From Bowmanella yangjiangensis (GTDB lineage Bacteria > Pseudomonadota > Gammaproteobacteria > Enterobacterales > Alteromonadaceae), in assembly GCF_017255015.1 (NCBI RefSeq), contig NZ_JAFKCS010000001.1, positions 120,772 to 184,771 of the forward strand: 64,000 nucleotides of DNA, written 5' to 3'. The notes beneath the pieces are model-generated. The model saw nothing but the letters and a program-made list of their open reading frames with translations, made no database searches and was not told where the DNA came from. Position 1 is the first letter of the stretch; each line of letters opens with the position of its first letter. A program made the translations under genes and the position numbers. Below are positions 1 to 64,000 of the stretch, in pieces.

Positions 1-201
1 CCAATCTTCGGCTTTGTCCGCGTCTTGCGCCAGCCAAATGCGGCTCAGATAGATTTTAGCTTCCGCTTGCTCGGACGCGGCTTCAAACAGACTTTGGGCT
101 TGTTTATCCTCACCCTGCTCAAAGGCCAAGATGGCTTGTTGCAAATCAGCGTATACAGATGCACTGCTTAGCAGCAGTGCCATAGCCAGAGGTTTTCTCA
201 T
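1..201 (-). CDS. secreted protein of unknown function, 3' part missing
   Basis: Only the first 67 codons are inside the window; the gene continues past its left edge. It begins with a typical Sec signal peptide (MRKPLAMALLLSSASVYA, cleavage likely after the second-last Ala). A helical stretch rich in Gln, Glu and Ala follows, which looks like the start of a TPR or Sel1-type repeat. An ATG at 207 overlaps the stop of the upstream membrane gene as ATGA, but AAGGGA at 209-214 lies 7 nt from the ATG at 201 and only 1 nt from the one at 207, so 201 is preferred. It is probably co-transcribed with the membrane gene at 204-932. The function cannot be named from this piece. Confidence 0.7.
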   Translation of the reverse strand, partial: MRKPLAMALLLSSASVYADLQQAILAFEQGEDKQAQSLFEAASEQAEAKIYLSRIWLAQDADKAEDW

Positions 202-203
202 CT

Positions 204-932
204 TCATTTCCCTTGAAATTGTAAATGGTATTTTCGCGATAGTCGGGCGATAACCAGTGCGCCAATAACACCAGGGGCAACCCAGAATACCAACTGCCAG
301 TAACCCGCCCCGGCCAGGATTTGTCTGGCACCAAAGGTGAGAAAGGCCGTATAGGCACCTATACCCGAGCCAATCATAGCGCCCAGATGTTCGATCCACC
401 ATTGGCGTGGAGCAATATGTCGACGCAGACAATAAAATAGCATCTGGCCGCCTATTATGGTGCCCAGAATGCCGAAGATAAGATGTAAAACTTTGTTGAA
501 CCAAAGACCCAGGCCCAGTAAAGCTAGACCACCTGTGATCAATACCAGCAGCAAGCCAAGATGCGTTGGATGGCGCAGCAAGTGGCGGGCTTGTTTTACT
601 CTAAGCACCAATATGCCATGACGAACACTGGTGAGTGTAAGCCAGCTTATATACATCAGGAAAAAAGCAAACAAGCTAATATTCAGTGCCTTCTGCGCCT
701 GGTTGGCTGTATTTGAAAGGTCACCGTGGATAGTGAGTGGTGCCACCAGCACCAATAAGCAAATCAGCATGCCGCTGCCAGCCACTATATACATGGTATT
801 GGCGTAATATCGACCAAACTTGATATGGTCCAGGCTGCCTTTAGGGGTGAGCGCAGGGAGCCAAAATAGTAGCAAGGCAGCGCTGCCTACTGTGATATGC
901 AGCATTAACAGCAGCGAATAAAGCAATTTCAT
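204..932 (-). CDS. multi-pass membrane protein, DUF2306-like
   Basis: The 242-residue protein is strongly hydrophobic with about seven membrane spans and short loops. The N-terminal block resembles DUF2306 proteins: an early His in the first helix (LHITVGSAALL), then a KG...H...G..Y pattern before the second helix. A second His/Trp-rich patch lies near residue 175. DUF2306 has no firm biochemical role, and this assignment is by pattern only. The start at 932 is chosen over an upstream ATG at 968 because GGAGG sits 8 nt before it. The stop overlaps the possible start of the next gene, so the two may be translationally coupled. It is divergent from the two-component operon at 1078. Confidence 0.65.
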   Translation of the reverse strand: MKLLYSLLLMLHITVGSAALLLFWLPALTPKGSLDHIKFGRYYANTMYIVAGSGMLICLLVLVAPLTIHGDLSNTANQAQKALNISLFAFFLMYISWLTLTSVRHGILVLRVKQARHLLRHPTHLGLLLVLITGGLALLGLGLWFNKVLHLIFGILGTIIGGQMLFYCLRRHIAPRQWWIEHLGAMIGSGIGAYTAFLTFGARQILAGAGYWQLVFWVAPGVIGALVIARLSRKYHLQFQGK

Positions 933-993
933 AGCTATTCCTCCAATAGACCTGACCAGTTTACGCAACTCTTTTTTAAATCATCAGTGTCAA

Positions 994-1024
994 AGGTCAT
1001 ATGTTTAAAAGTGACTTATGACCT
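994..1024. promoter_or_regulatory. inverted repeat, possible operator of the two-component operon
   Basis: AGGTCATA at 994-1001 is followed 15 bp later by its exact reverse complement TATGACCT at 1017-1024. The half-sites are about two helical turns apart, in the gap between two divergent genes and about 54 bp before the kinase start. This geometry suits a dimeric regulator such as the adjacent LuxR/NarL-type response regulator acting on its own promoter. That link is an inference from position. Confidence 0.4.
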
Positions 1025-1077
1025 ATTGGCGCAAACTCAGCAGAAGGGTATGTTGTGTTCAACACGGAGAATTAATT

Positions 1078-2208
1078 ATGTTTAACCTGAGGCCCTACCG
1101 ACTGAGTGTGGAAACGGCCAGTGGCCTTATAAGCTGGGCCATGGTGGCAGCATCATCCTTGTACTTTATGCAGAACAATCTGGGCTGGACGCATTGGCGT
1201 GTGGTGACGCTGGCCAGCTTATATCTGGGATTTGTATTGCTGTTTATGCTGGCCACCCGGGACGAATCTTATCCGCGTGACAGGGCTGTCAGACTGACGC
1301 TTATCAGCCTGCTGTTTTTGCTAGTCGTCGCCATTTACTTCACTACCCCTTATATGTACAACGCGATTTTGATGGTGATGTGGTCGGCACTGTTGCCATA
1401 TTTCATCACATTCAGGTCGGCTGTTTTTCTCTCCCCATTGTGGTCATCTGTACCTTATTTCGTTGGCGAGTTTTATTGGCATGATGATATGTCCGCCCTT
1501 AGCTCGTTGTTGTTCTGGACCTTTAATGTTTTCGCTTTAGTCATGGTCAATGTGTCCTTAAAGGAAAAAAAGGCCAAGGAAGCCGCTAATCAATTGAACC
1601 GAGAACTTATGGCTACCCAGGCATTGCTCAGTGAAGCTAACAAACAAGCGGAGCGCACTCGTATTGCGCGCAATATTCATGATGTGCTCGGCCATCATCT
1701 GACGGCCTTGTCGATTAACTTGCAGGTGGCATCACGCAAAGCCGAAGGAGAAGTGAAACAATCGGTAGAACAATGTCACGCCATTGCTAGCTTGTTGCTC
1801 AGTGATGTTCGAGAAGCGGTGTCTGAAATTCGCGATAAATCTGCTATTCACCTGAAAAGTGCGTTGGAGTTACTGACCCGCGAGGTACCTAGACTCAAAG
1901 TCGCTTTAGATTGTCAGGTTGAGCTGGACGATATGGAGCAGGCCCATGCATTGCTGATGTGTGTGCAGGAGAGTTTGACCAACAGTTTGCGTCATTCCAG
2001 AGCCAATCACATGCGGATAGACCTGGTTCAGACCGAAAATGCTTTGCTGCTTACGATGCAGGATAACGGCGGAGAGCAGAAATACTTGCAGCCTGGCAAC
2101 GGCTTAAAAGGTATGCGAGAACGTATTGAAGCCTTAGGCGGACAAGTTGAGTTTATGTTTAACCAGCAAGGCTTGTGCACCCATGCCCGTCTGCCGGTAG
2201 CCTCATGA
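1078..2208 (+). CDS. NarL-type sensor histidine kinase (HisKA_3, DesK/LiaS class)
   Basis: Membrane-bound sensor kinase of 376 residues. The first 150 residues form about five or six membrane spans with no large periplasmic domain, as in DesK-like sensors of membrane state. A short coiled coil follows, then the HisKA_3 box RIARNIHDVLGHHL with phospho-acceptor His201. The C-terminal ATPase domain shows the N box (QESLTNSLRHS), a short DNGG box and a PGNGLKGMRERI lid. The ATG at 1078 is preferred over 1018 because GGAGA lies 8 nt upstream. Its stop overlaps the regulator start (ATGA), so the two genes form a tight operon. The stimulus is unknown. Confidence 0.88.
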   Translation: MFNLRPYRLSVETASGLISWAMVAASSLYFMQNNLGWTHWRVVTLASLYLGFVLLFMLATRDESYPRDRAVRLTLISLLFLLVVAIYFTTPYMYNAILMVMWSALLPYFITFRSAVFLSPLWSSVPYFVGEFYWHDDMSALSSLLFWTFNVFALVMVNVSLKEKKAKEAANQLNRELMATQALLSEANKQAERTRIARNIHDVLGHHLTALSINLQVASRKAEGEVKQSVEQCHAIASLLLSDVREAVSEIRDKSAIHLKSALELLTREVPRLKVALDCQVELDDMEQAHALLMCVQESLTNSLRHSRANHMRIDLVQTENALLLTMQDNGGEQKYLQPGNGLKGMRERIEALGGQVEFMFNQQGLCTHARLPVAS

Positions 2209-2849
2209 GTATTCGTGTCTTACTGGTGGACGATCAAACCCTGGTCAGGGAGGGGGTCAAAAGTTTGTTATCGCTGTCGGCCAATCTGTTGGTGGTGGGA
2301 GAGGCAAGTGACGGCGACCAGGTTTGTCAGGTCGTCAGTGCGCAACAACCCGACGTTATCCTGATGGATATACGTATGCCACGAATGTCGGGAGTAGATG
2401 CTCTGCGCGCGATGCAAAAGGTCGGCCTCACGCAACCTGTAATAATGTTGACTACTTTTGATGACCATAAATTGGTGCTCGAGGCCGTGCAGGCGGGTGC
2501 GAAAGGTTATCTGCTTAAGGATGTCTCCCTGGAGACACTGGTGGATGCGATTGAGACGGTACATGCCGGGCAAACCCTTATTCAGCCAGCCGTGACCGAG
2601 AAGATTCTGCAAGGATTACAGGGCTTGCAGCAAAACTTCGAGAGCTATGAAACGCCGGAGCCTTTAACGGAAGCTGAATGTAAAATTCTGCGTCTGATGG
2701 CAGGGGGATGCAGTAACCGTGAAATAGCTGAGGCATTGTTTAAATCTGAGGGCACGATTAAAAATCAGGTGTCCAGCTTGTTGGCTAAGTTAGGCGTGAG
2801 AGATCGCACCCGGGCGGTGTTGAAAGCCATTGAAGCTGGGCTTATTTAA
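2205..2849 (+). CDS. NarL/LuxR-family response regulator
   Basis: 214-residue regulator. The receiver domain (residues 1-120) has the acidic pair in LLVDDQ, phospho-acceptor Asp55 in ILMDIRMP, Thr in LTTFDD and Lys in YLLKD. A linker leads to a C-terminal LuxR-type helix-turn-helix (about residues 148-210: LTEAECKILRLMAGGCSNREIA and following). It overlaps the kinase gene by 4 nt and is certainly its partner. It is a likely binder of the inverted repeat at 994-1024. The target genes are not evident; the divergent DUF2306-like gene is one candidate. Confidence 0.9.
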   Translation: MSIRVLLVDDQTLVREGVKSLLSLSANLLVVGEASDGDQVCQVVSAQQPDVILMDIRMPRMSGVDALRAMQKVGLTQPVIMLTTFDDHKLVLEAVQAGAKGYLLKDVSLETLVDAIETVHAGQTLIQPAVTEKILQGLQGLQQNFESYETPEPLTEAECKILRLMAGGCSNREIAEALFKSEGTIKNQVSSLLAKLGVRDRTRAVLKAIEAGLI

Positions 2850-2886
2850 ACCTGCCACAATATGCTTGTCCGCCGAATTTTAGCAG

Positions 2887-4311
2887 TCAGACTGGGAAGT
2901 TGATGTGAAACTGGCTTCCCTGACCGGGTGATGACTGGCATGCAATTTTACCTTTTAAGACTTTTTCCACCAGATCCTTACAGATGTGCAGCCCTAGTCC
3001 GCTGCCTCCGGTTTGTCTGGCCGAAGTGAAAAAAGGCTCAAATATATGGCAGAGGGTTTCGCGACTCATTCCTTTACCATTATCTTGATATTTCAACTCA
3101 AGCTGTCCATTGAGCAGAGTGACGTTTAGATGCACCTGACCCGGTTGGCCTTTTTCAAAAGCATGCTGGACAGAATTCATTATCAGATTGACCAGAATCT
3201 GACTAATGGCGCCGGGGTAGCTGTCTATCTCCAGATCGGGGTTAATATCCAGGCAAAACTGCAATTTGTGGTATTTCAGCTTAGGTTTTAACGACAACAG
3301 GATTTCGCACACATAACTACTCAGATTAAAAGTGCGAATCTCCTGATTATGCTGATCAAGGGACAACTGCTTGAAGGTGCTGACGAGCTCCGCACTGCGT
3401 TGCAAGTTGCGCTCAATGATCTGCATAGCTTCAGCAGATTCCTCATAAAAGGCCCGCAAGGCTGAGCGAGTCAATTTATTTTGTTCAAAAAGCCGATTGG
3501 TTTTGTGTAATTGACCGCGTAAGTGGCTGGCTGCCGTAACAGCTACCCCAATTGGGGTGTTCACCTCATGGGTCAGGCTCGACATCATGCTGCCAAGTGA
3601 GGCGAGGTTTTCTATCTCCAGCAAATGTTGCTGTACCTCTGAGCGCTGAGCTAAGGCCTCACGTAATTTTTTATTTGTTTGGGTTAGTTCCCTTGTGCGT
3701 TTTTGTACTTGTTGCTCAAGATCGCGTTTAGCCTGACTAAGCTGTTCAGATGCCTGCATTTTCTCGATGATCAGCGAGGCTATACTGGCTTCAATGCGAA
3801 TAAGTTCAAGATCCTGATTGGTCGGCTCTCTGACTGCGGAGTAGTACATACCGAAGGCGCCCAGCACTCGTCCATCGGTGGCGAAGATCGGGCTAGACCA
3901 GCATGCACGTAATCCGGCCTTCTGGCATATTGCTTTATATGGCGCCCAATTTGGATGAGTTTGAATATCTGATACCACAACGGCTTGACGCAGGTAAGCG
4001 CTGGCACCACAAGAGCCGACCGTCGGGCCAATCTCTATTCCATCAACGGCCTGCATGTAATCTTTGGGCATACTGGGGCCAACCAGTGAAGACATAGTTT
4101 TGCCATCGGGATTCATCAGCATAATGGAGCAACGCAAATCCTCGCTGGCAGTTTCTATAGCACTGACCAACGCGTTTAATACTTTCTCCAGTGGAGCACC
4201 CATCACCCAAAGGTTAAAGGCGTTGTTGCGGCCCGTTTCTACAGCGGTTTGGCAAATGGCGCTGAGATCATGGCTTTCCAGCTGACCATGCACAGAAACT
4301 AAACTTGGCAT
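2887..4311 (-). CDS. soluble GAF-domain sensor histidine kinase
   Basis: 474-residue cytoplasmic kinase with no membrane span. A GAF domain occupies about residues 30-180 (GSCGASAYLRQ and WSSPIF..DGRVLGAFGMYY are typical of the FhlA/NtrY-like GAF class). A coiled coil covers 185-235. The dimerisation helix holds the phospho-acceptor in SLTHEVNTP (His248). The ATPase domain shows the N box (NLIMNSVQHAF), the G1 box (QDNGKGMS) and the G2 box (GGSGLGLHICKDLV). No response regulator is adjacent on the same strand, so it is an orphan. The ribosome binding site is weak, so the start is less certain than the frame. Confidence 0.85.
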   Translation of the reverse strand: MPSLVSVHGQLESHDLSAICQTAVETGRNNAFNLWVMGAPLEKVLNALVSAIETASEDLRCSIMLMNPDGKTMSSLVGPSMPKDYMQAVDGIEIGPTVGSCGASAYLRQAVVVSDIQTHPNWAPYKAICQKAGLRACWSSPIFATDGRVLGAFGMYYSAVREPTNQDLELIRIEASIASLIIEKMQASEQLSQAKRDLEQQVQKRTRELTQTNKKLREALAQRSEVQQHLLEIENLASLGSMMSSLTHEVNTPIGVAVTAASHLRGQLHKTNRLFEQNKLTRSALRAFYEESAEAMQIIERNLQRSAELVSTFKQLSLDQHNQEIRTFNLSSYVCEILLSLKPKLKYHKLQFCLDINPDLEIDSYPGAISQILVNLIMNSVQHAFEKGQPGQVHLNVTLLNGQLELKYQDNGKGMSRETLCHIFEPFFTSARQTGGSGLGLHICKDLVEKVLKGKIACQSSPGQGSQFHINFPV

Positions 4312-4426
4312 ACATTCTTTTCATGATGATGGTATCGGGTTGGAGTGCCAAGCATGCCTGTTGAACATTAAACACTCAACTGTTTTGTTTGATTCCTGAC
4401 GTGCTACGCAGGCTGCTCAATGTTGC

Positions 4427-5155
4427 TTACAGATCGCCGAAACGACCTTGCAGATTGGCAATGGCCGTTAAGGCTGCGGTCTCTGTGCGTAGTACCCGCG
4501 GACCGAGCAGAACCGATTTAAACCCGCCTTGCTCAGTCAGGTATAGTTCCTGGTCGGCAAAGCCCCCTTCCGGACCAATGAGTAGTCGTACTCCTTGGGT
4601 TGGAAGCGTTAAATCGGCCATACGTTTTTCTGCTCTCGGGTCGAGAGTCAGGCGCAGCTCGTTAGTCGATTGCTGCAGCCATGGCGACAGGGCGGTAACA
4701 GGATGCAGAGTAGGAAGAATGTTGCGTCCACATTGTTCACAGGCGCTTTGAATGATCTTCTGCCATTGCTGGTGCTTCTTCTGCCAGCGCTGTTCGTCCA
4801 GACGTACCACACAACGTTCGGTGATCAGTGGGGTTATTTCCGTCACGCCCAGCTCTACGGATTTTTGTAGAACAAAGTCCATACGTTCGCCTTTGGAGAT
4901 CCCCTGACCCAAGTGGATGCGCAGTGGTGATTCGCAGCCCATTTGTAATTTTGCGTCCACCTGCACCCAAACGGCACGCTTCTCAACCTTATGTAAGGTG
5001 GCGGGATACTCATTGCCGTCGCCATTGAATAACACCAGAGGATGACCTTCGCGCAGTCTTAATACGTTTCCCACGTGGTTGGCGGCGTCTTTGTCCAGTT
5101 GTAGGGTTTGTTCGACAGCCAAAAGGCCGGGGCAGTAAATTCTTGGAATTTGCAT
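4427..5155 (-). CDS. rsmE: 16S rRNA (uracil1498-N3)-methyltransferase
   Basis: 242-residue SPOUT-class methyltransferase that methylates N3 of U1498 in 16S rRNA using S-adenosylmethionine. The N-terminal PUA-like part (residues 1-70) contains HVGNVLRLREG. The C-terminal knotted domain shows the diagnostic LLIGPEGGF and LGPRVLRTETAAL motifs that bind the cofactor. Length and motif order are normal for the family. In many gammaproteobacteria rsmE sits beside gshB; here it stands between a kinase and a VOC gene and looks monocistronic. Confidence 0.95.
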   Translation of the reverse strand: MQIPRIYCPGLLAVEQTLQLDKDAANHVGNVLRLREGHPLVLFNGDGNEYPATLHKVEKRAVWVQVDAKLQMGCESPLRIHLGQGISKGERMDFVLQKSVELGVTEITPLITERCVVRLDEQRWQKKHQQWQKIIQSACEQCGRNILPTLHPVTALSPWLQQSTNELRLTLDPRAEKRMADLTLPTQGVRLLIGPEGGFADQELYLTEQGGFKSVLLGPRVLRTETAALTAIANLQGRFGDL

Positions 5156-5301
5156 GGTGCTTTTGCGATAGGGTTAGAACGTCTGGTTGGCAAGTCTAAG
5201 CCAAAGTGGGCTTGTATGCACCTGCTGGGCCCCGCATGACTGGCGGATTGCTGCCACTGGTGCATACTCTTTGTTTTCACTTTGATAGAGATAAAAGGCT
5301 T

Positions 5302-5670
5302 ATGGCTAATCCGGTCGGTTGGTTTGAGATCTATGTGCAGGATATTCAGCGGGCCAAGCGCTTCTATGAACAGGTGCTGGCAATTGAATTAGACCAGCTT
5401 CCCGTGCCAGATATTGAAATGTGGGCGTTTCCCAATGATATGACGCAATATGGTACCGGGGGGACGCTGGTTTGTATACCTGGTATGAGTTCCGGCGGAA
5501 ATAGCACCTTGGTGTATTTCAGTTGTCAGGACTGTGCGGTGGAAGAGTCGCGGGTGAAGGAAGCTGGCGGCCAGGTACAGCGAAGCAAAATGTCGATTGG
5601 CCAATACGGCTTTATCAGTCTGATTTTCGACACAGAAGGCAACATGCTAGGGCTACATTCTCTGCAATGA
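5302..5670 (+). CDS. VOC-family (glyoxalase/bleomycin-resistance fold) protein
   Basis: 122-residue single-domain protein of the vicinal oxygen chelate superfamily. The opening VGWFEIYVQDIQRAKRFYEQVL is the classical first beta-alpha unit of the fold, and the C-terminal FDTEGNMLGLHS closes the metal-binding half. These proteins act as dimers; the substrate cannot be told from the sequence. The start is the second ATG of a longer frame, placed where the family begins and preceded by AAAGG. It reads convergently toward tamB with a short gap. Confidence 0.85.
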   Translation: MANPVGWFEIYVQDIQRAKRFYEQVLAIELDQLPVPDIEMWAFPNDMTQYGTGGTLVCIPGMSSGGNSTLVYFSCQDCAVEESRVKEAGGQVQRSKMSIGQYGFISLIFDTEGNMLGLHSLQ

Positions 5671-5702
5671 GGAGAATGCAGCCAGAACAGAGGGGAATTG
5701 AC

Positions 5703-8700
5703 TCACTTAACCTCAAAGCTGTAATACAAATCCATCGAACGCTCGAGACTGCTCACGGCTTCCAGCCAAAGCTGATTCATCAGATAAAAGCGCACGGTAA
5801 TTTGTGTTACTGGCTCGAGAATGCCCACGCCATATTTCAGGTAAATCCGTTCCCCAATATAGCCGCTGACAGTGGCCAGACTGTCGCCGCTGGCCGCGTC
5901 GGTTTCGGTATCCAGGGTAATGTCACTGATCAATGGAATGTTATTCAGTGCGTCCGTCAGGCCACTGGCACCGGTGATACCTATGCCTTGGTTCGCTGCC
6001 ATCAACAGTGCCATAGAGCGACCATCTGACTCGCCACCGGCTCCTGGTGGCTTGCCGCGCAAAATGTACGACAGAATCGTACTTTGCTCCATGCTCGGAT
6101 TAGAGAACAGGCTGACCTGTAACCCACTAACCGGACCACTTACCTCGATACCGGCTTCAACCCCCGTACCTTTCAATGGACGAATAGCTTGTAATTGCAC
6201 TGTTGGGTTGCTGGCCTGGCCAAGGAACTGCAGCCGTCCTGATTTAACTTCCAGGTTCTGTCCATAGGCTTTGTATAACCCCTCGGTAAAGGTCAGGGCG
6301 CCAAAAAGCTCCAAAGGATCCGGCGACTTCTGCCGGGCAGTCAGGCTGCCGTCAATTTTGCCGTTAAAGCCAAACCCACTGATCGCAAAGGGGTCGATCA
6401 ACTCAACATCCAATTGCAGGTTGATGGGAAGTGGTGCACTTTGCTGGATATCTTGTTGATTAACCAGACGCATATCCTGCGACACAGCTACTGCTGATGC
6501 GGGCAGTTCCTGCAAGGTTAAGCGGCCATTATCCACGTTAACTTTGCCTTGTAGATGCAAACCCTGTTCAAAACGGATATCCAAATGCGGGCTGATACTG
6601 GCCTGCAGTTCAGGCAGGGCTTGTAGTTGCAGAGCCTGCCCCTCCAGTTTGGCTTGAAGTGTTAAGGCTTTTTGCCAGTCAGACTGGCTGGCATCCCAGT
6701 GGCTGCTGCCTTGAAGCTTGGCCTGGCCTGAGCCCATGGCGAATTGACCATCAAATTCGGTTTGCGTGTCTGCGAAGCTGACATCAAGGTTTAGCTTGTC
6801 TACTGCGGTTTGGCTGCTGGCCACCACTAATGCCGCATCTTCGAGCGATACCTTGCCATGCAGGCGTGGGGCGTTTAGTTTGCCTTGCACTTGTATGTCT
6901 GCAGACAGCAGCCCGGTCAACTTGCTCAGTTGTGGTACCAGGTTAACCAAGCCGTCCAGCGGTAAAGGTGCCAAATATAAGTCGGCGCTGACATCGGCAT
7001 CGGCTTTGTTACCTAACTGGCCATTTAGCGTCAGTAAGTCCTGCCCTGATTTACTCTGCAGTTGACCGGAAAGTTGCAAGCTACCGTCATCTTGTGAGTC
7101 CAACTTAAAGGTCCCTGCCTGCCAGTCCAGTAGGGGTAACATGTCGTCCTCCCACTGTTGCAGTATATGACCTGCACTGGAATTCAAGGTGACATGCAAT
7201 TGTATAGGGCCTTGTTCGGGAAGTGTCAGACTGGCGGATAGGTTGGCGCTGCCAGATAACGCTTGGCCGTTGAGCTTGCCGGCGCTCCAGCGCCCGTAGT
7301 CGACCTCGGCACTTAGCTCAATGGGCGGATTACCAGGAAATCGCAGCCCCTGTTGCAGACACAACTGACTGAAATTGCCATTCCAGCAATGGGCTGACAG
7401 GGTCTGGGTTGTTTCGGTCAGGTCTAACTCGATAGGGGCTGACAGGTGCCAGTGTTCGCCGAACATGCGGCTGTCGGCTTCGAGAATTTTCCCAAACCAA
7501 TGTGGCTGTTCCAGATCGGCGCTTCCCTGTACCAGCAGGTTGGCGTTAATGTCTCCGCCAATTTCTAACTGTAGTTGGTGTGAGTGCGCGTCACCGCCTA
7601 AATTAAGCTGCCCATGAATATGCTGGTCATTGCTTAGGACGATATTGGGGAATTGGATCGAGAGGTCGCCTGCGTGTTGCTGCATAGGGCGGTAGTTTGC
7701 CGCTACGCCCATATCTTGCACAGATAAGCTGTCGACATGCAGTTGCTTTACCTTGCCGTTCATTTCCAACAGCGGGTTCATTAGCTCGCCGCTGACACGA
7801 AAGTCGGCTTCAATCTGCCCTTGAGCATTGATTGGAAGGGCAGACAGATTGTCACTGAACAGTTTGCCTTGCAGTTGCCACTGTTGGTCTGCAGTACCTG
7901 TTACCTTTAGGGTACTGTTAAAGGCTTCCAGCCGCAGATCCAGATTACTCACCTGTAGCTGTTCCTGTTGACTGATATCGGCTATGGCAGATAAGCGCAG
8001 CGGTGTATTGTTGAGGCTGCCCGAGAGCTGTGTATCATCCAGCTTTACTCGCCATCCTTGGTTTGACCATGTTCCGCTGTTATTCAGGCTGCCCTGTAAC
8101 ACGCCGGTGACCGGCAACAGTGGGCTGTTAAGTTGCAGATTCTGCAATTGCCCTTGTATCTGCCACTGCCAGCTTTGCCCGTATTGCAGTTGGCCATTAA
8201 TGCTTGCCGCTGAGCTGCTCGCCGGGTCTATGAAATCTATCTTTAACGACTCTATTTTGCCTGGCTGATGTTGAGCCTGTAGCGATAGCTGGGCCATAGA
8301 TGTTTGGCCAAAGCCCAAACCGGAGAACATCAGAGAAAGATCGGCACTTTGCTGCTGGAGATTGCCGCTGGCGCTTAGTGTCAGTTTCCCGGACTGGAAC
8401 TCGGCTTGCTCTGGTAACTCGAGCAGCGGTACTAAGGGGGCAGTATTAACATCCAGGGTGGCAGAAAAGGGCAGCGCAGACTGGGTAACATCGGCCTCGG
8501 CTTGCAGATTGAAGGCAGTGAGTGCGGGTTCTTTGATTTTAACCAGCAGTTTTTCCACAGAGCCCGATACATTCACACCTATAGGCTTAGTGCTAAGCGG
8601 CGTGGGTAACAGATCTTCTGCCGGTAGCATACTGGCCTCAAGATTCACTTGGTAAGGTGTGTTAAGCACTGCGCTGCCGCGCAAATCCACAGTGCCAAGT

Positions 8701-9488
8701 TGTTGGCTGCGGACCTCCAATCGATCAATCGCCAGTTTAGTATCCAGCCATTGCATTTGCAGCATGGCATGGTTGACTTGTACCTTTTGTCCGGCCTGGA
8801 TTATCTGTGCGTCTTCCAACTGAATGTCATTCAGACGCATGTTGATAGGAGCGGGCAGGTCGGGTAACACTGCTAGCGGCCAGTCGGAGCTTGGCTGTGC
8901 GGGCTGTGCACTGTCGTTCAGTTGCAGTCGCAAGCCATTCAGATACAAGTTGTTGAGGGTGAACAACTTATTTTTCAATCCGGCATTCAGGTTGAGGTTA
9001 TTCCAGACAATGGCCAGGCCTGGCAGCACAAGCTGGCTGTGTTCAATCTGCAGCTGTTGAATTCGTGATGTGGGCAGCCAATCAGGTAGCGCAATAGCCG
9101 AGGGCGGCTGTGGCGGAGAAGGCTCGGTGGCCGTATTGTCTGTCTGTTCAACCTCGACAAACAAATCGGTGATATTCAACTGTTGCACAACAATATGCGG
9201 CAGTAGCAGGGCTCGCGCAGAAATATCCAACTCAATTCGGCCTGCGGACACGAGTAAGCCGGGTTGCTGATAACTGAAATCCGAAAGCTGTAAGCCATAT
9301 AACAGGCTTCCCTGATGCGCGCTGTTTTTTAGTCCTGGGATATGGGCTTTGGCCTGATTAAGCAACCAACCAGTGCCGGATTCTGTGCCGGTCAGCCAAT
9401 AAACCAAGCCTACCAGCATGCAAAGCAAAGTTGTCAGACCAATCAGCAAGCGACGAAGCAGCTTTTTATAGGAGATCTGAAACGCCAT
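5703..9488 (-). CDS. tamB: translocation and assembly module inner-membrane protein TamB
   Basis: A 1261-residue protein of the AsmA-like bridge family. A single N-terminal anchor (about residues 11-31) is followed by a very long run of beta-rich repeats that form a periplasm-spanning groove. The conserved DUF490/TamB C-terminal domain contains GVEAGIEVSGPVSGLQVSLFS-type strands and a final QLWLEAVSS. TamB works with TamA in moving phospholipids and some autotransporter-like proteins to the outer membrane. The pairing is explicit here: the tamB start overlaps the tamA stop (TAATG). Length is in the usual range. Confidence 0.95.
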   Translation of the reverse strand: MAFQISYKKLLRRLLIGLTTLLCMLVGLVYWLTGTESGTGWLLNQAKAHIPGLKNSAHQGSLLYGLQLSDFSYQQPGLLVSAGRIELDISARALLLPHIVVQQLNITDLFVEVEQTDNTATEPSPPQPPSAIALPDWLPTSRIQQLQIEHSQLVLPGLAIVWNNLNLNAGLKNKLFTLNNLYLNGLRLQLNDSAQPAQPSSDWPLAVLPDLPAPINMRLNDIQLEDAQIIQAGQKVQVNHAMLQMQWLDTKLAIDRLEVRSQQLGTVDLRGSAVLNTPYQVNLEASMLPAEDLLPTPLSTKPIGVNVSGSVEKLLVKIKEPALTAFNLQAEADVTQSALPFSATLDVNTAPLVPLLELPEQAEFQSGKLTLSASGNLQQQSADLSLMFSGLGFGQTSMAQLSLQAQHQPGKIESLKIDFIDPASSSAASINGQLQYGQSWQWQIQGQLQNLQLNSPLLPVTGVLQGSLNNSGTWSNQGWRVKLDDTQLSGSLNNTPLRLSAIADISQQEQLQVSNLDLRLEAFNSTLKVTGTADQQWQLQGKLFSDNLSALPINAQGQIEADFRVSGELMNPLLEMNGKVKQLHVDSLSVQDMGVAANYRPMQQHAGDLSIQFPNIVLSNDQHIHGQLNLGGDAHSHQLQLEIGGDINANLLVQGSADLEQPHWFGKILEADSRMFGEHWHLSAPIELDLTETTQTLSAHCWNGNFSQLCLQQGLRFPGNPPIELSAEVDYGRWSAGKLNGQALSGSANLSASLTLPEQGPIQLHVTLNSSAGHILQQWEDDMLPLLDWQAGTFKLDSQDDGSLQLSGQLQSKSGQDLLTLNGQLGNKADADVSADLYLAPLPLDGLVNLVPQLSKLTGLLSADIQVQGKLNAPRLHGKVSLEDAALVVASSQTAVDKLNLDVSFADTQTEFDGQFAMGSGQAKLQGSSHWDASQSDWQKALTLQAKLEGQALQLQALPELQASISPHLDIRFEQGLHLQGKVNVDNGRLTLQELPASAVAVSQDMRLVNQQDIQQSAPLPINLQLDVELIDPFAISGFGFNGKIDGSLTARQKSPDPLELFGALTFTEGLYKAYGQNLEVKSGRLQFLGQASNPTVQLQAIRPLKGTGVEAGIEVSGPVSGLQVSLFSNPSMEQSTILSYILRGKPPGAGGESDGRSMALLMAANQGIGITGASGLTDALNNIPLISDITLDTETDAASGDSLATVSGYIGERIYLKYGVGILEPVTQITVRFYLMNQLWLEAVSSLERSMDLYYSFEVK

Positions 9489-11275
9489 TACAGCTCGGCC
9501 CCCATGCTGATATGTATCCGCCAGGGGGGATCATCCTCACTGATACCATAGGCCAGCTCAAATCTAACTGCACCTACCGGAGACAGCCAGTGAATACCTG
9601 CGCCGACGGACTGCACGGGCTTGAAATAGTGCCGGTTAAAGGCATTTCCTGCATCGGTAAAAATGGCCATGCGCCAATTGGGTGTCAGGTAATACTGGTA
9701 TTCGACCGAACCTACGGCGAGCATCTTTCCGCCTACTACCTTGGTTTGCAGGCCTTCACTGGTTTGTACTTCGGCGGTGGGGCCCAGGCTGTTGTAATCA
9801 AAACCACGGATGCTCTGATCGCCACCGGCAAAAAAGCGTAAGGATGGGGCCAGATCTTCTACCGAGTCCAGACCGGTAATATTAATTCCGGCCTGACCTT
9901 TAATCACAAACCTGTGTTCGCCAAAGCGTGACAGCCATTTCCAAAACCCGGTCATCCTCAGTAAACGGCCATCGGAGCCGAGCGCCTTATCGGTGGCCTC
10001 AATTTGGTAAGTTTGCATAAAGCCTTCTTCTGGGTCGCGAATCGGACCATGGCGTTTGGTGCGTGACAGGGTGAGTCCCGGCAGCAGGTAGCCTGCCTGA
10101 AAGTCCAATCCGTCCAGACTCCATTTTTCTTCCAGCCAACGTGTCTGCGCCGCCCATACCCATTTGTGTTTGGTGGACTGGCTGATAACCGCGGCATGTC
10201 GCTGTGTACTGCTGATATCACCGTAGTCATTTTGTTCCAGACCCAGCATTAGCTGATAGGTTTGGGTAAGGGGATCTTGCCCGGGGATTTGATAAAGAAA
10301 ATTGGCGTATGGGTTGACTGTTGAATAGCGCAGGGTCGTTTCCTGACTGTGCCCCCAGCGATTTACCCTGGGGGTACGCCAGTTAAATTGGGCTCTGGGG
10401 CCGGTATCCGTGACATAACCTAACCCCACTTTGAAGCTATGTGTTGGTGCATCACGCAGGTTGACGGTGACAGGGACTTGCTGCTCATCAATGGCGTTCA
10501 GATCAGGAGTAACCAGCACATCGGCGAAATACCCTGAGCGGCGCAGGGCGGATTCCAGATTACTTAAATGACTACTTTGATAGTGCTCGCCCGTTGATAA
10601 TGGGGATAAGCGGGCCAATAACGCTGGCGCTACATCCGAACCCTCAAATGTTATTTCCCCCAGTTTATGACGGACACCTGCATCGTAGCCTAGGTGTACT
10701 TCGGCTTGTTGCCGTGCACTGTCTACCAGTATTTCGTGGTGCAGCCAGGTACCGGCCAGGTAACCATTGCTGCGTGCATAATTTTGTAACTCTGTTTTCC
10801 AGCTTTCATATTCACCATGGTTCAATATGCTGCCCTGATGAGTCTGTAGGTTGGCAATAAAGCGTTGAAAGCCATCATCATTCACGGCATCGCCAGTTAC
10901 CTGAATATCCATCAGGTTGATGCGGGTTGCGGGACCGGGTTTAACAGAAACAATCAGTTTAATTGGCTGTGCTTGGTGATCAACTTTCGTAGTGATTTCA
11001 GCGTTGTTATAACCCAGAGCAATCATAGCGGCGATAGAACGCTCGCGAGCCTTAGCGATGAATCGGTTAACCTGAGCAGGTGCCTGGGGGAGGGAGCCTA
11101 AATGAGCGAGAATGTTCTTTTGCTGATTGTCAGAAGCTCCCTGAATTTCCAGAGACATTACTTCTTCCGCAATACCTGCTGTACTGAATAGGCATGCTGA
11201 GATACTCAGCATTACTGCGGGCAGAATACGCTGGAGGTGTATGGAGAATAGGAATTGCGAAACAAAAATGGTCAA
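9488..11275 (-). CDS. tamA: translocation and assembly module outer-membrane protein TamA
   Basis: 595-residue Omp85-family protein. It has a signal peptide (hydrophobic core ILPAVMLSISACLFSTAGIA), POTRA domains over about residues 40-275 and a 16-strand barrel in the C-terminal half. The Omp85 signature appears in FFAGGDQSIRGFDYNSLGP, the loop that reaches into the barrel lumen. The start appears to be TTG at 11275; no in-frame ATG lies upstream of the signal peptide, and an internal start at about residue 22 would shorten it. It forms an operon with tamB and is divergent from the chemotaxis transducer at 11460. Confidence 0.94.
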   Translation of the reverse strand: MTIFVSQFLFSIHLQRILPAVMLSISACLFSTAGIAEEVMSLEIQGASDNQQKNILAHLGSLPQAPAQVNRFIAKARERSIAAMIALGYNNAEITTKVDHQAQPIKLIVSVKPGPATRINLMDIQVTGDAVNDDGFQRFIANLQTHQGSILNHGEYESWKTELQNYARSNGYLAGTWLHHEILVDSARQQAEVHLGYDAGVRHKLGEITFEGSDVAPALLARLSPLSTGEHYQSSHLSNLESALRRSGYFADVLVTPDLNAIDEQQVPVTVNLRDAPTHSFKVGLGYVTDTGPRAQFNWRTPRVNRWGHSQETTLRYSTVNPYANFLYQIPGQDPLTQTYQLMLGLEQNDYGDISSTQRHAAVISQSTKHKWVWAAQTRWLEEKWSLDGLDFQAGYLLPGLTLSRTKRHGPIRDPEEGFMQTYQIEATDKALGSDGRLLRMTGFWKWLSRFGEHRFVIKGQAGINITGLDSVEDLAPSLRFFAGGDQSIRGFDYNSLGPTAEVQTSEGLQTKVVGGKMLAVGSVEYQYYLTPNWRMAIFTDAGNAFNRHYFKPVQSVGAGIHWLSPVGAVRFELAYGISEDDPPWRIHISMGAEL

Positions 11276-11459
11276 AATCTTCTACCTGAACGACTGCTTG
11301 TCAAACACCAACCCATTTGTACTTCACCACCTATAGATTGCTATTCCATATGCAGAATATTAGCAATTTTCGATTAAACTTTAGTCGGTAATCATCCTTG
11401 AGACATTGACTTTTAAGGCAATACTCACGAAAAAGGCATAAGGGAATCAGGAGATTAGC

Positions 11460-13013
11460 ATGGCTCAGCCTTTCATCCGCGCCTTTATTTGTACCGTTTT
11501 GTTTGTGGTGGTTCAGAGTGTTTTGTTTATGACTGGCGCTCAGGATTATATCCTGATTGCGACTACTACGGTGATTTTCTTTTGTTGTGTTTTCTGGTTT
11601 GGAAAATCCGCGTCTGAGCATTCGCAATTGCAAGCCGACAAAGAGCAAACTGCTAGTTTGCCAGAAGTGGACAGCGTTATAGCCGCCACGTCCCGAATGG
11701 CCATAGGTGCCGCGGATGTCTCATTCTGCATCGATGGGTTAATTAAAGAGCTGGGCAAAAGTGTTGAAGACAGCCAGCAAATTGGCAGAGCCACAGATGA
11801 ACAAAATAGAGTCAGCCTGGCATTAAATGAGTCTCTGGAACAGGTTGGCAGTACTTATCAGCAAACTGATGAGGCGAGTCGACACGCGCATCAAAAGTTG
11901 CGTGAAAATGCCGAGCGTATTGAGCAGCTTGTCGCTTCTATTTCTGAAGCGGTATCGCATTTGCAGCAGTTGCGAGAAAGCGCTGATGACATTCAGCGTA
12001 TTACCGAGGTGATAAACCAGGTTGCTGAGCAGACTAACTTACTGGCGTTGAATGCTGCTATTGAAGCGGCCCGAGCTGGTGAGCAAGGCCGGGGTTTTGC
12101 TGTGGTTGCTGACGAAGTCAGAGCACTGGCAGGTAAAACCGCAGGAGCAACGGAAGATATCGCCCGTATGCTCGGTACTGTGCATAAGCAAAGCCAGCAA
12201 ACCAGTGCATTGATGCAGGATATTGAGAAGTCAGGATTCCAAGTCAAAGATGAATTACAGCAATTGTGCGGTGGATTTGAGCAGATCAGTCAGGATGTGG
12301 CCGGTGTGTCTGCGAACATCCAGCAAATGGTTGATGCCAGTGGTAATCTAACCAACAGCAGTGAGGACATTCGTGCCGCTATTGCCAGTATCAGCCAGGT
12401 TTTATCCAGCATCGAAGCCAATGGCCTGACGGTCGCTGAACAGGCAACCCATTTATCAGAACAGACCGAAAGTATTTTCCGGGATCTGGCCGAATATGCG
12501 CAGGATAGCTTTTACTTGCCTGTATTCCGTCAGGCACAGCAGGCCGCTGCTGATATTGCCGATTTGTTTGAGCAGGCCCTGGCCAAGGGGACGCTTACCG
12601 ATAGCCAGGTGTTTGACCAGAACTATCAGGCTATCTCTGGAACTAATCCGGTTAAGTATCACACCAGCTACGATAAATTCACTGACCAACACTTTCCGTC
12701 TATTCAGGAGCCGGTTTTGGCACAACTTAAAGGTGCTTTGTATGCCGGAGCCGTGGATGTGAACGGTTACTTCCCCACCCACAATAGCCGATATAGTCAA
12801 CCCCTGAGCGGCGACTATGCCAAGGACCTGCTGAATAATCGCACCAAGCGAATATTTGATGATCGCACTGGTCGTCGATGTGGTGCCAACACAGAAGCGA
12901 TGTTGTTGCAAACCTACAAGCGTGATACCGGGGAAATTATGCACGATTTATCTGTGCCGATCCGGGTCCGAGGGCGCCATTGGGGCGGCTTCAGAATAGG
13001 TTTTAAACCCTGA
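11460..13013 (+). CDS. methyl-accepting chemotaxis protein with C-terminal Cache-like sensor domain
   Basis: 517 residues with unusual order. Two membrane helices (about residues 5-24 and 30-48) are separated by only a few residues, so there is no periplasmic sensor. The coiled-coil signalling domain follows, with the conserved hairpin tip [20 protein letters not shown] at about 187-206. After residue 340 comes a domain ending in [20 protein letters not shown] and a final [11 protein letters not shown], features reminiscent of single-Cache folds placed at the C terminus of some transducers. The sensor would therefore be cytoplasmic. The ligand is unknown. No che genes are nearby. Confidence 0.88.
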
Positions 13014-13174
13014 ACAACATGGGCGAAACCCGACCATAACGTGATAGAATGTTGGCTTGTTAGCTCGTGTATGCACTATGCTAGCTGACGCGTGTTATTG
13101 AAACACAAGTAGGACCGCCTGGAAGTTTGGCGTGACAACAATAAGTTCAAATCGCTTTTTTATGGAGAGCATCC

Positions 13175-13993
13175 ATGTTTCAACCCGAAAAAATGACCGA
13201 AATGGTCGATACCTATGTCATTCCTTGGGGAATTAATATTGCCCTTGCGCTACTGATCTTTATCGTCGGTCGTATTGTCGTCGGCATCCTGATTAGCCTG
13301 TTTGGCAAAGTGATGGCGCGTTCTAAGTATGACAGCATGCTGGTGGGTTTTGTTAAGTCCATCTTGAATGCGATCCTGATGCTCTTTGTGGTGGTGGCAT
13401 CTTTGGATCAGCTAGGGGTTGATACGACCTCATTGGTTGCTTTGCTGGGTGCAGCAGGTCTGGCCATCGGTTTGTCGATGAAAGATTCGCTGGCTAACTT
13501 TGCGGCCGGTGTGATGCTTTTAGTGTTCCGTCCATTTAAAGCGGGCGACTATGTGGAAGCCGGCGGTACGGCAGGCTCTGTAAAGAACATCGGAATTTTT
13601 ACCAGCACCTTCAACACCCCTGATAACAAAATGGTTATCGTGCCTAACGGCGCTATTTACGGCGGCAATATTACTAATTTCTCAGCCATGGAAACCCGCC
13701 GTGTGGATATGGTGGTTGGTATCAGCTATGGCAGCGATTTGCGCAAGGCTAAGCAGATCCTCACCGATATGTTGGCAGCCGACCCACGTATTCTGAAAGA
13801 TCCAGCTCCGCAAGTTGCGGTATCCGAGCTGGCTGACAGCAGCGTGAACTTTGTGGTGCGTCCCTGGGTGAAATCAGCAGACTTTTGGGCGGTGAAATTC
13901 GACCTGACCGAAGCTATTAAGCTGCGTTTCGACGAAGAAAATATCGGTATTCCATTCCCACAAATGGATGTGCATTTACACAAGCAAGACTAA
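13175..13993 (+). CDS. mscS: small-conductance mechanosensitive channel, MscS family
   Basis: 272-residue inner-membrane channel that opens under membrane tension to release solutes on osmotic downshock. Three N-terminal helices are visible. The pore-lining TM3 has the Gly/Ala packing LLGAAGLAIGLSMKDSLANF at about residues 90-109, and the beta domain starts with FRPFKAGDYVEAGGTAG. The C-terminal alpha-beta domain holds PQVAVSELADSSVNF. Length and motifs match the MscS core family. GGAG lies 8 nt before the ATG. It is monocistronic and ends at a strong bidirectional terminator. Confidence 0.95.
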   Translation: MFQPEKMTEMVDTYVIPWGINIALALLIFIVGRIVVGILISLFGKVMARSKYDSMLVGFVKSILNAILMLFVVVASLDQLGVDTTSLVALLGAAGLAIGLSMKDSLANFAAGVMLLVFRPFKAGDYVEAGGTAGSVKNIGIFTSTFNTPDNKMVIVPNGAIYGGNITNFSAMETRRVDMVVGISYGSDLRKAKQILTDMLAADPRILKDPAPQVAVSELADSSVNFVVRPWVKSADFWAVKFDLTEAIKLRFDEENIGIPFPQMDVHLHKQD

Positions 13994-14020
13994 TTGTTTT
14001 GCATCCCTTTTCGGGAATAA

Positions 14021-14050
14021 AAAAGCCGCATTTAATGCGGCTTTTTTTTA
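14021..14050. terminator. bidirectional rho-independent terminator
   Basis: GCCGCAT, a 3-nt loop and ATGCGGC form a 7-bp G/C-rich stem, preceded by A-runs and followed by a run of T. It lies between the converging mscS and M48 peptidase genes and can serve both. Confidence 0.92.
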
Positions 14051-14074
14051 TCTGAAGTGGTTAAAGACATTTTT

Positions 14075-14869
14075 TTACCGGCAGTTAGGCTTATTGGGAC
14101 TGGCCTGAAAATCCTTATTGGCAGCCGGCAGGTTTTTGCTCAATAACTGAATGCGGGTTTGTGGAGCCGGGTGAGTGGATAGCAATTCTGGCTGGCGTTC
14201 ACCACCACTGGCTTTTTCCATATTTTCCCATAGTTTGACTGATTCGGCGGGGTCAAAACCGGCTCTGGCCATCAACTGCAAGCCGATAAGGTCGGCTTCG
14301 GATTCATGGGTGCGGCTAAAAGGCAGTTGAATACCTACCTGAGTGGCCAGACCTAACCCCGCCATTATCATATTGCTTTGTCCAACCTGCTTTGCCTGCA
14401 GAATCTGGTTTGTGGCTTCCATCCCCATGCCGATAATGGCGCTGTTAGACATGCGCTCGTTACCATGTTCAGCAATCACATGGCCAACCTCATGGCCGAT
14501 AACTGCCGCCAGCTGATTCTGGTTTTGCGCAACTTTGAGCAAGCCGGTGTATACACCAATTTTGCCGCCAGGCAGAGCGAAGGCGTTAACCTGGTCATCC
14601 TCAAATACCACCACTTCCCATTGTCCGTTAAACACCCCATCCGGTACCTGATGCACTATGTTCTCCGCCACGCATTTTACGTAACGGTTCTCCACCTGCT
14701 TGGCAGAGACTTTCTGTTCGGTTTTCATACTGTCAAAGGCCTGGCTACCCATCTCCGACAGTTGACTGGATGAATAAAGCTTTAACTGGTTACGACCTGT
14801 TGGAGATTTGGCGCAGGAAGCCAGTAAAGCGGCGGTGCAAATTGCCAGAGTGATATGCTTGAGTTTCAT
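14075..14869 (-). CDS. M48-family metalloprotease lipoprotein (LoiP/YcaL-like)
   Basis: 264-residue periplasmic zinc protease. The N terminus is a lipoprotein signal with lipobox LLASC, followed by KSP, so the protein is likely outer-membrane anchored. The zinc motif HEVGH is at residues 126-130, with the third ligand in SEADLIG about 50 residues later. E. coli LoiP and YcaL, of the same group, degrade misfolded outer-membrane proteins. The start at 14869 is chosen because the longer frame adds a non-signal N terminus before MKLKHIT. It diverges from the LysE gene with a short shared upstream region. Confidence 0.92.
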   Translation of the reverse strand: MKLKHITLAICTAALLASCAKSPTGRNQLKLYSSSQLSEMGSQAFDSMKTEQKVSAKQVENRYVKCVAENIVHQVPDGVFNGQWEVVVFEDDQVNAFALPGGKIGVYTGLLKVAQNQNQLAAVIGHEVGHVIAEHGNERMSNSAIIGMGMEATNQILQAKQVGQSNMIMAGLGLATQVGIQLPFSRTHESEADLIGLQLMARAGFDPAESVKLWENMEKASGGERQPELLSTHPAPQTRIQLLSKNLPAANKDFQASPNKPNCR

Positions 14870-14959
14870 CCGTTTTCTCTTGATGATGGAATACTTGGAG
14901 CTATTTTTGCTCAGGCACGTGGTAATTTCCACCATAGCTTGTGATCACAAGGACAGCTA

Positions 14960-15577
14960 ATGACCTTGACGCAAATGATGATACTGTTTTCCAGCATGTT
15001 GTTACTCGCTGCTTTGCCTAGCGCCAGTGTCGCGTTAGTTGTTAGTCGCAGTGCCAGTCATGGTGTGCGGCAGGGCATGATGGTGGCGCTGGGCATAGTT
15101 AGCGCGGATTTACTCTTTGCCGGTTTGGCAATTGTAGGTATGTCGGCCCTTGCCCATTGGTTGGGAGAGCTGTTTACGCTTATCCGCCTTATTGCGGCGT
15201 GCTACCTTATCTGGTTAGGTTGGCAACTGTTACGTCAGACGCGTAGGGAACAACCTTCATCTGTTCGAAAATCTGTCTGGGGCAGCAGTTACCTAAGTGG
15301 CTTGCTGTTAACTCTGGCAGATGTCAAAGCCATAGTGTTTTACGCCAGTTTGTTCCCCAGCGTGGTGGACCTGCAGGTTTTCACATCTGTCGATTTTATC
15401 TGTTTGTTCTTACTAACCTTATCTGCTGTAGGTGGGGTTAAATTGCTGTATGCCTGGCTGGGAAGTTCCCTGGCTGTGCGACTGGGCGGTAAACGTTTAG
15501 GGCTTGTCTGGCAGCGCATAACCGGCGGACTGATGGTCGGTGGCGGGCTGTATCTGTTGGTCAGACAATCATCATGA
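14960..15577 (+). CDS. LysE-family amino-acid exporter
   Basis: 205-residue inner-membrane protein with six predicted helices and the LysE/RhtB layout: a small-residue-rich first helix (LLAALPSASVALVVSRS), a conserved Asp-containing helix (ADLLFAG) and LIAACYLIWLGWQLL. The family exports amino acids or related metabolites by proton exchange; the substrate is not deducible. Its stop overlaps the start of the flavoenzyme at 15574 (ATGA), suggesting joint function in amino-acid or polyamine handling. Confidence 0.88.
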   Translation: MTLTQMMILFSSMLLLAALPSASVALVVSRSASHGVRQGMMVALGIVSADLLFAGLAIVGMSALAHWLGELFTLIRLIAACYLIWLGWQLLRQTRREQPSSVRKSVWGSSYLSGLLLTLADVKAIVFYASLFPSVVDLQVFTSVDFICLFLLTLSAVGGVKLLYAWLGSSLAVRLGGKRLGLVWQRITGGLMVGGGLYLLVRQSS

Positions 15578-17022
15578 CCCGGCCAGCTCAGCCAATGGAT
15601 GGTTTAACCGACAGCTTGTGGTTTTGTACCCTTGGCGAACATATAGCTCCACGCCCCTCTTTACATACGCAGATCGACGCTGATGTGGTGATTCTCGGCG
15701 CAGGCTATTCCGGCTTATGGACAGCTTGGTTTTTGAAACACTATCAACCTGATTTACAGGTAGTGATGCTGGATGCGGCAGTGGCTGGCGCTGGTGCCTC
15801 GGGACGCAATGGCGGGTGGCTGATTGGCGGCTTTGGCGGCGATGTCGACTATCTCAGCATGTTGGATGGCGAAGCACGCCGCCGGGCTAAAACCATCATC
15901 ACTGGCATTGTTGCTGAGGCGGGCAGTTTGATTGCCGATATGCAAGTCCATTGCGACTTTTATCATGGCGGCAATCTGTATGCAGCGGCCCGTTATCCGC
16001 AGCAGTATCAACGTATGCAGCAAGAGTATCAGCACTTCCAGTCTGTTGGATTTGACGAGTATGATCTTCGCCTGTTGTCAGCGACAGATGCCCGGCAGGC
16101 ACTGAATTTACCCAATATTCAAGCCGCGCTTTATAGCCCCCACTGTGCCCGGGTGCATCCGCTTAAGTTGGCGCGCGGTCTGGCCAGGGCCGTTGAGCGG
16201 TGCGGCGTTACTTTGTATGAACAAAGCCCGGTTATGCAGGTGACTAAAGGGCTGGTTAAAACTCATAGCGGAAGTGTCAAAGCGCCGATAGTCGTATCTG
16301 CGCTGGAAGCATACCAAAGGCTGTTGGGATTGGATTCCAGGGCTACGCTGACGGTGCAAAGCCTGCTAATCGCCACAGAACCTTTGCAAAAGCAGCAATG
16401 GGAGCATATTGGCCTTAATTCTCAGCAAACTTTTGCCGATGCTTCGCGGCTGATAACTTATGGGCAGCGCACTGCTGATGATCGTCTGGTATTCGGCGCG
16501 CGTGGAGGCTACCGTTTTGGCGGTAAGGTGCGTACATCTTTTGCCTTCACGCCAAGAACCTTAGCATCGCCACCCGTGGGGGATGAGTTTGACCTGCGTG
16601 CTCACTTATTGGGTGAATTTTTTCCGCAGTTGGCAACGCTGCAAGTCAGTCATGGCTGGGGTGGATCACTGGCTTTGTCACGACGTTTTCGCCCCCATGC
16701 ACTCTTTGATCCTGACCGTGGTATGGCACTGCTCGGTGGCTATGGTGGGGAAGGTGTGGGGGCCAGTATGCTGTTTGGTAAAACCATGGCGGCACTTATT
16801 GCAAAACCCGAGGATGAACTGGTGACTATGCCTTGGGCCTATATAGGTAAAGCGTCAGCCTGGTTACGGCGCTGGGAGTCTGAACCCTGGCCTTATCTGA
16901 GTTATCAGTGCAGTAAGTACCTGTTTGAATATGAAGATAAGTTATTGACAAAGTCTGCAAGTGATTGGCAAAAGCGCTGGGTGATGCGCCTGGCTGACGG
17001 ATTGGAACACCTGATGAGCTAA
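15574..17022 (+). CDS. FAD-dependent oxidoreductase, DAO family
   Basis: 482-residue flavoenzyme of the D-amino-acid oxidase fold. The N-terminal dinucleotide-binding motif VVILGAGYSGLW lies at about residues 36-47. GAGASGRNGGW follows near 70, and the C-terminal LLGGYGGEGVGAS closes the FAD site. The shape resembles the gamma-glutamylputrescine oxidase (PuuB) and glycine/sarcosine oxidase groups, so an amine or amino acid is the likely substrate, but no residue decides which. It is translationally coupled to the LysE exporter and ends at a good terminator. Confidence 0.86.
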   Translation: MTRPAQPMDGLTDSLWFCTLGEHIAPRPSLHTQIDADVVILGAGYSGLWTAWFLKHYQPDLQVVMLDAAVAGAGASGRNGGWLIGGFGGDVDYLSMLDGEARRRAKTIITGIVAEAGSLIADMQVHCDFYHGGNLYAAARYPQQYQRMQQEYQHFQSVGFDEYDLRLLSATDARQALNLPNIQAALYSPHCARVHPLKLARGLARAVERCGVTLYEQSPVMQVTKGLVKTHSGSVKAPIVVSALEAYQRLLGLDSRATLTVQSLLIATEPLQKQQWEHIGLNSQQTFADASRLITYGQRTADDRLVFGARGGYRFGGKVRTSFAFTPRTLASPPVGDEFDLRAHLLGEFFPQLATLQVSHGWGGSLALSRRFRPHALFDPDRGMALLGGYGGEGVGASMLFGKTMAALIAKPEDELVTMPWAYIGKASAWLRRWESEPWPYLSYQCSKYLFEYEDKLLTKSASDWQKRWVMRLADGLEHLMS

Positions 17023-17059
17023 CCATACTTGAAAAGAGTGTTATCAGTGTGAATGAATA

Positions 17060-17085
17060 AAAACGCCGGAATAATCCGGCGTTTT
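17060..17085. terminator. rho-independent terminator
   Basis: AAAACGCCGGA, loop ATAA and TCCGGCGTTTT form an 11-bp stem with A/T flanks. It lies between the converging flavoenzyme gene and the PEP-CTERM gene and can act in both directions. Confidence 0.92.
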
Positions 17086-17124
17086 AAAATAACAGAGACG
17101 ACTCCAGTCTCTTGTAGGTATCAG

Positions 17125-17859
17125 TTAGCTTTGTTTACGACGGCGGCTTACTAAGCAAGACAGACCTAAAGCAAACAGCAAAATGCTGGCAGGAGCCGGA
17201 ATTGGATTGGTGTCGCGGATCTGCTCAACGGAACCGATAGTCATATCATCAAAGGCGAAAGAATCATTTCCTGAGGTATTGCTAAAACTCAGATTGGTGA
17301 AGGTTTTAGCCTGGTTAATCAGTCCCCAGAACAGTACGCCACCACCACTGGTGTTGATGCTATTACCAATGTTAAAGGATTCTGTAGTGGTATCTGAGTA
17401 GGTCACGTTAACCACAACCTGACCGTTAAAGTCGCCGATATCAATACCATAAAAACCAAAAGCAGCTACAGGCGCTGAGAAGCCAATGGTGAAAGAAGTA
17501 CTGCTTGCTTGCCAGTAATTTGTGCCACTGGTGCCGTAACGTCCAAAACCATTAGTTGAGCCAACAGGAGCTGATTGAACCGAACCTCCGCCACCTAATG
17601 TTGCGGTTCCTGCAACACCGAAATCCAAAGCCAATGGCGCACTAGTGCCTTGACTAAATGACTCAAAATCCTCGGTTCCAACACCATTCAGATAGCTTAA
17701 AAAATTACTTTCTGCGGTAGTTGCATTAGGGAACACATTTAGGGCAGTGCCTTCGCCCAAGCCTAAATCTTCGCCAAAGAAAGTAATAGGGGCCGCCTGG
17801 ATATTCAGGCTGGTTAAAGCAATAAATGCCGTGGCAATCAACTTATTACGAAATGTCAT
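17125..17859 (-). CDS. PEP-CTERM sorting domain protein
   Basis: 244-residue exported protein. A Sec signal (cleavage near NIQAA) is followed by a Gly/Ser/Thr-rich, beta-rich body with no catalytic motif. The C terminus has the exosortase sorting signal: a Pro-rich motif IPAPAS, a hydrophobic helix and the basic tail RRRK. Such proteins are processed by exosortase (EpsH/XrtA) and linked to exopolysaccharide or matrix formation. No exosortase is in the window. The start is the ATG at 17859, with GAGGG 7 nt upstream. A sigma-54 promoter and a conserved upstream element precede it. Confidence 0.88.
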   Translation of the reverse strand: MTFRNKLIATAFIALTSLNIQAAPITFFGEDLGLGEGTALNVFPNATTAESNFLSYLNGVGTEDFESFSQGTSAPLALDFGVAGTATLGGGGSVQSAPVGSTNGFGRYGTSGTNYWQASSTSFTIGFSAPVAAFGFYGIDIGDFNGQVVVNVTYSDTTTESFNIGNSINTSGGGVLFWGLINQAKTFTNLSFSNTSGNDSFAFDDMTIGSVEQIRDTNPIPAPASILLFALGLSCLVSRRRKQS

Positions 17860-17906
17860 CAAAATTCCCTCAAAGTGTTTGTAATTTTCTTCACTGATTT
17901 CTTCAT

Positions 17907-17922
17907 AGCACCATTTGTGCCA
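17907..17922 (-). promoter_or_regulatory. sigma-54 (-24/-12) promoter of PEP-CTERM gene
   Basis: On the minus strand this reads TGGCACAAATGGTGCT. Against the RpoN consensus (TGGCAC-N5-TTGCW) the -24 element is perfect, the -12 GC is at the right distance, and only one of the two T's before it differs. The implied transcript start is about 38 nt before the ATG at 17859. Confidence 0.8.
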
Positions 17923-17983
17923 GGTTTAAAAAATCTTATATATCAGTTGATTATTGGATTTTATGATGTGCTTTATGACTAAT

Positions 17984-18002
17984 TTGTAAAATAAACAGAC
18001 AA
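17984..18002 (-). promoter_or_regulatory. conserved upstream element, likely activator site for sigma-54
   Basis: Minus strand TTGTCTGTTTATTTTACAA, with dyad ends TTGT and ACAA. It begins 61 bp upstream of the -24/-12 promoter and is centred near -96. A copy with 17 of 19 identical bases stands at exactly the same distance from the promoter of the second PEP-CTERM gene (52,643-52,661). A shared enhancer-binding protein such as PrsR is inferred. Confidence 0.65.
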
Positions 18003-18050
18003 TGTGTAAGTTAAATAAACCGAACATTTATCATGTTAATTAACAAAGAA

Positions 18051-18075
18051 AAAAGCCGGACTTTGTCCGGCTTTT
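18051..18075 (-). terminator. metK rho-independent terminator
   Basis: AAAAGCCGGAC, loop TTT and GTCCGGCTTTT form an 11-bp stem with A/T flanks, just downstream of the metK stop on the minus strand. It also insulates the PEP-CTERM regulatory region from metK transcription. Confidence 0.93.
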
Positions 18076-18094
18076 ACTTAATTAGCTATATTTA

Positions 18095-19237
18095 CTAGCT
18101 CTGACGTAATGCCTCGGCTTTATCTGTAGCTTCCCAGGGGAATTCCTCACGACCAAAGTGACCGTAAGCGGCCGTTGCCTGGTAGATGGGGCGTTCCAGA
18201 TCCAGCATCTTGATCAGACCATAAGGGCGCAGATCAAAATGTTCGCGCACCAGTGCAATCAATGTGGCTTCGTCAACTTTACCTGTGCCGAAAGTGTCAA
18301 TGCTGATTGAAGTGGGCTCTGCCACCCCAATGGCGTAGGACACCTGAATTTCACATTTGTCCGCCAAGCCTGCGGCAACAATGTTCTTGGCCACATAACG
18401 ACCAGCATAAGCGGCAGAACGGTCAACCTTGGATGGGTCCTTACCGGAGAAGGCACCACCACCATGGCGAGCCATGCCGCCGTAGGTGTCGACAATAATC
18501 TTACGGCCGGTCAGGCCGCAATCACCCATAGGACCACCAATAACAAAGCGGCCGGTTGGGTTGATAAAGAACTTGGTTTGGCTGCTCAGCCACTGAGCTG
18601 GCAGTACCGGCTTGATAATTTCTTCCATCACTGCTTCCTGCAGATCCGCGGTGGAGATGGAATCACAGTGCTGGGTCGACAGTACCACAGCATCAATACC
18701 CACAGGTTTGCCGTTCTCATAGGCAAAGGTCACCTGGCTCTTGGCATCCGGGCGCAGCCAGCTCAGCGTACCGTTTTTACGTACTTGGGCCTGGCGTTTT
18801 ACCAGCAGGTGTGAGTAAAAAATAGGGGCAGGCATCAGCACGTCAGTTTCATTGGTGGCATAGCCAAACATCAGGCCCTGGTCGCCGGCACCTTGTTCCT
18901 CGGGGCGAGAGCGATCCACACCCTGATTAATATCCGGGCTTTGTTTACCAATGGCATTAAGTACCGCGCAGGAGTCAGCATCAAAGCCCATATCTGAATG
19001 GACATAACCGATTTCACGTACGGTTTTGCGGGTCAGCTCTTCAATATCTACCCAGGCAGAAGTGGTAATTTCACCACCCACCAACACCATACCGGTTTTT
19101 ACGTAAGTTTCGCAGGCAACACGTGCTTTAGGATCCTGAGTCAGGATCGCATCCAGTACCGCATCAGAAATCTGGTCGGCAATCTTATCCGGATGGCCTT
19201 CGGATACAGATTCTGAGGTAAACAGATGTTTTGCCAT
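18095..19237 (-). CDS. metK: S-adenosylmethionine synthase
   Basis: 380-residue cytoplasmic enzyme making S-adenosylmethionine from methionine and ATP. Diagnostic motifs are [15 protein letters not shown] near the N terminus, [12 protein letters not shown] in the loop region and [19 protein letters not shown] in the ATP-binding part. Length is standard. It is transcribed away from tkt, and three tandem MetJ boxes lie in its leader at 19,330-19,353, so repression by MetJ with S-adenosylmethionine as corepressor is expected. Confidence 0.98.
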
Positions 19238-19329
19238 GATTCTTCCTCAAACATAAATTCAACTTCGACCGCTAGATTAACGGCCATAATGGCGCGCATT
19301 TTACCCCAGAGGACAAAAAAAGCCAGTTT

Positions 19330-19353
19330 TTACATCTAGACGTCTAAATGTCT
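19330..19353 (-). promoter_or_regulatory. three tandem met boxes (MetJ operator) of metK
   Basis: Three contiguous 8-bp units, TTACATCT, AGACGTCT and AAATGTCT, match the MetJ consensus AGACGTCT at 5, 8 and 6 of 8 positions. Tandem 8-bp spacing is the hallmark of MetJ operators. They lie about 95-115 bp before the metK start. The rest of the 307-bp gap to tkt (19,238-19,544) shows no further gene. Confidence 0.85.
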
Positions 19354-19544
19354 GTTTGTTAAGTTTGCTTGCCAGGCCCAATAAGTCAAGTGGCAGGAAT
19401 AAACCAGAACTAATACCTTATTCGCCTTTGGCATTGCGTAATCTGCTAACGTCATTGCAGTTGCCGCTGGGCTGGGTAAGAATAGGTGCCCGTTTTTGCC
19501 AAGAATCGTCAGGGCCTTAGTGTAGGCCCACAGCAGGAGTTAAT

Positions 19545-21557
19545 ATGCCCCAGTCACAAGCCACTCGTCGTGAGTTAGCCAACGCCATTCGCGCCCTATC
19601 TATGGACGCGGTTCAAAAAGCCAAGTCAGGTCACCCTGGAGCCCCTATGGGCATGGCCGATATTGCCCAGGTGCTTTGGTGCGATTTTCTTAATCACAAC
19701 CCGGCTAACCCTAACTGGACTAACCGTGACCGCTTTGTATTGTCAAACGGCCATGGCTCTATGCTGATTTATTCACTGTTGCACTTAAGCGGCTACGAAT
19801 TGCCTATCGAAGAGTTGAAGAACTTCCGTCAGTTGCATTCTAAGACCCCAGGTCACCCAGAATATGGTTATGCACCAGGGGTAGAAACCACCACAGGCCC
19901 ACTGGGGCAGGGGATTAGTAATGCTGTGGGTATGGCCATTGCTGAAAAAGCCCTGGCAGCGCAGTTCAACCGTGAAGGTCATGACATTATTGACCACTTC
20001 ACCTATTGCTTCCTGGGTGACGGCTGCTTAATGGAAGGGGTATCGCACGAAACCTGTTCATTGGCTGGAACGCTGGGTCTTGGCAAACTTATCGCGTTTT
20101 GGGATGACAACGGCATTTCCATTGACGGGCATGTGGAAGGCTGGTTTACCGACGATACTCCTGGGCGTTTTCGTGCTTACGGCTGGCACGTCATCGAAAA
20201 TGTAGACGGGCATGACGCAGAGCAGGTGAAAGCAGCCATTGAAGCGGCTAAAGCCGAAACTGACAAGCCAACCCTTATCTGTACTAAGACCATTATCGGT
20301 TTTGGTTCTCCCAATAAATCGGGTAGCCATGACTGTCACGGTGCGCCATTAGGTGATGAAGAAATCGCAGCAGCCCGTGAATTCCTGCAATGGCCACATG
20401 CACCCTTTGAGATTCCCGCCGAGGTTTATGCCGGTTGGGATGCCAAGGCCAAAGGCGCTACTCTTGAGCAACATTGGAACACCCGGTTTGAGGCCTATGC
20501 CAGTGCCTATCCCGAGCTGGCTGCTGAACTGACGCGCCGCCTGGCTGGCGAGCTACCAGCGGATTTTGCCGACAAAGCCGATGCCTTTATTCGTCAATGT
20601 CAGGATAAAGCCGAGAATATTGCCAGCCGTAAAGCCTCACAAAATGCTATCGAAGCCTATGCGGCCTTGTTGCCCGAAGTCATTGGCGGCTCTGCGGATT
20701 TGGCCGGTTCCAACCTGACCTTGTGGTCTGGCTCCAAAGGGCTGACTGCCGAGGATGCCAGCGGCAACTACATCTATTACGGTGTGCGCGAGTTTGGCAT
20801 GAGCGCCATTATGAACGGTATTGGCTTGCATGGCGGATTCCGTACTTACGGTGCGACCTTCCTGATGTTTATGGAATATGCCCGTAACGCCGTGCGTATG
20901 TCGGCGCTGATGAAGGTGCCAAATATTTTCGTCTATACCCATGACAGTATTGGTCAGGGGGAAGATGGTCCAACGCACCAGCCGGTTGAGCAAGTGGCTA
21001 ACCTGCGTCTGACCCCCAATATGGATACCTGGCGCCCATGTGATGCGGCCGAAACCGCGGTGGCCTGGAAGCTGGCGTTGCAGCGCACCGATGGTCCTTC
21101 TTCCTTGGTATTCAGCCGTCAGAATCTGGCAGCCCAAGTTCGTGATGATGCGCAACTGGCCAATATCGCACGTGGTGGTTATGTACTGAAGGACTGCGCA
21201 GGCCAGCCGGATATCATTTTGATTGCTACCGGCTCCGAAGTAGAAATTACCGTGGCGGCCGCCGCGCAGCTGAGCGAGCAGGGGCATAAAGTTCGGGTGG
21301 TGTCTTTGCCCAGCACCTCAGTTTTTGAGCGTCAGGACAGCGCTTATAAGGAAGCGGTGCTACCTGCAGCGGTCACCCGTCGTGTTGCGGTGGAAGCGGC
21401 GCACGTGGATTACTGGTACAAGTATGTTGGCCTTGGCGGCAAAGTTGTGGGCATGACGACCTTCGGTGAGTCTGCACCGGGTGGGGTGCTGCTTAAGCAC
21501 TTCGGCTTTACAACGGAAAATGTCGTTGCCACTGCCTTGTCCTTGCTTGGCGAATAA
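19545..21557 (+). CDS. tkt: transketolase
   Basis: 670-residue thiamine-diphosphate enzyme that moves two-carbon units between ketose and aldose phosphates in the pentose phosphate pathway and makes erythrose 4-phosphate. Motifs are [18 protein letters not shown] at the N terminus, the ThDP/Mg motif [12 protein letters not shown] and [19 protein letters not shown] in the pyrimidine-binding domain. GGAG lies before the ATG. Downstream is epd, whose substrate, erythrose 4-phosphate, is a product of this enzyme; the two are separated by a structured element at 21,575-21,869. Confidence 0.98.
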
Positions 21558-21572
21558 ACAAAAACGTACAAT
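21543..21572 (+). promoter_or_regulatory. sigma-70-like promoter before the tkt-epd structured element
   Basis: A good -10 hexamer TACAAT (21,567-21,572) lies 18 bp after a weaker -35 TTGCTT (21,543-21,548), overlapping the last codons of tkt. The predicted start near 21,579 is just at the 5' end of the structured element. Confidence 0.45.
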
Positions 21573-21574
21573 AC

Positions 21575-21869
21575 GGGCGCTTAAGAGCACCGAATGGGTA
21601 AATTATGACCACCAGTGCCTGGCAGAAATCCGCTTTGCCAAGGCACGGTTGCGTAGGAATATCGACAATCTTTCAAGCAGCCGTAACGCCGGAATAGCGG
21701 ATTTCCGGTGGCTCCCGCAGGGCGGGGTAGAAATTCCCCCAATCTGCCCCAGGCTCTTTAAGCTTTAGTACCACTAAAGCCGTAAAAAGACCTGGATTGC
21801 CTGAAGAAATTTCTACCTCCGCTGGAGCTCATACTTTACCCACTCGGCGCTCCAGCCCTTTTGTTTTTT
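21575..21869 (+). ncRNA. candidate structured RNA or attenuator between tkt and epd
   Basis: This region folds back on itself. Residues 21,575-21,629 pair with 21,809-21,858 in a long stem of some 40 base pairs, broken by regularly spaced single mismatches and small loops. Inside are a hairpin at 21,689-21,708 (CCGGAA/TTCCGG), and a two-part hairpin at 21,749-21,795 (CCAGG, TCTTT and GCTTTAGT arms). AATTTCTACC at 21,808-21,817 can alternatively pair perfectly with GGTAGAAATT at 21,726-21,735. The element ends with CCC and a T-rich tract, like an intrinsic terminator. It also holds a 30-codon ORF (21,605-21,697). I recognise no known family. The remaining bases to epd (21,870-21,914) show nothing clear. 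Confidence 0.5.
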
Positions 21870-21914
21870 AATCCTGAGTGGATTGTGCCATCGGGATTTA
21901 CTGAGTCGTCTTGC

Positions 21915-22934
21915 ATGTTACGTATTGCTATCAATGGTTTCGGACGTATAGGTCGCAATGTATTGCGCGCCTTATATGAAACCGGTCGTAACGACCAGGT
22001 GCAGATCGTCGCTATCAACGAGCTGGCCAAGCCAGAGGGGATTGCGCATCTGCTGAAATATGACACCTCCCATGGCCGCTTTCCTTTTGCAGTCAGCCTC
22101 GAGCGTGATCGCTTAAATGTCGCTGGTGACAGTATTCAACTGTTAAATAAAACCGAGATTAGCGAGCTTCCCTGGGCGCAGCTTGAGGTGGACCTGGTAC
22201 TGGAATGTACCGGTGTTTATGGTGACAGAGCAGCTGGCCAAGCCCATCTGGATCAAGGTGCCGGCAAGGTGTTGTTTTCCCAGCCTTGTAGCGGTGATGC
22301 CGATGTGGATGCCACAGTAATTTTCGGTATCAATGATGACCTGCTGACCCCTGAACATCGTATTGTGTCCAATGGCTCCTGCACGACCAACTGTATTGTG
22401 CCTGTGATCCAGGCGCTGGATCAGGCGTTTGGCGTGGACAGCGGCACTATCACTACCATTCATGCCTCAATGCATGATCAGCAGGTGATTGATGCTTATC
22501 ATCCAGACCTGCGTCGCACCCGCGCTGCCAGCCAGTCCATTATTCCGGTTGACACTAAGCTGGCCAGAGGCATAGAGCGGATCCTGCCCAAGTTTGCTGG
22601 CCGCTTTGAAGCTATTGCCGTGCGCGTGCCGACTATCAATGTGACGGCTATGGATTTAAGCGTCACTGTGGATACCGATGTCAATATCCAAAAAGTGAAT
22701 CAAGCCTTGATGCAAGCCAGGCACGGCCGTTTGGCGGGTATTCTGGGGTATACCGAAGAGCCGTTGGTGTCGGTGGATTTTAACCACGATCCGCATTCGG
22801 CCATCGTTGACGGTACCCAAACCCGGGTCAGCCACAAGCGGTTGGTAAAAACCCTGGTCTGGTGTGACAACGAATGGGGTTTTGCTAATCGTATGCTGGA
22901 TACCGCACTGGTGATGGCTGAAGGCTGTCGTTAA
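21915..22934 (+). CDS. epd: D-erythrose-4-phosphate dehydrogenase
   Basis: 339-residue NAD-dependent enzyme oxidising erythrose 4-phosphate to 4-phosphoerythronate, the first step of pyridoxal-phosphate synthesis. It has the GAPDH fold: [10 protein letters not shown] at the N terminus and catalytic Cys156 in NGSCTTNC. The block [22 protein letters not shown], in place of the GapA-type sequence, marks it as Epd rather than glycolytic GAPDH. The start is set by the family's N terminus; the ribosome site is weak. It forms a likely operon with pgk 60 bp downstream. Confidence 0.93.
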
Positions 22935-22994
22935 AAACAAATTTGCGACAGACAGGCTGTCGTCGCGCAACATTGCAAACTTTGGAGATATGCC

Positions 22995-24170
22995 ATGAAG
23001 GTTTTGAAAATGTCAGATCTGGATCTGGCCGGTAAGCGAGTGCTGATTCGCCAGGATCTGAACGTACCAGTAAAAGACGGCAAAGTGACGTCTGATGCAC
23101 GTATTAAAGCGTCTTTGCCAACGCTGAAAATGGCATTACAAGCTGGCGCCAAAGTGATGGTGATGTCTCACCTGGGGCGTCCTACCGAAGGTGTGGTGGA
23201 AGATGAATATTCCCTGGCTCCAGTGGTGGATTACCTCAAATCCGTGCTGCAATGCCCCGTGCGTCTGGCCAAAGATTATCTGAACGGTTTGGATGTGCAG
23301 GCCGGTGAACTGGTTGTGCTGGAGAACGTGCGTTTTAATACCGGTGAAGGCAAAGATGACGAGCAACTGTCCCGTCAATATGCTGCCCTTTGCGACATTT
23401 ATGTAATGGATGCTTTTGGAACCGCTCACCGTGCGCAGGCTTCCACCCATGGTGCCGGTTTGTATGCTCCTGTCGCCTGTGCAGGTCCTTTGTTAGCGGC
23501 AGAATTGGAAGCACTGGGTAAAGCTCTGGACAACCCGGCCCGGCCTTTGCTGGCCATTGTCGGTGGCTCTAAAGTGTCTACCAAACTGACGGTGTTAGAG
23601 TCCTTGTCAGAAAAAGTCGATCAACTGATTGTTGGTGGTGGTATCGCCAATACCTTTATCGCTGCCACCGGTAATGCGGTTGGAAAGTCTCTGTACGAAG
23701 CTGATCTAATCCCTGAAGCGCAGCGTCTGCTGGCGAAGGCGCAGGCCAATGGTGGTGACATTCCCGTGCCGGTGGACGTCATTGTTGGTCAGGTGTTTTC
23801 TGAGACTGCCGAAGCCACCCATAAGCAAGTGGGTGATGTTAGCGCAGAGGATATGATCTTTGATATCGGCCCACAAACGGCTGAGATTCTGGCTAAGCTG
23901 ATTGAAAAAGCCGGTACTATTGTTTGGAACGGCCCTGTAGGGGTTTTCGAATTTGATCAGTTTGGTGGCGGCACCAAAGCCTTGTCCATGGCCATTGCCA
24001 ACAGCAACGCCTTCTCTATTGCCGGCGGCGGTGACACCCTGGCAGCGGTAGATAAGTACGATATTGCTGACAAGATCTCCTATATTTCCACCGGTGGTGG
24101 TGCATTTTTGGAGTTTCTGGAAGGTAAAGTGCTGCCAGCCGTTGCCATGCTGGAAAAGCGCGCTGGATAG
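22995..24170 (+). CDS. pgk: phosphoglycerate kinase
   Basis: 391-residue glycolytic enzyme transferring phosphate from 1,3-bisphosphoglycerate to ADP. N-terminal [13 protein letters not shown], the SHLGRPTEG loop, [15 protein letters not shown] and C-terminal GGGDTLAAV are all intact, covering substrate and nucleotide sites. GGAG precedes the ATG. It follows epd and precedes the class I aldolase, the usual epd-pgk-fba order of gammaproteobacteria. Confidence 0.98.
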
Positions 24171-24229
24171 ATGATCAGAATGCGCGGTGTCATGATAGTC
24201 ACTGCGTCTTAAGAATTTAATAACAAGAA

Positions 24230-24283
24230 GGGTTTAAACCCTCAATAATTGAATAATTATCTTTGTACCCTGGCCCTAGGGCC
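24230..24283 (+). other. two perfect 12-bp palindromes upstream of the aldolase gene
   Basis: GGGTTTAAACCC at 24,230-24,241 and GGCCCTAGGGCC at 24,272-24,283 lie in the 136-bp gap between pgk and the aldolase. The second ends about 11 nt before the ribosome binding site and could form a hairpin near it. Neither is followed by a T-run, so they are not ordinary terminators. AT-rich sequence between them could hold a promoter. Confidence 0.4.
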
Positions 24284-24306
24284 GAAACCAAAAAGGAGCG
24301 TTGCCG

Positions 24307-25206
24307 ATGGCAGCCGAAGCCAAGACAGAAATGTTGAACAAAGTACTAACCCAGGATGGGTTTATTGCCGCGCTGGATCAAAGTGGCGGCAGTACGCCAA
24401 AAGCGTTGAAGCTTTACGGCCTGAGTGAGTCTGATTGGTTCAGTGATGAGCAGATGTTTGACCTGGTACACCAGATGCGTGCGCGTATTGTAACAAGCAA
24501 CGCCTTTGGCGGTGATCGGGTGCTAGGCGCCATCTTGTTTGAAAATACCCTGGATCGTGAGATTGAGGGTAAGCCTTCTTCACGTTATTTGTGGGATGTG
24601 AAACAAGTGGTCCCTTTCCTCAAGGTTGACAAAGGTCTGGAAGATGAGGCCAACGGCGTGCAGCTGATGAAAGCCATGCCGGGCCTGGATGCATTGTTGG
24701 CCAAAGCGGTTGCTCAAGGCGTGTTTGGTACTAAGATGCGTTCTGTGATTAAGCAGGCTAATGCAGTCGGGATTAGCGCAGTAGTGGCGCAGCAGTTTGA
24801 GGTGGGTAAACAGATTCTGGCCGCAGGCCTGATACCTATTATCGAACCTGAAGTGGATATTCACTGCCCGGCGAAAACCGAGGCTGAGACTCTGCTTAAA
24901 CAAGCTTTGTTGGCTGAGTTGGACAAGCTTGGCGTTGACCAGAGAGTCATGTTGAAGCTGACCCTGCCTAACGAAGATAATTTCTATCGTGATTGCATTG
25001 AGCATCCTAATGTTATCAGGGTGGTTGCTTTGTCCGGTGGTTACAGCCGTGATGACGCCAATCTCAAGCTAAGCCACAACCAGGGGATGATTGCCAGTTT
25101 CTCCCGTGCATTGACGGAAGGTTTGTCTGCCAAGCAATCAGACGCTGAATTTGATGCGGCTTTGGATACGGCCATTGAAAGTATCTATCAGGCATCCAAA
25201 GCCTGA
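24307..25206 (+). CDS. fda: class I fructose-bisphosphate aldolase
   Basis: 299-residue Schiff-base aldolase splitting fructose 1,6-bisphosphate. It belongs to the class I group known from Staphylococcus Fda: [17 protein letters not shown] at the N terminus, [29 protein letters not shown] with the likely Schiff-base Lys, and [11 protein letters not shown] for phosphate binding. It takes the place that the metal-dependent class II FbaA holds after pgk in E. coli. The ATG at 24,307 is used because GGAG lies 8 nt upstream. It ends at a strong terminator. Confidence 0.95.
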
Positions 25207-25220
25207 AGCAGATTGAACTA

Positions 25221-25250
25221 AAAAACGGGGTGCAATTGCACCCCGTTTTT
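25221..25250. terminator. rho-independent terminator
   Basis: A perfect 30-bp palindrome, AAAAACGGGGTGCAA and its reverse complement, with a terminal T-run. It ends the epd-pgk-fda transcript. Confidence 0.95.
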
Positions 25251-25392
25251 TCTTTCGCTTCGTCTAATTTTCTATGTGCTTGGAAAATACAGGAATAATT
25301 TACCATTTGAGCAAAAAACATACGAAAAAAACCGAGCAAATTAGTCTGATTTAGTTACAATTGCGGCCTGAGAGCTATTGAGGACCCGCCCG

Positions 25393-26178
25393 ATGAAAAA
25401 ACAATCCACTCTGGCATTATTTGCCGCCCTGTTTTTTGCTTCCACTGCGCAGGCAGATGCATTGGATAATCTGTTTGCAGCTGACGTTAGTGTACCGGAA
25501 GAAGCTGAAAAACCATTTAGCCTGGACGGCGAGATTGGTTTCGTGGCGACCACGGGAAATACCGATTCAACCAGTTTTAAAGGGCGCCTGAATGCACATC
25601 AGGAGCTGGAGTCCTGGAGCAACGATTATATTCTGGAAGGCTTTTATAAGCAGGACGAGAAAGAAATCGACGACGAAATGGTTTCACAAACCACAGCACA
25701 GAAAATATTCGCTTCAGGCCAGGGTAACTACAAGTTAGAAAATCCGGCACATCGAGTGTTTGCCTTTGGTTCATACGAAGATGACCGTTTCAGCGGCTTT
25801 GAGTATCAGGCTACCGTAGCTGGTGGTTGGGCGCATCAATTGTGGAAGAATGATGTTTCTGCATTTAGCTACAGCATCGGTCCGGGTTATTCCTTCGCTG
25901 AGCGAGAGTCTGGTGAAAGTGCCAATGGTGCGATTGTGCGTGGCGCCGTCGACTATAAGTGGAAAATTTCTGACACCGCTAACTTCCGTCAGCTGTTCAG
26001 TACGGAAGTGGGTAGCGACAATACCAAGTCAAAATCAGAAACCTCATTGTCAGCGCAAATCAATGGCTCACTGGCGATGAAATTGGCGGTTATCCTCAAT
26101 CACAACACAGACGTAGCTGATGATGTGGAAGAATTGGATACGCAAACCTCAGTGACATTGGTATACAGCTTCTTCTAA
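25393..26178 (+). CDS. DUF481 outer-membrane protein (YdiY-like)
   Basis: 261-residue secreted protein. A signal peptide (ALFAALFFASTAQA) is followed by strands with alternating hydrophobic residues. GEIGFVATTGNTDSTSFKG is the typical opening of DUF481 'salt-induced outer membrane' proteins, and the chain ends in a C-terminal aromatic (VYSFF), as expected of an outer-membrane beta-barrel. The function is unknown. GAGGA lies about 8 nt before the chosen ATG. A TACAAT box at 25,356-25,361 may be its -10 element. It is followed by the 51-bp repeats. Confidence 0.85.
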   Translation: MKKQSTLALFAALFFASTAQADALDNLFAADVSVPEEAEKPFSLDGEIGFVATTGNTDSTSFKGRLNAHQELESWSNDYILEGFYKQDEKEIDDEMVSQTTAQKIFASGQGNYKLENPAHRVFAFGSYEDDRFSGFEYQATVAGGWAHQLWKNDVSAFSYSIGPGYSFAERESGESANGAIVRGAVDYKWKISDTANFRQLFSTEVGSDNTKSKSETSLSAQINGSLAMKLAVILNHNTDVADDVEELDTQTSVTLVYSFF

Positions 26179-26181
26179 TCC

Positions 26182-26299
26182 CGTTCATCCTGAACATCGC
26201 CGTTCCAGTTCATCCATGAACCCACGGCATACCGTTCATCCTGAACATCGCCGCTCCAGTTCATCCATGAACCCACGGCATACCGTTCATCCTGAACAT
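26182..26299. repeat. 51-bp tandem palindromic repeat, 2.3 copies
   Basis: Two full units (26,182-26,232 and 26,233-26,283) differ at one base, and a third is cut after 16 bp. Each unit holds two small palindromes, GTTCATCCTGAAC and GTTCATCCATGAAC. The array lies between two convergent genes, directly before their shared terminator. Because 51 is a multiple of 3 it gives an open minus-strand frame with a 17-residue repeat, which is not thought to be a gene. Confidence 0.9.
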
Positions 26300-26300
26300 A

Positions 26301-26326
26301 AAAACCGCCGGAAGGCGGTTTTTTTA
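26301..26326. terminator. bidirectional rho-independent terminator
   Basis: AAAACCGCC, loop GGAA and GGCGGTTTT, followed by further T. It lies between the DUF481 gene and the M3 peptidase gene, which converge here. Confidence 0.93.
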
Positions 26327-26366
26327 TGTTTGTCCCGGCATCATCTGATGCCGGTAATACATCCAC

Positions 26367-28532
26367 TTAGTCGATTTGTGGTTTCAGCCCACGGCGAATC
26401 AACAACGCATCGGTAGTCGGCTCCTGACCGCGGAATTGAATGTAAGATTCCATCGGTGGGCGGGAGTTACCCACTTCCAGAATATGCTTGCGATACAACT
26501 CACCGTTTTCACGGGTCAGACCGCCACGCTCGCGCAAGTAAGCGAAGGCGTCAGCTGCCAGGATTTCACTCCACATGTAAGCGTAGTAGCCGGCAGAATA
26601 ACCCCCGCCAATAGAGTGAGAGAAGTAGGTTGACTTATAACGAGGTGGAACGGCTGGCAGGTTGACACCATGCTTTTCCAGCGCCTTGGCTTCAAAGCTT
26701 TCTACATCCTGAAGAGGTGTGTCCGCTGGCAGCGAGTGCCATTCCATATCCAGCAGGGCTGCTGACATATATTCCAGTGTGTCGAAGCCCATGTTGAAGT
26801 TCTTCGCCTTCATGACTTTCTCCAGCAGCTCTGCTGGGATTTGCTCATCGGTCTTGTAGTGACGGGCATAGTTTGCCAGCACTTCTGGCAGCGCCGCCCA
26901 GTCTTCTTCAAAGGTTGAAGGGAACTCAACAAAGTCGCGTGATACGGCGGTACCGGCAAGTGAAGGGTACTTCACCTTGGAGAACATGCCGTGAATACCA
27001 TGACCCAATTCGTGGAACATAGTAGTCACATGGTCAAAACTGACCAAGGTCGGCTCACCTTCAGGGCCTTTTGGAATGTTCATTACGTTGACTACAACCG
27101 GCTTCTGTTCAAGCAAACCAGATTGACCAACAAAGGAACTCATCCAGGCACCACCGCGCTTGCCATCACGGGCAAAGTAATCGGCATAGAAAATTGCCAG
27201 GCTCTTACCGCCATGGTCAAACAGTTCAAATGCCTGCACATCGGGGTGATAGACCGGCAGATCCGGGCGCGGCTCAAAGCGCACACCGTACAAACGGTTC
27301 ATGGTATAGAACAGACCGTCATGCAGTACACGATTGAATTCAAAGTAGTTACGTACTTCGCTCTCATTCAGGTCATATTTCTCCTGGCGCACTTTTTCTG
27401 CATAGTAAGCCCAGTCCCAGGGCTGAACGTCGAAGTCACCGCCTTCACGTTTAATCATGGCCTGAATATCAGCTTGCTCGGCCTGGGTGTTAGCCACAAC
27501 GGCCGGCACCATGGAGTTAAGCATGTTGAATACGTTCTCAGGCTTTTCGGCCATGGTGTTCTGCAACTGGTACTCTGCCCAGTTGTTGTAACCCAGCAAA
27601 GCGGCCTTCTCGGCGCGGATTTGAGTCAGGCGCGAAACCAACGGACGGTTGTCCAGTTCGCCTGAGGTGCCACGAAAAGCAGAAGCTTCCCAAACACGTT
27701 GACGCAATTCACGGTTGTTCAGGGAGGCCAGGATTGGCTGGCGGGTGGTATTAGTAATACTCAGCAGATACTTACCTGGTTGGCCAGCATCCTCAGCAGC
27801 TTTGGCAGCGGCTTTCAACTGACTCTCAGACAAACCATCCAGTTGTGCTTTGTCGTCCACCACCACGGCGATGGCTTTGCTCAGCTTCAGCAGGTTTTGG
27901 CTGAATTCTGTGGTTAGCTTAGAGTGTTCTTCATTTAGCGCACGAATAGCGGTCTTCTGCTCTTCTGATAGCTTGGCGCCGGCTTTGACAAAACGCTTGT
28001 AGTAAACCTCAAGTAGGCGATCAGACTCAGGATCCAGCTTTAATTGTTCGCGTTGGTTGTATACAGCTTCAACGCGGGCAAATAAGTCCGCATTCAGATT
28101 AATGTTATCTGAGTGTGCGGCAAGTTTGGGGGCCAATTCGCTTTGCAAGGCACGGCGTGCTTCATTGCTGTCGGTGCCTGTCAGGTTAAAGAAAACCCGT
28201 GATACGCGGGTCAGCAGGGGGCCTGCTTTTTCCATAGCAACGATAGTGTTTTCAAAACTGGCCGGCTCTTGATTGTCGATGATAGCTTGAATATCCGCCA
28301 TATGCTCTGCCATGCCTTGTTCAAAAGCGGGGGCAAAGTGTTCATCTTTGATTTGGCTAAAGTCTGGTGCCTGATATTGCAAAGTGCTGGCGGTCAGCAA
28401 CGGGTTTGCAATAGCAACCTGGCTGGTTTTGACCGTTTCGGCAGTGTTGTTTTGTTCTGTCTTAGGTGGCTGTGAGCAGGCGGTAACCAGTAGACTGGCA
28501 CCGATTGCTGAAGCAATCAGAGTCTTGCGCAT
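26367..28532 (-). CDS. dcp: M3-family peptidyl-dipeptidase, lipoprotein form
   Basis: 721-residue zinc peptidase. The N terminus is a lipoprotein signal with lipobox LLVTAC, so this copy is envelope-anchored, unlike the cytoplasmic E. coli Dcp. The catalytic motif TMFHELGHGIHGMFS and C-terminal HSIGGGYSAGYYAYMWSE are typical of M3A Dcp/OpdA enzymes that cut dipeptides or short peptides. The start at 28,532 is supported by GGAG 7 nt upstream and by the signal sequence. The symbol names the family; precise peptide preference is unknown. Confidence 0.9.
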   Translation of the reverse strand: MRKTLIASAIGASLLVTACSQPPKTEQNNTAETVKTSQVAIANPLLTASTLQYQAPDFSQIKDEHFAPAFEQGMAEHMADIQAIIDNQEPASFENTIVAMEKAGPLLTRVSRVFFNLTGTDSNEARRALQSELAPKLAAHSDNINLNADLFARVEAVYNQREQLKLDPESDRLLEVYYKRFVKAGAKLSEEQKTAIRALNEEHSKLTTEFSQNLLKLSKAIAVVVDDKAQLDGLSESQLKAAAKAAEDAGQPGKYLLSITNTTRQPILASLNNRELRQRVWEASAFRGTSGELDNRPLVSRLTQIRAEKAALLGYNNWAEYQLQNTMAEKPENVFNMLNSMVPAVVANTQAEQADIQAMIKREGGDFDVQPWDWAYYAEKVRQEKYDLNESEVRNYFEFNRVLHDGLFYTMNRLYGVRFEPRPDLPVYHPDVQAFELFDHGGKSLAIFYADYFARDGKRGGAWMSSFVGQSGLLEQKPVVVNVMNIPKGPEGEPTLVSFDHVTTMFHELGHGIHGMFSKVKYPSLAGTAVSRDFVEFPSTFEEDWAALPEVLANYARHYKTDEQIPAELLEKVMKAKNFNMGFDTLEYMSAALLDMEWHSLPADTPLQDVESFEAKALEKHGVNLPAVPPRYKSTYFSHSIGGGYSAGYYAYMWSEILAADAFAYLRERGGLTRENGELYRKHILEVGNSRPPMESYIQFRGQEPTTDALLIRRGLKPQID

Positions 28533-28689
28533 ATCGTTCTCCAAAGGGACTCTTGTTAGAATAATTTGGCGTTAGCCAAAGGCGCGATTATGTCGGAATT
28601 AATTGATATGTTGTAACAATTTCCTGCCAGTCGTTGAAGTAATACGATAAATAACTGAAGATGCGCCGTTGTTATTGGGAAGTAATCAA

Positions 28690-28950
28690 ATGAAAGTCCT
28701 TTTCACCCTCGTCTGCATGGTTATTCTAAGTGCTTGTGTCAGCCAAACCGAGCGCGAGCGGATGCAGCAGATGGGCATGGACGTGCATCCTTGCAATGGC
28801 AACTTGGAGGAACAATACCAAGCCATTATCCGCTTGGAGGATGGCGGGTCAGTCGAATCTTCAGTCAGATCTCACTGTGAGCCGGAAAATATCGAAGTTC
28901 AAACTGAGTTTGAGAAGGAAAACCGCGCCCCGTCTAAGCACCGTTGGTAG
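28690..28950 (+). CDS. small lipoprotein of unknown function
   Basis: 86-residue protein with a clear lipoprotein signal (VILSAC) and a polar, charged mature part containing two more Cys residues (HPCNGN, SHCEPE) that might form a disulfide. GGGAAG lies about 8 nt before the ATG. It stands alone between the M3 peptidase (divergent) and the MFS gene (convergent). No family is recognised. Confidence 0.7.
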   Translation: MKVLFTLVCMVILSACVSQTERERMQQMGMDVHPCNGNLEEQYQAIIRLEDGGSVESSVRSHCEPENIEVQTEFEKENRAPSKHRW

Positions 28951-29014
28951 CTAACACCATTAAACTTTGAGTGTACAAGTAAAGTTGGTTGGTCGATTGC
29001 CAGCTAAAGGCCTA

Positions 29015-30181
29015 TTAACTTTCGGCTTGGTTTTTACAGACCAGTGCTTTGTCTTGGTTGAATGCCCAGGCACCAGCCAAAACGACAGCAGCAAGCAGGG
29101 CAAACAGCGCAAAAGTTTGGCGCAACCCTATCCATTCAGCGACAAAGCCAATCAGCGGTGGGCCAAGCAGCATACCACCATAGCCAAATGTCGCGACGCT
29201 GGCCAGCCCGGCACCGGCTTTCATCTGTGTATTGTTCGCTGCGTTGCTGTATACCAATGGCATCACAATGGAATAGCCAACTCCCAGCAGCAGAAGACCT
29301 GCATAAGCTTGATACAGTGACTGAGAGGCAACCAACAGTAAGCTACCCAGCAAGGCGGTAACACCACAAAACCTGACCGTATTAGTTGCGCCAATCTTAT
29401 TTACCAGTCTGTCGCCCATCAGTCTGGTGGTCACCATCGCAACGGAAAACAATGCGTAGCCTAAAGCCGCCTGGCCATGATCACTATTCAATACATCACT
29501 AAGATAAACCGCGCTCCAATCTGCCATAGCGCCTTCCCCTATGGCGCAACACAACGCGACCAGGGCAATCACCAACAGACTGCCACGGGGTAACTGAAAA
29601 CTGCTTTTGTGATTGTGGGTATCCAGGTTGTTAAACTGCCAAGGGATCCAGCATAGCCAAAGAAGGGGCAGAAGTATTAGTGTGGCAAGGATAAAAAACA
29701 CACTGTAGTGCAGCGCCAACCAGGCTGAAATGGAACCTAAGCCTGCGCCTAGACCGGCCCCAACACTAAACATGGCGTGGAAGAACGACATAGTGGAGCG
29801 CCCCAGTGATTTCTCCACTTCGCTGGCCCAACTGTTCATGGCGATATCTAACGCTCCGTGTACGGCGCCAAACACAAATAGCGCGACGGCCAACCAGATA
29901 ACATTGTCGGCGATGCCAACCACAATCAGAGCTGGGCACACAAGTAAGGCCAGGGCTTTGCTGAGTTTCGCTGCGCCCAAGCGGTCAGACGCACTGCCTG
30001 CCAGCGGAAAAGCCAGAATCGCCCCCAGTGCAAGTAACAGTAGTAACATGCCCAGTTCACTGGCGGACAGTTGCAAACCTTGTTTAATTGAGGGGATCCT
30101 GGATGCCCAGGTGCCAAATAGTGCACCGTTAAACAAAAACACCACGGACACTGCAAGTTTTGGGGAGCGCCAATCAGACAT
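29015..30181 (-). CDS. MFS transporter, YbjJ-like
   Basis: 388-residue inner-membrane transporter with twelve predicted helices. FNGALFGTWASRIPSIKQGL in helix 1 and GAVHGALDIAMNSWASEVE in helix 4 are the marks of the YbjJ/fucose-permease-like branch of the major facilitator superfamily. The substrate is unknown. The start at 30,181 has GGAG 7 nt upstream and lies inside the last codons of the DeoR gene (8-bp overlap), so the two form one operon and the transporter is probably for a sugar or related compound. Confidence 0.85.
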   Translation of the reverse strand: MSDWRSPKLAVSVVFLFNGALFGTWASRIPSIKQGLQLSASELGMLLLLLALGAILAFPLAGSASDRLGAAKLSKALALLVCPALIVVGIADNVIWLAVALFVFGAVHGALDIAMNSWASEVEKSLGRSTMSFFHAMFSVGAGLGAGLGSISAWLALHYSVFFILATLILLPLLWLCWIPWQFNNLDTHNHKSSFQLPRGSLLVIALVALCCAIGEGAMADWSAVYLSDVLNSDHGQAALGYALFSVAMVTTRLMGDRLVNKIGATNTVRFCGVTALLGSLLLVASQSLYQAYAGLLLLGVGYSIVMPLVYSNAANNTQMKAGAGLASVATFGYGGMLLGPPLIGFVAEWIGLRQTFALFALLAAVVLAGAWAFNQDKALVCKNQAES

Positions 30182-30938
30182 GAACAATCTCCACGCCTTT
30201 TGCGTAAAAAGCCATGGAGTTTTGTTGGTCTGCATCGGTAAGCAGCAGGTCTAGTTCTTCACAGCTTAATACTTTATGTCTGGCCCGGCGGTGCAGTTTT
30301 TCGGCCCCGGCCAAGGCAATCACTTTATTGGCATTGATGGCCATTTGGCGCTTAACGCTGGCTTCCGCTGAATCATCAGCCGACAGACCAAAGGTGGTGT
30401 CCAACCCGCAGGTACCTAAGATGCACAGGTCAGCGGCACAGGCTTGCAATTGTGCAACTGTATCAGCGCCACAGGCAATACCACCCTGACCCTGCAGTTT
30501 TCCGCCAATTAATAATGTATCGATATTTTTGCTCTGCAGCTCGATGGCGACATAAGGAGAGGGAGTGATGGCCAGGCCAGAGAAACCCGCAGGTAAGGCT
30601 TTGGCAAAATGTAATACCGACACGCCGCCGTCCAGAAATAAGGTGTCTGTTTTATGGACTACGCGTTCCATCACCGCCGGAAGCCTTTGTAACCAGCTCT
30701 CTGGCTGGTCTATGCGTCTGCGCAAAGGCATAACAGGAATATTTACCGGTAGCGCACCGCCTTTTACTCTTTTTAGCAAGCCAGCGCTTTCCAATGCCAT
30801 TAAGTCTCGGCGTATGGTGTCCAACGATACGTCCAACTCTTCTGCCAGTGCTTTGGCCACCACGGGACCCTGTTGTAATTTTTCCTTCAACAGCGCCTGA
30901 CGGGTGTCGGGATTATTCAGATCTAGATGGGTCAACAT
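30174..30938 (-). CDS. DeoR/GlpR-family transcriptional regulator
   Basis: 254-residue repressor. The N-terminal DeoR helix-turn-helix reads VVAKALAEELDVSLDTIRRDLMALESAGLLKRVKGGAL at about residues 26-63. The C-terminal sugar-phosphate-sensing domain of the phosphosugar isomerase-like fold shows DTLFLDGGV and ILGTCGLD. Members usually repress a sugar operon and release it on binding a phosphosugar. It overlaps the MFS gene and is divergent from the SDR gene; both are likely targets through the phased repeats at 30,972-31,016. No strong ribosome site is seen before 30,938. Confidence 0.9.
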   Translation of the reverse strand: MLTHLDLNNPDTRQALLKEKLQQGPVVAKALAEELDVSLDTIRRDLMALESAGLLKRVKGGALPVNIPVMPLRRRIDQPESWLQRLPAVMERVVHKTDTLFLDGGVSVLHFAKALPAGFSGLAITPSPYVAIELQSKNIDTLLIGGKLQGQGGIACGADTVAQLQACAADLCILGTCGLDTTFGLSADDSAEASVKRQMAINANKVIALAGAEKLHRRARHKVLSCEELDLLLTDADQQNSMAFYAKGVEIVHV

Positions 30939-30971
30939 GACAAACTTTTTATCTTACTCTTGTGAAGTATT

Positions 30972-31016
30972 TTGCAGTTTTGTGCATTGTATTGCAATTT
31001 TTTGAGTTTTCTTGCG
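30972..31016. promoter_or_regulatory. helically phased TTGCA repeats, possible DeoR-family operator
   Basis: TTGCA at 30,972 and 30,992 and TTGCG at 31,012 are exactly 20 bp apart, with an extra TGCA at 30,983, all in a T-rich context. They lie in the 179-bp gap between the divergent DeoR and SDR genes. Direct repeats spaced by whole helical turns are usual for DeoR-type operators. Confidence 0.45.
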
Positions 31017-31117
31017 ATTTTAAGTCTGTGGCATTTAGCAAGAAGCGGATCGCCGCTTCTCGATGGCAAATCTAGCATCTGTGCCTGAAACCATGTTTAA
31101 CCACTGAGGAGTCAGGA

Positions 31118-31882
31118 ATGCAGTTGCTGAAAGATAAAACCTTTATTGTTACGGGGGCCAGTTCTGGCATTGGCCGGGCGGCGGCTTTGCTGTTTGCACA
31201 GCACGGTGCCAACCTGGTGCTGGGAGCCCGAAGAGCAGGGATGCTTGCGGCGCTAAAGGATGAAATTAACCGGGCAGGTGGTGCTGCTGAGTATGTTGCA
31301 GGTGATATCAGCGAGAAGGAAGTTGCAGAAGCCTTGGTTGCTGTAGCCGATGAGAAGTTTGGCGGGTTGGACGGTGCATTTAACAATGCGGCGATTCTCG
31401 GGGATATTCAAGCTGCAGAAACCATTTCATTAGAGAACTGGCAGCGAGTAATTGACATTAACCTCACCAGTGCATTTTTGGCGGCGCGCTGTCAGATTCC
31501 TGCGTTACAGAAACGAGGAGGAGGGGCACTAATATTTACCTCGACCTTTGTTGGCTATACAGCAGGAATGCCTGGGCTAGCGGCATACGCTGCCAGCAAA
31601 GCCGGTTTGATTGGCTTTACCCAAGTATTGGCTTGCGAGCAAGGTAGTCACAATATCCGCGTGAATGCATTGTTGCCAGGCGGCACGGATACTCCCGCCG
31701 CCCGGGAATTTGCCGACACCCCTGAAGCCTTGGATTTTGTTGCCGGAATGCATGCACTTAAACGTATGGCGAAGCCAGAGGAAATAGCCCAGGCAGCGCT
31801 ATACTTGGCATCTGATATGTCCAGCTTTGTCACCGGCAGCGCTATGTTGGTTGACGGTGGTGTATCGATCAGCAAGATATAG
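31118..31882 (+). CDS. short-chain dehydrogenase/reductase
   Basis: 254-residue classical SDR. The cofactor motif TGASSGIGRA is at about residues 12-21, NNAAI near 90, catalytic Ser in IFTSTFVG and YAASKAG with catalytic Tyr and Lys, and the C-terminal MLVDGGVSI. The basic residues after the Gly motif suggest NADP(H). The substrate is unknown. It is divergent from the DeoR regulator and may belong to the same regulated system. AGGA lies near the ATG. Confidence 0.92.
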   Translation: MQLLKDKTFIVTGASSGIGRAAALLFAQHGANLVLGARRAGMLAALKDEINRAGGAAEYVAGDISEKEVAEALVAVADEKFGGLDGAFNNAAILGDIQAAETISLENWQRVIDINLTSAFLAARCQIPALQKRGGGALIFTSTFVGYTAGMPGLAAYAASKAGLIGFTQVLACEQGSHNIRVNALLPGGTDTPAAREFADTPEALDFVAGMHALKRMAKPEEIAQAALYLASDMSSFVTGSAMLVDGGVSISKI

Positions 31883-31959
31883 AAAGGGGAAACGCTGGCT
31901 ATTGACTCATTGCCTAAACAGCGCAAACTGGTGGTTTTGCTGTTGATATAGTTATTTGC

Positions 31960-32847
31960 ATGCCATCCCCCAGTTTGCGCCGTTTTCTTATCGTAATTAA
32001 CCCGCTGGCCAGCACCCAGGCCGACCAGTATCTGCAGCGTCTCAGTGCTGCACTGGTCACTAGGGGAACGTCTTATGAAATCTGGCATACCACTGCCAAC
32101 GAACAAGCCAATATGCGTCATCTAAATGAATGTAAAACACAGTTTAGCGATTGGGTGGTGATTGGTGGAGATGGCACCTTTAACTTGGTAGTGAATGTGC
32201 TGGCGCATAGCCCGGTCCGACTCGCGCTAATTCCTTGTGGCAGTGGCAACGACTTTGCCCGTAATTTGTTCGGTAAAAATGATGATCCTGTTGCGGTAGC
32301 GTTGGGTGAGCATACTCAGTTGGTTGATCTGGGTTTATGCAATGACAGATTCTTCGCCAATGTGCTGGGCATTGGCTTCGATGGTGCAGTGGTGGCGAGT
32401 CTGTATGACAAGCAGCCCCGCCGTTTCCGCCGCTGGCGATACTTGTTAATTGCACTGAGCCAGTTATTGGGTTATCGCGAGCAGCAAGTACACTTGCATG
32501 GTAGCCGTGAGAAGCAAGCAGACTGCTTTATCGCTGCCTTTGCCAACGGGCGTTATTTTGGTGGCGGTATGCAAATAGCGCCGCACGCCCGAATTGATGA
32601 TGGCAAACTTGATTGTTGCTGGATAGGGAAAGCCAATCTACTGAAAAAACTCTACTACCTGGGGCGGATATTTCAGGGCCGTCATTTACAAGCTGAGGTT
32701 GTGGAGTATTGGCAAGACCAAGAGTTTGTCATTTCCAGCCCTGACCTGCCCATTGAAGGCGATGGTGAGTTCTTTGGTGTCACACCAGCAAAGGTTCAAG
32801 TGGCTGTAAAAGCGCTGAATTTGAAGGTGCCGCGGCACCTTCAATAG
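31960..32847 (+). CDS. diacylglycerol/lipid kinase family protein
   Basis: 295-residue protein of the DAGK catalytic superfamily (YegS/DgkB-like). The ATP-binding signature VVIGGDGTFNLVVN is at about residues 66-79 and IPCGSGNDFAR near 92. C-terminal residues include PIEGDGEFFG, typical of the lipid-binding half. It likely phosphorylates a lipid or sphingosine-like substrate at the membrane face. No clear ribosome site is seen before the ATG, but the N-terminal RFLIVINPLAS matches the family start. Confidence 0.88.
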   Translation: MPSPSLRRFLIVINPLASTQADQYLQRLSAALVTRGTSYEIWHTTANEQANMRHLNECKTQFSDWVVIGGDGTFNLVVNVLAHSPVRLALIPCGSGNDFARNLFGKNDDPVAVALGEHTQLVDLGLCNDRFFANVLGIGFDGAVVASLYDKQPRRFRRWRYLLIALSQLLGYREQQVHLHGSREKQADCFIAAFANGRYFGGGMQIAPHARIDDGKLDCCWIGKANLLKKLYYLGRIFQGRHLQAEVVEYWQDQEFVISSPDLPIEGDGEFFGVTPAKVQVAVKALNLKVPRHLQ

Positions 32848-32872
32848 CAGCATCTTGATTAGCTTGAGCAAT

Positions 32873-33331
32873 TTATATCCACTGCCACTGTGGTGGAGGT
32901 TGCAGGGCGATAAACAGCTCATGACCTGATTCAGCTTCATCCTTATGCTCACTAAAGTCCAGGGTAAACTCTGCAAGTGGAATGTGCTGTTCTGCCGCCC
33001 AATCATGCATGGCATCTAAGGTTTTTTTCATCTTATCCATGCCACTCTCATAGGTATGATGAAGATAGCTGGCTGGCGGAATCCTAACTGCCCGCAGCGC
33101 ATCTGGGATAGGAACCTGTGCGGTAATCTGACAACTGATCAAATACCGTGAAATATCACCTTGATATTCAAGAAATGCGTCAACCCAAATAGGCTCATTG
33201 TCAGGGGCTATCGTTGCCAGATTGGACGATATAAGCTGCCTTGCGTTAGCGATATTGGATGGTAACTGTTTGGCGGTAGTGCTGACTTCCACGCCCAACA
33301 ACAAAATTTCTGGTTGGGTAACGATATTCAT
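32873..33331 (-). CDS. GyrI-like/effector-binding domain protein
   Basis: 152-residue single-domain protein. The pattern of two beta-alpha-beta halves, with IPDALRAVRIPPASYLHHTYESG in the middle and a C-terminal ELFIALQ strand, resembles the GyrI-like small-molecule binding domain (AraC effector-binding fold). No DNA-binding domain is present. AAGGAG precedes the start. The assignment is by fold pattern only and the ligand is unknown. Confidence 0.65.
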   Translation of the reverse strand: MNIVTQPEILLLGVEVSTTAKQLPSNIANARQLISSNLATIAPDNEPIWVDAFLEYQGDISRYLISCQITAQVPIPDALRAVRIPPASYLHHTYESGMDKMKKTLDAMHDWAAEQHIPLAEFTLDFSEHKDEAESGHELFIALQPPPQWQWI

Positions 33332-33432
33332 GCTGACTCCTTGCTGTTGTTATTCTTTTTACTGCACAACCAGTAAACACTAGGTGTTTTTAGTTTGATT
33401 TACAAAGATTTAACAATGGCTTGAGGCCTTTG

Positions 33433-34212
33433 TCAGGATTGAGCGTCTAGTGCCTGTCCTAGCAAGTAAAAATAACTGAGCAACTGATTGCCAAGTTCGG
33501 TGCGCATGGCGGAGGGGGGATAAAGGCCCAACTCCGCTTCCTGGCTTTGTTTGGTGCCCTGAACCAAAAAGGCATTTTTTAGCGGCCTATCTTGAATGAT
33601 GGCTTCAAAGGCTCGCGCGGCCAGCTCCTGAGGTTGGGCGTAATAGAAAATCTGTAGTTTTTTGTCTATTTCCACCGCGCGTTTTAGGTATGCACTGCCT
33701 TGATGTCCATCCAGGAACAGCAAACGAAAATAGTCACTCAGGCGCTGATTTAGTGGGTGCTCTACAGCCTGTTGATTGTTCAACCAGCATGCAGAGGCAA
33801 AACTGCTGCGCGTGGTGCCTTTAAACAGCTTCTGGCAGATATAATGATCAAAAGCATGAAACCATTCATGGGCGAGTGCCCCGCCGCCAGCATTTTTGGC
33901 CAGCGCCAGAGTGCGACTAGTGGACTCATAGTGGGCACTGCTGTGCTTATTGCCGCCGGTACCAAAGGCCAAAGATAAGGTACCGTTCAAGGAAATAACC
34001 CGTTCCGGTACCGCTAAGATGCTCATTAAATCGCACAGGGCGTCAAAAAACAGGTTGGCGGCCAGTTGCTGCTCTGCCTTACTCACCCATTTGCCAATGC
34101 TGACCGTGCGAAAACCAAATATTCGCACTATGTCGGCGAAACCCATATCCCGTCCTTCCCTATGGTCTGGGCCGTTACGATAGTATGGGCGATGCAGCCT
34201 GGACTCGTCCAT
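33433..34212 (-). CDS. CLCA_X-type metallopeptidase-like protein
   Basis: 259-residue protein resembling the CLCA_X/LPD1 group found in marine gammaproteobacteria. A zincin-like motif HEWFHAFDHY lies near residues 115-124 and is followed by a helix-rich C-terminal half. Whether it is an active protease is unknown. The first residues (HRPYYRNGPDHREG) are strongly basic. It begins 4 bp after the stop of folM on the same strand and is probably co-transcribed with it. Confidence 0.7.
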   Translation of the reverse strand: MDESRLHRPYYRNGPDHREGRDMGFADIVRIFGFRTVSIGKWVSKAEQQLAANLFFDALCDLMSILAVPERVISLNGTLSLAFGTGGNKHSSAHYESTSRTLALAKNAGGGALAHEWFHAFDHYICQKLFKGTTRSSFASACWLNNQQAVEHPLNQRLSDYFRLLFLDGHQGSAYLKRAVEIDKKLQIFYYAQPQELAARAFEAIIQDRPLKNAFLVQGTKQSQEAELGLYPPSAMRTELGNQLLSYFYLLGQALDAQS

Positions 34213-34216
34213 AGGA

Positions 34217-34924
34217 TCAGGGCAGGTTTAAATGGCGGCCGCCATCCAGGTGAATTATCCGGCCGGTTACGTAGTCACTTGTCAGCAGCCAGTCTAGGGT
34301 TTTAAACACCTCTTGCTCACCGGGTTCTATCCCTAGCAAGGACTTGTCTAAGGTTTTTTGCCGGTACGCCGCATCATCCCCGTCGTTAAAGCAAATCAGG
34401 GCTGGGGCGATGGCGTTCACTTTAACCTTGGGGGCCAATTTTCGCGCCAGCGACAAGGTCAGGTTCTCCAAGGCGGCTTTGGAAGCGGCGTAGGCCATAT
34501 GTTTGGCGCTACCGGTTTGGGCGACAAAATCCGTCATATGCACTATGTCGGCCCTGTCGCTGTTTAGCATAGGGGCCAGGGCCTGGTTGACTAGCAATGG
34601 TGCCTTGGCATGAATGGCCATCATCGCGTCGAATACGTCTGCTAACTCACCGTCCTGATCCGAGTGCCAGTCTGAAGCATTATGAATAATGGCGCGCAGA
34701 CTGCTGTAGCGCTGTTTTATCGTTTCGATAAAGTGTTGCACCCCTTGGGCATCGGCAAAATCAGCCTGGATACAATCAATACCACTGGCTTGCAACTCGT
34801 CGACTAAGGGACGATGGCGGCGATAGCTGATAACGACGGGATAGCCTTGCTTGTGAAAGGCTTTGGCGCAATACAAGCCGATACGTTGGGCCGCGCCGGT
34901 GATTAAAATGGGAGCCTGATGCAT
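34217..34924 (-). CDS. folM: dihydromonapterin/dihydrofolate reductase FolM
   Basis: 235-residue short-chain reductase. The atypical Gly motif ILITGAAQRIGLYCAKAF, the block VVISYRRHRPLVDEL (Arg residues for NADP), IIHNASDW and YAASKAALENLTLSLA closely follow E. coli FolM, which reduces dihydromonapterin to tetrahydromonapterin. The ending TGRIIHLDGGRHL is also typical. It sits in a minus-strand run with fldB upstream and the CLCA_X gene downstream. Confidence 0.85.
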   Translation of the reverse strand: MHQAPILITGAAQRIGLYCAKAFHKQGYPVVISYRRHRPLVDELQASGIDCIQADFADAQGVQHFIETIKQRYSSLRAIIHNASDWHSDQDGELADVFDAMMAIHAKAPLLVNQALAPMLNSDRADIVHMTDFVAQTGSAKHMAYAASKAALENLTLSLARKLAPKVKVNAIAPALICFNDGDDAAYRQKTLDKSLLGIEPGEQEVFKTLDWLLTSDYVTGRIIHLDGGRHLNLP

Positions 34925-34935
34925 GGAAATTCCAA

Positions 34936-35466
34936 TTAAAGTTGCTGTAATTCATCCAGTAACTGATCAACCCACTGGCTGATGCGGGTATCGGTTTGAT
35001 CAAACTGGTTTTCGTCATCCAGCGCCAGTCCGACAAAATGGCTGCCGTCTTGGGTGAGGGCCTTGGAGGCGGCAAATTCGTAACCCTGGTTAGGCCAGTA
35101 ACCAATGAGCTGACAATCCAAAACTAACAACTCGTCATGTAACATGCCCAGGGCGTCCTGATACCAGTCTGCATAGCCCATTTGGTCGCCCAGGCCAAAC
35201 AACGCGACAATCTTACCTTGTAGGTTGAGGGTGCGGATATCACTCCAGTGAGATTCCCAATCCTCCTGAAGCTCACCAAAGTCCCAGGTGGATATGCCAA
35301 AAATCAGGATATCAAATTGCTCGGCATGCTTAAGTGGCGCATCTTTGATGTTATACATCTCGACCAGATCTTCACCTAAGGCGGCGCGGATTTTCTCCGC
35401 CGCCATTTCGGTGTAGCAGGTCGTGGAGCCGTAAAACAAACCGATTTTTAAACTGCTGTCTGTCAT
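34936..35466 (-). CDS. fldB: flavodoxin FldB
   Basis: 176-residue FMN electron carrier. The phosphate-binding loop GLFYGSTTCYTEMAA has the Cys-Tyr variant typical of FldB rather than FldA. DILIFGISTWDFGELQEDW and FGLGDQMGYADWYQDALG give the two isoalloxazine-binding loops. It is the conserved neighbour of xerD, as in E. coli, here transcribed divergently with one thioesterase gene between. The start at 35,466 begins the family-typical N terminus. Confidence 0.93.
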   Translation of the reverse strand: MTDSSLKIGLFYGSTTCYTEMAAEKIRAALGEDLVEMYNIKDAPLKHAEQFDILIFGISTWDFGELQEDWESHWSDIRTLNLQGKIVALFGLGDQMGYADWYQDALGMLHDELLVLDCQLIGYWPNQGYEFAASKALTQDGSHFVGLALDDENQFDQTDTRISQWVDQLLDELQQL

Positions 35467-35544
35467 CGCCGAACACACAAAAAAAACATAGCGCCTATTG
35501 TGCCAGAGAACCGCTCCGGCTGCATGGCTCTGAGCGATACGAGC

Positions 35545-36033
35545 TTATAAACCAAGATGTTTGATATGTGCGGCCATTTCATCGCCGATTTTTTCTCGCA
35601 TCTGCACCAGTCGTAAGGCCGACTCGCGGAGAAACTTATCTTCTTCGGTTTGCGGTATCCATTCCGGCACGGCAGTGGGTTTACCTTCTTCATCCACCGC
35701 GACCATGATCACAATGCAGTGGGTGGTGAGATGGCGTTCGCTTTGCTTAGGGTCACCAGCCATCACGTCCAGCGCCAGATGCATAGAAGTGCGTCCGGTA
35801 TAAATCACCCTGGCCCGGACTTCCACCAGATTACCCACCTGAATAGGCCGGACAAAACGGATCCCCCCTGCATAGGCGGTGATACAGTATTTTCCGCTCC
35901 AGCCTGCTGCGCAGGCATAGGCGGCTAAGTCTATCCACTTCATTACGGCGCCGCCGTGTACTTTGCCACCAAAGTTCACGTCGGCAGGTTCGGCCAGAAA
36001 TCTTAAGGTAAGGTCACGTTGCTCGCCGGCCAT
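35545..36033 (-). CDS. acyl-CoA thioesterase, YciA-like hotdog fold
   Basis: 162-residue single hotdog-domain thioesterase that hydrolyses acyl-CoA. ADVNFGGKVHGGAVMKWIDLAA contains the Asn/Gly and active-site acidic pattern of the BACH/YciA group, and VGNLVEVRARVIYTGRTSM is the second signature. GGAG lies 7 nt before the start. It probably works as a trimer of dimers, as family members do. It is divergent from xerD. Confidence 0.9.
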   Translation of the reverse strand: MAGEQRDLTLRFLAEPADVNFGGKVHGGAVMKWIDLAAYACAAGWSGKYCITAYAGGIRFVRPIQVGNLVEVRARVIYTGRTSMHLALDVMAGDPKQSERHLTTHCIVIMVAVDEEGKPTAVPEWIPQTEEDKFLRESALRLVQMREKIGDEMAAHIKHLGL

Positions 36034-36151
36034 ATCGGTTTCTCCAGGTCGTTTTGCACCATTTTAGGTCAGATTCGGTAGGTGTAGGCAAGCAGATTTC
36101 GTGACAAGTGCAGGCAATGCTAAGATGAGGCGTCATTCTGAACGGGATAGC

Positions 36152-37078
36152 ATGGTGTTGAGTATTAGCGATAAGCCGATGATTTCTGAACAAAACCAGC
36201 AGCAAATTGATGCATTTGTAGATGCTTTGTGGCTGGAAAAAGGGCTAAGTGACAACACCTTATCGGCTTATCGAAGTGACTTGAGCAAGTTTTGCCAGTT
36301 CTTATCCAGGCAGTCTGTCGAATTGCTAGAAGTACAAAGCGAAGATATTCAGGCGTTTCTCGCGTACCGTTACGATCAGCAGCTCTCTGAGCGCAGTAAT
36401 GCCAGATTTCTCTCCAGTCTGCGTGCCTACTTTGCTTATGTGTTGCGGGAAAAATACCGGGATGATGATCCGGTCGCGATTCTGCAAAATCCTAAACTGG
36501 GCAAACCCTTGCCTAAAACCTTGTCGGAGCGTCAGGTAGAACGTTTGCTCGACGCCCCCAACATTGACGATCCTGTGCAGCTCAGAGACAAAGCTATGTT
36601 GGAGCTATTATATGCCACCGGCCTTCGAGTCAGTGAACTGGTGAGTTTAAGGCTTGGCCAGGTCAGCACAGTGCAGGGGGTTATCCGGGTTACCGGTAAA
36701 GGTAACAAAGACCGTTTGGTACCCATGGGTGAGGTGGCCCTGGAGTGGCTGCAAACCTATCTAAAACGGGGCAGGGCATTGCTACTTAAACAACAAACCG
36801 ATGTGTTGTTTCCTTCCAGTCGTGGTCAGCAGATGACCCGTCAGACTTTTTGGCACAGGATTAAATACTACGCCCCGCAAGCGGGTATTGCCTTGCAAAG
36901 TCTGTCACCGCATACCCTGCGCCACGCTTTTGCCACCCATCTGTTAAATCATGGCGCGGATCTGCGGGTAGTACAGATGCTGTTAGGGCATTCAGATCTG
37001 TCTACCACGCAAATCTATACCCATGTGGCGACCGAAAGACTGCAAAGCCTGATTGAAGACCATCACCCTCGAGGTTAG
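36152..37078 (+). CDS. xerD: site-specific tyrosine recombinase XerD
   Basis: 308-residue recombinase (300 if it starts at 36,179) that resolves chromosome dimers at dif with XerC under FtsK control. The N-terminal SAM-like core-binding domain is followed by the catalytic domain with Arg in ATGLRVSEL, Lys in TGKGNKDR, the HTLRH box, a His in LLGHSDLSTTQIYTHV and the Tyr nucleophile in the same block. GGGA precedes 36,152; the alternative ATG at 36,179 fits the E. coli N terminus better but has a poor ribosome site. Confidence 0.95.
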   Translation: MVLSISDKPMISEQNQQQIDAFVDALWLEKGLSDNTLSAYRSDLSKFCQFLSRQSVELLEVQSEDIQAFLAYRYDQQLSERSNARFLSSLRAYFAYVLREKYRDDDPVAILQNPKLGKPLPKTLSERQVERLLDAPNIDDPVQLRDKAMLELLYATGLRVSELVSLRLGQVSTVQGVIRVTGKGNKDRLVPMGEVALEWLQTYLKRGRALLLKQQTDVLFPSSRGQQMTRQTFWHRIKYYAPQAGIALQSLSPHTLRHAFATHLLNHGADLRVVQMLLGHSDLSTTQIYTHVATERLQSLIEDHHPRG

Positions 37079-37183
37079 TGGTACTTTCTGCCTTTATAAC
37101 AAGCTGTTACATAAGCTTGGTGGTGTAATGCCTGCGCCTGGGTAAGATGCCCCCAGAGCCTTTTTAAATCCGACGGAGTGCCA

Positions 37184-37615
37184 ATGGATACCTTGGTTGT
37201 TAGCGATGATAAGTCCAAGCTGGATATTGTCAGGATCCACCATTTTCTGACCACACAAAGTACCTGGGCCAAGGGAATACCCTTAGCTACAGTAGAAAAG
37301 TCCATTGAGCACTCGGTCTGTATCGGTGCTTATCTGGATGAACTGCAGGTGGGCTTTTGTCGCATTATTACCGATCAGGCGACTTTCGCTAATTTAGTCG
37401 ATGTGGTGGTTTGGCCCGAATTCCGCGGTCAGGGAATCTCACGCCGCTTAATGGAAGCCGTATCCGCACATCCCAGTATTCAGGGGGTAAGACGTTTTAC
37501 CCTAGCGACTTTTGATGCGCATGGTTTGTATCAAAAATACGGCTTTACCTCGCTGAATAAACCACAAACCTTTATGGAAATTTACCGGCCAGATATTTAC
37601 GCCGATGCGCAATAG
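37184..37615 (+). CDS. GNAT-family N-acetyltransferase
   Basis: 143-residue acetyltransferase. The acetyl-CoA binding loop VVVWPEFRGQGISRRLMEAV (about residues 69-88) has the R/Q-x-x-G-x-G/A pattern, and the C-terminal AHGLYQKYGFTSLNKP closes the domain. The substrate is unknown. GGAG lies 5 nt before the ATG at 37,184. It starts an accessory block inserted between xerD and dsbC, and its end overlaps a possible upstream start of the next gene. Confidence 0.88.
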   Translation: MDTLVVSDDKSKLDIVRIHHFLTTQSTWAKGIPLATVEKSIEHSVCIGAYLDELQVGFCRIITDQATFANLVDVVVWPEFRGQGISRRLMEAVSAHPSIQGVRRFTLATFDAHGLYQKYGFTSLNKPQTFMEIYRPDIYADAQ

Positions 37616-37625
37616 AGACGCTCTT

Positions 37626-38204
37626 ATGCTGGATCCGATACAGAAGTTTAATTTATGGTGGCAGCAGGCGCAGGCTGATTCCCCTCTGCAGCAAAAAAGT
37701 GCGGTCTGTGTTTCCACTGTGGACAAAGACGGCATGCCGGACGGACGTTTTGTTGACCTTAAGGCCGTTGAATCGCGGGGATTTATTTTTTGTACTAATC
37801 TGGACGCACCCAAAAGCGTGGCGATTCAACACAATCCCAATACGGCGATGACGATATGGTGGGATCACCTTGGCTATCAGGTGCGGGTTAAAGGTATAGC
37901 GCAGCTTGTTGAGGACGAGCTTGCCAATGCTTACTGGCAGAGTCGTAGCCGAGATGCACAAATTAGCACCCTGGCGTTACAGCAAAGTGCCGAAATGGTC
38001 GATGAGCAGAGCATGTTTGATCAGGTTAACCACCTGACTCGCGAGCGTGGAAATGCCATAATCCCCCGCCCGGCTAACTGGGGCGGTTATTGTATTCACC
38101 CCGCCAAGATAGAGTTTCTAACCTTTAAGACGTCACGTCTGCATTTGCGCGAGCTTTACGTCCGACAGGGGGAAGGTTGGCGGTATCAACTGCTGCAGCC
38201 TTGA
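37626..38204 (+). CDS. pyridoxamine-phosphate oxidase family protein, PdxH-like
   Basis: 192-residue FMN-binding split-barrel protein. DGRFVDLKAVESRGFIFCTN is the FMN-binding strand pair. The C-terminal RPANWGGYCIHPAKIEFL and GEGWRYQLLQP match the PdxH C-terminal dimerisation domain that binds pyridoxal phosphate. It is some 25 residues shorter at the N terminus than E. coli PdxH. It may be the window's PLP-forming oxidase, partner of pdxJ and epd, or a paralogue. The ATG at 37,626 is chosen over 37,605, which overlaps the previous gene. Confidence 0.8.
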   Translation: MLDPIQKFNLWWQQAQADSPLQQKSAVCVSTVDKDGMPDGRFVDLKAVESRGFIFCTNLDAPKSVAIQHNPNTAMTIWWDHLGYQVRVKGIAQLVEDELANAYWQSRSRDAQISTLALQQSAEMVDEQSMFDQVNHLTRERGNAIIPRPANWGGYCIHPAKIEFLTFKTSRLHLRELYVRQGEGWRYQLLQP

Positions 38205-38252
38205 ACCACTCATACTTTAAGGCGAGCAAAGCAGCATATTTGAGGAAGTATC

Positions 38253-38609
38253 ATGTCTAAGAAAGTCTACTGTATTGCGCAGTTTCAACCTAAACCAGGC
38301 AAGGAGCATGCGCTGTTTCAGGTGCTGCAATCGCTGGAGCCCAATACCCTGCGCGAAGACGGCTGCTTGCAATATGTGGTGACGAGGCATATCGCCAGCC
38401 CTTTCGCTGAAGGAAAGAGTTTTGCCATTGCCTTTAACGAGATCTGGGCAGATATGGCCAGCTTTGAAGCGCACTGTCAGCGTAAAGAGATTACCGAGTT
38501 CTTTGCCACTTACTGCTTGGCAGAAACCGGTCTGGCAGCGGATTGGAATGTGTGTGTTTATACCGATGAGCCGCAAGATTTTGATGCGCCGGTTTTTGCA
38601 AAAGCCTGA
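38253..38609 (+). CDS. antibiotic biosynthesis monooxygenase (ABM) domain protein
   Basis: 118-residue ferredoxin-like protein of the ABM/YgiN group. The opening YCIAQFQPKPGKEHALFQVL, the EDGCLQYVV centre and FNEIWADMASFEAHCQ are the three family hallmarks. Members act as cofactor-free quinol or small-molecule oxygenases. GAGG precedes the ATG, and its stop overlaps the regulator start as TGATG, so the pair is coupled. Confidence 0.85.
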   Translation: MSKKVYCIAQFQPKPGKEHALFQVLQSLEPNTLREDGCLQYVVTRHIASPFAEGKSFAIAFNEIWADMASFEAHCQRKEITEFFATYCLAETGLAADWNVCVYTDEPQDFDAPVFAKA

Positions 38610-39238
38610 TGAAGACTGGGCTTCCTTTCCAACAGCGGGAACTAAGCATGGCACTGGCTGCAATGCATCATGCCATGCTCAGCTATGCGCCTATTAGTGA
38701 TAAGACCTGGCAAGCGATCCAGGGCATATGCCGCCTGCGTCATTTGCGAAAAGGTGAGCTTTGGTTAACCGCAGGCGAGTTGCCTGACCGCTTTGCTTTT
38801 GTGTATCGGGGATTGATGCGCATTTATGTGCAAGATAATGAAGGCCGGGAATACAACAAGATGTTTTTTGCTGAAGGCAATTTCCCCGGCAGCATGACGG
38901 CCTTACTGGAGTCTCGCCCATCTGCCTTTGCCTTGCAGGCATTGGAAGATACCAGTCTGCTGGAGATTAATTTTGCCGGTTTCAGGCAACTGCTTAAAGA
39001 ACATCATGATCTGGCGTTGTTCCAGGTGCACTATCTGGAAACTAACTGGTTAAAAGCCAAGGACAGCCGCGAAGTCGCTCTGGTGCAACAGGACGCAGCG
39101 TCCCGCTATGCTCGTTTTATAACGGAGTACGGCCATCTTACCGATAGGTTGCCACAGTATCTGATTGCATCCCATTTGGGGATCACCCCGACCCAGCTAA
39201 GTCGCATTAGAAAAACACAGAAAAATCAACCTATGTAA
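38609..39238 (+). CDS. Crp/Fnr-type transcriptional regulator
   Basis: 209-residue regulator. The N-terminal cyclic-nucleotide-like beta-roll shows LRKGELWLTAGELPDRFAFV and the jelly-roll turn AEGNFPGSMTALLE. No Fnr-type N-terminal Cys cluster is present. The C terminus (about residues 180-205) holds the helix-turn-helix YLIASHLGITPTQLSRIRK. The ligand is unknown. A start at 38,648 with GGGAA upstream is also possible and would remove 13 residues. The nitroreductase and following genes are possible targets. Confidence 0.82.
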   Translation: MKTGLPFQQRELSMALAAMHHAMLSYAPISDKTWQAIQGICRLRHLRKGELWLTAGELPDRFAFVYRGLMRIYVQDNEGREYNKMFFAEGNFPGSMTALLESRPSAFALQALEDTSLLEINFAGFRQLLKEHHDLALFQVHYLETNWLKAKDSREVALVQQDAASRYARFITEYGHLTDRLPQYLIASHLGITPTQLSRIRKTQKNQPM

Positions 39239-39297
39239 ATGAGTGACATTTTCCTGCTGAGTATGCTGCATCCATACAACCTTGTGGGAGATATGTG

Positions 39298-39924
39298 ATG
39301 TCGTTGATAGAAGCCCTGAATTGGCGTTATGCCGTACGTAGTTTTTCTGAGCAGTTGTTGGAAGATGCACAGGTACAGCAGTTACTTGAGGCCACCAGCC
39401 TCAGTGCATCTGCTTATGGTCTGCAGCCATACCGGATTTTTGCCATCAGCAGCAAATCACTGCGAGATCAATTACTGCCTCATTCCTATGGGCAGAATAA
39501 GGTCAGAGATTGCTCACATTTGTTGGTCTTTACCGTGTCAACCAAGCCTGTTACTGCGCTAGTGGATGACTACTTCCAGCAGCTTGGCAGCGTTCGTCAG
39601 GAGACGCTTGAACAACATAAGGGCTACGCCGAGCATATGAAATCTGCGCTGGGAGGCATGACGGCTCAAGCCCAACTTCAATGGGCGCACGAACAGGCCT
39701 ACATTGCTCTGGGTACGCTACTGACCAGCGCTGCCATGCTGCGTATTGATACGTGCCCGATGACAGGTATCGAACGACAGGGTTTTGATGAGGTGCTGGG
39801 ACTGGCGCGTTTTGCGCAGACCACATCATTTGTTTGTGCATTAGGCTACCGGCATCCTGACGACCAGGCCGCCAAAAAAGCCAAGGTCCGAGTACCCTTG
39901 TCTGAATTGGTGGCATGGCAATGA
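39298..39924 (+). CDS. nitroreductase family protein
   Basis: 208-residue FMN oxidoreductase. The N-terminal RYAVRSFSEQLLED with Arg residues for FMN phosphate, the SLSASAYGLQPYRIFAI block and the C-terminal CALGYRHPDDQAAKKAKVR are typical of the NfsB/YdgI-like nitroreductases using NAD(P)H. The physiological substrate is unknown. GGGAG stands before the start. It overlaps the next gene by 10 bp. Confidence 0.88.
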   Translation: MSLIEALNWRYAVRSFSEQLLEDAQVQQLLEATSLSASAYGLQPYRIFAISSKSLRDQLLPHSYGQNKVRDCSHLLVFTVSTKPVTALVDDYFQQLGSVRQETLEQHKGYAEHMKSALGGMTAQAQLQWAHEQAYIALGTLLTSAAMLRIDTCPMTGIERQGFDEVLGLARFAQTTSFVCALGYRHPDDQAAKKAKVRVPLSELVAWQ

Positions 39925-40370
39925 CCTTTCTAGGCATGTTGGCATTGCTGGCCGGTGCTGCCATTGCCACGCAAGCCAGTATGAATGCGCAGTTGGGGGT
40001 GTTACTGCGTTCTTCTATCTGGGCCACGGCGATTGCCTTTACCAGCAGTATGCTGGTGACCTTTACCGTTTTGCTGGTCAGTAGTCAGCATCTACCCAAA
40101 ATGGAAATCTGGCAGGCGGTACCCCTGCACTTATGGTTTGGCGGCGTACTCAGTGCGCTGGGCGTCGGGTTGTTCTACTTCCTTATTCCCAAGATGGGTG
40201 TCGGACCTATGATGTCGTTTGCCCTGACCGGTCAGTTACTGGTGGCCATGTTGGCCAGTCATTATGGTTGGTTTGGTTTACCAGTCAAACCACTAGATAG
40301 CTTGAAAGCATTGGGGATTGTCTCGCTGATCTGTGGGATCTTGTTAATCAATTGGAGAAATGCCGGATGA
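39915..40370 (+). CDS. DMT-superfamily membrane protein, DUF606/YdcZ-like
   Basis: 151-residue membrane protein with about five helices. GAAIATQASMNAQLGVLLRS in the first helix and LWFGGVLSALGVGLFYFLIPKMG in the middle identify the YdcZ (DUF606) branch of the drug/metabolite transporter superfamily, in which halves of five helices assemble as dimers. The substrate is unknown. It starts inside the end of the nitroreductase gene and its stop overlaps the next start (ATGA), so all three are translationally linked. Confidence 0.85.
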   Translation: MAMTFLGMLALLAGAAIATQASMNAQLGVLLRSSIWATAIAFTSSMLVTFTVLLVSSQHLPKMEIWQAVPLHLWFGGVLSALGVGLFYFLIPKMGVGPMMSFALTGQLLVAMLASHYGWFGLPVKPLDSLKALGIVSLICGILLINWRNAG

Positions 40371-41107
40371 GCACGACTGCCTTATGGAAAGCCAATATAT
40401 TAAACCAATCCGCGCTATGGAAATTGATGGGGGCTACCCCTGTGGAGGTGCAGGGAGAGCAATGGTGGCAGTCAAATAGCTGGCCCTACCGATTATGGCC
40501 AGACAGTCTGGGTGCATCGGCCTCTGGTGCTGAGTTGCAGACTGTCTTGCAGACCGGGCATTGCAAAACAGTGGTGCCGGTATGGACAGAGCAAGGAACG
40601 AACGAGGTTTGCGCCGACTATGTTGATGGACTGACGCTCTCTGGTCAACTGGTGCAAATGTACCTGAATCTGAAGGTGGAACATTCCCCAGGCTACTCGC
40701 CCAGCATCACTTTGGTGGATGTCTGCGATGATGCGATGTTGCATGACTGGTGGCAGATATGTCAGCAAGCTTTTGGGTATGACATTGACATCAAGGTTAT
40801 GCGAACACTACGCGGCCATAATGAAGTGCGTTTGCTACTTGCAACGCAGGGAAAACAAGCCGTGGGTACCGCCGTTTTGTATAAAACCGGCGATGTCGTT
40901 GGACTGCATCAGTTAGGGGTGGCTAAGGCTGTGCAAGGGCAGGGGGTTGCCAGGCAGATGATGGAGCAATTGATCCCCATGGCACGACAATGGCAAGCAA
41001 GTTATATGATGCTGCAAGCATCTAGTGCAGGCTTGGGGTTATATGAAAAATTAGGATTTGAGCGCCAGGGGTTGTTGCACAATTTTCGCTTATGTAATCA
41101 AGGTTGA
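40367..41107 (+). CDS. GNAT-family acetyltransferase, two-part
   Basis: 246-residue protein. The C-terminal half (about residues 120-246) is a GNAT domain with the acetyl-CoA loop LGVAKAVQGQGVARQMMEQL and SSAGLGLYEKLGFERQG. The N-terminal half has no acetyl-CoA motif and may be a degenerate second GNAT domain. The ATG at 40,367 has GGAG 8 nt upstream and overlaps the previous stop. It ends the accessory block before dsbC. The substrate is unknown. Confidence 0.82.
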   Translation: MSTTALWKANILNQSALWKLMGATPVEVQGEQWWQSNSWPYRLWPDSLGASASGAELQTVLQTGHCKTVVPVWTEQGTNEVCADYVDGLTLSGQLVQMYLNLKVEHSPGYSPSITLVDVCDDAMLHDWWQICQQAFGYDIDIKVMRTLRGHNEVRLLLATQGKQAVGTAVLYKTGDVVGLHQLGVAKAVQGQGVARQMMEQLIPMARQWQASYMMLQASSAGLGLYEKLGFERQGLLHNFRLCNQG

Positions 41108-41243
41108 TGGTCTTGCTAAGCGGCTGTTCCAACGCGTTGCGTCTTGGACTCATGTCTATTCAACAGGTACAATTACACTCAATGTAACTTTTAGGCCAGT
41201 GGACGGGTCTAAAGTATCAATCCCCTTAGACGTTGGAATTTCT

Positions 41244-41966
41244 ATGATGCGAATAGCAAAACTGATCATGACCTCGGCTTTACTCGGTAGCCTGGCGTTT
41301 GGTGTTCAGGCCAAGGAAGATTACAGTGCGGTAAAGGCCAAGTTGGTTGAAAATCTGGGCTTGGCAGTAAGCAGCATTGAGCCATCTCCTGTACCTGGTT
41401 TATTACAGGCATTAACCAGCCGAGGACTGTTTTATATCAGCCAGGATGGCAAATATTTAGTGCATGGTCGGGTATTTAATCTGAACAATGAGATGATAAA
41501 TGAAACCGAAATGACGCTGGGTGTAGTGCGTGCTGCAGGGGTGAAGAAATTTGATGATTCCATGGTCGAGTTCAAAGCCAAAGATGAAAAGTACAAGGTA
41601 ACGGTATTTACCGATACCACTTGTGGCTATTGTCGCAAGCTTCACTCGCAAATTGATGACTACAATGATCTTGGTATTACCGTGCGTTATCTGGCATTTC
41701 CTCGTGGCGGTGTAAATAGCGAAGGCTATAAAGATCTGCTTTCCGTGTGGTGTGCCGATGACCCGAAAAAAGCCATGACTGAAGCTAAAGCAGGTAAAAA
41801 TATCGCCAGTAAAACCTGTGCCAGCAAGGTTAGCGAACAATATGATTTTGGTCAGCAGATTGGTATTAACGGCACGCCCGCTATTATCCTGGAAGACGGC
41901 ACGTTGATACCCGGCTACCAGCCTCCAACATCACTTAAAGCTGTGTTAGACGAGCATAATTCCTGA
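41244..41966 (+). CDS. dsbC: thiol:disulfide interchange protein DsbC
   Basis: 240-residue periplasmic disulfide isomerase. The signal peptide ends near FGVQAKED. An N-terminal dimerisation domain (to about residue 60) precedes the thioredoxin domain with active site TTCGYCRKLH and the cis-Pro loop GTPAIILEDG. A second Cys pair (WCADD and KTCASK) matches the structural disulfide of DsbC. It keeps its conserved place before recJ, as in E. coli. The start is one of two adjacent ATG codons. Confidence 0.95.
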   Translation: MMRIAKLIMTSALLGSLAFGVQAKEDYSAVKAKLVENLGLAVSSIEPSPVPGLLQALTSRGLFYISQDGKYLVHGRVFNLNNEMINETEMTLGVVRAAGVKKFDDSMVEFKAKDEKYKVTVFTDTTCGYCRKLHSQIDDYNDLGITVRYLAFPRGGVNSEGYKDLLSVWCADDPKKAMTEAKAGKNIASKTCASKVSEQYDFGQQIGINGTPAIILEDGTLIPGYQPPTSLKAVLDEHNS

Positions 41967-41970
41967 TGAG

Positions 41971-41990
41971 GGGCGCGAAAGCGCCCTTTA
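41971..41990 (+). terminator. hairpin between dsbC and recJ
   Basis: GGGCGC, a GAAA tetraloop and GCGCCC give a very stable 6-bp stem followed by TTTATATT. It ends 10 bp before the recJ start codon, so it could act as a weak terminator, an attenuator or a processing site between the two genes. Confidence 0.6.
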
Positions 41991-41996
41991 TATTCT

Positions 41997-43721
41997 ATGA
42001 CTCTGAATATTCAATACCGGCAAGCCCAGCCCTGGCTGGATGACGACAATAGCCTTCACCCACGTTTGCAGCAGATTTATGCCTGCCGCGGTGTTAATTC
42101 TGTGCAGCAACTCCAGCGTAGCACCAAAGATCTTGCTCATTATCAACGCCTCAAAGGTATGTCCGAAGCCGTCAAGGTGTTAGGTGATGCCTTGATGCAA
42201 GGGCGCAAGGTGGTGATTATCGGCGATTTTGATGCTGATGGTGCCACCAGCACGGCACTGTGTATGCTGGCCTTAAAACGCATGGGAGCCCGGCAGATTG
42301 ATTATTTAGTGCCAAACCGCTTTGATTTTGGCTATGGCTTAAGCCCGCAGATAGTTGATGTGGCCCATCAGCAAGGGGCACAATTGCTGCTGACGGTAGA
42401 CAACGGTATTGCCTGCCTGGCGGGTGCCACGCGCGCGCAGGAACTCGGTATGCAATTGTTGATTACCGATCACCACTTACCTGGCGCTGAATTGCCCGTT
42501 GCTGATGCCATAGTGAACCCTAATCTGGCAGGATGCGAGTTTCCTTCAAAGAACCTGGCGGGCGTGGGCGTTGCATTTTATTTGATGCTGGCCTTGTGCC
42601 GGCACCTACAGGAACTTGGCTGGTTTGAGCAGCAGCAAATGTCGGTACCTAATTTGGCTGAGCTATTGGACTTAGTGGCACTAGGTACCGTTGCCGATGT
42701 GGTTCAACTGGATCAAAACAACCGTATTTTGGTTCACCAAGGGTTACAGCGCATTCGCAGTGGCCGCTGCCGTCCTGGTATCCGAGCTATGGTGGAAGTG
42801 GCTAATAGAGAATGTGGCCAGATTGTCGCTTCTGATTTAGGCTTTGTACTAGGCCCGAGACTGAATGCTGCCGGGCGTCTGGACGATATGGCGATGGGCA
42901 TTGAATGTCTGTTGGCAGAAGAAGAAGGCAAAGCCCGACGCATGGCGGTGGAGCTGGATTGCTTGAACCGGGAGAGGCGTGAAATCGAAAGCAGCATGCA
43001 ATCCGAGGCCCTTAAGACCCTTGAGATGCTGAGCTTCAATGAGCAAGCACTGCCAGCCGGATTGGTGTTGTATCAGGCTGATTGGCATCAGGGTGTTATT
43101 GGTATTCTGGCCGGGCGCATTAAGGAGCGTTATTTTCGCCCTACAATCGCCTTTGCTCATCAGGATGACAATATTGTTAAAGGTTCTGCCCGTTCCATTC
43201 CCGGTTTGCATATTCGCGATCTGCTAGAGGAAATTAACAGCCGTTATCCCGGCATCATTGACAAGTTCGGTGGTCATGCCATGGCAGCTGGTTTGTCATT
43301 GTCAGTGGACAAGCTCAGTGCATTCGAGCAAGTGTTTGTGCAGGTGGCTGGCGAATGGCTGGAAGGTCGTCAATTAAAAGGCGAGCTGTTGTCTGATGGG
43401 CAGTTGGCATCGACAGAAGTATCACTTGATTTTGCCCAGCTACTTAAAGAGTCTGGCCCTTGGGGGCAAGGTTTTGAAGAACCTTTGTTTGACGGTGAGT
43501 TTGAGCTTCTGGATCAACGCTTGGTGGGGGAGAAACATCTGAAAATGATGGTTAAACATCCCGGCGGCCAGCTTTTGGATGCTATCGCCTTTAATGTGGA
43601 TCTCGCTGTTTGGCCAAATAGGCAAATTAAGCAGGTACAACTGGCGTACAAACTAGATATCAACCACTTTCGCGGTAAAGTGTCGTTGCAACTCTTGGTG
43701 GAGGCACTGGCGCCTTTATGA
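41997..43721 (+). CDS. recJ: single-stranded-DNA-specific 5'-3' exonuclease RecJ
   Basis: 574-residue DHH-family nuclease of RecFOR recombination and mismatch repair. The metal-binding motifs are intact: IIGDFDADGATST, TVDNGI, ITDHHLPGAELP, the GTVADVV block and FGGHAMAAGLSL in the DHHA1 domain, followed by an OB-fold DNA-binding C terminus. No ribosome binding site is visible before the ATG, because the hairpin at 41,971-41,986 fills that position. The stop overlaps the next small gene (ATGA). Confidence 0.97.
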   Translation: MTLNIQYRQAQPWLDDDNSLHPRLQQIYACRGVNSVQQLQRSTKDLAHYQRLKGMSEAVKVLGDALMQGRKVVIIGDFDADGATSTALCMLALKRMGARQIDYLVPNRFDFGYGLSPQIVDVAHQQGAQLLLTVDNGIACLAGATRAQELGMQLLITDHHLPGAELPVADAIVNPNLAGCEFPSKNLAGVGVAFYLMLALCRHLQELGWFEQQQMSVPNLAELLDLVALGTVADVVQLDQNNRILVHQGLQRIRSGRCRPGIRAMVEVANRECGQIVASDLGFVLGPRLNAAGRLDDMAMGIECLLAEEEGKARRMAVELDCLNRERREIESSMQSEALKTLEMLSFNEQALPAGLVLYQADWHQGVIGILAGRIKERYFRPTIAFAHQDDNIVKGSARSIPGLHIRDLLEEINSRYPGIIDKFGGHAMAAGLSLSVDKLSAFEQVFVQVAGEWLEGRQLKGELLSDGQLASTEVSLDFAQLLKESGPWGQGFEEPLFDGEFELLDQRLVGEKHLKMMVKHPGGQLLDAIAFNVDLAVWPNRQIKQVQLAYKLDINHFRGKVSLQLLVEALAPL

Positions 43722-44002
43722 AAAAGTCCGCGAAAGCCGTGGCACAAATGCTCGAACGGCATCCTAACCTGACTCACTCTGTGGATATGAAAGTGCGCTC
43801 TCATGTGCAACGAGAGGAAGATGACTGGCTGGTCAACACCCTGATGCTGGAAGGACTGGATGTGCCCTTTAAGTTCCGGCGCAAAAAACGCTACCGCAGC
43901 TTGCAAGGGGCACTTATCAATATTACCTATTATCCAGATACTGAGCTGGTGGCCGGTATGGAATTTGAATATATGAAAATTGTCCGGATCCGTCAGAGCT
44001 GA
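43718..44002 (+). CDS. conserved small basic protein of unknown function
   Basis: 94 residues, strongly charged, beginning MKKSAKAVAQMLERH and containing the basic patch FKFRRKKRYRSLQGA. It overlaps the recJ stop by 4 bp, so it is likely translated with it and may act near DNA or RNA, but no domain is recognised. The tight coupling and normal codon use support it as a real gene. Confidence 0.75.
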   Translation: MKKSAKAVAQMLERHPNLTHSVDMKVRSHVQREEDDWLVNTLMLEGLDVPFKFRRKKRYRSLQGALINITYYPDTELVAGMEFEYMKIVRIRQS

Positions 44003-44060
44003 ACGACTTTTCCTCTTAACTGCTGGTATCATGCGCTTATTCTGAACAGCGGATTCACCT

Positions 44061-44759
44061 TTGACCTACGACAACCTCGACGCCTTCGTTTTACATCGAC
44101 GACCCTACCGGGAAACCAGCTTTCTGGTGGACATTTTTAGTCGAGAGATGGGACGGATCAGCTTCGTAGCCAAAGGGGTGCGCAATAGCAAAAATGCCAA
44201 TCGCAGTGTGTTACAGCCTTTTGTGCCCGTGCAGATCAGTTTGGTTGGCCGTCATGAATTAAAAAACCTTAAACAGGTGGAAAGTACCGGGCGTGCATTT
44301 CAACTACAGGGCTCTGCGTTGTTTTGCGCCATGTACCTGAATGAGTTGTTGCAGCGTTTATTGCCACTGGAGTTGGCGGTGGAACCTTTGTTTGATGCCT
44401 ATGTTCAGAGTCTGCAAGCGCTGCTGGCTAAAGAGGCGTTTGAGCCGTTGCTTAGGGAATATGAACTCTTGCTGCTCAGTGAGCTGGGATATCAACTGGA
44501 TTTTGGCTTTGATGCGCAAACCCAGCAGCCCCTGCGTAGCGACACTTTTTACTGTCTTGATGTCGAACAAGGCTTTGTGCTCAGTGCCGTGCAGCGAGCA
44601 ACGGTGAACGATTTTCGTGGCGACTGGTTGATGCAAATTGGTGAAGGCCAGTGGACGCCGGAAGCACTACGCAGTGCAAAATTTATCAACCGCATTATGC
44701 TTAAACCCTTATTGGGGAATAAGCCGTTGAAAAGCAGAGAGCTTTTCCAAACTAATTAG
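44061..44759 (+). CDS. recO: DNA repair protein RecO
   Basis: 232-residue RecFOR-pathway protein that helps load RecA on SSB-coated DNA. The N-terminal OB fold begins [20 protein letters not shown] and continues [10 protein letters not shown] and [11 protein letters not shown]; the C-terminal helical part shows the usual length. The zinc-finger Cys set of some RecO proteins is absent, as in E. coli. The start is TTG at 44,061; no ATG fits the family N terminus. It heads a recO-pdxJ-acpS run. Confidence 0.94.
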
Positions 44760-44775
44760 TGGAGTTATGAGCAAA

Positions 44776-45507
44776 ATGAAAGAGATTCTGCTAGGGGTCA
44801 ATATCGACCATGTTGCCACCTTAAGAAATGCCAGAGGTACGGCCTACCCGGACCCTGTGCATGCCGCAGAGATCGCTGAACGGGCCGGCGCAGACGGCAT
44901 CACCATTCATTTGCGTGAAGACAGGCGACACATTATTGATCGCGACGTGGAAATTTTGCGTCAGACACTGCAAACCCGTATGAACCTGGAGATGGCGGTC
45001 ACCGAGGAGATGCTAATGATCGCCTCGCGCATTCGCCCTGAATTTTGTTGCCTGGTGCCTGAAAAGCGTGAAGAGCTGACCACTGAAGGCGGTCTGGATG
45101 TGGCCGGTAACCTGGAAAAAATCCGGCTGGCCAGTGGCCGTTTAGCTGCTGACGGAATTCTTGTGTCGTTGTTTATTGATGCTGACAACGCGCAAATCGA
45201 TGCTGCCAAAGCCAGTGGTGCTCCTTATATCGAACTGCATACCGGCGCTTACGCCGAAGCGCGCAATGAACATGAGCGTGACATTGAACTGGCAAAAATT
45301 GCCGAAGGGGCCCGTTATGCCCACAGTCTGGGACTGAAGGTCAACGCCGGACATGGCCTGACTTATCATAACGTCAAACCTATTGCCGCCATTCCTGAAA
45401 TGATTGAGCTGAATATAGGGCATGCCATTGTTGGCCGGGCGGTGTTTGATGGCCTGCACAAAGCCGTGGCAGATATGAAACGCCTGATGCTGGAAGCGCG
45501 AGGCTGA
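44776..45507 (+). CDS. pdxJ: pyridoxine 5'-phosphate synthase
   Basis: 243-residue TIM-barrel enzyme condensing 1-deoxyxylulose 5-phosphate with 3-amino-2-oxopropyl phosphate to give pyridoxine phosphate. [20 protein letters not shown] is at the N terminus, with [32 protein letters not shown] and [12 protein letters not shown] conserved. An ATG at 44,767 is also in frame, but GGAG lies only 2 nt before it and 11 nt before 44,776, where the family sequence begins. It forms an operon with recO and acpS. Confidence 0.96.
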
Positions 45508-45513
45508 TCGCCA

Positions 45514-45891
45514 ATGGCCATAGTGGGAATGGGCACCGATATTGTCGAGATCAAGCGTATTGGTGATGCGCTGGCAAAATCTCAGCGCCTGGCTGAGCGC
45601 GTGCTGACCGACGCTGAACTGGAAGACTATAAACAGCATAATTATCCCGAACGTTTCTTAGCGAAACGCTTTGCAGCTAAGGAAGCCATGGTAAAAGCGA
45701 TCGGCACGGGAATTGGCAATGGTATTAGCTTCAGGCAGATGGAGATTGGCCACCACGCCAGCGGCGCCCCGTTTTTACTGCTTAGTGGTAATTTGCAGGT
45801 GCTTTGTGACGAGAAAGGGGTGAGTGCTACCCACCTGAGCATTGCTGATGAGCAACATTATGCGGTGGCGACTGTGATCCTGGAGAAGTAA
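45514..45891 (+). CDS. acpS: holo-[acyl-carrier-protein] synthase
   Basis: 125-residue phosphopantetheinyl transferase that activates acyl carrier protein from CoA. The two Mg-binding motifs are plain: GMGTDIVEIKRI near the N terminus and RFLAKRFAAKEAMVKAIGTGI in the middle. SGAPFLLLSG and LSIADEQHYA follow the family pattern. It starts 6 bp after pdxJ, as in E. coli. Confidence 0.97.
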   Translation: MAIVGMGTDIVEIKRIGDALAKSQRLAERVLTDAELEDYKQHNYPERFLAKRFAAKEAMVKAIGTGIGNGISFRQMEIGHHASGAPFLLLSGNLQVLCDEKGVSATHLSIADEQHYAVATVILEK

Positions 45892-45898
45892 CGACTTT

Positions 45899-47230
45899 AT
45901 GGTTCAGATTTATAAAGCGCCCAAAGGCAAGAAACCAAGCCCTATTGGTGCACCCAAGCTTACCCTTAGCATTGATGATTTAGAACATGGTGGGCTGGGT
46001 GTCTGCCGAAGTCATCAGCCCGTGGTGTTTGTTGAAGGCGGCTTGCCCGGTGAACAGCTAGAAGTGCGTATCACTGACAAGAAACCCCGTTACTGGCAAG
46101 GCCTGGCGGTTAAGGTGTTAACTCCCAGTGCTGAGCGTATCGAGCCTTTTTGCCCGCACAGCCGTGAATGTGGCGGCTGTCAGAATCAGCATATTGGCCA
46201 GACTGAACTACTTGTTCACAAGCAACAGGCGGTAGACCAGCTGCTCAAGCGTCAGACCGGCATAAAAACCCTCAATTGGCAGGCGCCATTATTAGGGCCT
46301 GCCCAGGGCTATAGACGTAAAGCCCGGCTTGCCATTGACGCACAAAATAAAGCTGACGTGAAGGTAGGCTTTCGTGCCAAGGGCAGCGATCAGGTGGTAT
46401 CGATAAAACAGTGCGCTATTTTGAGCGAGCCACTGCAAGCCATACTGCCGCCATTGCTCAGCCTGATTAAACTGCTCAAAGGCACCAAGCAGTTAGGCCA
46501 TATCAGTGTGCTGGATGCCGATGACCAGGTGCAATTGTGTTTGCGTGTTACCCGTGCGCTGCCTGGTGAGGATCTGGTCAGACTTAGCCAGTTTGCTGAG
46601 GACAATAGCCTCAGACTGCTGCTGGAAACGGCGCCAAACCGCTTTGAGCTGGTAGGCGGTACTAGCCAGGATGCCCACTATTCACCCTCTGCCGAACTGA
46701 GTTTGGCTATTGGCCCCAATGATTTTATTCAGGTGAATAATGTGGTGAATCAGGCCATGGTCAGCCAGGCGCTGACTTGGCTGCAAGTCAAACCGGGTGA
46801 ACAGATACTGGATTTGTTTTGCGGGGTGGGCAACTTTAGTTTGCCACTGGCCCATGCCGGTGCTCAGGTGACCGGTGTGGAAGGTATTGAGGCAATGGTT
46901 AAGCGCGCCGCAATAAATGCCAGCGAAAATGGCTTGCAGGTTGATTTTCAGTGCCTGGATTTATCCGACACAGCGGCACTGGCTAAACTCCCGTCGCAGA
47001 TAGACAAAGTGCTGCTTGATCCTGCCCGTGCCGGTGCGCAGGCGCTGATGTCGGTTCTACACAAACTCAATCCCAAGGGGATTTTGTATGTTTCCTGTAA
47101 TCCAGCTACTTTTGCCCGGGATGCAGCAGTACTCATAGATAAAGGCTGGCAAGTTGACAAAATTGGCCTGATGGATATGTTCCCCAATACCGCACATACC
47201 GAACTGATGGCGCATTTTTCAAAGGCATAG
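45899..47230 (+). CDS. rlmD: 23S rRNA (uracil1939-C5)-methyltransferase
   Basis: 443-residue enzyme of the RlmD/RumA group. An N-terminal TRAM domain precedes the Fe-S Cys cluster FCPHSRECGGCQNQ. The methyltransferase core shows LDLFCGVGNFSLPLA for S-adenosylmethionine and the catalytic Cys region YVSCNPATFARD. It sits between acpS and relA, joining two clusters that are separate in E. coli. Confidence 0.96.
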   Translation: MVQIYKAPKGKKPSPIGAPKLTLSIDDLEHGGLGVCRSHQPVVFVEGGLPGEQLEVRITDKKPRYWQGLAVKVLTPSAERIEPFCPHSRECGGCQNQHIGQTELLVHKQQAVDQLLKRQTGIKTLNWQAPLLGPAQGYRRKARLAIDAQNKADVKVGFRAKGSDQVVSIKQCAILSEPLQAILPPLLSLIKLLKGTKQLGHISVLDADDQVQLCLRVTRALPGEDLVRLSQFAEDNSLRLLLETAPNRFELVGGTSQDAHYSPSAELSLAIGPNDFIQVNNVVNQAMVSQALTWLQVKPGEQILDLFCGVGNFSLPLAHAGAQVTGVEGIEAMVKRAAINASENGLQVDFQCLDLSDTAALAKLPSQIDKVLLDPARAGAQALMSVLHKLNPKGILYVSCNPATFARDAAVLIDKGWQVDKIGLMDMFPNTAHTELMAHFSKA

Positions 47231-47305
47231 GGCTGGCATGCATCGGCATTTTTTGCGAAGCTCAGGGCTGATGTAATTCACAATTAATGGCTGATAACTG
47301 AGATC

Positions 47306-49453
47306 ATGGTTTCCATTCGCAAGGTGCACAAACAAACCGTTCCTTTTACCCAGTGGTTGGTGTCACTGCATCTGTCTGATGCTACTGCGGCGAAACTGAG
47401 CGCCTGGCAGGAACGTTTTGAATGCCCCTTGGTGGGGCGCGAAATGGTGGAGATTCTGCATGATCTGCACATGGATGACGACACCCTGCAAACTGCGCTA
47501 ATGCTGCCGCTCATTGAGCAGCAGCAATGGAGCGAAGAAAAAATTCTGGAGCTGACCAATCCGCATATCCTGGGATTGGTGCAAGGGGTCAGACGGATGG
47601 ACGCCATTCGTACGCTGCATAGCAACAAACAGGCCCGTACTGATGAGGCGCAGATTGATAATCTGCGCAGGATGTTGCTGGCCATGGTGGAAGATGTGCG
47701 CGCTGTGGTCATCAAGCTGGCAGAACGTATTTGCACCCTGCGTGAAGTCAAAAACGCTGACGAAGAAACCCGCGTATTGGTCGCTAAAGAATGTGCCAGC
47801 ATTTATGCCCCTCTGGCCAATAGGCTTGGCATTGGGCAACTGAAATGGGAGTTGGAAGACCTGTCATTTCGGTATTTGCATCCGGAAACGTACCGACAGA
47901 TTGCCAACCTTCTGGATGAAAAACGCGAGGACAGAGAGCAATACATTCTGGATTTTGTTAGCAATTTGCAGCAGCAGTTAACGGAGCAACAAATTCGCGC
48001 TGAAGTATACGGGCGGCCCAAACATATCTATAGCATCTGGAAAAAGATGCAGAAAAAGCACCTGGGTTTTGATGAGCTGTTTGATATCCGTGCGGTAAGG
48101 ATTATTGCTGAACGTCTGCAGGATTGTTATGGCGCGCTGGGGATTGTGCACGCTAACTGGAAACACATTCCCCGCGAATTTGATGATTATATTGCTACCC
48201 CTAAACCCAATGGCTACCAGTCTATTCATACCGTGGTGGTTGGGCCGCAGGGCAAGGCAGTGGAGATTCAGATTCGTACCCAGCAAATGCATCAGGATGC
48301 TGAGCTGGGGGTGGCTGCCCACTGGAAGTATAAAGAGGGCGCGCCGGGTGGGCGTAGCGGTTACGAAGAGAAAATTAACTGGCTGCGTAAAATTCTGCAA
48401 TGGCAGGAAGAAATGGCTGAGACGGGTGACTTGGTTGAAGAGCTGCGCAGCCAGGTATTTGATGACAGGGTGTATGTCTTTACCCCTAAAGGTGATGTGG
48501 TGGACCTGCCACTTGGTTCAACGCCACTGGATTTTGCCTACTACATTCACTCCAATGTCGGTCACCGCTGTATCGGCGCTAAGGTATTTGGCCGTATTGT
48601 GCCTTTTACCTATCAGTTGCAAACCGGCGACCAGGTAGAGATTCTAACGGGCAAGCACCCCAATCCCAGTCGCGACTGGATGAATCCGCATTTGGGTTAT
48701 GTGCACTCGTCCCGAGCCAGAGCCAAGATCCATACCTGGTTTAAGAAACTCGACCGCGACAAAAATCTGCAAGCCGGTAAGGAAACCCTGGAAAAAGAGC
48801 TGCAGCGAATTAATTTGCCGCTCAAAGAAGCCGCAGAGGCCTGCGAGAAGTTTAATTTCACTCACCTGGATGATTTGTATGTGGCCATAGGCGGTGGCGA
48901 TGTGCGTTTGTATCAGGTAGTGAATTACTTGCAGCAGCGCAATGCCCCGCCTGCCCCGCTGGACTTGCGCCTTAAGAAAAAGCCGCACCCTGCTCAGGGG
49001 AAAGATGCGGTGGTGGTAGAAGGAGTGGGCAATCTGATGACCCAGTTGGCCGGTTGCTGTCAACCTTTGCCAGGTGACCCCATTATGGGCTTTATTACCC
49101 AGGGCCGCGGCGTGAGTGTGCATCGCGAAGATTGTGAGCAGCTTGCTCACCTGATGCAGGAGCACCCGGAGCGCGGCATAGAAGTGAACTGGGCGGGGGA
49201 GCGTAGCGGCGCTTTCGAATCCAATATTGAGATAAACTGCGCCGATCGTGACGGGATATTGCGTGATATCACTACAGTGCTGGCTAACGAGAAAATTGGC
49301 TTGTTGGGTGTGAATAGCCTGAGTAACGCTAAAGAACACACCGCTCGTATCAGTCTGAAACTTGAGGTAAAGGACCTCAATAGTCTGGCGAAGATTATTG
49401 CCAAGTTAAAATTCGTTAATGGTGTAGCAGACGTAAGACGCTCGGAGCTCTAA
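47306..49453 (+). CDS. relA: GTP pyrophosphokinase RelA
   Basis: 715-residue ribosome-associated (p)ppGpp synthetase of the stringent response. The N-terminal domain keeps the fold but has LMLPLIEQQQ where bifunctional SpoT keeps its HD metal residues, so it should be synthesis-only. The synthetase part has YGRPKHIYSIWKKM and DDYIATPKPNGYQSIHT. TGS (VYVFTPKGDVVDLPLGST), zinc-finger (CCQPLPGDPI) and C-terminal ACT domains follow. mazG is downstream. Confidence 0.97.
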   Translation: MVSIRKVHKQTVPFTQWLVSLHLSDATAAKLSAWQERFECPLVGREMVEILHDLHMDDDTLQTALMLPLIEQQQWSEEKILELTNPHILGLVQGVRRMDAIRTLHSNKQARTDEAQIDNLRRMLLAMVEDVRAVVIKLAERICTLREVKNADEETRVLVAKECASIYAPLANRLGIGQLKWELEDLSFRYLHPETYRQIANLLDEKREDREQYILDFVSNLQQQLTEQQIRAEVYGRPKHIYSIWKKMQKKHLGFDELFDIRAVRIIAERLQDCYGALGIVHANWKHIPREFDDYIATPKPNGYQSIHTVVVGPQGKAVEIQIRTQQMHQDAELGVAAHWKYKEGAPGGRSGYEEKINWLRKILQWQEEMAETGDLVEELRSQVFDDRVYVFTPKGDVVDLPLGSTPLDFAYYIHSNVGHRCIGAKVFGRIVPFTYQLQTGDQVEILTGKHPNPSRDWMNPHLGYVHSSRARAKIHTWFKKLDRDKNLQAGKETLEKELQRINLPLKEAAEACEKFNFTHLDDLYVAIGGGDVRLYQVVNYLQQRNAPPAPLDLRLKKKPHPAQGKDAVVVEGVGNLMTQLAGCCQPLPGDPIMGFITQGRGVSVHREDCEQLAHLMQEHPERGIEVNWAGERSGAFESNIEINCADRDGILRDITTVLANEKIGLLGVNSLSNAKEHTARISLKLEVKDLNSLAKIIAKLKFVNGVADVRRSEL

Positions 49454-49518
49454 TCGGCCTTTGACAGGCCAACTACAATTCGATGGCTTGTTCGCAATAC
49501 AAAGTTAAGGGAAGTGTT

Positions 49519-50334
49519 TTGACAATTATTCATGATCAGAACTATCCGAATCTGGATAAGCTGCTTTGGGTGATGGACCGTTTACGTGACCCAGAAGATG
49601 GCTGCCCGTGGGACTTAAAGCAGACTTTTGCCAGCATTGTACCTTTCACCCTTGAAGAAGCTTACGAAGTGGCGGATGCCATTGAAAGTGGGCAACCTGA
49701 AGCTATTCGAGAGGAGTTAGGCGATCTGCTGTTTCAGGTGGTGTTTTATGCCCGCCTAGGCAAAGAGCAGGCCTTGTTTGACTTTGAGGACGTGGCCGGT
49801 GCTATGGCCGAGAAGCTAATTCGTCGCCATCCTCATGTATTTGCCCAGGCAAAGTTTGATGAGTCAGAGGTCAAGGCTAACTGGGAAGCGGAAAAAGCCA
49901 AAGAGCGTGCCGATAAAGCCGGCGGCAGTGCCTCGTTACTGGATAACATTCCCAGAGCCATGCCAGCTCTGACCCGCGCAGCAAAAATTCAGAAGCGCTG
50001 CGCCACGGTTGGCTTTGACTGGCCGGATACTGAAGGCGTCTTTGCCAAGATTCAGGAAGAAATTTTGGAAGTGCAGGATGAGTTAGCTAAACCTCAAATA
50101 GACGAGCAGGCCCTGGAGGAAGAATTAGGCGATCTGTTATTCGCCACGGTGAATTTGCTGCGCAAGCTCAAAAAAGATCCAGAAACCATGTTGCGACGAG
50201 CCAATGACAAGTTTGAACAGCGATTTTCCTATATCGAAGCGCATTTGAACGGACAAGGTCTGTCGCTTCAGCAGGCCAGCTTGGAAGAAATGGAAAAACT
50301 TTGGCAGCAGGCCAAACAGCAGGGAAAAACTTGA
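49519..50334 (+). CDS. mazG: nucleoside triphosphate pyrophosphohydrolase MazG
   Basis: 271-residue two-domain MazG. The first domain has DPEDGCPWDLKQTF, LEEAYEVADAI and EELGDLLFQVVFYARL; the second has EEILEVQDELA and EEELGDLLFATVNLLRKL, each with the E-E-x-D metal pattern. It hydrolyses (d)NTPs and lowers ppGpp after starvation in E. coli. A TTG at 49,519 with AAGGGAAG just upstream is preferred over the ATG at 49,483, which has no ribosome site. Confidence 0.94.
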   Translation: MTIIHDQNYPNLDKLLWVMDRLRDPEDGCPWDLKQTFASIVPFTLEEAYEVADAIESGQPEAIREELGDLLFQVVFYARLGKEQALFDFEDVAGAMAEKLIRRHPHVFAQAKFDESEVKANWEAEKAKERADKAGGSASLLDNIPRAMPALTRAAKIQKRCATVGFDWPDTEGVFAKIQEEILEVQDELAKPQIDEQALEEELGDLLFATVNLLRKLKKDPETMLRRANDKFEQRFSYIEAHLNGQGLSLQQASLEEMEKLWQQAKQQGKT

Positions 50335-50438
50335 GGAGCATCAATGCGCCGACCAGTGTTAGCGACTAAGCTGCATAGGTAGATGATGCCTCAATCGGGA
50401 AGGCCAGTTTCTAATTTTGTAAACAGTAACGAGCATTC

Positions 50439-51686
50439 ATGGCAAAAGTGAAGATCCACCCCGACAACCTGCGATTAGGCATGTATGTCAAACTGCCTTC
50501 AGGGTGGATGAAGCACCCGTTTCTATTCAGTAGCTTTAAACTGACCAATCAAGAACAAGTCCGGGTGATTCGCGCCCTGAAGCTTCCCTATGTGTTGATC
50601 GATACAAGCAAAAGTGATGCTCAACCGGAGGAAGAAGTACAGCTTGCTCCCCAGGAAATGGTTGAAGCCGAAACCGACCATCTGTTGGAACAAATGGAAA
50701 GGGAGAAAAGCCAGCGCATTGAACAACTGAAGCAATTCCGCCGCAGTCTGCAGAAGACAGAGAAAAATTTCCAACGCAGTTTGGCGCAGGTTCGGGCGCT
50801 GATGACCAAAGTGGGTAGCCGACCATTGCAAGCGGTGGAAGAAGCGCAGCAGTTGATCAGTGACATGGCCGAAATAATCCTGGGGGAAGAGAATGTCGCC
50901 TTGCACCTGATGAATCCTGATAAGCAAGGGGATGATCTGTACTTCCATTCTCTGAACGTGGCTGTTTTGGCCATGATGCTGGCCAGGCAGGCCGGGCTGA
51001 ATCGCGAGCAGGGGCAGAAACTAGGCTTGGCCGCTTTGTTTCATGATGTGGGGAAATTGAAAATCCCTAGTCAGGTAATGCGCAAGACTACGCCATTAAC
51101 TAAACCCGAACAAAATCTGCTGAAAATGCACTGCCAGTATGGGGTTGATTTGCTAAGTCATTCAGAGGCTTTTCCCGGCGATATTTTACCGGTGATCCTG
51201 CAGCATCACGAATTTATGGATGGCAGCGGTTACCCGCGAGGATTGAGTGGTGCGGCCATCGATCCGCTGGCACAAATTCTCATGCTGGTGAATGAATACG
51301 ATAATCAGTGTTACCCAAGGGACCCGGCAAATGCCAAGATCCCTTATCAGGCACTGTCTCATCTGTTCAAAAGTATGAAAGCTAAGCTGCCAGACAGGGA
51401 AACCAAGTTATTAGTAAAGCTGCTTGGCGTTTATCCTCCGGGTACTGTCGTCATGCTGTCTGACAATAGGGTAGGGATGGTCATTTCGGTGAATACCGCA
51501 GACCTGCTAAATCCTTCATTGCTGCTTTATGATGACTCTGTGCCAAGCACGGAAGCGCCAATGGTTACCTTGAAAGATTATGGGGCCAACATACAAAAGG
51601 TGCTCAAGCCATCACAGCTTCCTGAACCTATTGCTATTTATTTAAATCCACGTAGCCGCATCAGCTACTTTGTAGATAAAACATAA
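50439..51686 (+). CDS. HD-GYP domain protein with DUF3391 N terminus
   Basis: 415-residue cytoplasmic protein. The N-terminal DUF3391 (residues 1-110; IHPDNLRLGMYVKLP) leads to a coiled stretch and then an HD-GYP phosphodiesterase domain with the metal pair His202-Asp203 in FHDVGKLKIP and the signature HHEFMDGSGYPRGL. The key residues are present, so cyclic-di-GMP hydrolysis is likely. A link to PEP-CTERM biology is suggested only by the neighbouring gene. It ends at a good terminator. Confidence 0.92.
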   Translation: MAKVKIHPDNLRLGMYVKLPSGWMKHPFLFSSFKLTNQEQVRVIRALKLPYVLIDTSKSDAQPEEEVQLAPQEMVEAETDHLLEQMEREKSQRIEQLKQFRRSLQKTEKNFQRSLAQVRALMTKVGSRPLQAVEEAQQLISDMAEIILGEENVALHLMNPDKQGDDLYFHSLNVAVLAMMLARQAGLNREQGQKLGLAALFHDVGKLKIPSQVMRKTTPLTKPEQNLLKMHCQYGVDLLSHSEAFPGDILPVILQHHEFMDGSGYPRGLSGAAIDPLAQILMLVNEYDNQCYPRDPANAKIPYQALSHLFKSMKAKLPDRETKLLVKLLGVYPPGTVVMLSDNRVGMVISVNTADLLNPSLLLYDDSVPSTEAPMVTLKDYGANIQKVLKPSQLPEPIAIYLNPRSRISYFVDKT

Positions 51687-51711
51687 AAAACGCTCCAATT
51701 GGAGCGTTTTT
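51686..51711. terminator. bidirectional rho-independent terminator
   Basis: AAAAACGCTCC, loop AATT and GGAGCGTTTTT between the converging HD-GYP and PEP-CTERM genes. Confidence 0.93.
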
Positions 51712-51726
51712 CACATAATCATTTAG

Positions 51727-52506
51727 TTACTTGCGTTTACGTGCAAAGCCTAACGCGACTAAACCTAACCCCATCAGAGTAAGGGGAGCTGGGATTGGAA
51801 CCGGTGTACCGATCACGTTACCGCCAACAGTCGCACCGTCAAAAGCCATGGCGCTGTCGAAGCTGTTGTCGTTCCAGTTTACTACACCCATTTGCAGGTA
51901 ATAGTTGCCCGCATTAGCGATGGTATAGCTAGCTTTTATCCAACCGGTGTAACCGCAACCAGTGGCAAAGCAACTTCCGGAATCGCTGCCCAGTATAGAC
52001 CAGTCAGGGTTGCCACCGACAATAGGCGTGCTACCTGGAGAAAGTGTTGCTTCTGGATTTGGCATTGAGAAACCTGGAACTGTATTACCACCATTCGTTG
52101 TTCTGGCAGTAAACAGCAGAGCTACTTGGTTCATCGCACTATCTAATAACCTTGCCCAGGCATAGTCGGAATATTCCGCACCATCAGAGGTCACATAATT
52201 AAAGAAAAACTCCAGGGAGTCACCGGTATTGGCAGCGAATACTGGTGACAGTGCAACGGAACCAAGTTCGGGAGTACCAGAACCACCCACACCGGGCAGA
52301 CCTAATCCGCTGACACCATTATCCGTGCTAACGTATCCAAATTGAGCGCTACCGAATGGGGATGTGGTGATATCCCCATCACCTGCAGTGCTTCCATAGT
52401 TACCTTGTCCGGTCCAGCCGGTCATCAGTGATGCAGATGCGTGTCCAGCCATTCCCAAGGCGGCTAACAGTAAGCAAGCAGTATTTACTACTTTCCTAAA
52501 CTTCAT
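51727..52506 (-). CDS. PEP-CTERM sorting domain protein
   Basis: 259-residue exported protein. A signal peptide ends near GHASAS. The body is a Gly/Ser/Asn-rich beta fold with two Cys in SGSCFATGCGY and resembles the NF038132 group of PEP-CTERM proteins. The C terminus has the Pro-rich VPIPAPLT, a hydrophobic helix and basic RKRK, the exosortase signal. AAGGAG precedes the start. A sigma-54 promoter and an enhancer-like element like those of the first PEP-CTERM gene lie upstream. No exosortase is in the window. Confidence 0.88.
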   Translation of the reverse strand: MKFRKVVNTACLLLAALGMAGHASASLMTGWTGQGNYGSTAGDGDITTSPFGSAQFGYVSTDNGVSGLGLPGVGGSGTPELGSVALSPVFAANTGDSLEFFFNYVTSDGAEYSDYAWARLLDSAMNQVALLFTARTTNGGNTVPGFSMPNPEATLSPGSTPIVGGNPDWSILGSDSGSCFATGCGYTGWIKASYTIANAGNYYLQMGVVNWNDNSFDSAMAFDGATVGGNVIGTPVPIPAPLTLMGLGLVALGFARKRK

Positions 52507-52565
52507 TTACAACTCCTTTATATTTTAAATGATTGCCTGTTCTCGTTAACTTGGCGTGCTCACTT

Positions 52566-52581
52566 AGCAAATACCGTTCCA
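52566..52581 (-). promoter_or_regulatory. sigma-54 (-24/-12) promoter of second PEP-CTERM gene
   Basis: Minus strand TGGAACGGTATTTGCT differs from the RpoN consensus TGGCACG-N4-TTGCW at one position. The implied start is about 50 nt before the ATG at 52,506. It lies in a 355-bp gap (52,507-52,861) that holds this promoter, the upstream element at 52,643 and no visible gene. Confidence 0.78.
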
Positions 52582-52642
52582 TCTAGAAAAATCTTTTTAA
52601 ATCATCATCTTGCAGATTTTTCATGGTGATTTTCTGCTATTC

Positions 52643-52661
52643 TTGTAAAAAAAATAGACAA
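52643..52661 (-). promoter_or_regulatory. conserved upstream element, likely activator site for sigma-54
   Basis: Minus strand TTGTCTATTTTTTTTACAA, 17 of 19 bases identical to the element before the first PEP-CTERM gene and at the same 61-bp distance from the promoter. The TTGT/ACAA ends are dyad symmetric. Confidence 0.65.
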
Positions 52662-52861
52662 CTATGCTCGAGACTATTAGTGATTTATGTAGCTTGATTG
52701 TTAACTAATGGTGCAGTTGTTCTTGACTAATTGACTGGCTATGTTTTTGTATAGAGAGGTATTTACTTAGTTGCTCTGCTAATAACCACAAAGCCGAGTA
52801 AGCAACTGAGGATTGCACGCAGGAGCACAATGGCAATGGAGCGTAATCCGAGAGCAACATT

Positions 52862-53296
52862 ATGTTAGCCCATAAACAGTTTTTCACTCTGCGATTGTCA
52901 GATTACCTGGCGCCCGAAACGGTGGAGGTATTTGATAGTTGGCGTTTTATGGGGCGGGAATGGATGGGGGAAGCTTTCGGCGCTACAGAGTTTTTGCGTT
53001 TACGTAGCCGTCCTGAATATACGCTGCTTATTAATTTGGATTTGCAGGAACTTCCTGCACTAAAAATGAAAGAGCTATTGCAAAGACTGGAACTCGCTGT
53101 TTCGCCAGGGATGGATGAGAGAGAGGTTGTTGCTGCGCTGGGTGTACCAACCAAGCAACATGATTTTTTGCCGGATCGGCAAACCTTGGATTACCAATTG
53201 TTTCAACCAGACCCCTACCATTTGTCACTGACATTACGAAAACAAAAGGGGCTGACTAACTTATTGTTATTGGCGGAGGATTTATCAAAACCATAG
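52862..53296 (+). CDS. hypothetical protein coupled to the racemase gene
   Basis: 144-residue soluble protein of no family I recognise. It has no signal peptide or membrane span. A middle stretch, SPGMDEREVVAALGVPTKQHDF, recalls the SmpA/OmlA-like 'GMT..EV...LG.P' pattern, but this is weak. Its last codons overlap the proposed start of the racemase gene and contain that gene's ribosome site, so the two are likely translated together. Confidence 0.7.
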   Translation: MLAHKQFFTLRLSDYLAPETVEVFDSWRFMGREWMGEAFGATEFLRLRSRPEYTLLINLDLQELPALKMKELLQRLELAVSPGMDEREVVAALGVPTKQHDFLPDRQTLDYQLFQPDPYHLSLTLRKQKGLTNLLLLAEDLSKP

Positions 53297-53979
53297 GCTT
53301 ATTGGGTGGAATGAGCTGGGAGAGTACGCAAACTTATTATCAGTTGATCAATCAAGGCGTACGCGACAAGCTTGGCGGTTTGCATTCAGCTAACCTTGTT
53401 TTAAACAGTCTGGATTTCGCACAGGTAGAACAACTACAAGCTCAAGATGACTGGGAGGCGGCAGCAGCGCTGTTGACCAAGGCCGGGCTGCAAGTGCAGC
53501 ATGCTGGTGCTGATTTTTTACTGATTTGTACTAATACTATGCATAAAGTGGCCGATGCGCTGGAAGCCGTTCTGGATATTCCGCTGTTGCATATTGCTGA
53601 TGCGACGGCCACGCGTTTAAAAGCGGAGGGGATAGATCGGGTCGGCTTATTAGGAACTGCCTTTACCATGGAGCAGGCATTCTATCGTCAGCGTCTCATC
53701 CGCCGTGATATTGAAGTGATTACACCTTCAGCGACGGAACGTGAACGGGTGCATCGGGTGATTTATGAGGAACTGTGCAAAGGGCATATTCTCGATACTT
53801 CCCGAGACGATTATCTGCGAATTATTGAAGCACTTGCGCTACAAGGTGCTCAAGCGGTGGTGTTAGGATGTACGGAGATTGGTTTGCTCGTCAAGCAGAC
53901 TGATACGCCGGTGCGACTATTTGACACCACAGAAATTCACGCTGCCAGTGCCGTTGATTGGGCACTGACAACAGGTTAA
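53284..53979 (+). CDS. aspartate/glutamate racemase family protein
   Basis: About 231 residues, cofactor-independent racemase fold. The first catalytic Cys is in LLICTNTMHKV and the second in VVLGCTEIGLL. The N terminus GLLGGMSWESTQTYYQLIN is typical of the YgeA/aspartate racemase group. No ATG or GTG starts the conserved N terminus: the family start aligns with ATC at 53,284, preceded by GGAGG, while the nearest accepted codon is TTG at 53,302, which would cut KTIGL. The start is therefore uncertain. Confidence 0.85.
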   Translation: MKTIGLLGGMSWESTQTYYQLINQGVRDKLGGLHSANLVLNSLDFAQVEQLQAQDDWEAAAALLTKAGLQVQHAGADFLLICTNTMHKVADALEAVLDIPLLHIADATATRLKAEGIDRVGLLGTAFTMEQAFYRQRLIRRDIEVITPSATERERVHRVIYEELCKGHILDTSRDDYLRIIEALALQGAQAVVLGCTEIGLLVKQTDTPVRLFDTTEIHAASAVDWALTTG

Positions 53980-53992
53980 ATAAGGAAAACGA

Positions 53993-54490
53993 ATGGCTAC
54001 AATTACACTCAAAGGAAACCCGATTGAAACTGTTGGTGAGCTGCCTGAGGTTGGCTGCCAGGCACCAACTTTTACCTTGGTCAGTACGGATTTATCAGAA
54101 ACTGAACTAGCTGATTATGTTGGTAGTCGTTTAATACTAAACATATTCCCTTCTGTGGACACTCCAACCTGTGCCATGTCGGTAAGACAGTTCAACCAGC
54201 AGGCGGCAGCACTTAATAATACCAGGGTGCTATGTGTGTCCGCTGATTTACCCTTCGCTTTGGCCCGCTTTTGTGGGGCAGAAGGGATAGATAAGGTGGG
54301 CAGTGCCTCCTGTTTCAGAAGTACTTTTGGTCATGACTATGGCGTGACGGTAAAGACTGGCCCTCTGGCGGGCTTGTTGTCTCGTGCCGTGGTGGTGATT
54401 GATGAAAATGGCAGGGTCATCCATACCCAACAGGTTTCTGAAATTGCCGACGAGCCTGACTACCAGCAAGCTCTAGCCGTTCTATCCTGA
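53993..54490 (+). CDS. tpx: thiol peroxidase Tpx
   Basis: 165-residue periplasm-associated or cytoplasmic peroxiredoxin that reduces hydroperoxides with thioredoxin. The peroxidatic Cys is in [16 protein letters not shown] near residue 60, and the resolving Cys in LARFCGAEG about 34 residues later, the spacing of Tpx. The N-terminal [17 protein letters not shown] is diagnostic. It stands between the racemase gene and rpoS, with which it converges. Confidence 0.95.
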
Positions 54491-54510
54491 ACTGGTGGTG
54501 AGATAATATA

Positions 54511-54541
54511 AAAAAGGGCAGTCAAATTGGCTGCCCTTTGC
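54511..54541. terminator. rho-independent terminator between tpx and rpoS
   Basis: AAAGGGCAG (54,513-54,521) and CTGCCCTTT (54,531-54,539) form a 9-bp stem with a 9-nt loop and A/T flanks. It serves the converging tpx and rpoS genes. Confidence 0.9.
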
Positions 54542-54553
54542 TTTATCAGTTCA

Positions 54554-55534
54554 TCAAGCTTCTCGGCTGAACAGCGATTCCAGATTCAGTCCCTGATGGC
54601 CCAGCATATCGCGCAGGCGTCTTAAGGCTTCAACCTGGATTTGTCTGACACGTTCACGAGTCAGGCCGATTTCAGCGCCGACGTCTTCCAAAGTGGAAGG
54701 CTCATAGCCCATCAGGCCAAAGCGTCTTGCCAGCACTTCACGCTGTTTAGCGTTTAGTTCATTGAGCCAATGTACAATGCTGCTACGCATATCTTTGTCT
54801 TGAAGCTCATCTTCTGGTCCATGACCTTTTTCGTCAGCAATAATGTCAAGTAATGCCTTGTCATTGTCACTGCCGATCGGGGTATCAACCGAACTAATGC
54901 GTTCATTCAAACGTAGCATCTTGGTTACGTCTTCTACCGGCTTGTCTAACGCCTTGGCTATCTCTTCAGCCGTAGGTTCATGATCCAGCTTCTGTGCAAG
55001 CTCTCGGGCAGCACGTAAATACACATTCAGCTCTTTAACTACATGAATTGGCAGGCGAATGGTACGAGTTTGGTTCATGATGGCCCGCTCAATGGTTTGA
55101 CGGATCCACCAGGTGGCATAGGTTGAAAAGCGGAACCCTCGCTCGGGATCGAATTTCTCTACGGCCCGAATCAATCCCAGGTTACCTTCTTCTATAAGAT
55201 CCAATAACGCCAGCCCACGATTGTTATAACGTCGGGCAATTTTCACGACTAAACGTAAATTACTGACAATCATGCGTTTGCGTGAGGCTTCGCAGCCTTT
55301 TAAGGCCCGGCGGGCAAAGTAGACTTCTTCTTCGGCAGACAGTAATGGAGAAAAGCCTATTTCTCCCAGATAAAGTTGAGTGGCATCCAGATTGCGATGC
55401 ATATCTTCCTGATTCGCAAGAATTTCCTCCATGGGGTCGACTTCGTCATCTACATCTTCAAGCTCTGATTCGACAACGTCATCAAATTCATCATTCAGCT
55501 CAGCATCGGTGATGGCAGTTTTCTTTTGACCCAT
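54554..55534 (-). CDS. rpoS: RNA polymerase sigma factor RpoS
   Basis: 326-residue stationary-phase sigma factor. An acidic N terminus is followed by region 1.2 ([22 protein letters not shown]), region 2 ([34 protein letters not shown]), region 3 and region 4 with the helix-turn-helix [20 protein letters not shown]. The [12 protein letters not shown] block separates RpoS from RpoD. It lies downstream of nlpD, where the main rpoS promoter usually resides. Confidence 0.98.
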
Positions 55535-55611
55535 AACAGCATCTCCAGCAAGGTTGTAAGGTTTAGATCATTTCCCTCTTTTGTCCTCTCCAGTGTTGTA
55601 ATTGTTTATTG

Positions 55612-56457
55612 TTATGGTTGATTGGGTAAAAAACGTAATGGATCTACAGATTTGCCTTTATAACGAATCTCAAAGTGCAACATAGTCTGCGAAGTTCCAC
55701 TACTGCCCATTTCGGCAATTTGCTGTCCCGGCCGCACCCAGTCCTGTTCTTTGACCAGTATCTTGCGGTTGTGAGCATAAGCAGTGAGGTAGGCATCAGT
55801 ATGCTTGATGATTATCAGGTTACCGAATCCTCTCAGTGCGTTGCCCGTGTAGACAACTTTGCCAACTGCCGACGCCAAAATCGGCGTACCAGGCGAATTA
55901 GCAATATCAATCCCTTTATTTCCCTGTTCCGAAAGTGAAAACTGCCCAATTACCTTACCTTTTGCAGGCCATATCCACTCTGTGACCTGGGGGGGGAAGT
56001 CCGAACCTGATGACACCGGTTTTGGATTTTTGGGGATGTCAGTGGTGGACTTTTGAACAGTCTTAGATTCACCATACGCCTGCTTTTTAGGACGGTCAAC
56101 TGGCTGATTTGCTTTTATTTTAGAGGTCTTACCAGTTTCTTTTGTAACATTTTTTCTGACGTTTTTGTTACTTTCCCTAAGCTTCAAAACCTGTCCAGGG
56201 TAGATGGCATAAGGCGCGGACAGCTTGTTAATTCTGGCCAGATCTTTGTAATCATTGCCTGAATACCAGGCGATGGAAAACAGCGTATCACCTTTTTCCA
56301 CCTGGTATTCGGCGGCATTGCCCAGCTCTTTGAATTGTTTGAAAGTTTTGGCTTCACTGAGGGTCACGACCGGCGCTGGTGCATTACGGGAACTACAGGC
56401 ACTCAGCAACATAGCTGATAATAAAAGTGTTCCCCAGCGTCCTCGCCAGTCTGCCAC
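55612..56457 (-). CDS. nlpD: murein hydrolase activator NlpD
   Basis: 281-residue outer-membrane lipoprotein. The lipobox is LLSAC. A LysM domain follows (YQVEKGDTLFSIAWYSG, about residues 50-95), then a basic low-complexity linker and a C-terminal M23-type domain. The zinc ligands are degenerate (GNKGIDIA and MLHFEIRYKG lack the full HxxxD and HxH sets), as in NlpD of E. coli, which activates the amidase AmiC. The start is GTG with AAGG upstream. It is 4 bp after the yqaA stop. Confidence 0.95.
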   Translation of the reverse strand: MADWRGRWGTLLLSAMLLSACSSRNAPAPVVTLSEAKTFKQFKELGNAAEYQVEKGDTLFSIAWYSGNDYKDLARINKLSAPYAIYPGQVLKLRESNKNVRKNVTKETGKTSKIKANQPVDRPKKQAYGESKTVQKSTTDIPKNPKPVSSGSDFPPQVTEWIWPAKGKVIGQFSLSEQGNKGIDIANSPGTPILASAVGKVVYTGNALRGFGNLIIIKHTDAYLTAYAHNRKILVKEQDWVRPGQQIAEMGSSGTSQTMLHFEIRYKGKSVDPLRFLPNQP

Positions 56458-56461
56458 AGCG

Positions 56462-57040
56462 CTACCTTAGCAGCAGATAAGCAATCACGGCTAACACCAC
56501 AGTGGCCCAGCCAAGGGTTTCAACGTAGTCACGCAATTTGTCTTCCATCTTTTTGCCTCCCCAGCGCATCAATCCGGCAACCAGATAAAAGCGCATGGCC
56601 CGACCTACGGTCGATGCCAGTACAAAGGGTAAAAAGGCCATTTGCAGGAAGCCCGCGCTGACAGTAAAGACTTTGTAAGGTATAGGAGAGAAACCGGCAA
56701 TAAATACCACCCATACCCCATATTGTTCAAACCAGGATACGGCTTTGTCCATTTTGTCCTGATAACCCATTTCCACTATCAGTGGATGCAGGAAAGATTC
56801 AAAGGCCAGCATTCCCAGGAAGTAGCCAGCAATTCCCCCCAAGACGGAAGCGACGGAGGTAAGCAATGCATAACGCCAGGCCTTGTCCGGATTAGCCAAT
56901 GACATGGGCGCCAACATTACATCCGGTGGTACGGGGAAAAATATCGATTCGGCGAAGGTCATGCCGCCCAGATAGGCTGGGGCATGCTTATGTCGTGACC
57001 ACAACATGGCCTTATCGTACAGGTAGCTAAAAATCTTCAC
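56462..57040 (-). CDS. yqaA: DedA/VTT-domain membrane protein YqaA
   Basis: 192-residue inner-membrane protein of the SNARE-associated/VTT fold. [20 protein letters not shown] is the first re-entrant motif and [22 protein letters not shown] the second, with conserved Pro and acidic residues; about four helices follow. The DedA superfamily moves lipids across the membrane; the job of YqaA is not settled. It overlaps pcm by 4 bp. Confidence 0.9.
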
Positions 57041-57687
57041 ATTATGGCTCCTGGCACCAAAGGCACAAACCGCACGGCTTCCACTGTCTTTTGTTCAAAT
57101 TCATTTCCTTTTCGAGTGACGGCATACAACTGTTGGTTGGCATTGCCAACCGGGATAATCAAGCGGCCGCCATCATTTAACTGCTCCAGCAGCATTTGTG
57201 GCATATGGCTGGCCGCTGCGGTGACGATGATGGCATCGAATGGGCCTTTGCTGGCCCAGCCTTGCCATCCGTCTCCATGTTTCATGGCAATGTTATGCAA
57301 ATCCAAAGACTGCATGCGGCGCTTAGCCTGATATTGCAGTGCCTTGATTCGCTCAACGCTAAACACTTTGTCAAACAACTGAGCCAGTATGGCAGTCTGG
57401 TAGCCTGAGCCTGTGCCTATTTCAAGCACTGTCTGGGCTCGATTAGGCGCGTCCAATAGCAGCTCTGTCATACGCGCGACTATATAAGGCTGGGAAATAG
57501 TTTGCCCTTGGCCAATGGGTAATGCGGTATTCAGGTAGGCCTGATGCTTTAACGCGTCGGGCAAAAAAAGCTCGCGCGGCGTTGCAGCGATAGCATGCAA
57601 AACCTGCGGGTTATTGATGCCTTCCCTGTTAAGCAGTTGGGCCAGGGTATCGCCCTTACGTGTTGTGGCTCTAGGTGTTTGACTCAT
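57037..57687 (-). CDS. pcm: protein-L-isoaspartate O-methyltransferase
   Basis: 216-residue S-adenosylmethionine-dependent repair enzyme that methylates isoaspartyl residues in aged proteins. The cofactor motif [18 protein letters not shown], the substrate loop [20 protein letters not shown] and the C-terminal GGRLIIPVG are all present. It follows surE in the conserved stationary-phase survival operon upstream of nlpD-rpoS. Confidence 0.97.
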
Positions 57688-57696
57688 GGAGTTTCT

Positions 57697-58443
57697 TTAT
57701 AGTTTTTCAATCCAACTCTGCATCTCATTCATGCTTTGATATGCCGTCATATCGACACTCAGCGGCGTGACCGAGCAGTATCCATTGGCGATAGCATGAA
57801 AATCGGTACCGGGACCGGCATCTTGCTCCTGGCCTACTTTACCATACCAGTATATTTCTCGTCCCCAAGGGTCCTGGCTTTTCAGCATGGACTCCGCCCG
57901 ATGACGTCGCCCCTGCCGAGTGACCTGAATGCCGTTGAGTAATTCATATGGCACATCTGGTACATTAATATTCAGTATTTGATCGGCAGCCAGTGGGTGC
58001 TGGCCTAGATGACGAATAATATCGCAGGCCACGCGCGCTGCGGTTGCAAAGTGACCATCTTGCTTTTGGCAAAGGGATACGGCAATGGCCGGAAGTCCCA
58101 TATAGCGACCTTCGGTTGCCGCGGCCACCGTGCCGGAATAAATCACATCGTCACCCAGATTAGCACCATGATTGATGCCTGAAACCACTAACTGTGGGTC
58201 GTCCTGCATAAAGCTGTTGATGCCAAGATGCACGCAGTCAGAGGGCGTGCCGTTTACCGCATAAAAGCCGGTATTCATTTGCTGAATTCTGAGTGGTTGT
58301 TGTAGTGATAAGGCATTACTTACGCCGCTGCAGTTTCGATCAGGTGCAATGACGGTTACATCATGCTCTTTGGCCAGCTCTTTATACAAACTTGCCAGCC
58401 CTTCGGCATGAACACCATCATCATTACTAAGCAAAATTCGCAT
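57697..58443 (-). CDS. surE: 5'/3'-nucleotidase SurE
   Basis: 248-residue metal-dependent nucleotidase for nucleoside monophosphates. MRILLSNDDGVHAEGL carries the Asp-Asp metal pair, and VVSGINHGANLGDDVIYSGTV the conserved Asn/Ser patch. Length is standard. It is spaced 10 bp from truD and 9 bp from pcm. Confidence 0.97.
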   Translation of the reverse strand: MRILLSNDDGVHAEGLASLYKELAKEHDVTVIAPDRNCSGVSNALSLQQPLRIQQMNTGFYAVNGTPSDCVHLGINSFMQDDPQLVVSGINHGANLGDDVIYSGTVAAATEGRYMGLPAIAVSLCQKQDGHFATAARVACDIIRHLGQHPLAADQILNINVPDVPYELLNGIQVTRQGRRHRAESMLKSQDPWGREIYWYGKVGQEQDAGPGTDFHAIANGYCSVTPLSVDMTAYQSMNEMQSWIEKL

Positions 58444-58452
58444 ATTGTTCCC

Positions 58453-59481
58453 TTAGTCCTGGTGGGGCGTTGGGTTAAATAGCTCCCGGGTTACTGCGGT
58501 CGCAAAACCACCGGCTTGTAACCTGAAACTTAGCTGCAACTGCTGACCTTCTATCTGCCATTGAAGCTGCTCAGGATACTGCATTAATGCACGACGTTCC
58601 TGGCTTAACCCCAATGCGGCCAAACCTTCACATAAAGCCTGATGATGACCTGCTACCTTCGATTCAAACAAGAGCGCCTGAGCACGGCTAGCTAATTCGC
58701 CCTGGCCCCACATGGGCGCGCTGAATTGAATGTCACCTTCCTGCAAACGTTGCTGCAGTTCATCGCTCCACTGTTCGGCACAGAAGAAACTGTTGCTACC
58801 TTGCAGCAACATCACATCGCCGTCCAGCGCTTGTTTGCTGCCCCTTTCTGCCAACCGGCAACTGACAAACTCATTAAATAGCCAAGAGCGCAGGGCGGAA
58901 ATCGCCATGCTGCGTTTTTGTCTGTCGCGAATGGTTTCACCATCAAGCAGGCGGGCACCTAGAAACAGGTTGCCGTTGCGATTACCAAAACGCTGCTCGC
59001 CGAAGTAATTTGGCACACCGGCAGTCAATGCATTAAGCCGGTCGGCAACCTCGTCAGGCTGGCTGAGTTCACGGATGGTTAAAATAAAGTCATTGAACTT
59101 ATGGGTGCCGGTACGCAATTTACGATTGTGGCGAATGGCCTTGATAATCTCCACACCGGGCATGGCGAAGCTCTGCCAGTCCGGGTCTTGTTTGCCTGGC
59201 AAATGCACGCCAATCCATTGTTCGGTCACGGCATGCTTATCTTTTCGTCCGGAAAAACTCACGTTGCGTGGATGCACACCGGCAAAACGCGCCAGCTGTT
59301 CGGCCACATTCGCCGTGTTCAAGCCGGTTTTACGCACCCAGAGGTAAATGTGCTCACCTTCACCGCAAGGGCTATAGCCGAGTTGTTCGCGTACAATAAA
59401 ATCTTCGGGGTGCTGTTTCAGCAGCCCTGTACCTAATGGTTTACCGTAGCAGTAATGCCAGTGTGATGTGTCGAAATTCAA
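58453..59481 (-). CDS. truD: tRNA pseudouridine(13) synthase TruD
   Basis: 342-residue pseudouridine synthase. VSFSGRKDKHAVTEQWIGVHL holds the catalytic Asp, VPNYFGEQRFGNRNGNLFLG is the second TruD signature, and FNDFILTIREL the third. It modifies U13 of tRNA-Glu. The order ispF-truD-surE is that of E. coli. Confidence 0.97.
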   Translation of the reverse strand: MNFDTSHWHYCYGKPLGTGLLKQHPEDFIVREQLGYSPCGEGEHIYLWVRKTGLNTANVAEQLARFAGVHPRNVSFSGRKDKHAVTEQWIGVHLPGKQDPDWQSFAMPGVEIIKAIRHNRKLRTGTHKFNDFILTIRELSQPDEVADRLNALTAGVPNYFGEQRFGNRNGNLFLGARLLDGETIRDRQKRSMAISALRSWLFNEFVSCRLAERGSKQALDGDVMLLQGSNSFFCAEQWSDELQQRLQEGDIQFSAPMWGQGELASRAQALLFESKVAGHHQALCEGLAALGLSQERRALMQYPEQLQWQIEGQQLQLSFRLQAGGFATAVTRELFNPTPHQD

Positions 59482-59484
59482 GTT

Positions 59485-59964
59485 TTATACCTTTTCCAGC
59501 AGCACTACTGCATGACAGCCAATGCCTTCTTTGCGCCCGGTAAAACCGAGTTTTTCGGTGGTGGTGGCTTTCACATTAATCTGATCTTGCTGGGCATCCA
59601 GATCCTCAGCGATATTTTTGCACATGGCATCTACATGGGGGGCCATTTTCGGTGACTCAGCCACCACGGTGACATCAAGGTTACCCAATTTGTAACCCTT
59701 ATCTTTAACCAGTGAAAACACATGGCGGAGTAATTCCCGGCTGTCAGCACCCGCATACTGTGCATCTGTGTCGGGAAAATGCCGGCCGATATCGCCCATG
59801 CCCAGTGCCCCCAGCAGCGCATCGCAGATGGCATGCAGGGCTACGTCTCCGTCTGAATGGGCTAGCAAACCTTGCACATAGTCTATTTCAACGCCGCCAA
59901 TGACAATCGGACCGACGCCGCCAAATTTATGTACGTCAAAACCATGCCCTATCCGCATCTTCAT
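59485..59964 (-). CDS. ispF: 2-C-methyl-D-erythritol 2,4-cyclodiphosphate synthase
   Basis: 159-residue zinc enzyme of the non-mevalonate isoprenoid pathway. [12 protein letters not shown] has the Asp-x-His metal pair, [20 protein letters not shown] the third His and substrate site, and [13 protein letters not shown] the C-terminal loop. It overlaps ispD by 4 bp, and ispD supplies its pathway two steps earlier. Confidence 0.97.
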
Positions 59965-60671
59965 AGGTTGCTCCTGCCATTATTCAGTAGTTTGCTTAGA
60001 TAAAATTCTGCCAGCATAAGATCCACGGGCTGTGTGACCTTGATATTACAAGGGTTAGCTTCCACCAGTTTTACCGATTGACCTGCCCATTCCATGGCTG
60101 AAGCCTCGTCGGTGATCACGGCTTGTGCGTTAAGCGCTTTAGTCAAGGCATCGCGAAGCACTGCAAGAGGGAAAAACTGTGGTGTTAGTGCATGCCACAT
60201 ATTGCTGCGGTCAAGAGTAGCTGCTACGCAGCCTGTCTTATCGGCTTGTTTCATTGTATCCCGCACCGCATAAGCCAGGATACCGCCTTGCTCGCCATCG
60301 GCCAGCGCGAGTAAAGCATCCAGATCCTGATGAGGAAGACAGGGCCGGGCGGCATCGTGTACCAGCACCCATTCATCATCAAGCACGTTTAAGCCGGCCA
60401 ATACCGAATCGGCGCGCTCTTTGCCACCGTCTACCCGAGTTAGCCAAGGGGCCTTGGCGACAGGCAAGTCAGCAAAGTAGGGGTCGCGTGGATGCAACGC
60501 AACCACAATATGTTTAATTCGCGGGTGGGCAATCAGGTTGTCCAGGCATTGTTCCAACAGGGTTTTGCCTAATATTGGCAGATATTGTTTGGGTACATCG
60601 GTCTGCATGCGCTTGCCGACACCGGCGGCGGGTACAACCACAGTAAATTGTTGCTTCGATGGTGGCGTCAT
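59961..60671 (-). CDS. ispD: 2-C-methyl-D-erythritol 4-phosphate cytidylyltransferase
   Basis: 236-residue nucleotidyltransferase joining CTP with methylerythritol phosphate. [19 protein letters not shown] is the CTP-binding loop, [11 protein letters not shown] the Asp site and [14 protein letters not shown] the C-terminal signature. It overlaps both ftsB and ispF, so the three are translated together. Confidence 0.97.
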
Positions 60672-60946
60672 TGTTCAGGAGGTAAAATTCGGTAAAAGGT
60701 TTCGCCTTCCTTGATCAGGCCCAATTCATTACGGGCTCGTTCTTCAATGGCTTCAAGGCCAAGTTTCAGGTCTTGAATATCGGCTTTGAGCAGATTGTTG
60801 CGTTGTTCCAGATTGGCATTTTGGGTGGCCATCTGCTGTGCTTCTTCATCCATCTGCCAATAGTCTGGAATGCTATGTTTGCCAAACCAAAGGCGATATT
60901 GCAGCATGCCAAGCAAGGCAAGGAGTACCAAGCTTATCCATTTCAT
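60668..60946 (-). CDS. ftsB: cell division protein FtsB
   Basis: 92-residue bitopic protein. An N-terminal helix (WISLVLLALLGMLQYRLWFG) anchors it in the inner membrane, and a periplasmic coiled coil (QMATQNANLEQRNNLLKADI and on) reaches to ARNELGLIKEGETFYRI, the FtsB C-terminal mark. It forms the FtsQLB complex of the divisome. It is first of the run leading to rpoS. Confidence 0.93.
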   Translation of the reverse strand: MKWISLVLLALLGMLQYRLWFGKHSIPDYWQMDEEAQQMATQNANLEQRNNLLKADIQDLKLGLEAIEERARNELGLIKEGETFYRILPPEQ

Positions 60947-61043
60947 GCGCCACCACCTCCGATTAAACGATGTCGGTATTATGCAGGCTGAGGAAATTGC
61001 CGCAACGCTTTTATCGTCGTTGAAGCAAGCTCACAAGGAATAT

Positions 61044-62453
61044 TCACCTCTTGTTTTTACCTCTTTGGGGGCTTTGATCGAACGTGAAATCCACAGACTC
61101 TTCTGATGAACTATAAGTCAAACTCTGCGGGAACGATGTCAGCTTGATTATTAACATACCCGCTAGTGCGGAAATTGCTGAAGCTAGCAAAATACCAAAT
61201 TTTGCCTCATTGATTTGAATTGGTGAAAATGCAAGTCCGGCAATAAACAATGCCATAGTGAAGCCTATACCACATAAACATCCTCCGGCTGCTATCAGCG
61301 ACCAACTCAACTGGACAGGCCGTGCCGCAATGTTCAACTTTACAGCCAACCAGCTAAACAGGAATATGCCCAGGGGCTTACCTAATACCAGGCCGAGCAG
61401 AATTGCCAGAGTGAGCGGGCTGGTAACATTCGTTTCTCCGACAGGGACACCAGCATTGGCAAAGGCAAAGAGCGGCATAATCACGAAGCCTACCCAGGGA
61501 TGAAGTACAATCTCCAGTCGTTCAACTGGTGACAGGGCCTCTCTGGCAGCTGATTCTGCGGTGCGCAACTTCATTCTGGCCAGGGTGTCGCCACTCCAAT
61601 TCTGCCCGGGAGGGTGGGCAATGACAGCATCCAGTATCTGATGCAGCCGGGCGTCGCTGACCCACTTTAGCGTAGGGGTCATCAGCCCCAATACCACCCC
61701 GGTTACAGTAGGATGAATGCCTGAATGTTCAACAGCAAGCCAGATCGCTGCGCCCATCAGAAAGTACAACATCAGGTTTCTGATCCCAAGTAACGCCATT
61801 CCCCGGATGACCATTATTCCAGCAGCGGCGAGCGCTAATGCCTGGTAGTTAAGCGCTTCGCCATAGCCTACTGCGACCACGAGGATGGCACCAATGTCGT
61901 CAACAATAGCCAGCGACAGCAGAAACACACGCAGTTGCACTGGTATACGTCGCCCCAGCAATGCCAGGCAACCAATTACAAAAGCGGTATCGGTCGCCAT
62001 TACCATACCCCATCCATGCGCCCCCGGCGCCCCCCATAACATCAGCAGGTAAAGCACAGCAGGAACAGCCATGCCACCAATAGCAGCACTTACTGACAGC
62101 ATGGCCTGACGCGGCTGACGTAGTTCTCCTAGTACCAGTTCACGCTTAAGCTCAAGGGATACGACAAAAAAGAACAGGGTCATGACCGCATCATTTATCC
62201 ATTCAAGTAGTGTCAGATGCAATCCGAATGGCCCAAGGTTTATCCCCGCCTCTACCTGCCATAAGGCGAGATATTGTGCTGACCAAGGCGAATTAGCGAG
62301 TAGCATGGCCAAAATGGTGACCGCAAGCAAAATGCCTGCGGCGGCGGTTTCGATACGAAAAAAGCGCCCAAGGGGCTTGTTCACCCAATCGATCAGTTCT
62401 TTGGGCATGCTTTGCAGTTTGCCATCCTTAGAAGCGGGAGCCGGGTTGTCCAT
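61044..62453 (-). CDS. nhaA: Na+/H+ antiporter NhaA
   Basis: 469-residue inner-membrane antiporter with twelve helices. The ion-binding Asp pair lies in LAIVDDIGAILVVA, with FFFVVSLELKREL early and FALFIAGLAF-type helix late. An extra C-terminal polar tail makes it longer than E. coli NhaA (388 residues). It extrudes sodium, as expected of a saline or alkaline habitat. It is 17 bp after a small gene that overlaps hflC, so one transcript may cover all of them. Confidence 0.95.
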   Translation of the reverse strand: MDNPAPASKDGKLQSMPKELIDWVNKPLGRFFRIETAAAGILLAVTILAMLLANSPWSAQYLALWQVEAGINLGPFGLHLTLLEWINDAVMTLFFFVVSLELKRELVLGELRQPRQAMLSVSAAIGGMAVPAVLYLLMLWGAPGAHGWGMVMATDTAFVIGCLALLGRRIPVQLRVFLLSLAIVDDIGAILVVAVGYGEALNYQALALAAAGIMVIRGMALLGIRNLMLYFLMGAAIWLAVEHSGIHPTVTGVVLGLMTPTLKWVSDARLHQILDAVIAHPPGQNWSGDTLARMKLRTAESAAREALSPVERLEIVLHPWVGFVIMPLFAFANAGVPVGETNVTSPLTLAILLGLVLGKPLGIFLFSWLAVKLNIAARPVQLSWSLIAAGGCLCGIGFTMALFIAGLAFSPIQINEAKFGILLASAISALAGMLIIKLTSFPQSLTYSSSEESVDFTFDQSPQRGKNKR

Positions 62454-62470
62454 ATCCAGGCTAATCCACT

Positions 62471-62653
62471 TTATTCATCTGTGACTGGGGAGGCGGGGAC
62501 AATAACGTCGTGCTCGGTGTCCAGCCTGGCATAATTAATCGCATCCTGCAGTTTTTCATAACAATATTGCTTATACCAATACAGCTGTTTATATGTGGTA
62601 CTTATTCCATATTGACGCATCAGAGTCTGGTTGTGTTTATTTATGTCATTCAT
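62471..62653 (-). CDS. small hypothetical protein between hflC and nhaA
   Basis: 60-residue soluble protein rich in Tyr, Lys and Gln (TTYKQLYWYKQYCYEKLQDA), predicted helical. The chosen start at 62,653 overlaps the end of hflC by 8 bp (ATGAATGA), and its stop is 17 bp before nhaA. The coupling supports a real gene; no family is recognised. An ATG at 62,677 would lie deeper inside hflC and is less likely. Confidence 0.6.
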   Translation of the reverse strand: MNDINKHNQTLMRQYGISTTYKQLYWYKQYCYEKLQDAINYARLDTEHDVIVPASPVTDE

Positions 62654-63656
62654 TGGGATTGGCCTTGGGGTTAGCAACGTCCCCGACTGCGCTGAAGGCC
62701 TGAGGGCGTTGGATAAATTGCATTAGCTCACCGTCACCGGCAAGCACCAAAGTGGTATTTTGATTAAATATTGCTGGGTAAGATTGCATGGTTCGAATAA
62801 AGGCATAAAACGGTGCTGACGCTTTACTTTGGTTGTATGCCGAAGCATAGATAGCAGCGGCTCTGGCATCAGCCTCGCCACGTATTTCCTCAACTTGCCT
62901 GTAAGCCTCGGATTGGATCCTGCTCAACTCGCGCTCCCGATTGCCGCGAATCCTGGCGGCTTCCCCCAGCCCTTCAGATAAAAAGCGTTCGGCGATTTGC
63001 CGACGTTCACTGATCATTCGTTCATAGATTTTGGGTCGCACGCTCTCATTGTAATTAATGCGTTTAAAGCGGATATCCAGCAGTTCAATACCAAACACCC
63101 GGACTTTTTCTGCTGCTGCCTGAAAAATTTCCAGTTCAACCAGTTTCCGTCCTTTGTGAATAGGCACCAAGGTTCCCATTTTCAGTGCCTTTTCCGCATC
63201 AGTAAGTAAGCCATCCAGCAGTGGCGTTCTGTCTTTGGTTGTTCTGATCAGCTCAATCAGTTCATGTTTAGCCACCGCATTGCGGGTCTCACTACCTAAT
63301 ATGTCATCCAATCGCGACTGTGCACTGCGCTCATCGCCAAGTCGCAAGAAATACTGTAAGGGTTGGGTTATTTTCCATCTGGCATACAAACTGACAGAGA
63401 TATACAGCTTGTCTTTGGTTGGCATATCCGAAGGGGTACCTTCCCATTCCAATATACGTTTGTCGATGGCATTAACCTTTTGAATAAAAGGAATTTTGTA
63501 TTGCAGATCAGCCGTGGTTATCGGTTCCCCCACCGGCTTGCCAAATTGTGTGATAACCACCTGTTCTACCTCTGAAACCGCATAAAACACGCTATACAGC
63601 AGAACGACGATAACTATACCGCTGCCTATCCACAGGTTTGCTGACCTTGCTCTCAT
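62646..63656 (-). CDS. hflC: HflC-like SPFH membrane protein
   Basis: 336-residue protein of the stomatin/prohibitin (SPFH) family. One N-terminal membrane anchor (about residues 10-30) is followed by the SPFH domain (VEQVVITQFGKPVGEP, LYISVSLYARWKI) and a coiled coil (RRQIAERFLSEGLGEAARIRGNRERE), ending in a low-complexity tail. With HflK it forms a cage around FtsH. It overlaps hflK by 4 bp. It lies beside nhaA rather than in the usual hflX-hflK-hflC-purA locus, so it could be a paralogue. Confidence 0.85.
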   Translation of the reverse strand: MRARSANLWIGSGIVIVVLLYSVFYAVSEVEQVVITQFGKPVGEPITTADLQYKIPFIQKVNAIDKRILEWEGTPSDMPTKDKLYISVSLYARWKITQPLQYFLRLGDERSAQSRLDDILGSETRNAVAKHELIELIRTTKDRTPLLDGLLTDAEKALKMGTLVPIHKGRKLVELEIFQAAAEKVRVFGIELLDIRFKRINYNESVRPKIYERMISERRQIAERFLSEGLGEAARIRGNRERELSRIQSEAYRQVEEIRGEADARAAAIYASAYNQSKASAPFYAFIRTMQSYPAIFNQNTTLVLAGDGELMQFIQRPQAFSAVGDVANPKANPNE

Positions 63657-64000
63657 GGCTTCACCTCGACGGACCTTGGCTGGTTGAGATTAAGTAGCGG
63701 CAGGATCCCTAAGGCCTGAATATCAACAATGATTTTGCTCTCTACCCTGGGCAGTACGTCCTGCATGGTTTCCAGGTAAATACGTTTGCGAGTGACTTCG
63801 GGGGCCTTTATATATTCTGCATACAAGGCGTTAAAGCGCAGTGCATCGCCTTGCGCCTCATTGATTCGTTTTAATCGATAACCATCAGCAGCACGGATAC
63901 GCTGATCGCGCTCCCCTTCAGCTAGCGGAATGACCTTGTTGTAATCACGCCTGGCTTCATTGATTAGCTTTTCTTTTTCCTGTTGGGCCTGGTTGACTTC
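63653..64000 (-). CDS. hflK: HflK-like SPFH protein, 5' part missing
   Basis: Only the last 115 residues are inside the window. They show the C-terminal coiled-coil region of HflK (EVNQAQQEKEKLINEARRDY, then VIPLAEGERDQRIRAADGYR) and the block ALYAEYIKAPEVTRKRIYLETM, typical of the family. The end PLLNLN-Gln-Pro-Arg is short and lacks the long tail of E. coli HflK. Its stop overlaps the hflC start as ATGA. The start lies past the right edge. Confidence 0.85.
   Translation of the reverse strand, partial: EVNQAQQEKEKLINEARRDYNKVIPLAEGERDQRIRAADGYRLKRINEAQGDALRFNALYAEYIKAPEVTRKRIYLETMQDVLPRVESKIIVDIQALGILPLLNLNQPRSVEVKP

Follow-up and report, generated by a model that had tools for sequence, protein, structure and literature searches.

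Within the window analysed here, a stretch of 64,000 nucleotides from the genome of Bowmanella yangjiangensis, two genes for PEP-CTERM proteins (A and B) are each preceded by a sigma-54 promoter, and both promoters carry the same short element upstream, at the same distance to the base. What is this element, which protein would read it, and does the distance itself carry meaning? The two 19-mers, which occupy 17,984-18,002 and 52,643-52,661 of the minus strand, are identical except at 2 of their 19 bases, and both stop exactly 61 bp ahead of the -24 TGG (TGGCACAAATGGTGC and TGGAACGGTATTTGC); coordinates, strand, agreement and distance are all exactly as the first-pass annotation had given them. 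Measured from TTTACA to TGG, the distance is 62 nt in each.

The same annotation wrote the element as TTGTC-N10-ACAA. That pattern is real, and without mismatches it occurs in the 64-kb window just at sites A and B; the conserved core is instead the 17-nt TGTC-N7-TTTACA, of which both boxes are exact copies, and in the aligned promoters the bases immediately flanking this 17-mer hold almost zero information. When one mismatch is allowed, TTGTC-N10-ACAA occurs 24 times in the window against 16.2 expected, a count equalled by 9 of 100 shuffles; taken alone, the loosened pattern is not over-represented there. Between box and promoter, the run AAAAATCTT is common to both sites, as had been reported, but it does not stand in equal register: it lies 6 bp from the TGG in A and 5 bp in B, one base out of register, and its position relative to the promoter is therefore not fixed to the base. 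The features of both promoters are collected in Table 1.

Table 1. Features of promoters A and B and of the genes that follow them (positions in the window)
Feature	Position	Strand	Remarks
PEP-CTERM box A (motif 1, predicted PrsR site)	17985..18001	-	TGTCTGTTTATTTTACA, 0 mismatches to TGTC-N7-TTTACA
IHF consensus, promoter A	17941..17953	+	TATCAGTTGATTA, perfect WATCARNNNNTTR; begins 31 bp before TGG on the promoter strand
AAAAATCTT run, promoter A	17929..17937	+	putative A/T-rich side of the IHF site (by analogy with sites described in part of PMC8421141)
Sigma-54 -24/-12 element A	17906..17922	-	TGGCACAAATGGTGCTA
PEP-CTERM protein gene A	17125..17862	-	245 aa if read from TTG; the ATG at 17,859 is the likely start
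PEP-CTERM box B	52644..52660	-	TGTCTATTTTTTTTACA, 0 mismatches
IHF-like site, promoter B	52600..52612	+	AATCATCATCTTG, 1 mismatch to WATCARNNNNTTR, position as in A
AAAAATCTT run, promoter B	52587..52595	+	putative A/T-rich side of the IHF site, as for A
Sigma-54 -24/-12 element B	52565..52581	-	TGGAACGGTATTTGCTA
PEP-CTERM protein gene B	51727..52506	-	259 aa, NF038132 family, 279 bits against a cut-off of 90

Both genes were assigned by their products. A six-frame search places TIGR02595 matches above the cut-off at C1:137902 and C1:172501, in genes A and B, respectively. With hmmscan on the whole protein, gene A again exceeds the TIGR02595 cut-off, and gene B scores 13.2 against a cut-off of 16 and passes that of NF038132. 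The C-terminus of the gene A product also shows a weak, sub-cut-off likeness to the exosortase-dependent surface protein XDP1. Searched against genome contigs, the gene B protein finds its closest relatives in Bowmanella pacifica (83%), B. denitrificans (77%) and B. dokdonensis (68%), followed by Litorilituus and Colwellia, with 6 loci in all.

The genome contains 20 PEP-CTERM places at E <=1 (19 of them above the cut-off), and by a joint score for box and sigma-54 element the pair lies ahead of 11 of the 20. At a twelfth place (C334), inspected by hand, box and promoter stand at a spacer of 50 bp, and the frame is broken between the start and the PEP-CTERM part. The exact TGTC-N7-TTTACA occurs 20 times in this genome, compared to 9 occurrences of a reversed control pattern. 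Half of these exact boxes (10) are followed by a sigma-54 element 50-75 bp downstream and then by a likely gene; an eleventh has a weak element only, inside a long coding frame (L034), and the remaining exact boxes of the genome show no sigma-54 element at such a distance. Two of the ten box-bearing genes have no TIGR02595 match: one (L032) encodes a PEP-CTERM-like tail, and the other (L047) is located in the prs locus. Two further candidates were rejected. A box right after the stop codon of a PEP-CTERM gene (C778:70,944) was considered as a new promoter, and the best sigma-54-like word nearby proved to sit in a terminator-like hairpin; a pair at a spacer of 28 bp (L011) was judged spurious, the joint score giving a weaker pair there at 63 bp.

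Recurrence ahead of other PEP-CTERM genes had been set beforehand as the test of the element, and it is evident well beyond this genome. When the relatives are included, the pair precedes 96 of 158 PEP-CTERM genes (the 20 places of this genome and 138 others among the best matches listed), in 18 of 19 genomes. Equal occurrence in random AT-rich gaps had been named as one finding that would speak against the element; in 20 shuffled sets, the pair preceded 0.75 of the 158 genes on average and never more than 2, and the opposite strand gave 1. Outside the family, 57 of 101 genes carry the pair, in 40 of 60 genomes. Class-wide, the joint score, trained on 86 promoters that are themselves among the 259 genes counted, detects the pair ahead of 171 of 259 PEP-CTERM genes, against about 1 in shuffles; the other 88, including 9 of the 20 places in this genome, have no pair detectable by this score. 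A box in reverse orientation accompanies a sigma-54 element in 2 of the 259 cases, as opposed to 153 in the forward orientation, and the orientation of the box is thus nearly fixed.

The gene sets were composed as follows. An even draw over the phylum contained PEP-CTERM proteins in 5 of 80 genomes, 3 of them new, and a class-wide draw (70 of 369 genomes) was used instead. The 101 genes outside the family comprise 12 loci of the phylum draw, 29 of 30 loci of the class draw and 60 further places of the class draw, the latter picked by turns over genomes among the matches listed; from those matches, own-family genomes and one further genome (G046) were left out, as were the majority of the short open frames, a portion of the long ones and several other rows. 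The phylum-draw loci of two genomes (G005 and G042) were unused, and one locus (L239) was excluded since it has no upstream DNA. For the spacing test, 7 of the 96 promoters of the first set were removed as too similar, followed by 3 with spacers outside 38-90 bp; in the outside-family set, 4 of 57 were removed as duplicates and then 4 of 53 with spacers outside 38-100 bp.

Examination of the spacer itself revealed a second conserved feature, which the first-pass annotation had overlooked. Positions -32 to -18 before the TGG have an unexpected information content, much of which is the IHF consensus, WATCARNNNNTTR, in two orientations. A site with no more than one mismatch is present in 54 of 86 promoters of the first set, compared to a mean of 11.2 and a maximum of 21 in 2000 column shufflings, which preserve the base composition at each position, the windows having been chosen on this same set. 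In the independent set, 19 of 49 promoters contain a site in the expected windows (mean 4.5, largest 11 of 1000 shufflings). Anywhere in the spacer, such a site occurs in 101 of 157 promoters, 14 of the 171 having been removed as too similar, against 33.9 in shuffles (largest 46). The position of the consensus is fixed: 87 site centres, counted at the first consensus base, lie at -21 to -18 before the TGG, compared to an expectation of about 3, and the two orientations have their peak at the same place, -19/-20, and thus one common centre. From box to IHF centre the distance is about 33, 43 and 54 bp at spacers of about 52, 62 and 74 bp, and at spacers near 84 bp the centre is found at -30 in all four promoters having a site. 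Since the distances from the box grow by turns and the centre itself shifts to -30, both arms, box-IHF and IHF-promoter, can change by turns.

Could the signal between box and promoter reflect an intrinsic bend of A/T-rich DNA, or a contact of the UP type with the alpha subunits of RNA polymerase, rather than IHF? The general A/T-richness of positions -20 to -3 before the TGG, and the 56 of 157 promoters in which no IHF match with up to one mismatch is found in the spacer, are in keeping with this possibility. The column shuffling described above retains the A/T profile, however, and falls far short of the observed 54 sites; both orientations of the IHF sequence converge on one centre; and at one gene (L218), which lies where the DNA has 65% G+C, a perfect site is found upstream at -32. 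We consider this explanation unlikely. An IHF site would also account for the shared AAAAATCTT. As described in the available part of PMC8421141, the bend that IHF imposes on DNA is about 160 degrees and has its kinks 9 bp apart, and in most of the strongest sites the consensus occupies one side and an A-tract the opposite side. In both A and B the run lies on the A-tract side, and the two promoters probably share it because it forms the A/T-rich side of the putative IHF site.

Genes for PrsR, PrsK and both IHF subunits are present in the genome. The prs locus (contig C889) codes for PrsT, a PEP-CTERM protein (C889:87312), an HprK-related kinase, PrsK (599 bits) and PrsR (712 bits), with PrsR, PrsK and PrsT all above the curated cut-offs. 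PrsR is composed of receiver, sigma-54 activator and Fis-type helix-turn-helix domains, and contains the GAFTGA motif. Genes for both IHF alpha and IHF beta are likewise found above the cut-offs. If the box is an activator site, its binder might nonetheless be another Fis-type enhancer-binding protein; the genome has 13 matches to the PrsR model, other than PrsR itself, that span the sigma-54 activator part. A single match exceeds the PrsR cut-off, however, at 711 bits compared to 378 for the next. Moreover, among the 30 genomes searched, all 19 with PEP-CTERM matches carry PrsR above the cut-off, as do 2 without such matches, and the excess of exact boxes tracks the presence of PrsR: the 21 genomes having PrsR contain 342 boxes and 187 copies of the reversed control (excess in 19 of 21), whereas the counts are 57 and 84 in the 9 genomes without it (excess in 3 of 9). 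A different binder is therefore quite improbable, and PrsR remains the predicted one.

The identical distance at A and B is not a constant: it holds for these two promoters, but in the larger sets 61 bp belongs to the commonest of several spacing classes. The 135 de-duplicated spacers, those above 100 bp being left out of the comb fit, fall into classes with means of 41.3 (n = 4), 51.7 (15), 62.3 (79), 73.7 (22), 84.4 (8) and 95.7 bp (7), about 10.9 bp apart; 127 of the 135 lie within 2.25 bp of a 10.9-bp comb, compared to 55.7 if spacers were uniform. In the first set, apart from a single pair at 28 bp and a further two at 118 bp, spacers occur at 41-42, 49-53, 59-64, 73-75 and 83-86 bp, with none at 54-58, 65-72 or 76-82. 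The 25 de-duplicated spacers off the main peak give a best period of 11.05 bp, and none of 20,000 jittered sets is as concentrated. The independent set shows the same pattern, with spacers at 41, 52-53, 60-63, 72-75, 83-85 and 95-97 bp, plus one at 66 and four above 100; this set alone gives a best period of 10.94 bp with R 0.83, the largest value in 2000 jittered sets being 0.53. Of the joint-score spacers, 166 of 171 are within 2.5 bp of the comb extended to 106.6 bp, a figure for which score and comb were built on largely the same genes, so that the independent set provides the stronger test. Spacers of 65, 66, 107-109 and 118 bp fit the comb less well.

Quantised spacing might also go back to a small number of ancestral promoters that were duplicated along with their genes, in which case it would owe nothing to selection for the helix face. 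PEP-CTERM genes do form paralogous groups, and many share one common spacer class; overly similar promoters had nevertheless been removed ahead of the test, and the comb recurs in the independent set from 40 genomes outside the family. Orthologues of promoter B have box-promoter spacings of 62 (window), 63, 75, 74, 61, 61 and 64 bp, and the NF038132 orthologues within Bowmanella itself have moved by one turn, between 62-63 and 74-75 bp (the box of the B. dokdonensis orthologue has 2 mismatches). Over 97 homologous pairs, which share genes and are thus not all independent, the spacers differ by 0-3 bp in 59, by 8-14 in 32 and by 19-31 in 6, and by 4-7 or 15-18 bp in none. Inheritance by copying is hence already disfavoured as the source of the spacing, and we give it little credence.

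Many sigma-54 activators use two sites. Up to 500 bp upstream of the first box, we found 25 further boxes in the same orientation (22 of them outside the family) and 4 in the opposite one; most promoters show one box, an additional one being present in 21 of 139. The 20 second boxes located at 60-170 bp cluster at 100-101, 110-112, 119-122, 131-133 and 145 bp, with others at 77, 159, 166 and 167 bp. This clustering has a P of 0.0003 against 3000 jittered sets with the period scanned, and the best period is 11.22 bp. Together, these distances suggest, with reasonable confidence, that the helical repeat in vivo, as read from the natural spacers, is about 10.9-11.1 bp, that the box-IHF and IHF-sigma-54 arms are each quantised, and that second boxes, where present, often lie 9-13 turns further upstream with unchanged orientation and helix face, so that these promoters would be rigid, whole-turn machines across the class. 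This repeat lies near those obtained by fitting data on E. coli lac loops, for which the table available in PMC1762422 gives 11.08 bp, 10.95 bp without HU and, from another data set, 11.60 bp.

That the likeness of A and B is mere coincidence between two A/T-rich gaps can be dismissed, although T runs make parts of the element easy to find and the one-mismatch pattern is not clearly enriched in the window, in view of the shuffled regions, the opposite strand (1 versus 96 of 158) and the rarity of reverse-oriented boxes.

We therefore favor, with considerable confidence, an enhancer composed of PrsR, IHF and sigma-54 sites that would all have to lie on a single face of the helix. Against it speak the 88 PEP-CTERM genes with no detectable pair, the 56 promoters with no IHF match, the spacers that fit the comb less well and the single box of most promoters. 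In promoter numbering that assumes GG at -25/-24, the proposed sequence of events is the following. The PrsK-PrsR pair would respond to a signal, with PrsK, as the partner kinase, phosphorylating PrsR. Phosphorylated PrsR would then bind the box, centred near -97 of the sigma-54 promoter, and IHF would bind near -46, between box and promoter, and bend the DNA sharply. The AAA+ ring of PrsR could thus reach the sigma-54 RNA polymerase and open the promoter with ATP. Because such a loop is short, it would tolerate little twist; box, bend and promoter would have to remain on one helix face, in one helical phase, and permissible distances would therefore lie one turn apart. The spacing would accordingly be expected to evolve by one helical turn (about 10.9 bp) at a time.

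The box itself is not new. In the available text of Haft et al. 2006 (BMC Biol 4:29; PMC1569441), a 17-nt motif 1 with the 3' end TTTACA is described before PEP-CTERM genes of Proteobacteria, separated from a 17-nt sigma-54 motif 2 by a spacer of mean 62.8 nt (SD 10.6, range 32-92); the motifs were found ahead of 99 of 167 PEP-CTERM genes, and PrsR, present with PrsK and PrsT in the same genomes, was proposed as the likely binder of motif 1. The boxes of the window match motif 1 in length, 3' end, spacing, gene context and accompanying prs genes, and the element was thus already described in 2006. The spacer is given there as mean, SD and range, and the section on the motifs mentions neither discrete spacing nor an IHF site. 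In the searched text of open-licence PMC papers, we found neither a DNA-binding test of PrsR nor any description of discrete spacing or of IHF at the promoters of PEP-CTERM genes. For the PEP-CTERM gene pepA of Aquincola tertiaricarbonis, with a mapped start site and RpoN1 dependence, a "previously predicted enhancer" is merely noted upstream, and the available part of that paper contains no IHF or spacing analysis (PMC9850573). A PEP-motif exosortase substrate is listed in the RNA-seq table of a paper on Geobacter IHF, the part available including no promoter analysis (PMC7962754).

What the present analysis adds is the physical rule: in a natural regulon spanning dozens of genera, the spacer ranges from 41 to 97 bp and yet stays in what is essentially a single helical phase, in most cases with a putative bend site fixed in between. 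The spacing rule may serve as a code for predicting PEP-CTERM regulons and as a natural yardstick for helical phasing in transcription that depends on enhancers. IHF would moreover take part in regulating the exosortase-sorted surface proteins of biofilm and floc-forming bacteria, and through it growth phase and supercoiling may do so as well.

The placement of IHF between an enhancer and a sigma-54 promoter is generally established, according to the parts available of PMC7962754 and PMC7057263. The PEP-CTERM promoters share with NifA/NtrC-type promoters (nifH and Pu, named there via cited titles) an enhancer-binding protein upstream, IHF in between and the -24/-12 element (PMC7057263, PMC7962754). 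They differ in that the enhancer is somewhat nearer, centred at about -97, as opposed to separations of 100-150 and 100-140 bp in those two sources. Unlike the NifA/NtrC-type cases, moreover, the PEP-CTERM geometry is stereotyped over a whole regulon in many genera.

In three Bowmanella genomes, an exact copy of the PEP-CTERM box (TGTC-N7-TTTACA, the predicted PrsR site) lies directly 3' of a PEP-CTERM gene, immediately beyond its stop codon, and is followed by a terminator-like hairpin. Each of these genes is also preceded by an upstream box, with a spacer of 53 bp to the sigma-54 element, and the post-stop copy may possibly act as a downstream enhancer.

Box and sigma-54 element also occur together before two genes of the genome under study that lie outside its TIGR02595 matches. 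One, situated within the prs locus and adjoining the HprK-related kinase A gene, encodes a 255-aa protein whose N-terminus looks Tat-like by eye and which has no match in Pfam or NCBIfam at the thresholds used. The other encodes a protein that appears by eye to be metalloprotease-like and ends in a degenerate PEP-CTERM-like tail, which is absent from those matches.

Among the relatives, G010 and G023 carry PrsR above the cut-off (loci L091 and L092); the TIGR02595 search, at E up to 0.01, returned no match in either.

At a further PEP-CTERM gene (L019 / L041), the box and promoter are present and the frame is apparently interrupted after the secreted portion and before the PEP-CTERM tail, reflecting either a real break or an assembly error. 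PEP-CTERM gene B of the window is convergent with a gene for a DUF3391 and HD domain protein, which resembles c-di-GMP phosphodiesterases.

Coordinates of the boxes and genes described
Feature	Locus	Position	Detail
Post-stop box	L045	G000:C778:70944-70960 (genome under study)	exact match
Post-stop box		G001:C5:98570 (same genus)	exact match
Post-stop box		G002:C1:625856 (same genus)	exact match
255-aa protein gene, box	L047 / L205:10454-11221	G000:C889:90303	spacer 50
Metalloprotease-like protein gene, box	L032	G000:C1:349436	spacer 61
PEP-CTERM gene, frame apparently broken	L019 / L041	G000:C334:109576-110858	
DUF3391 + HD gene		window 50439-51686 (+)
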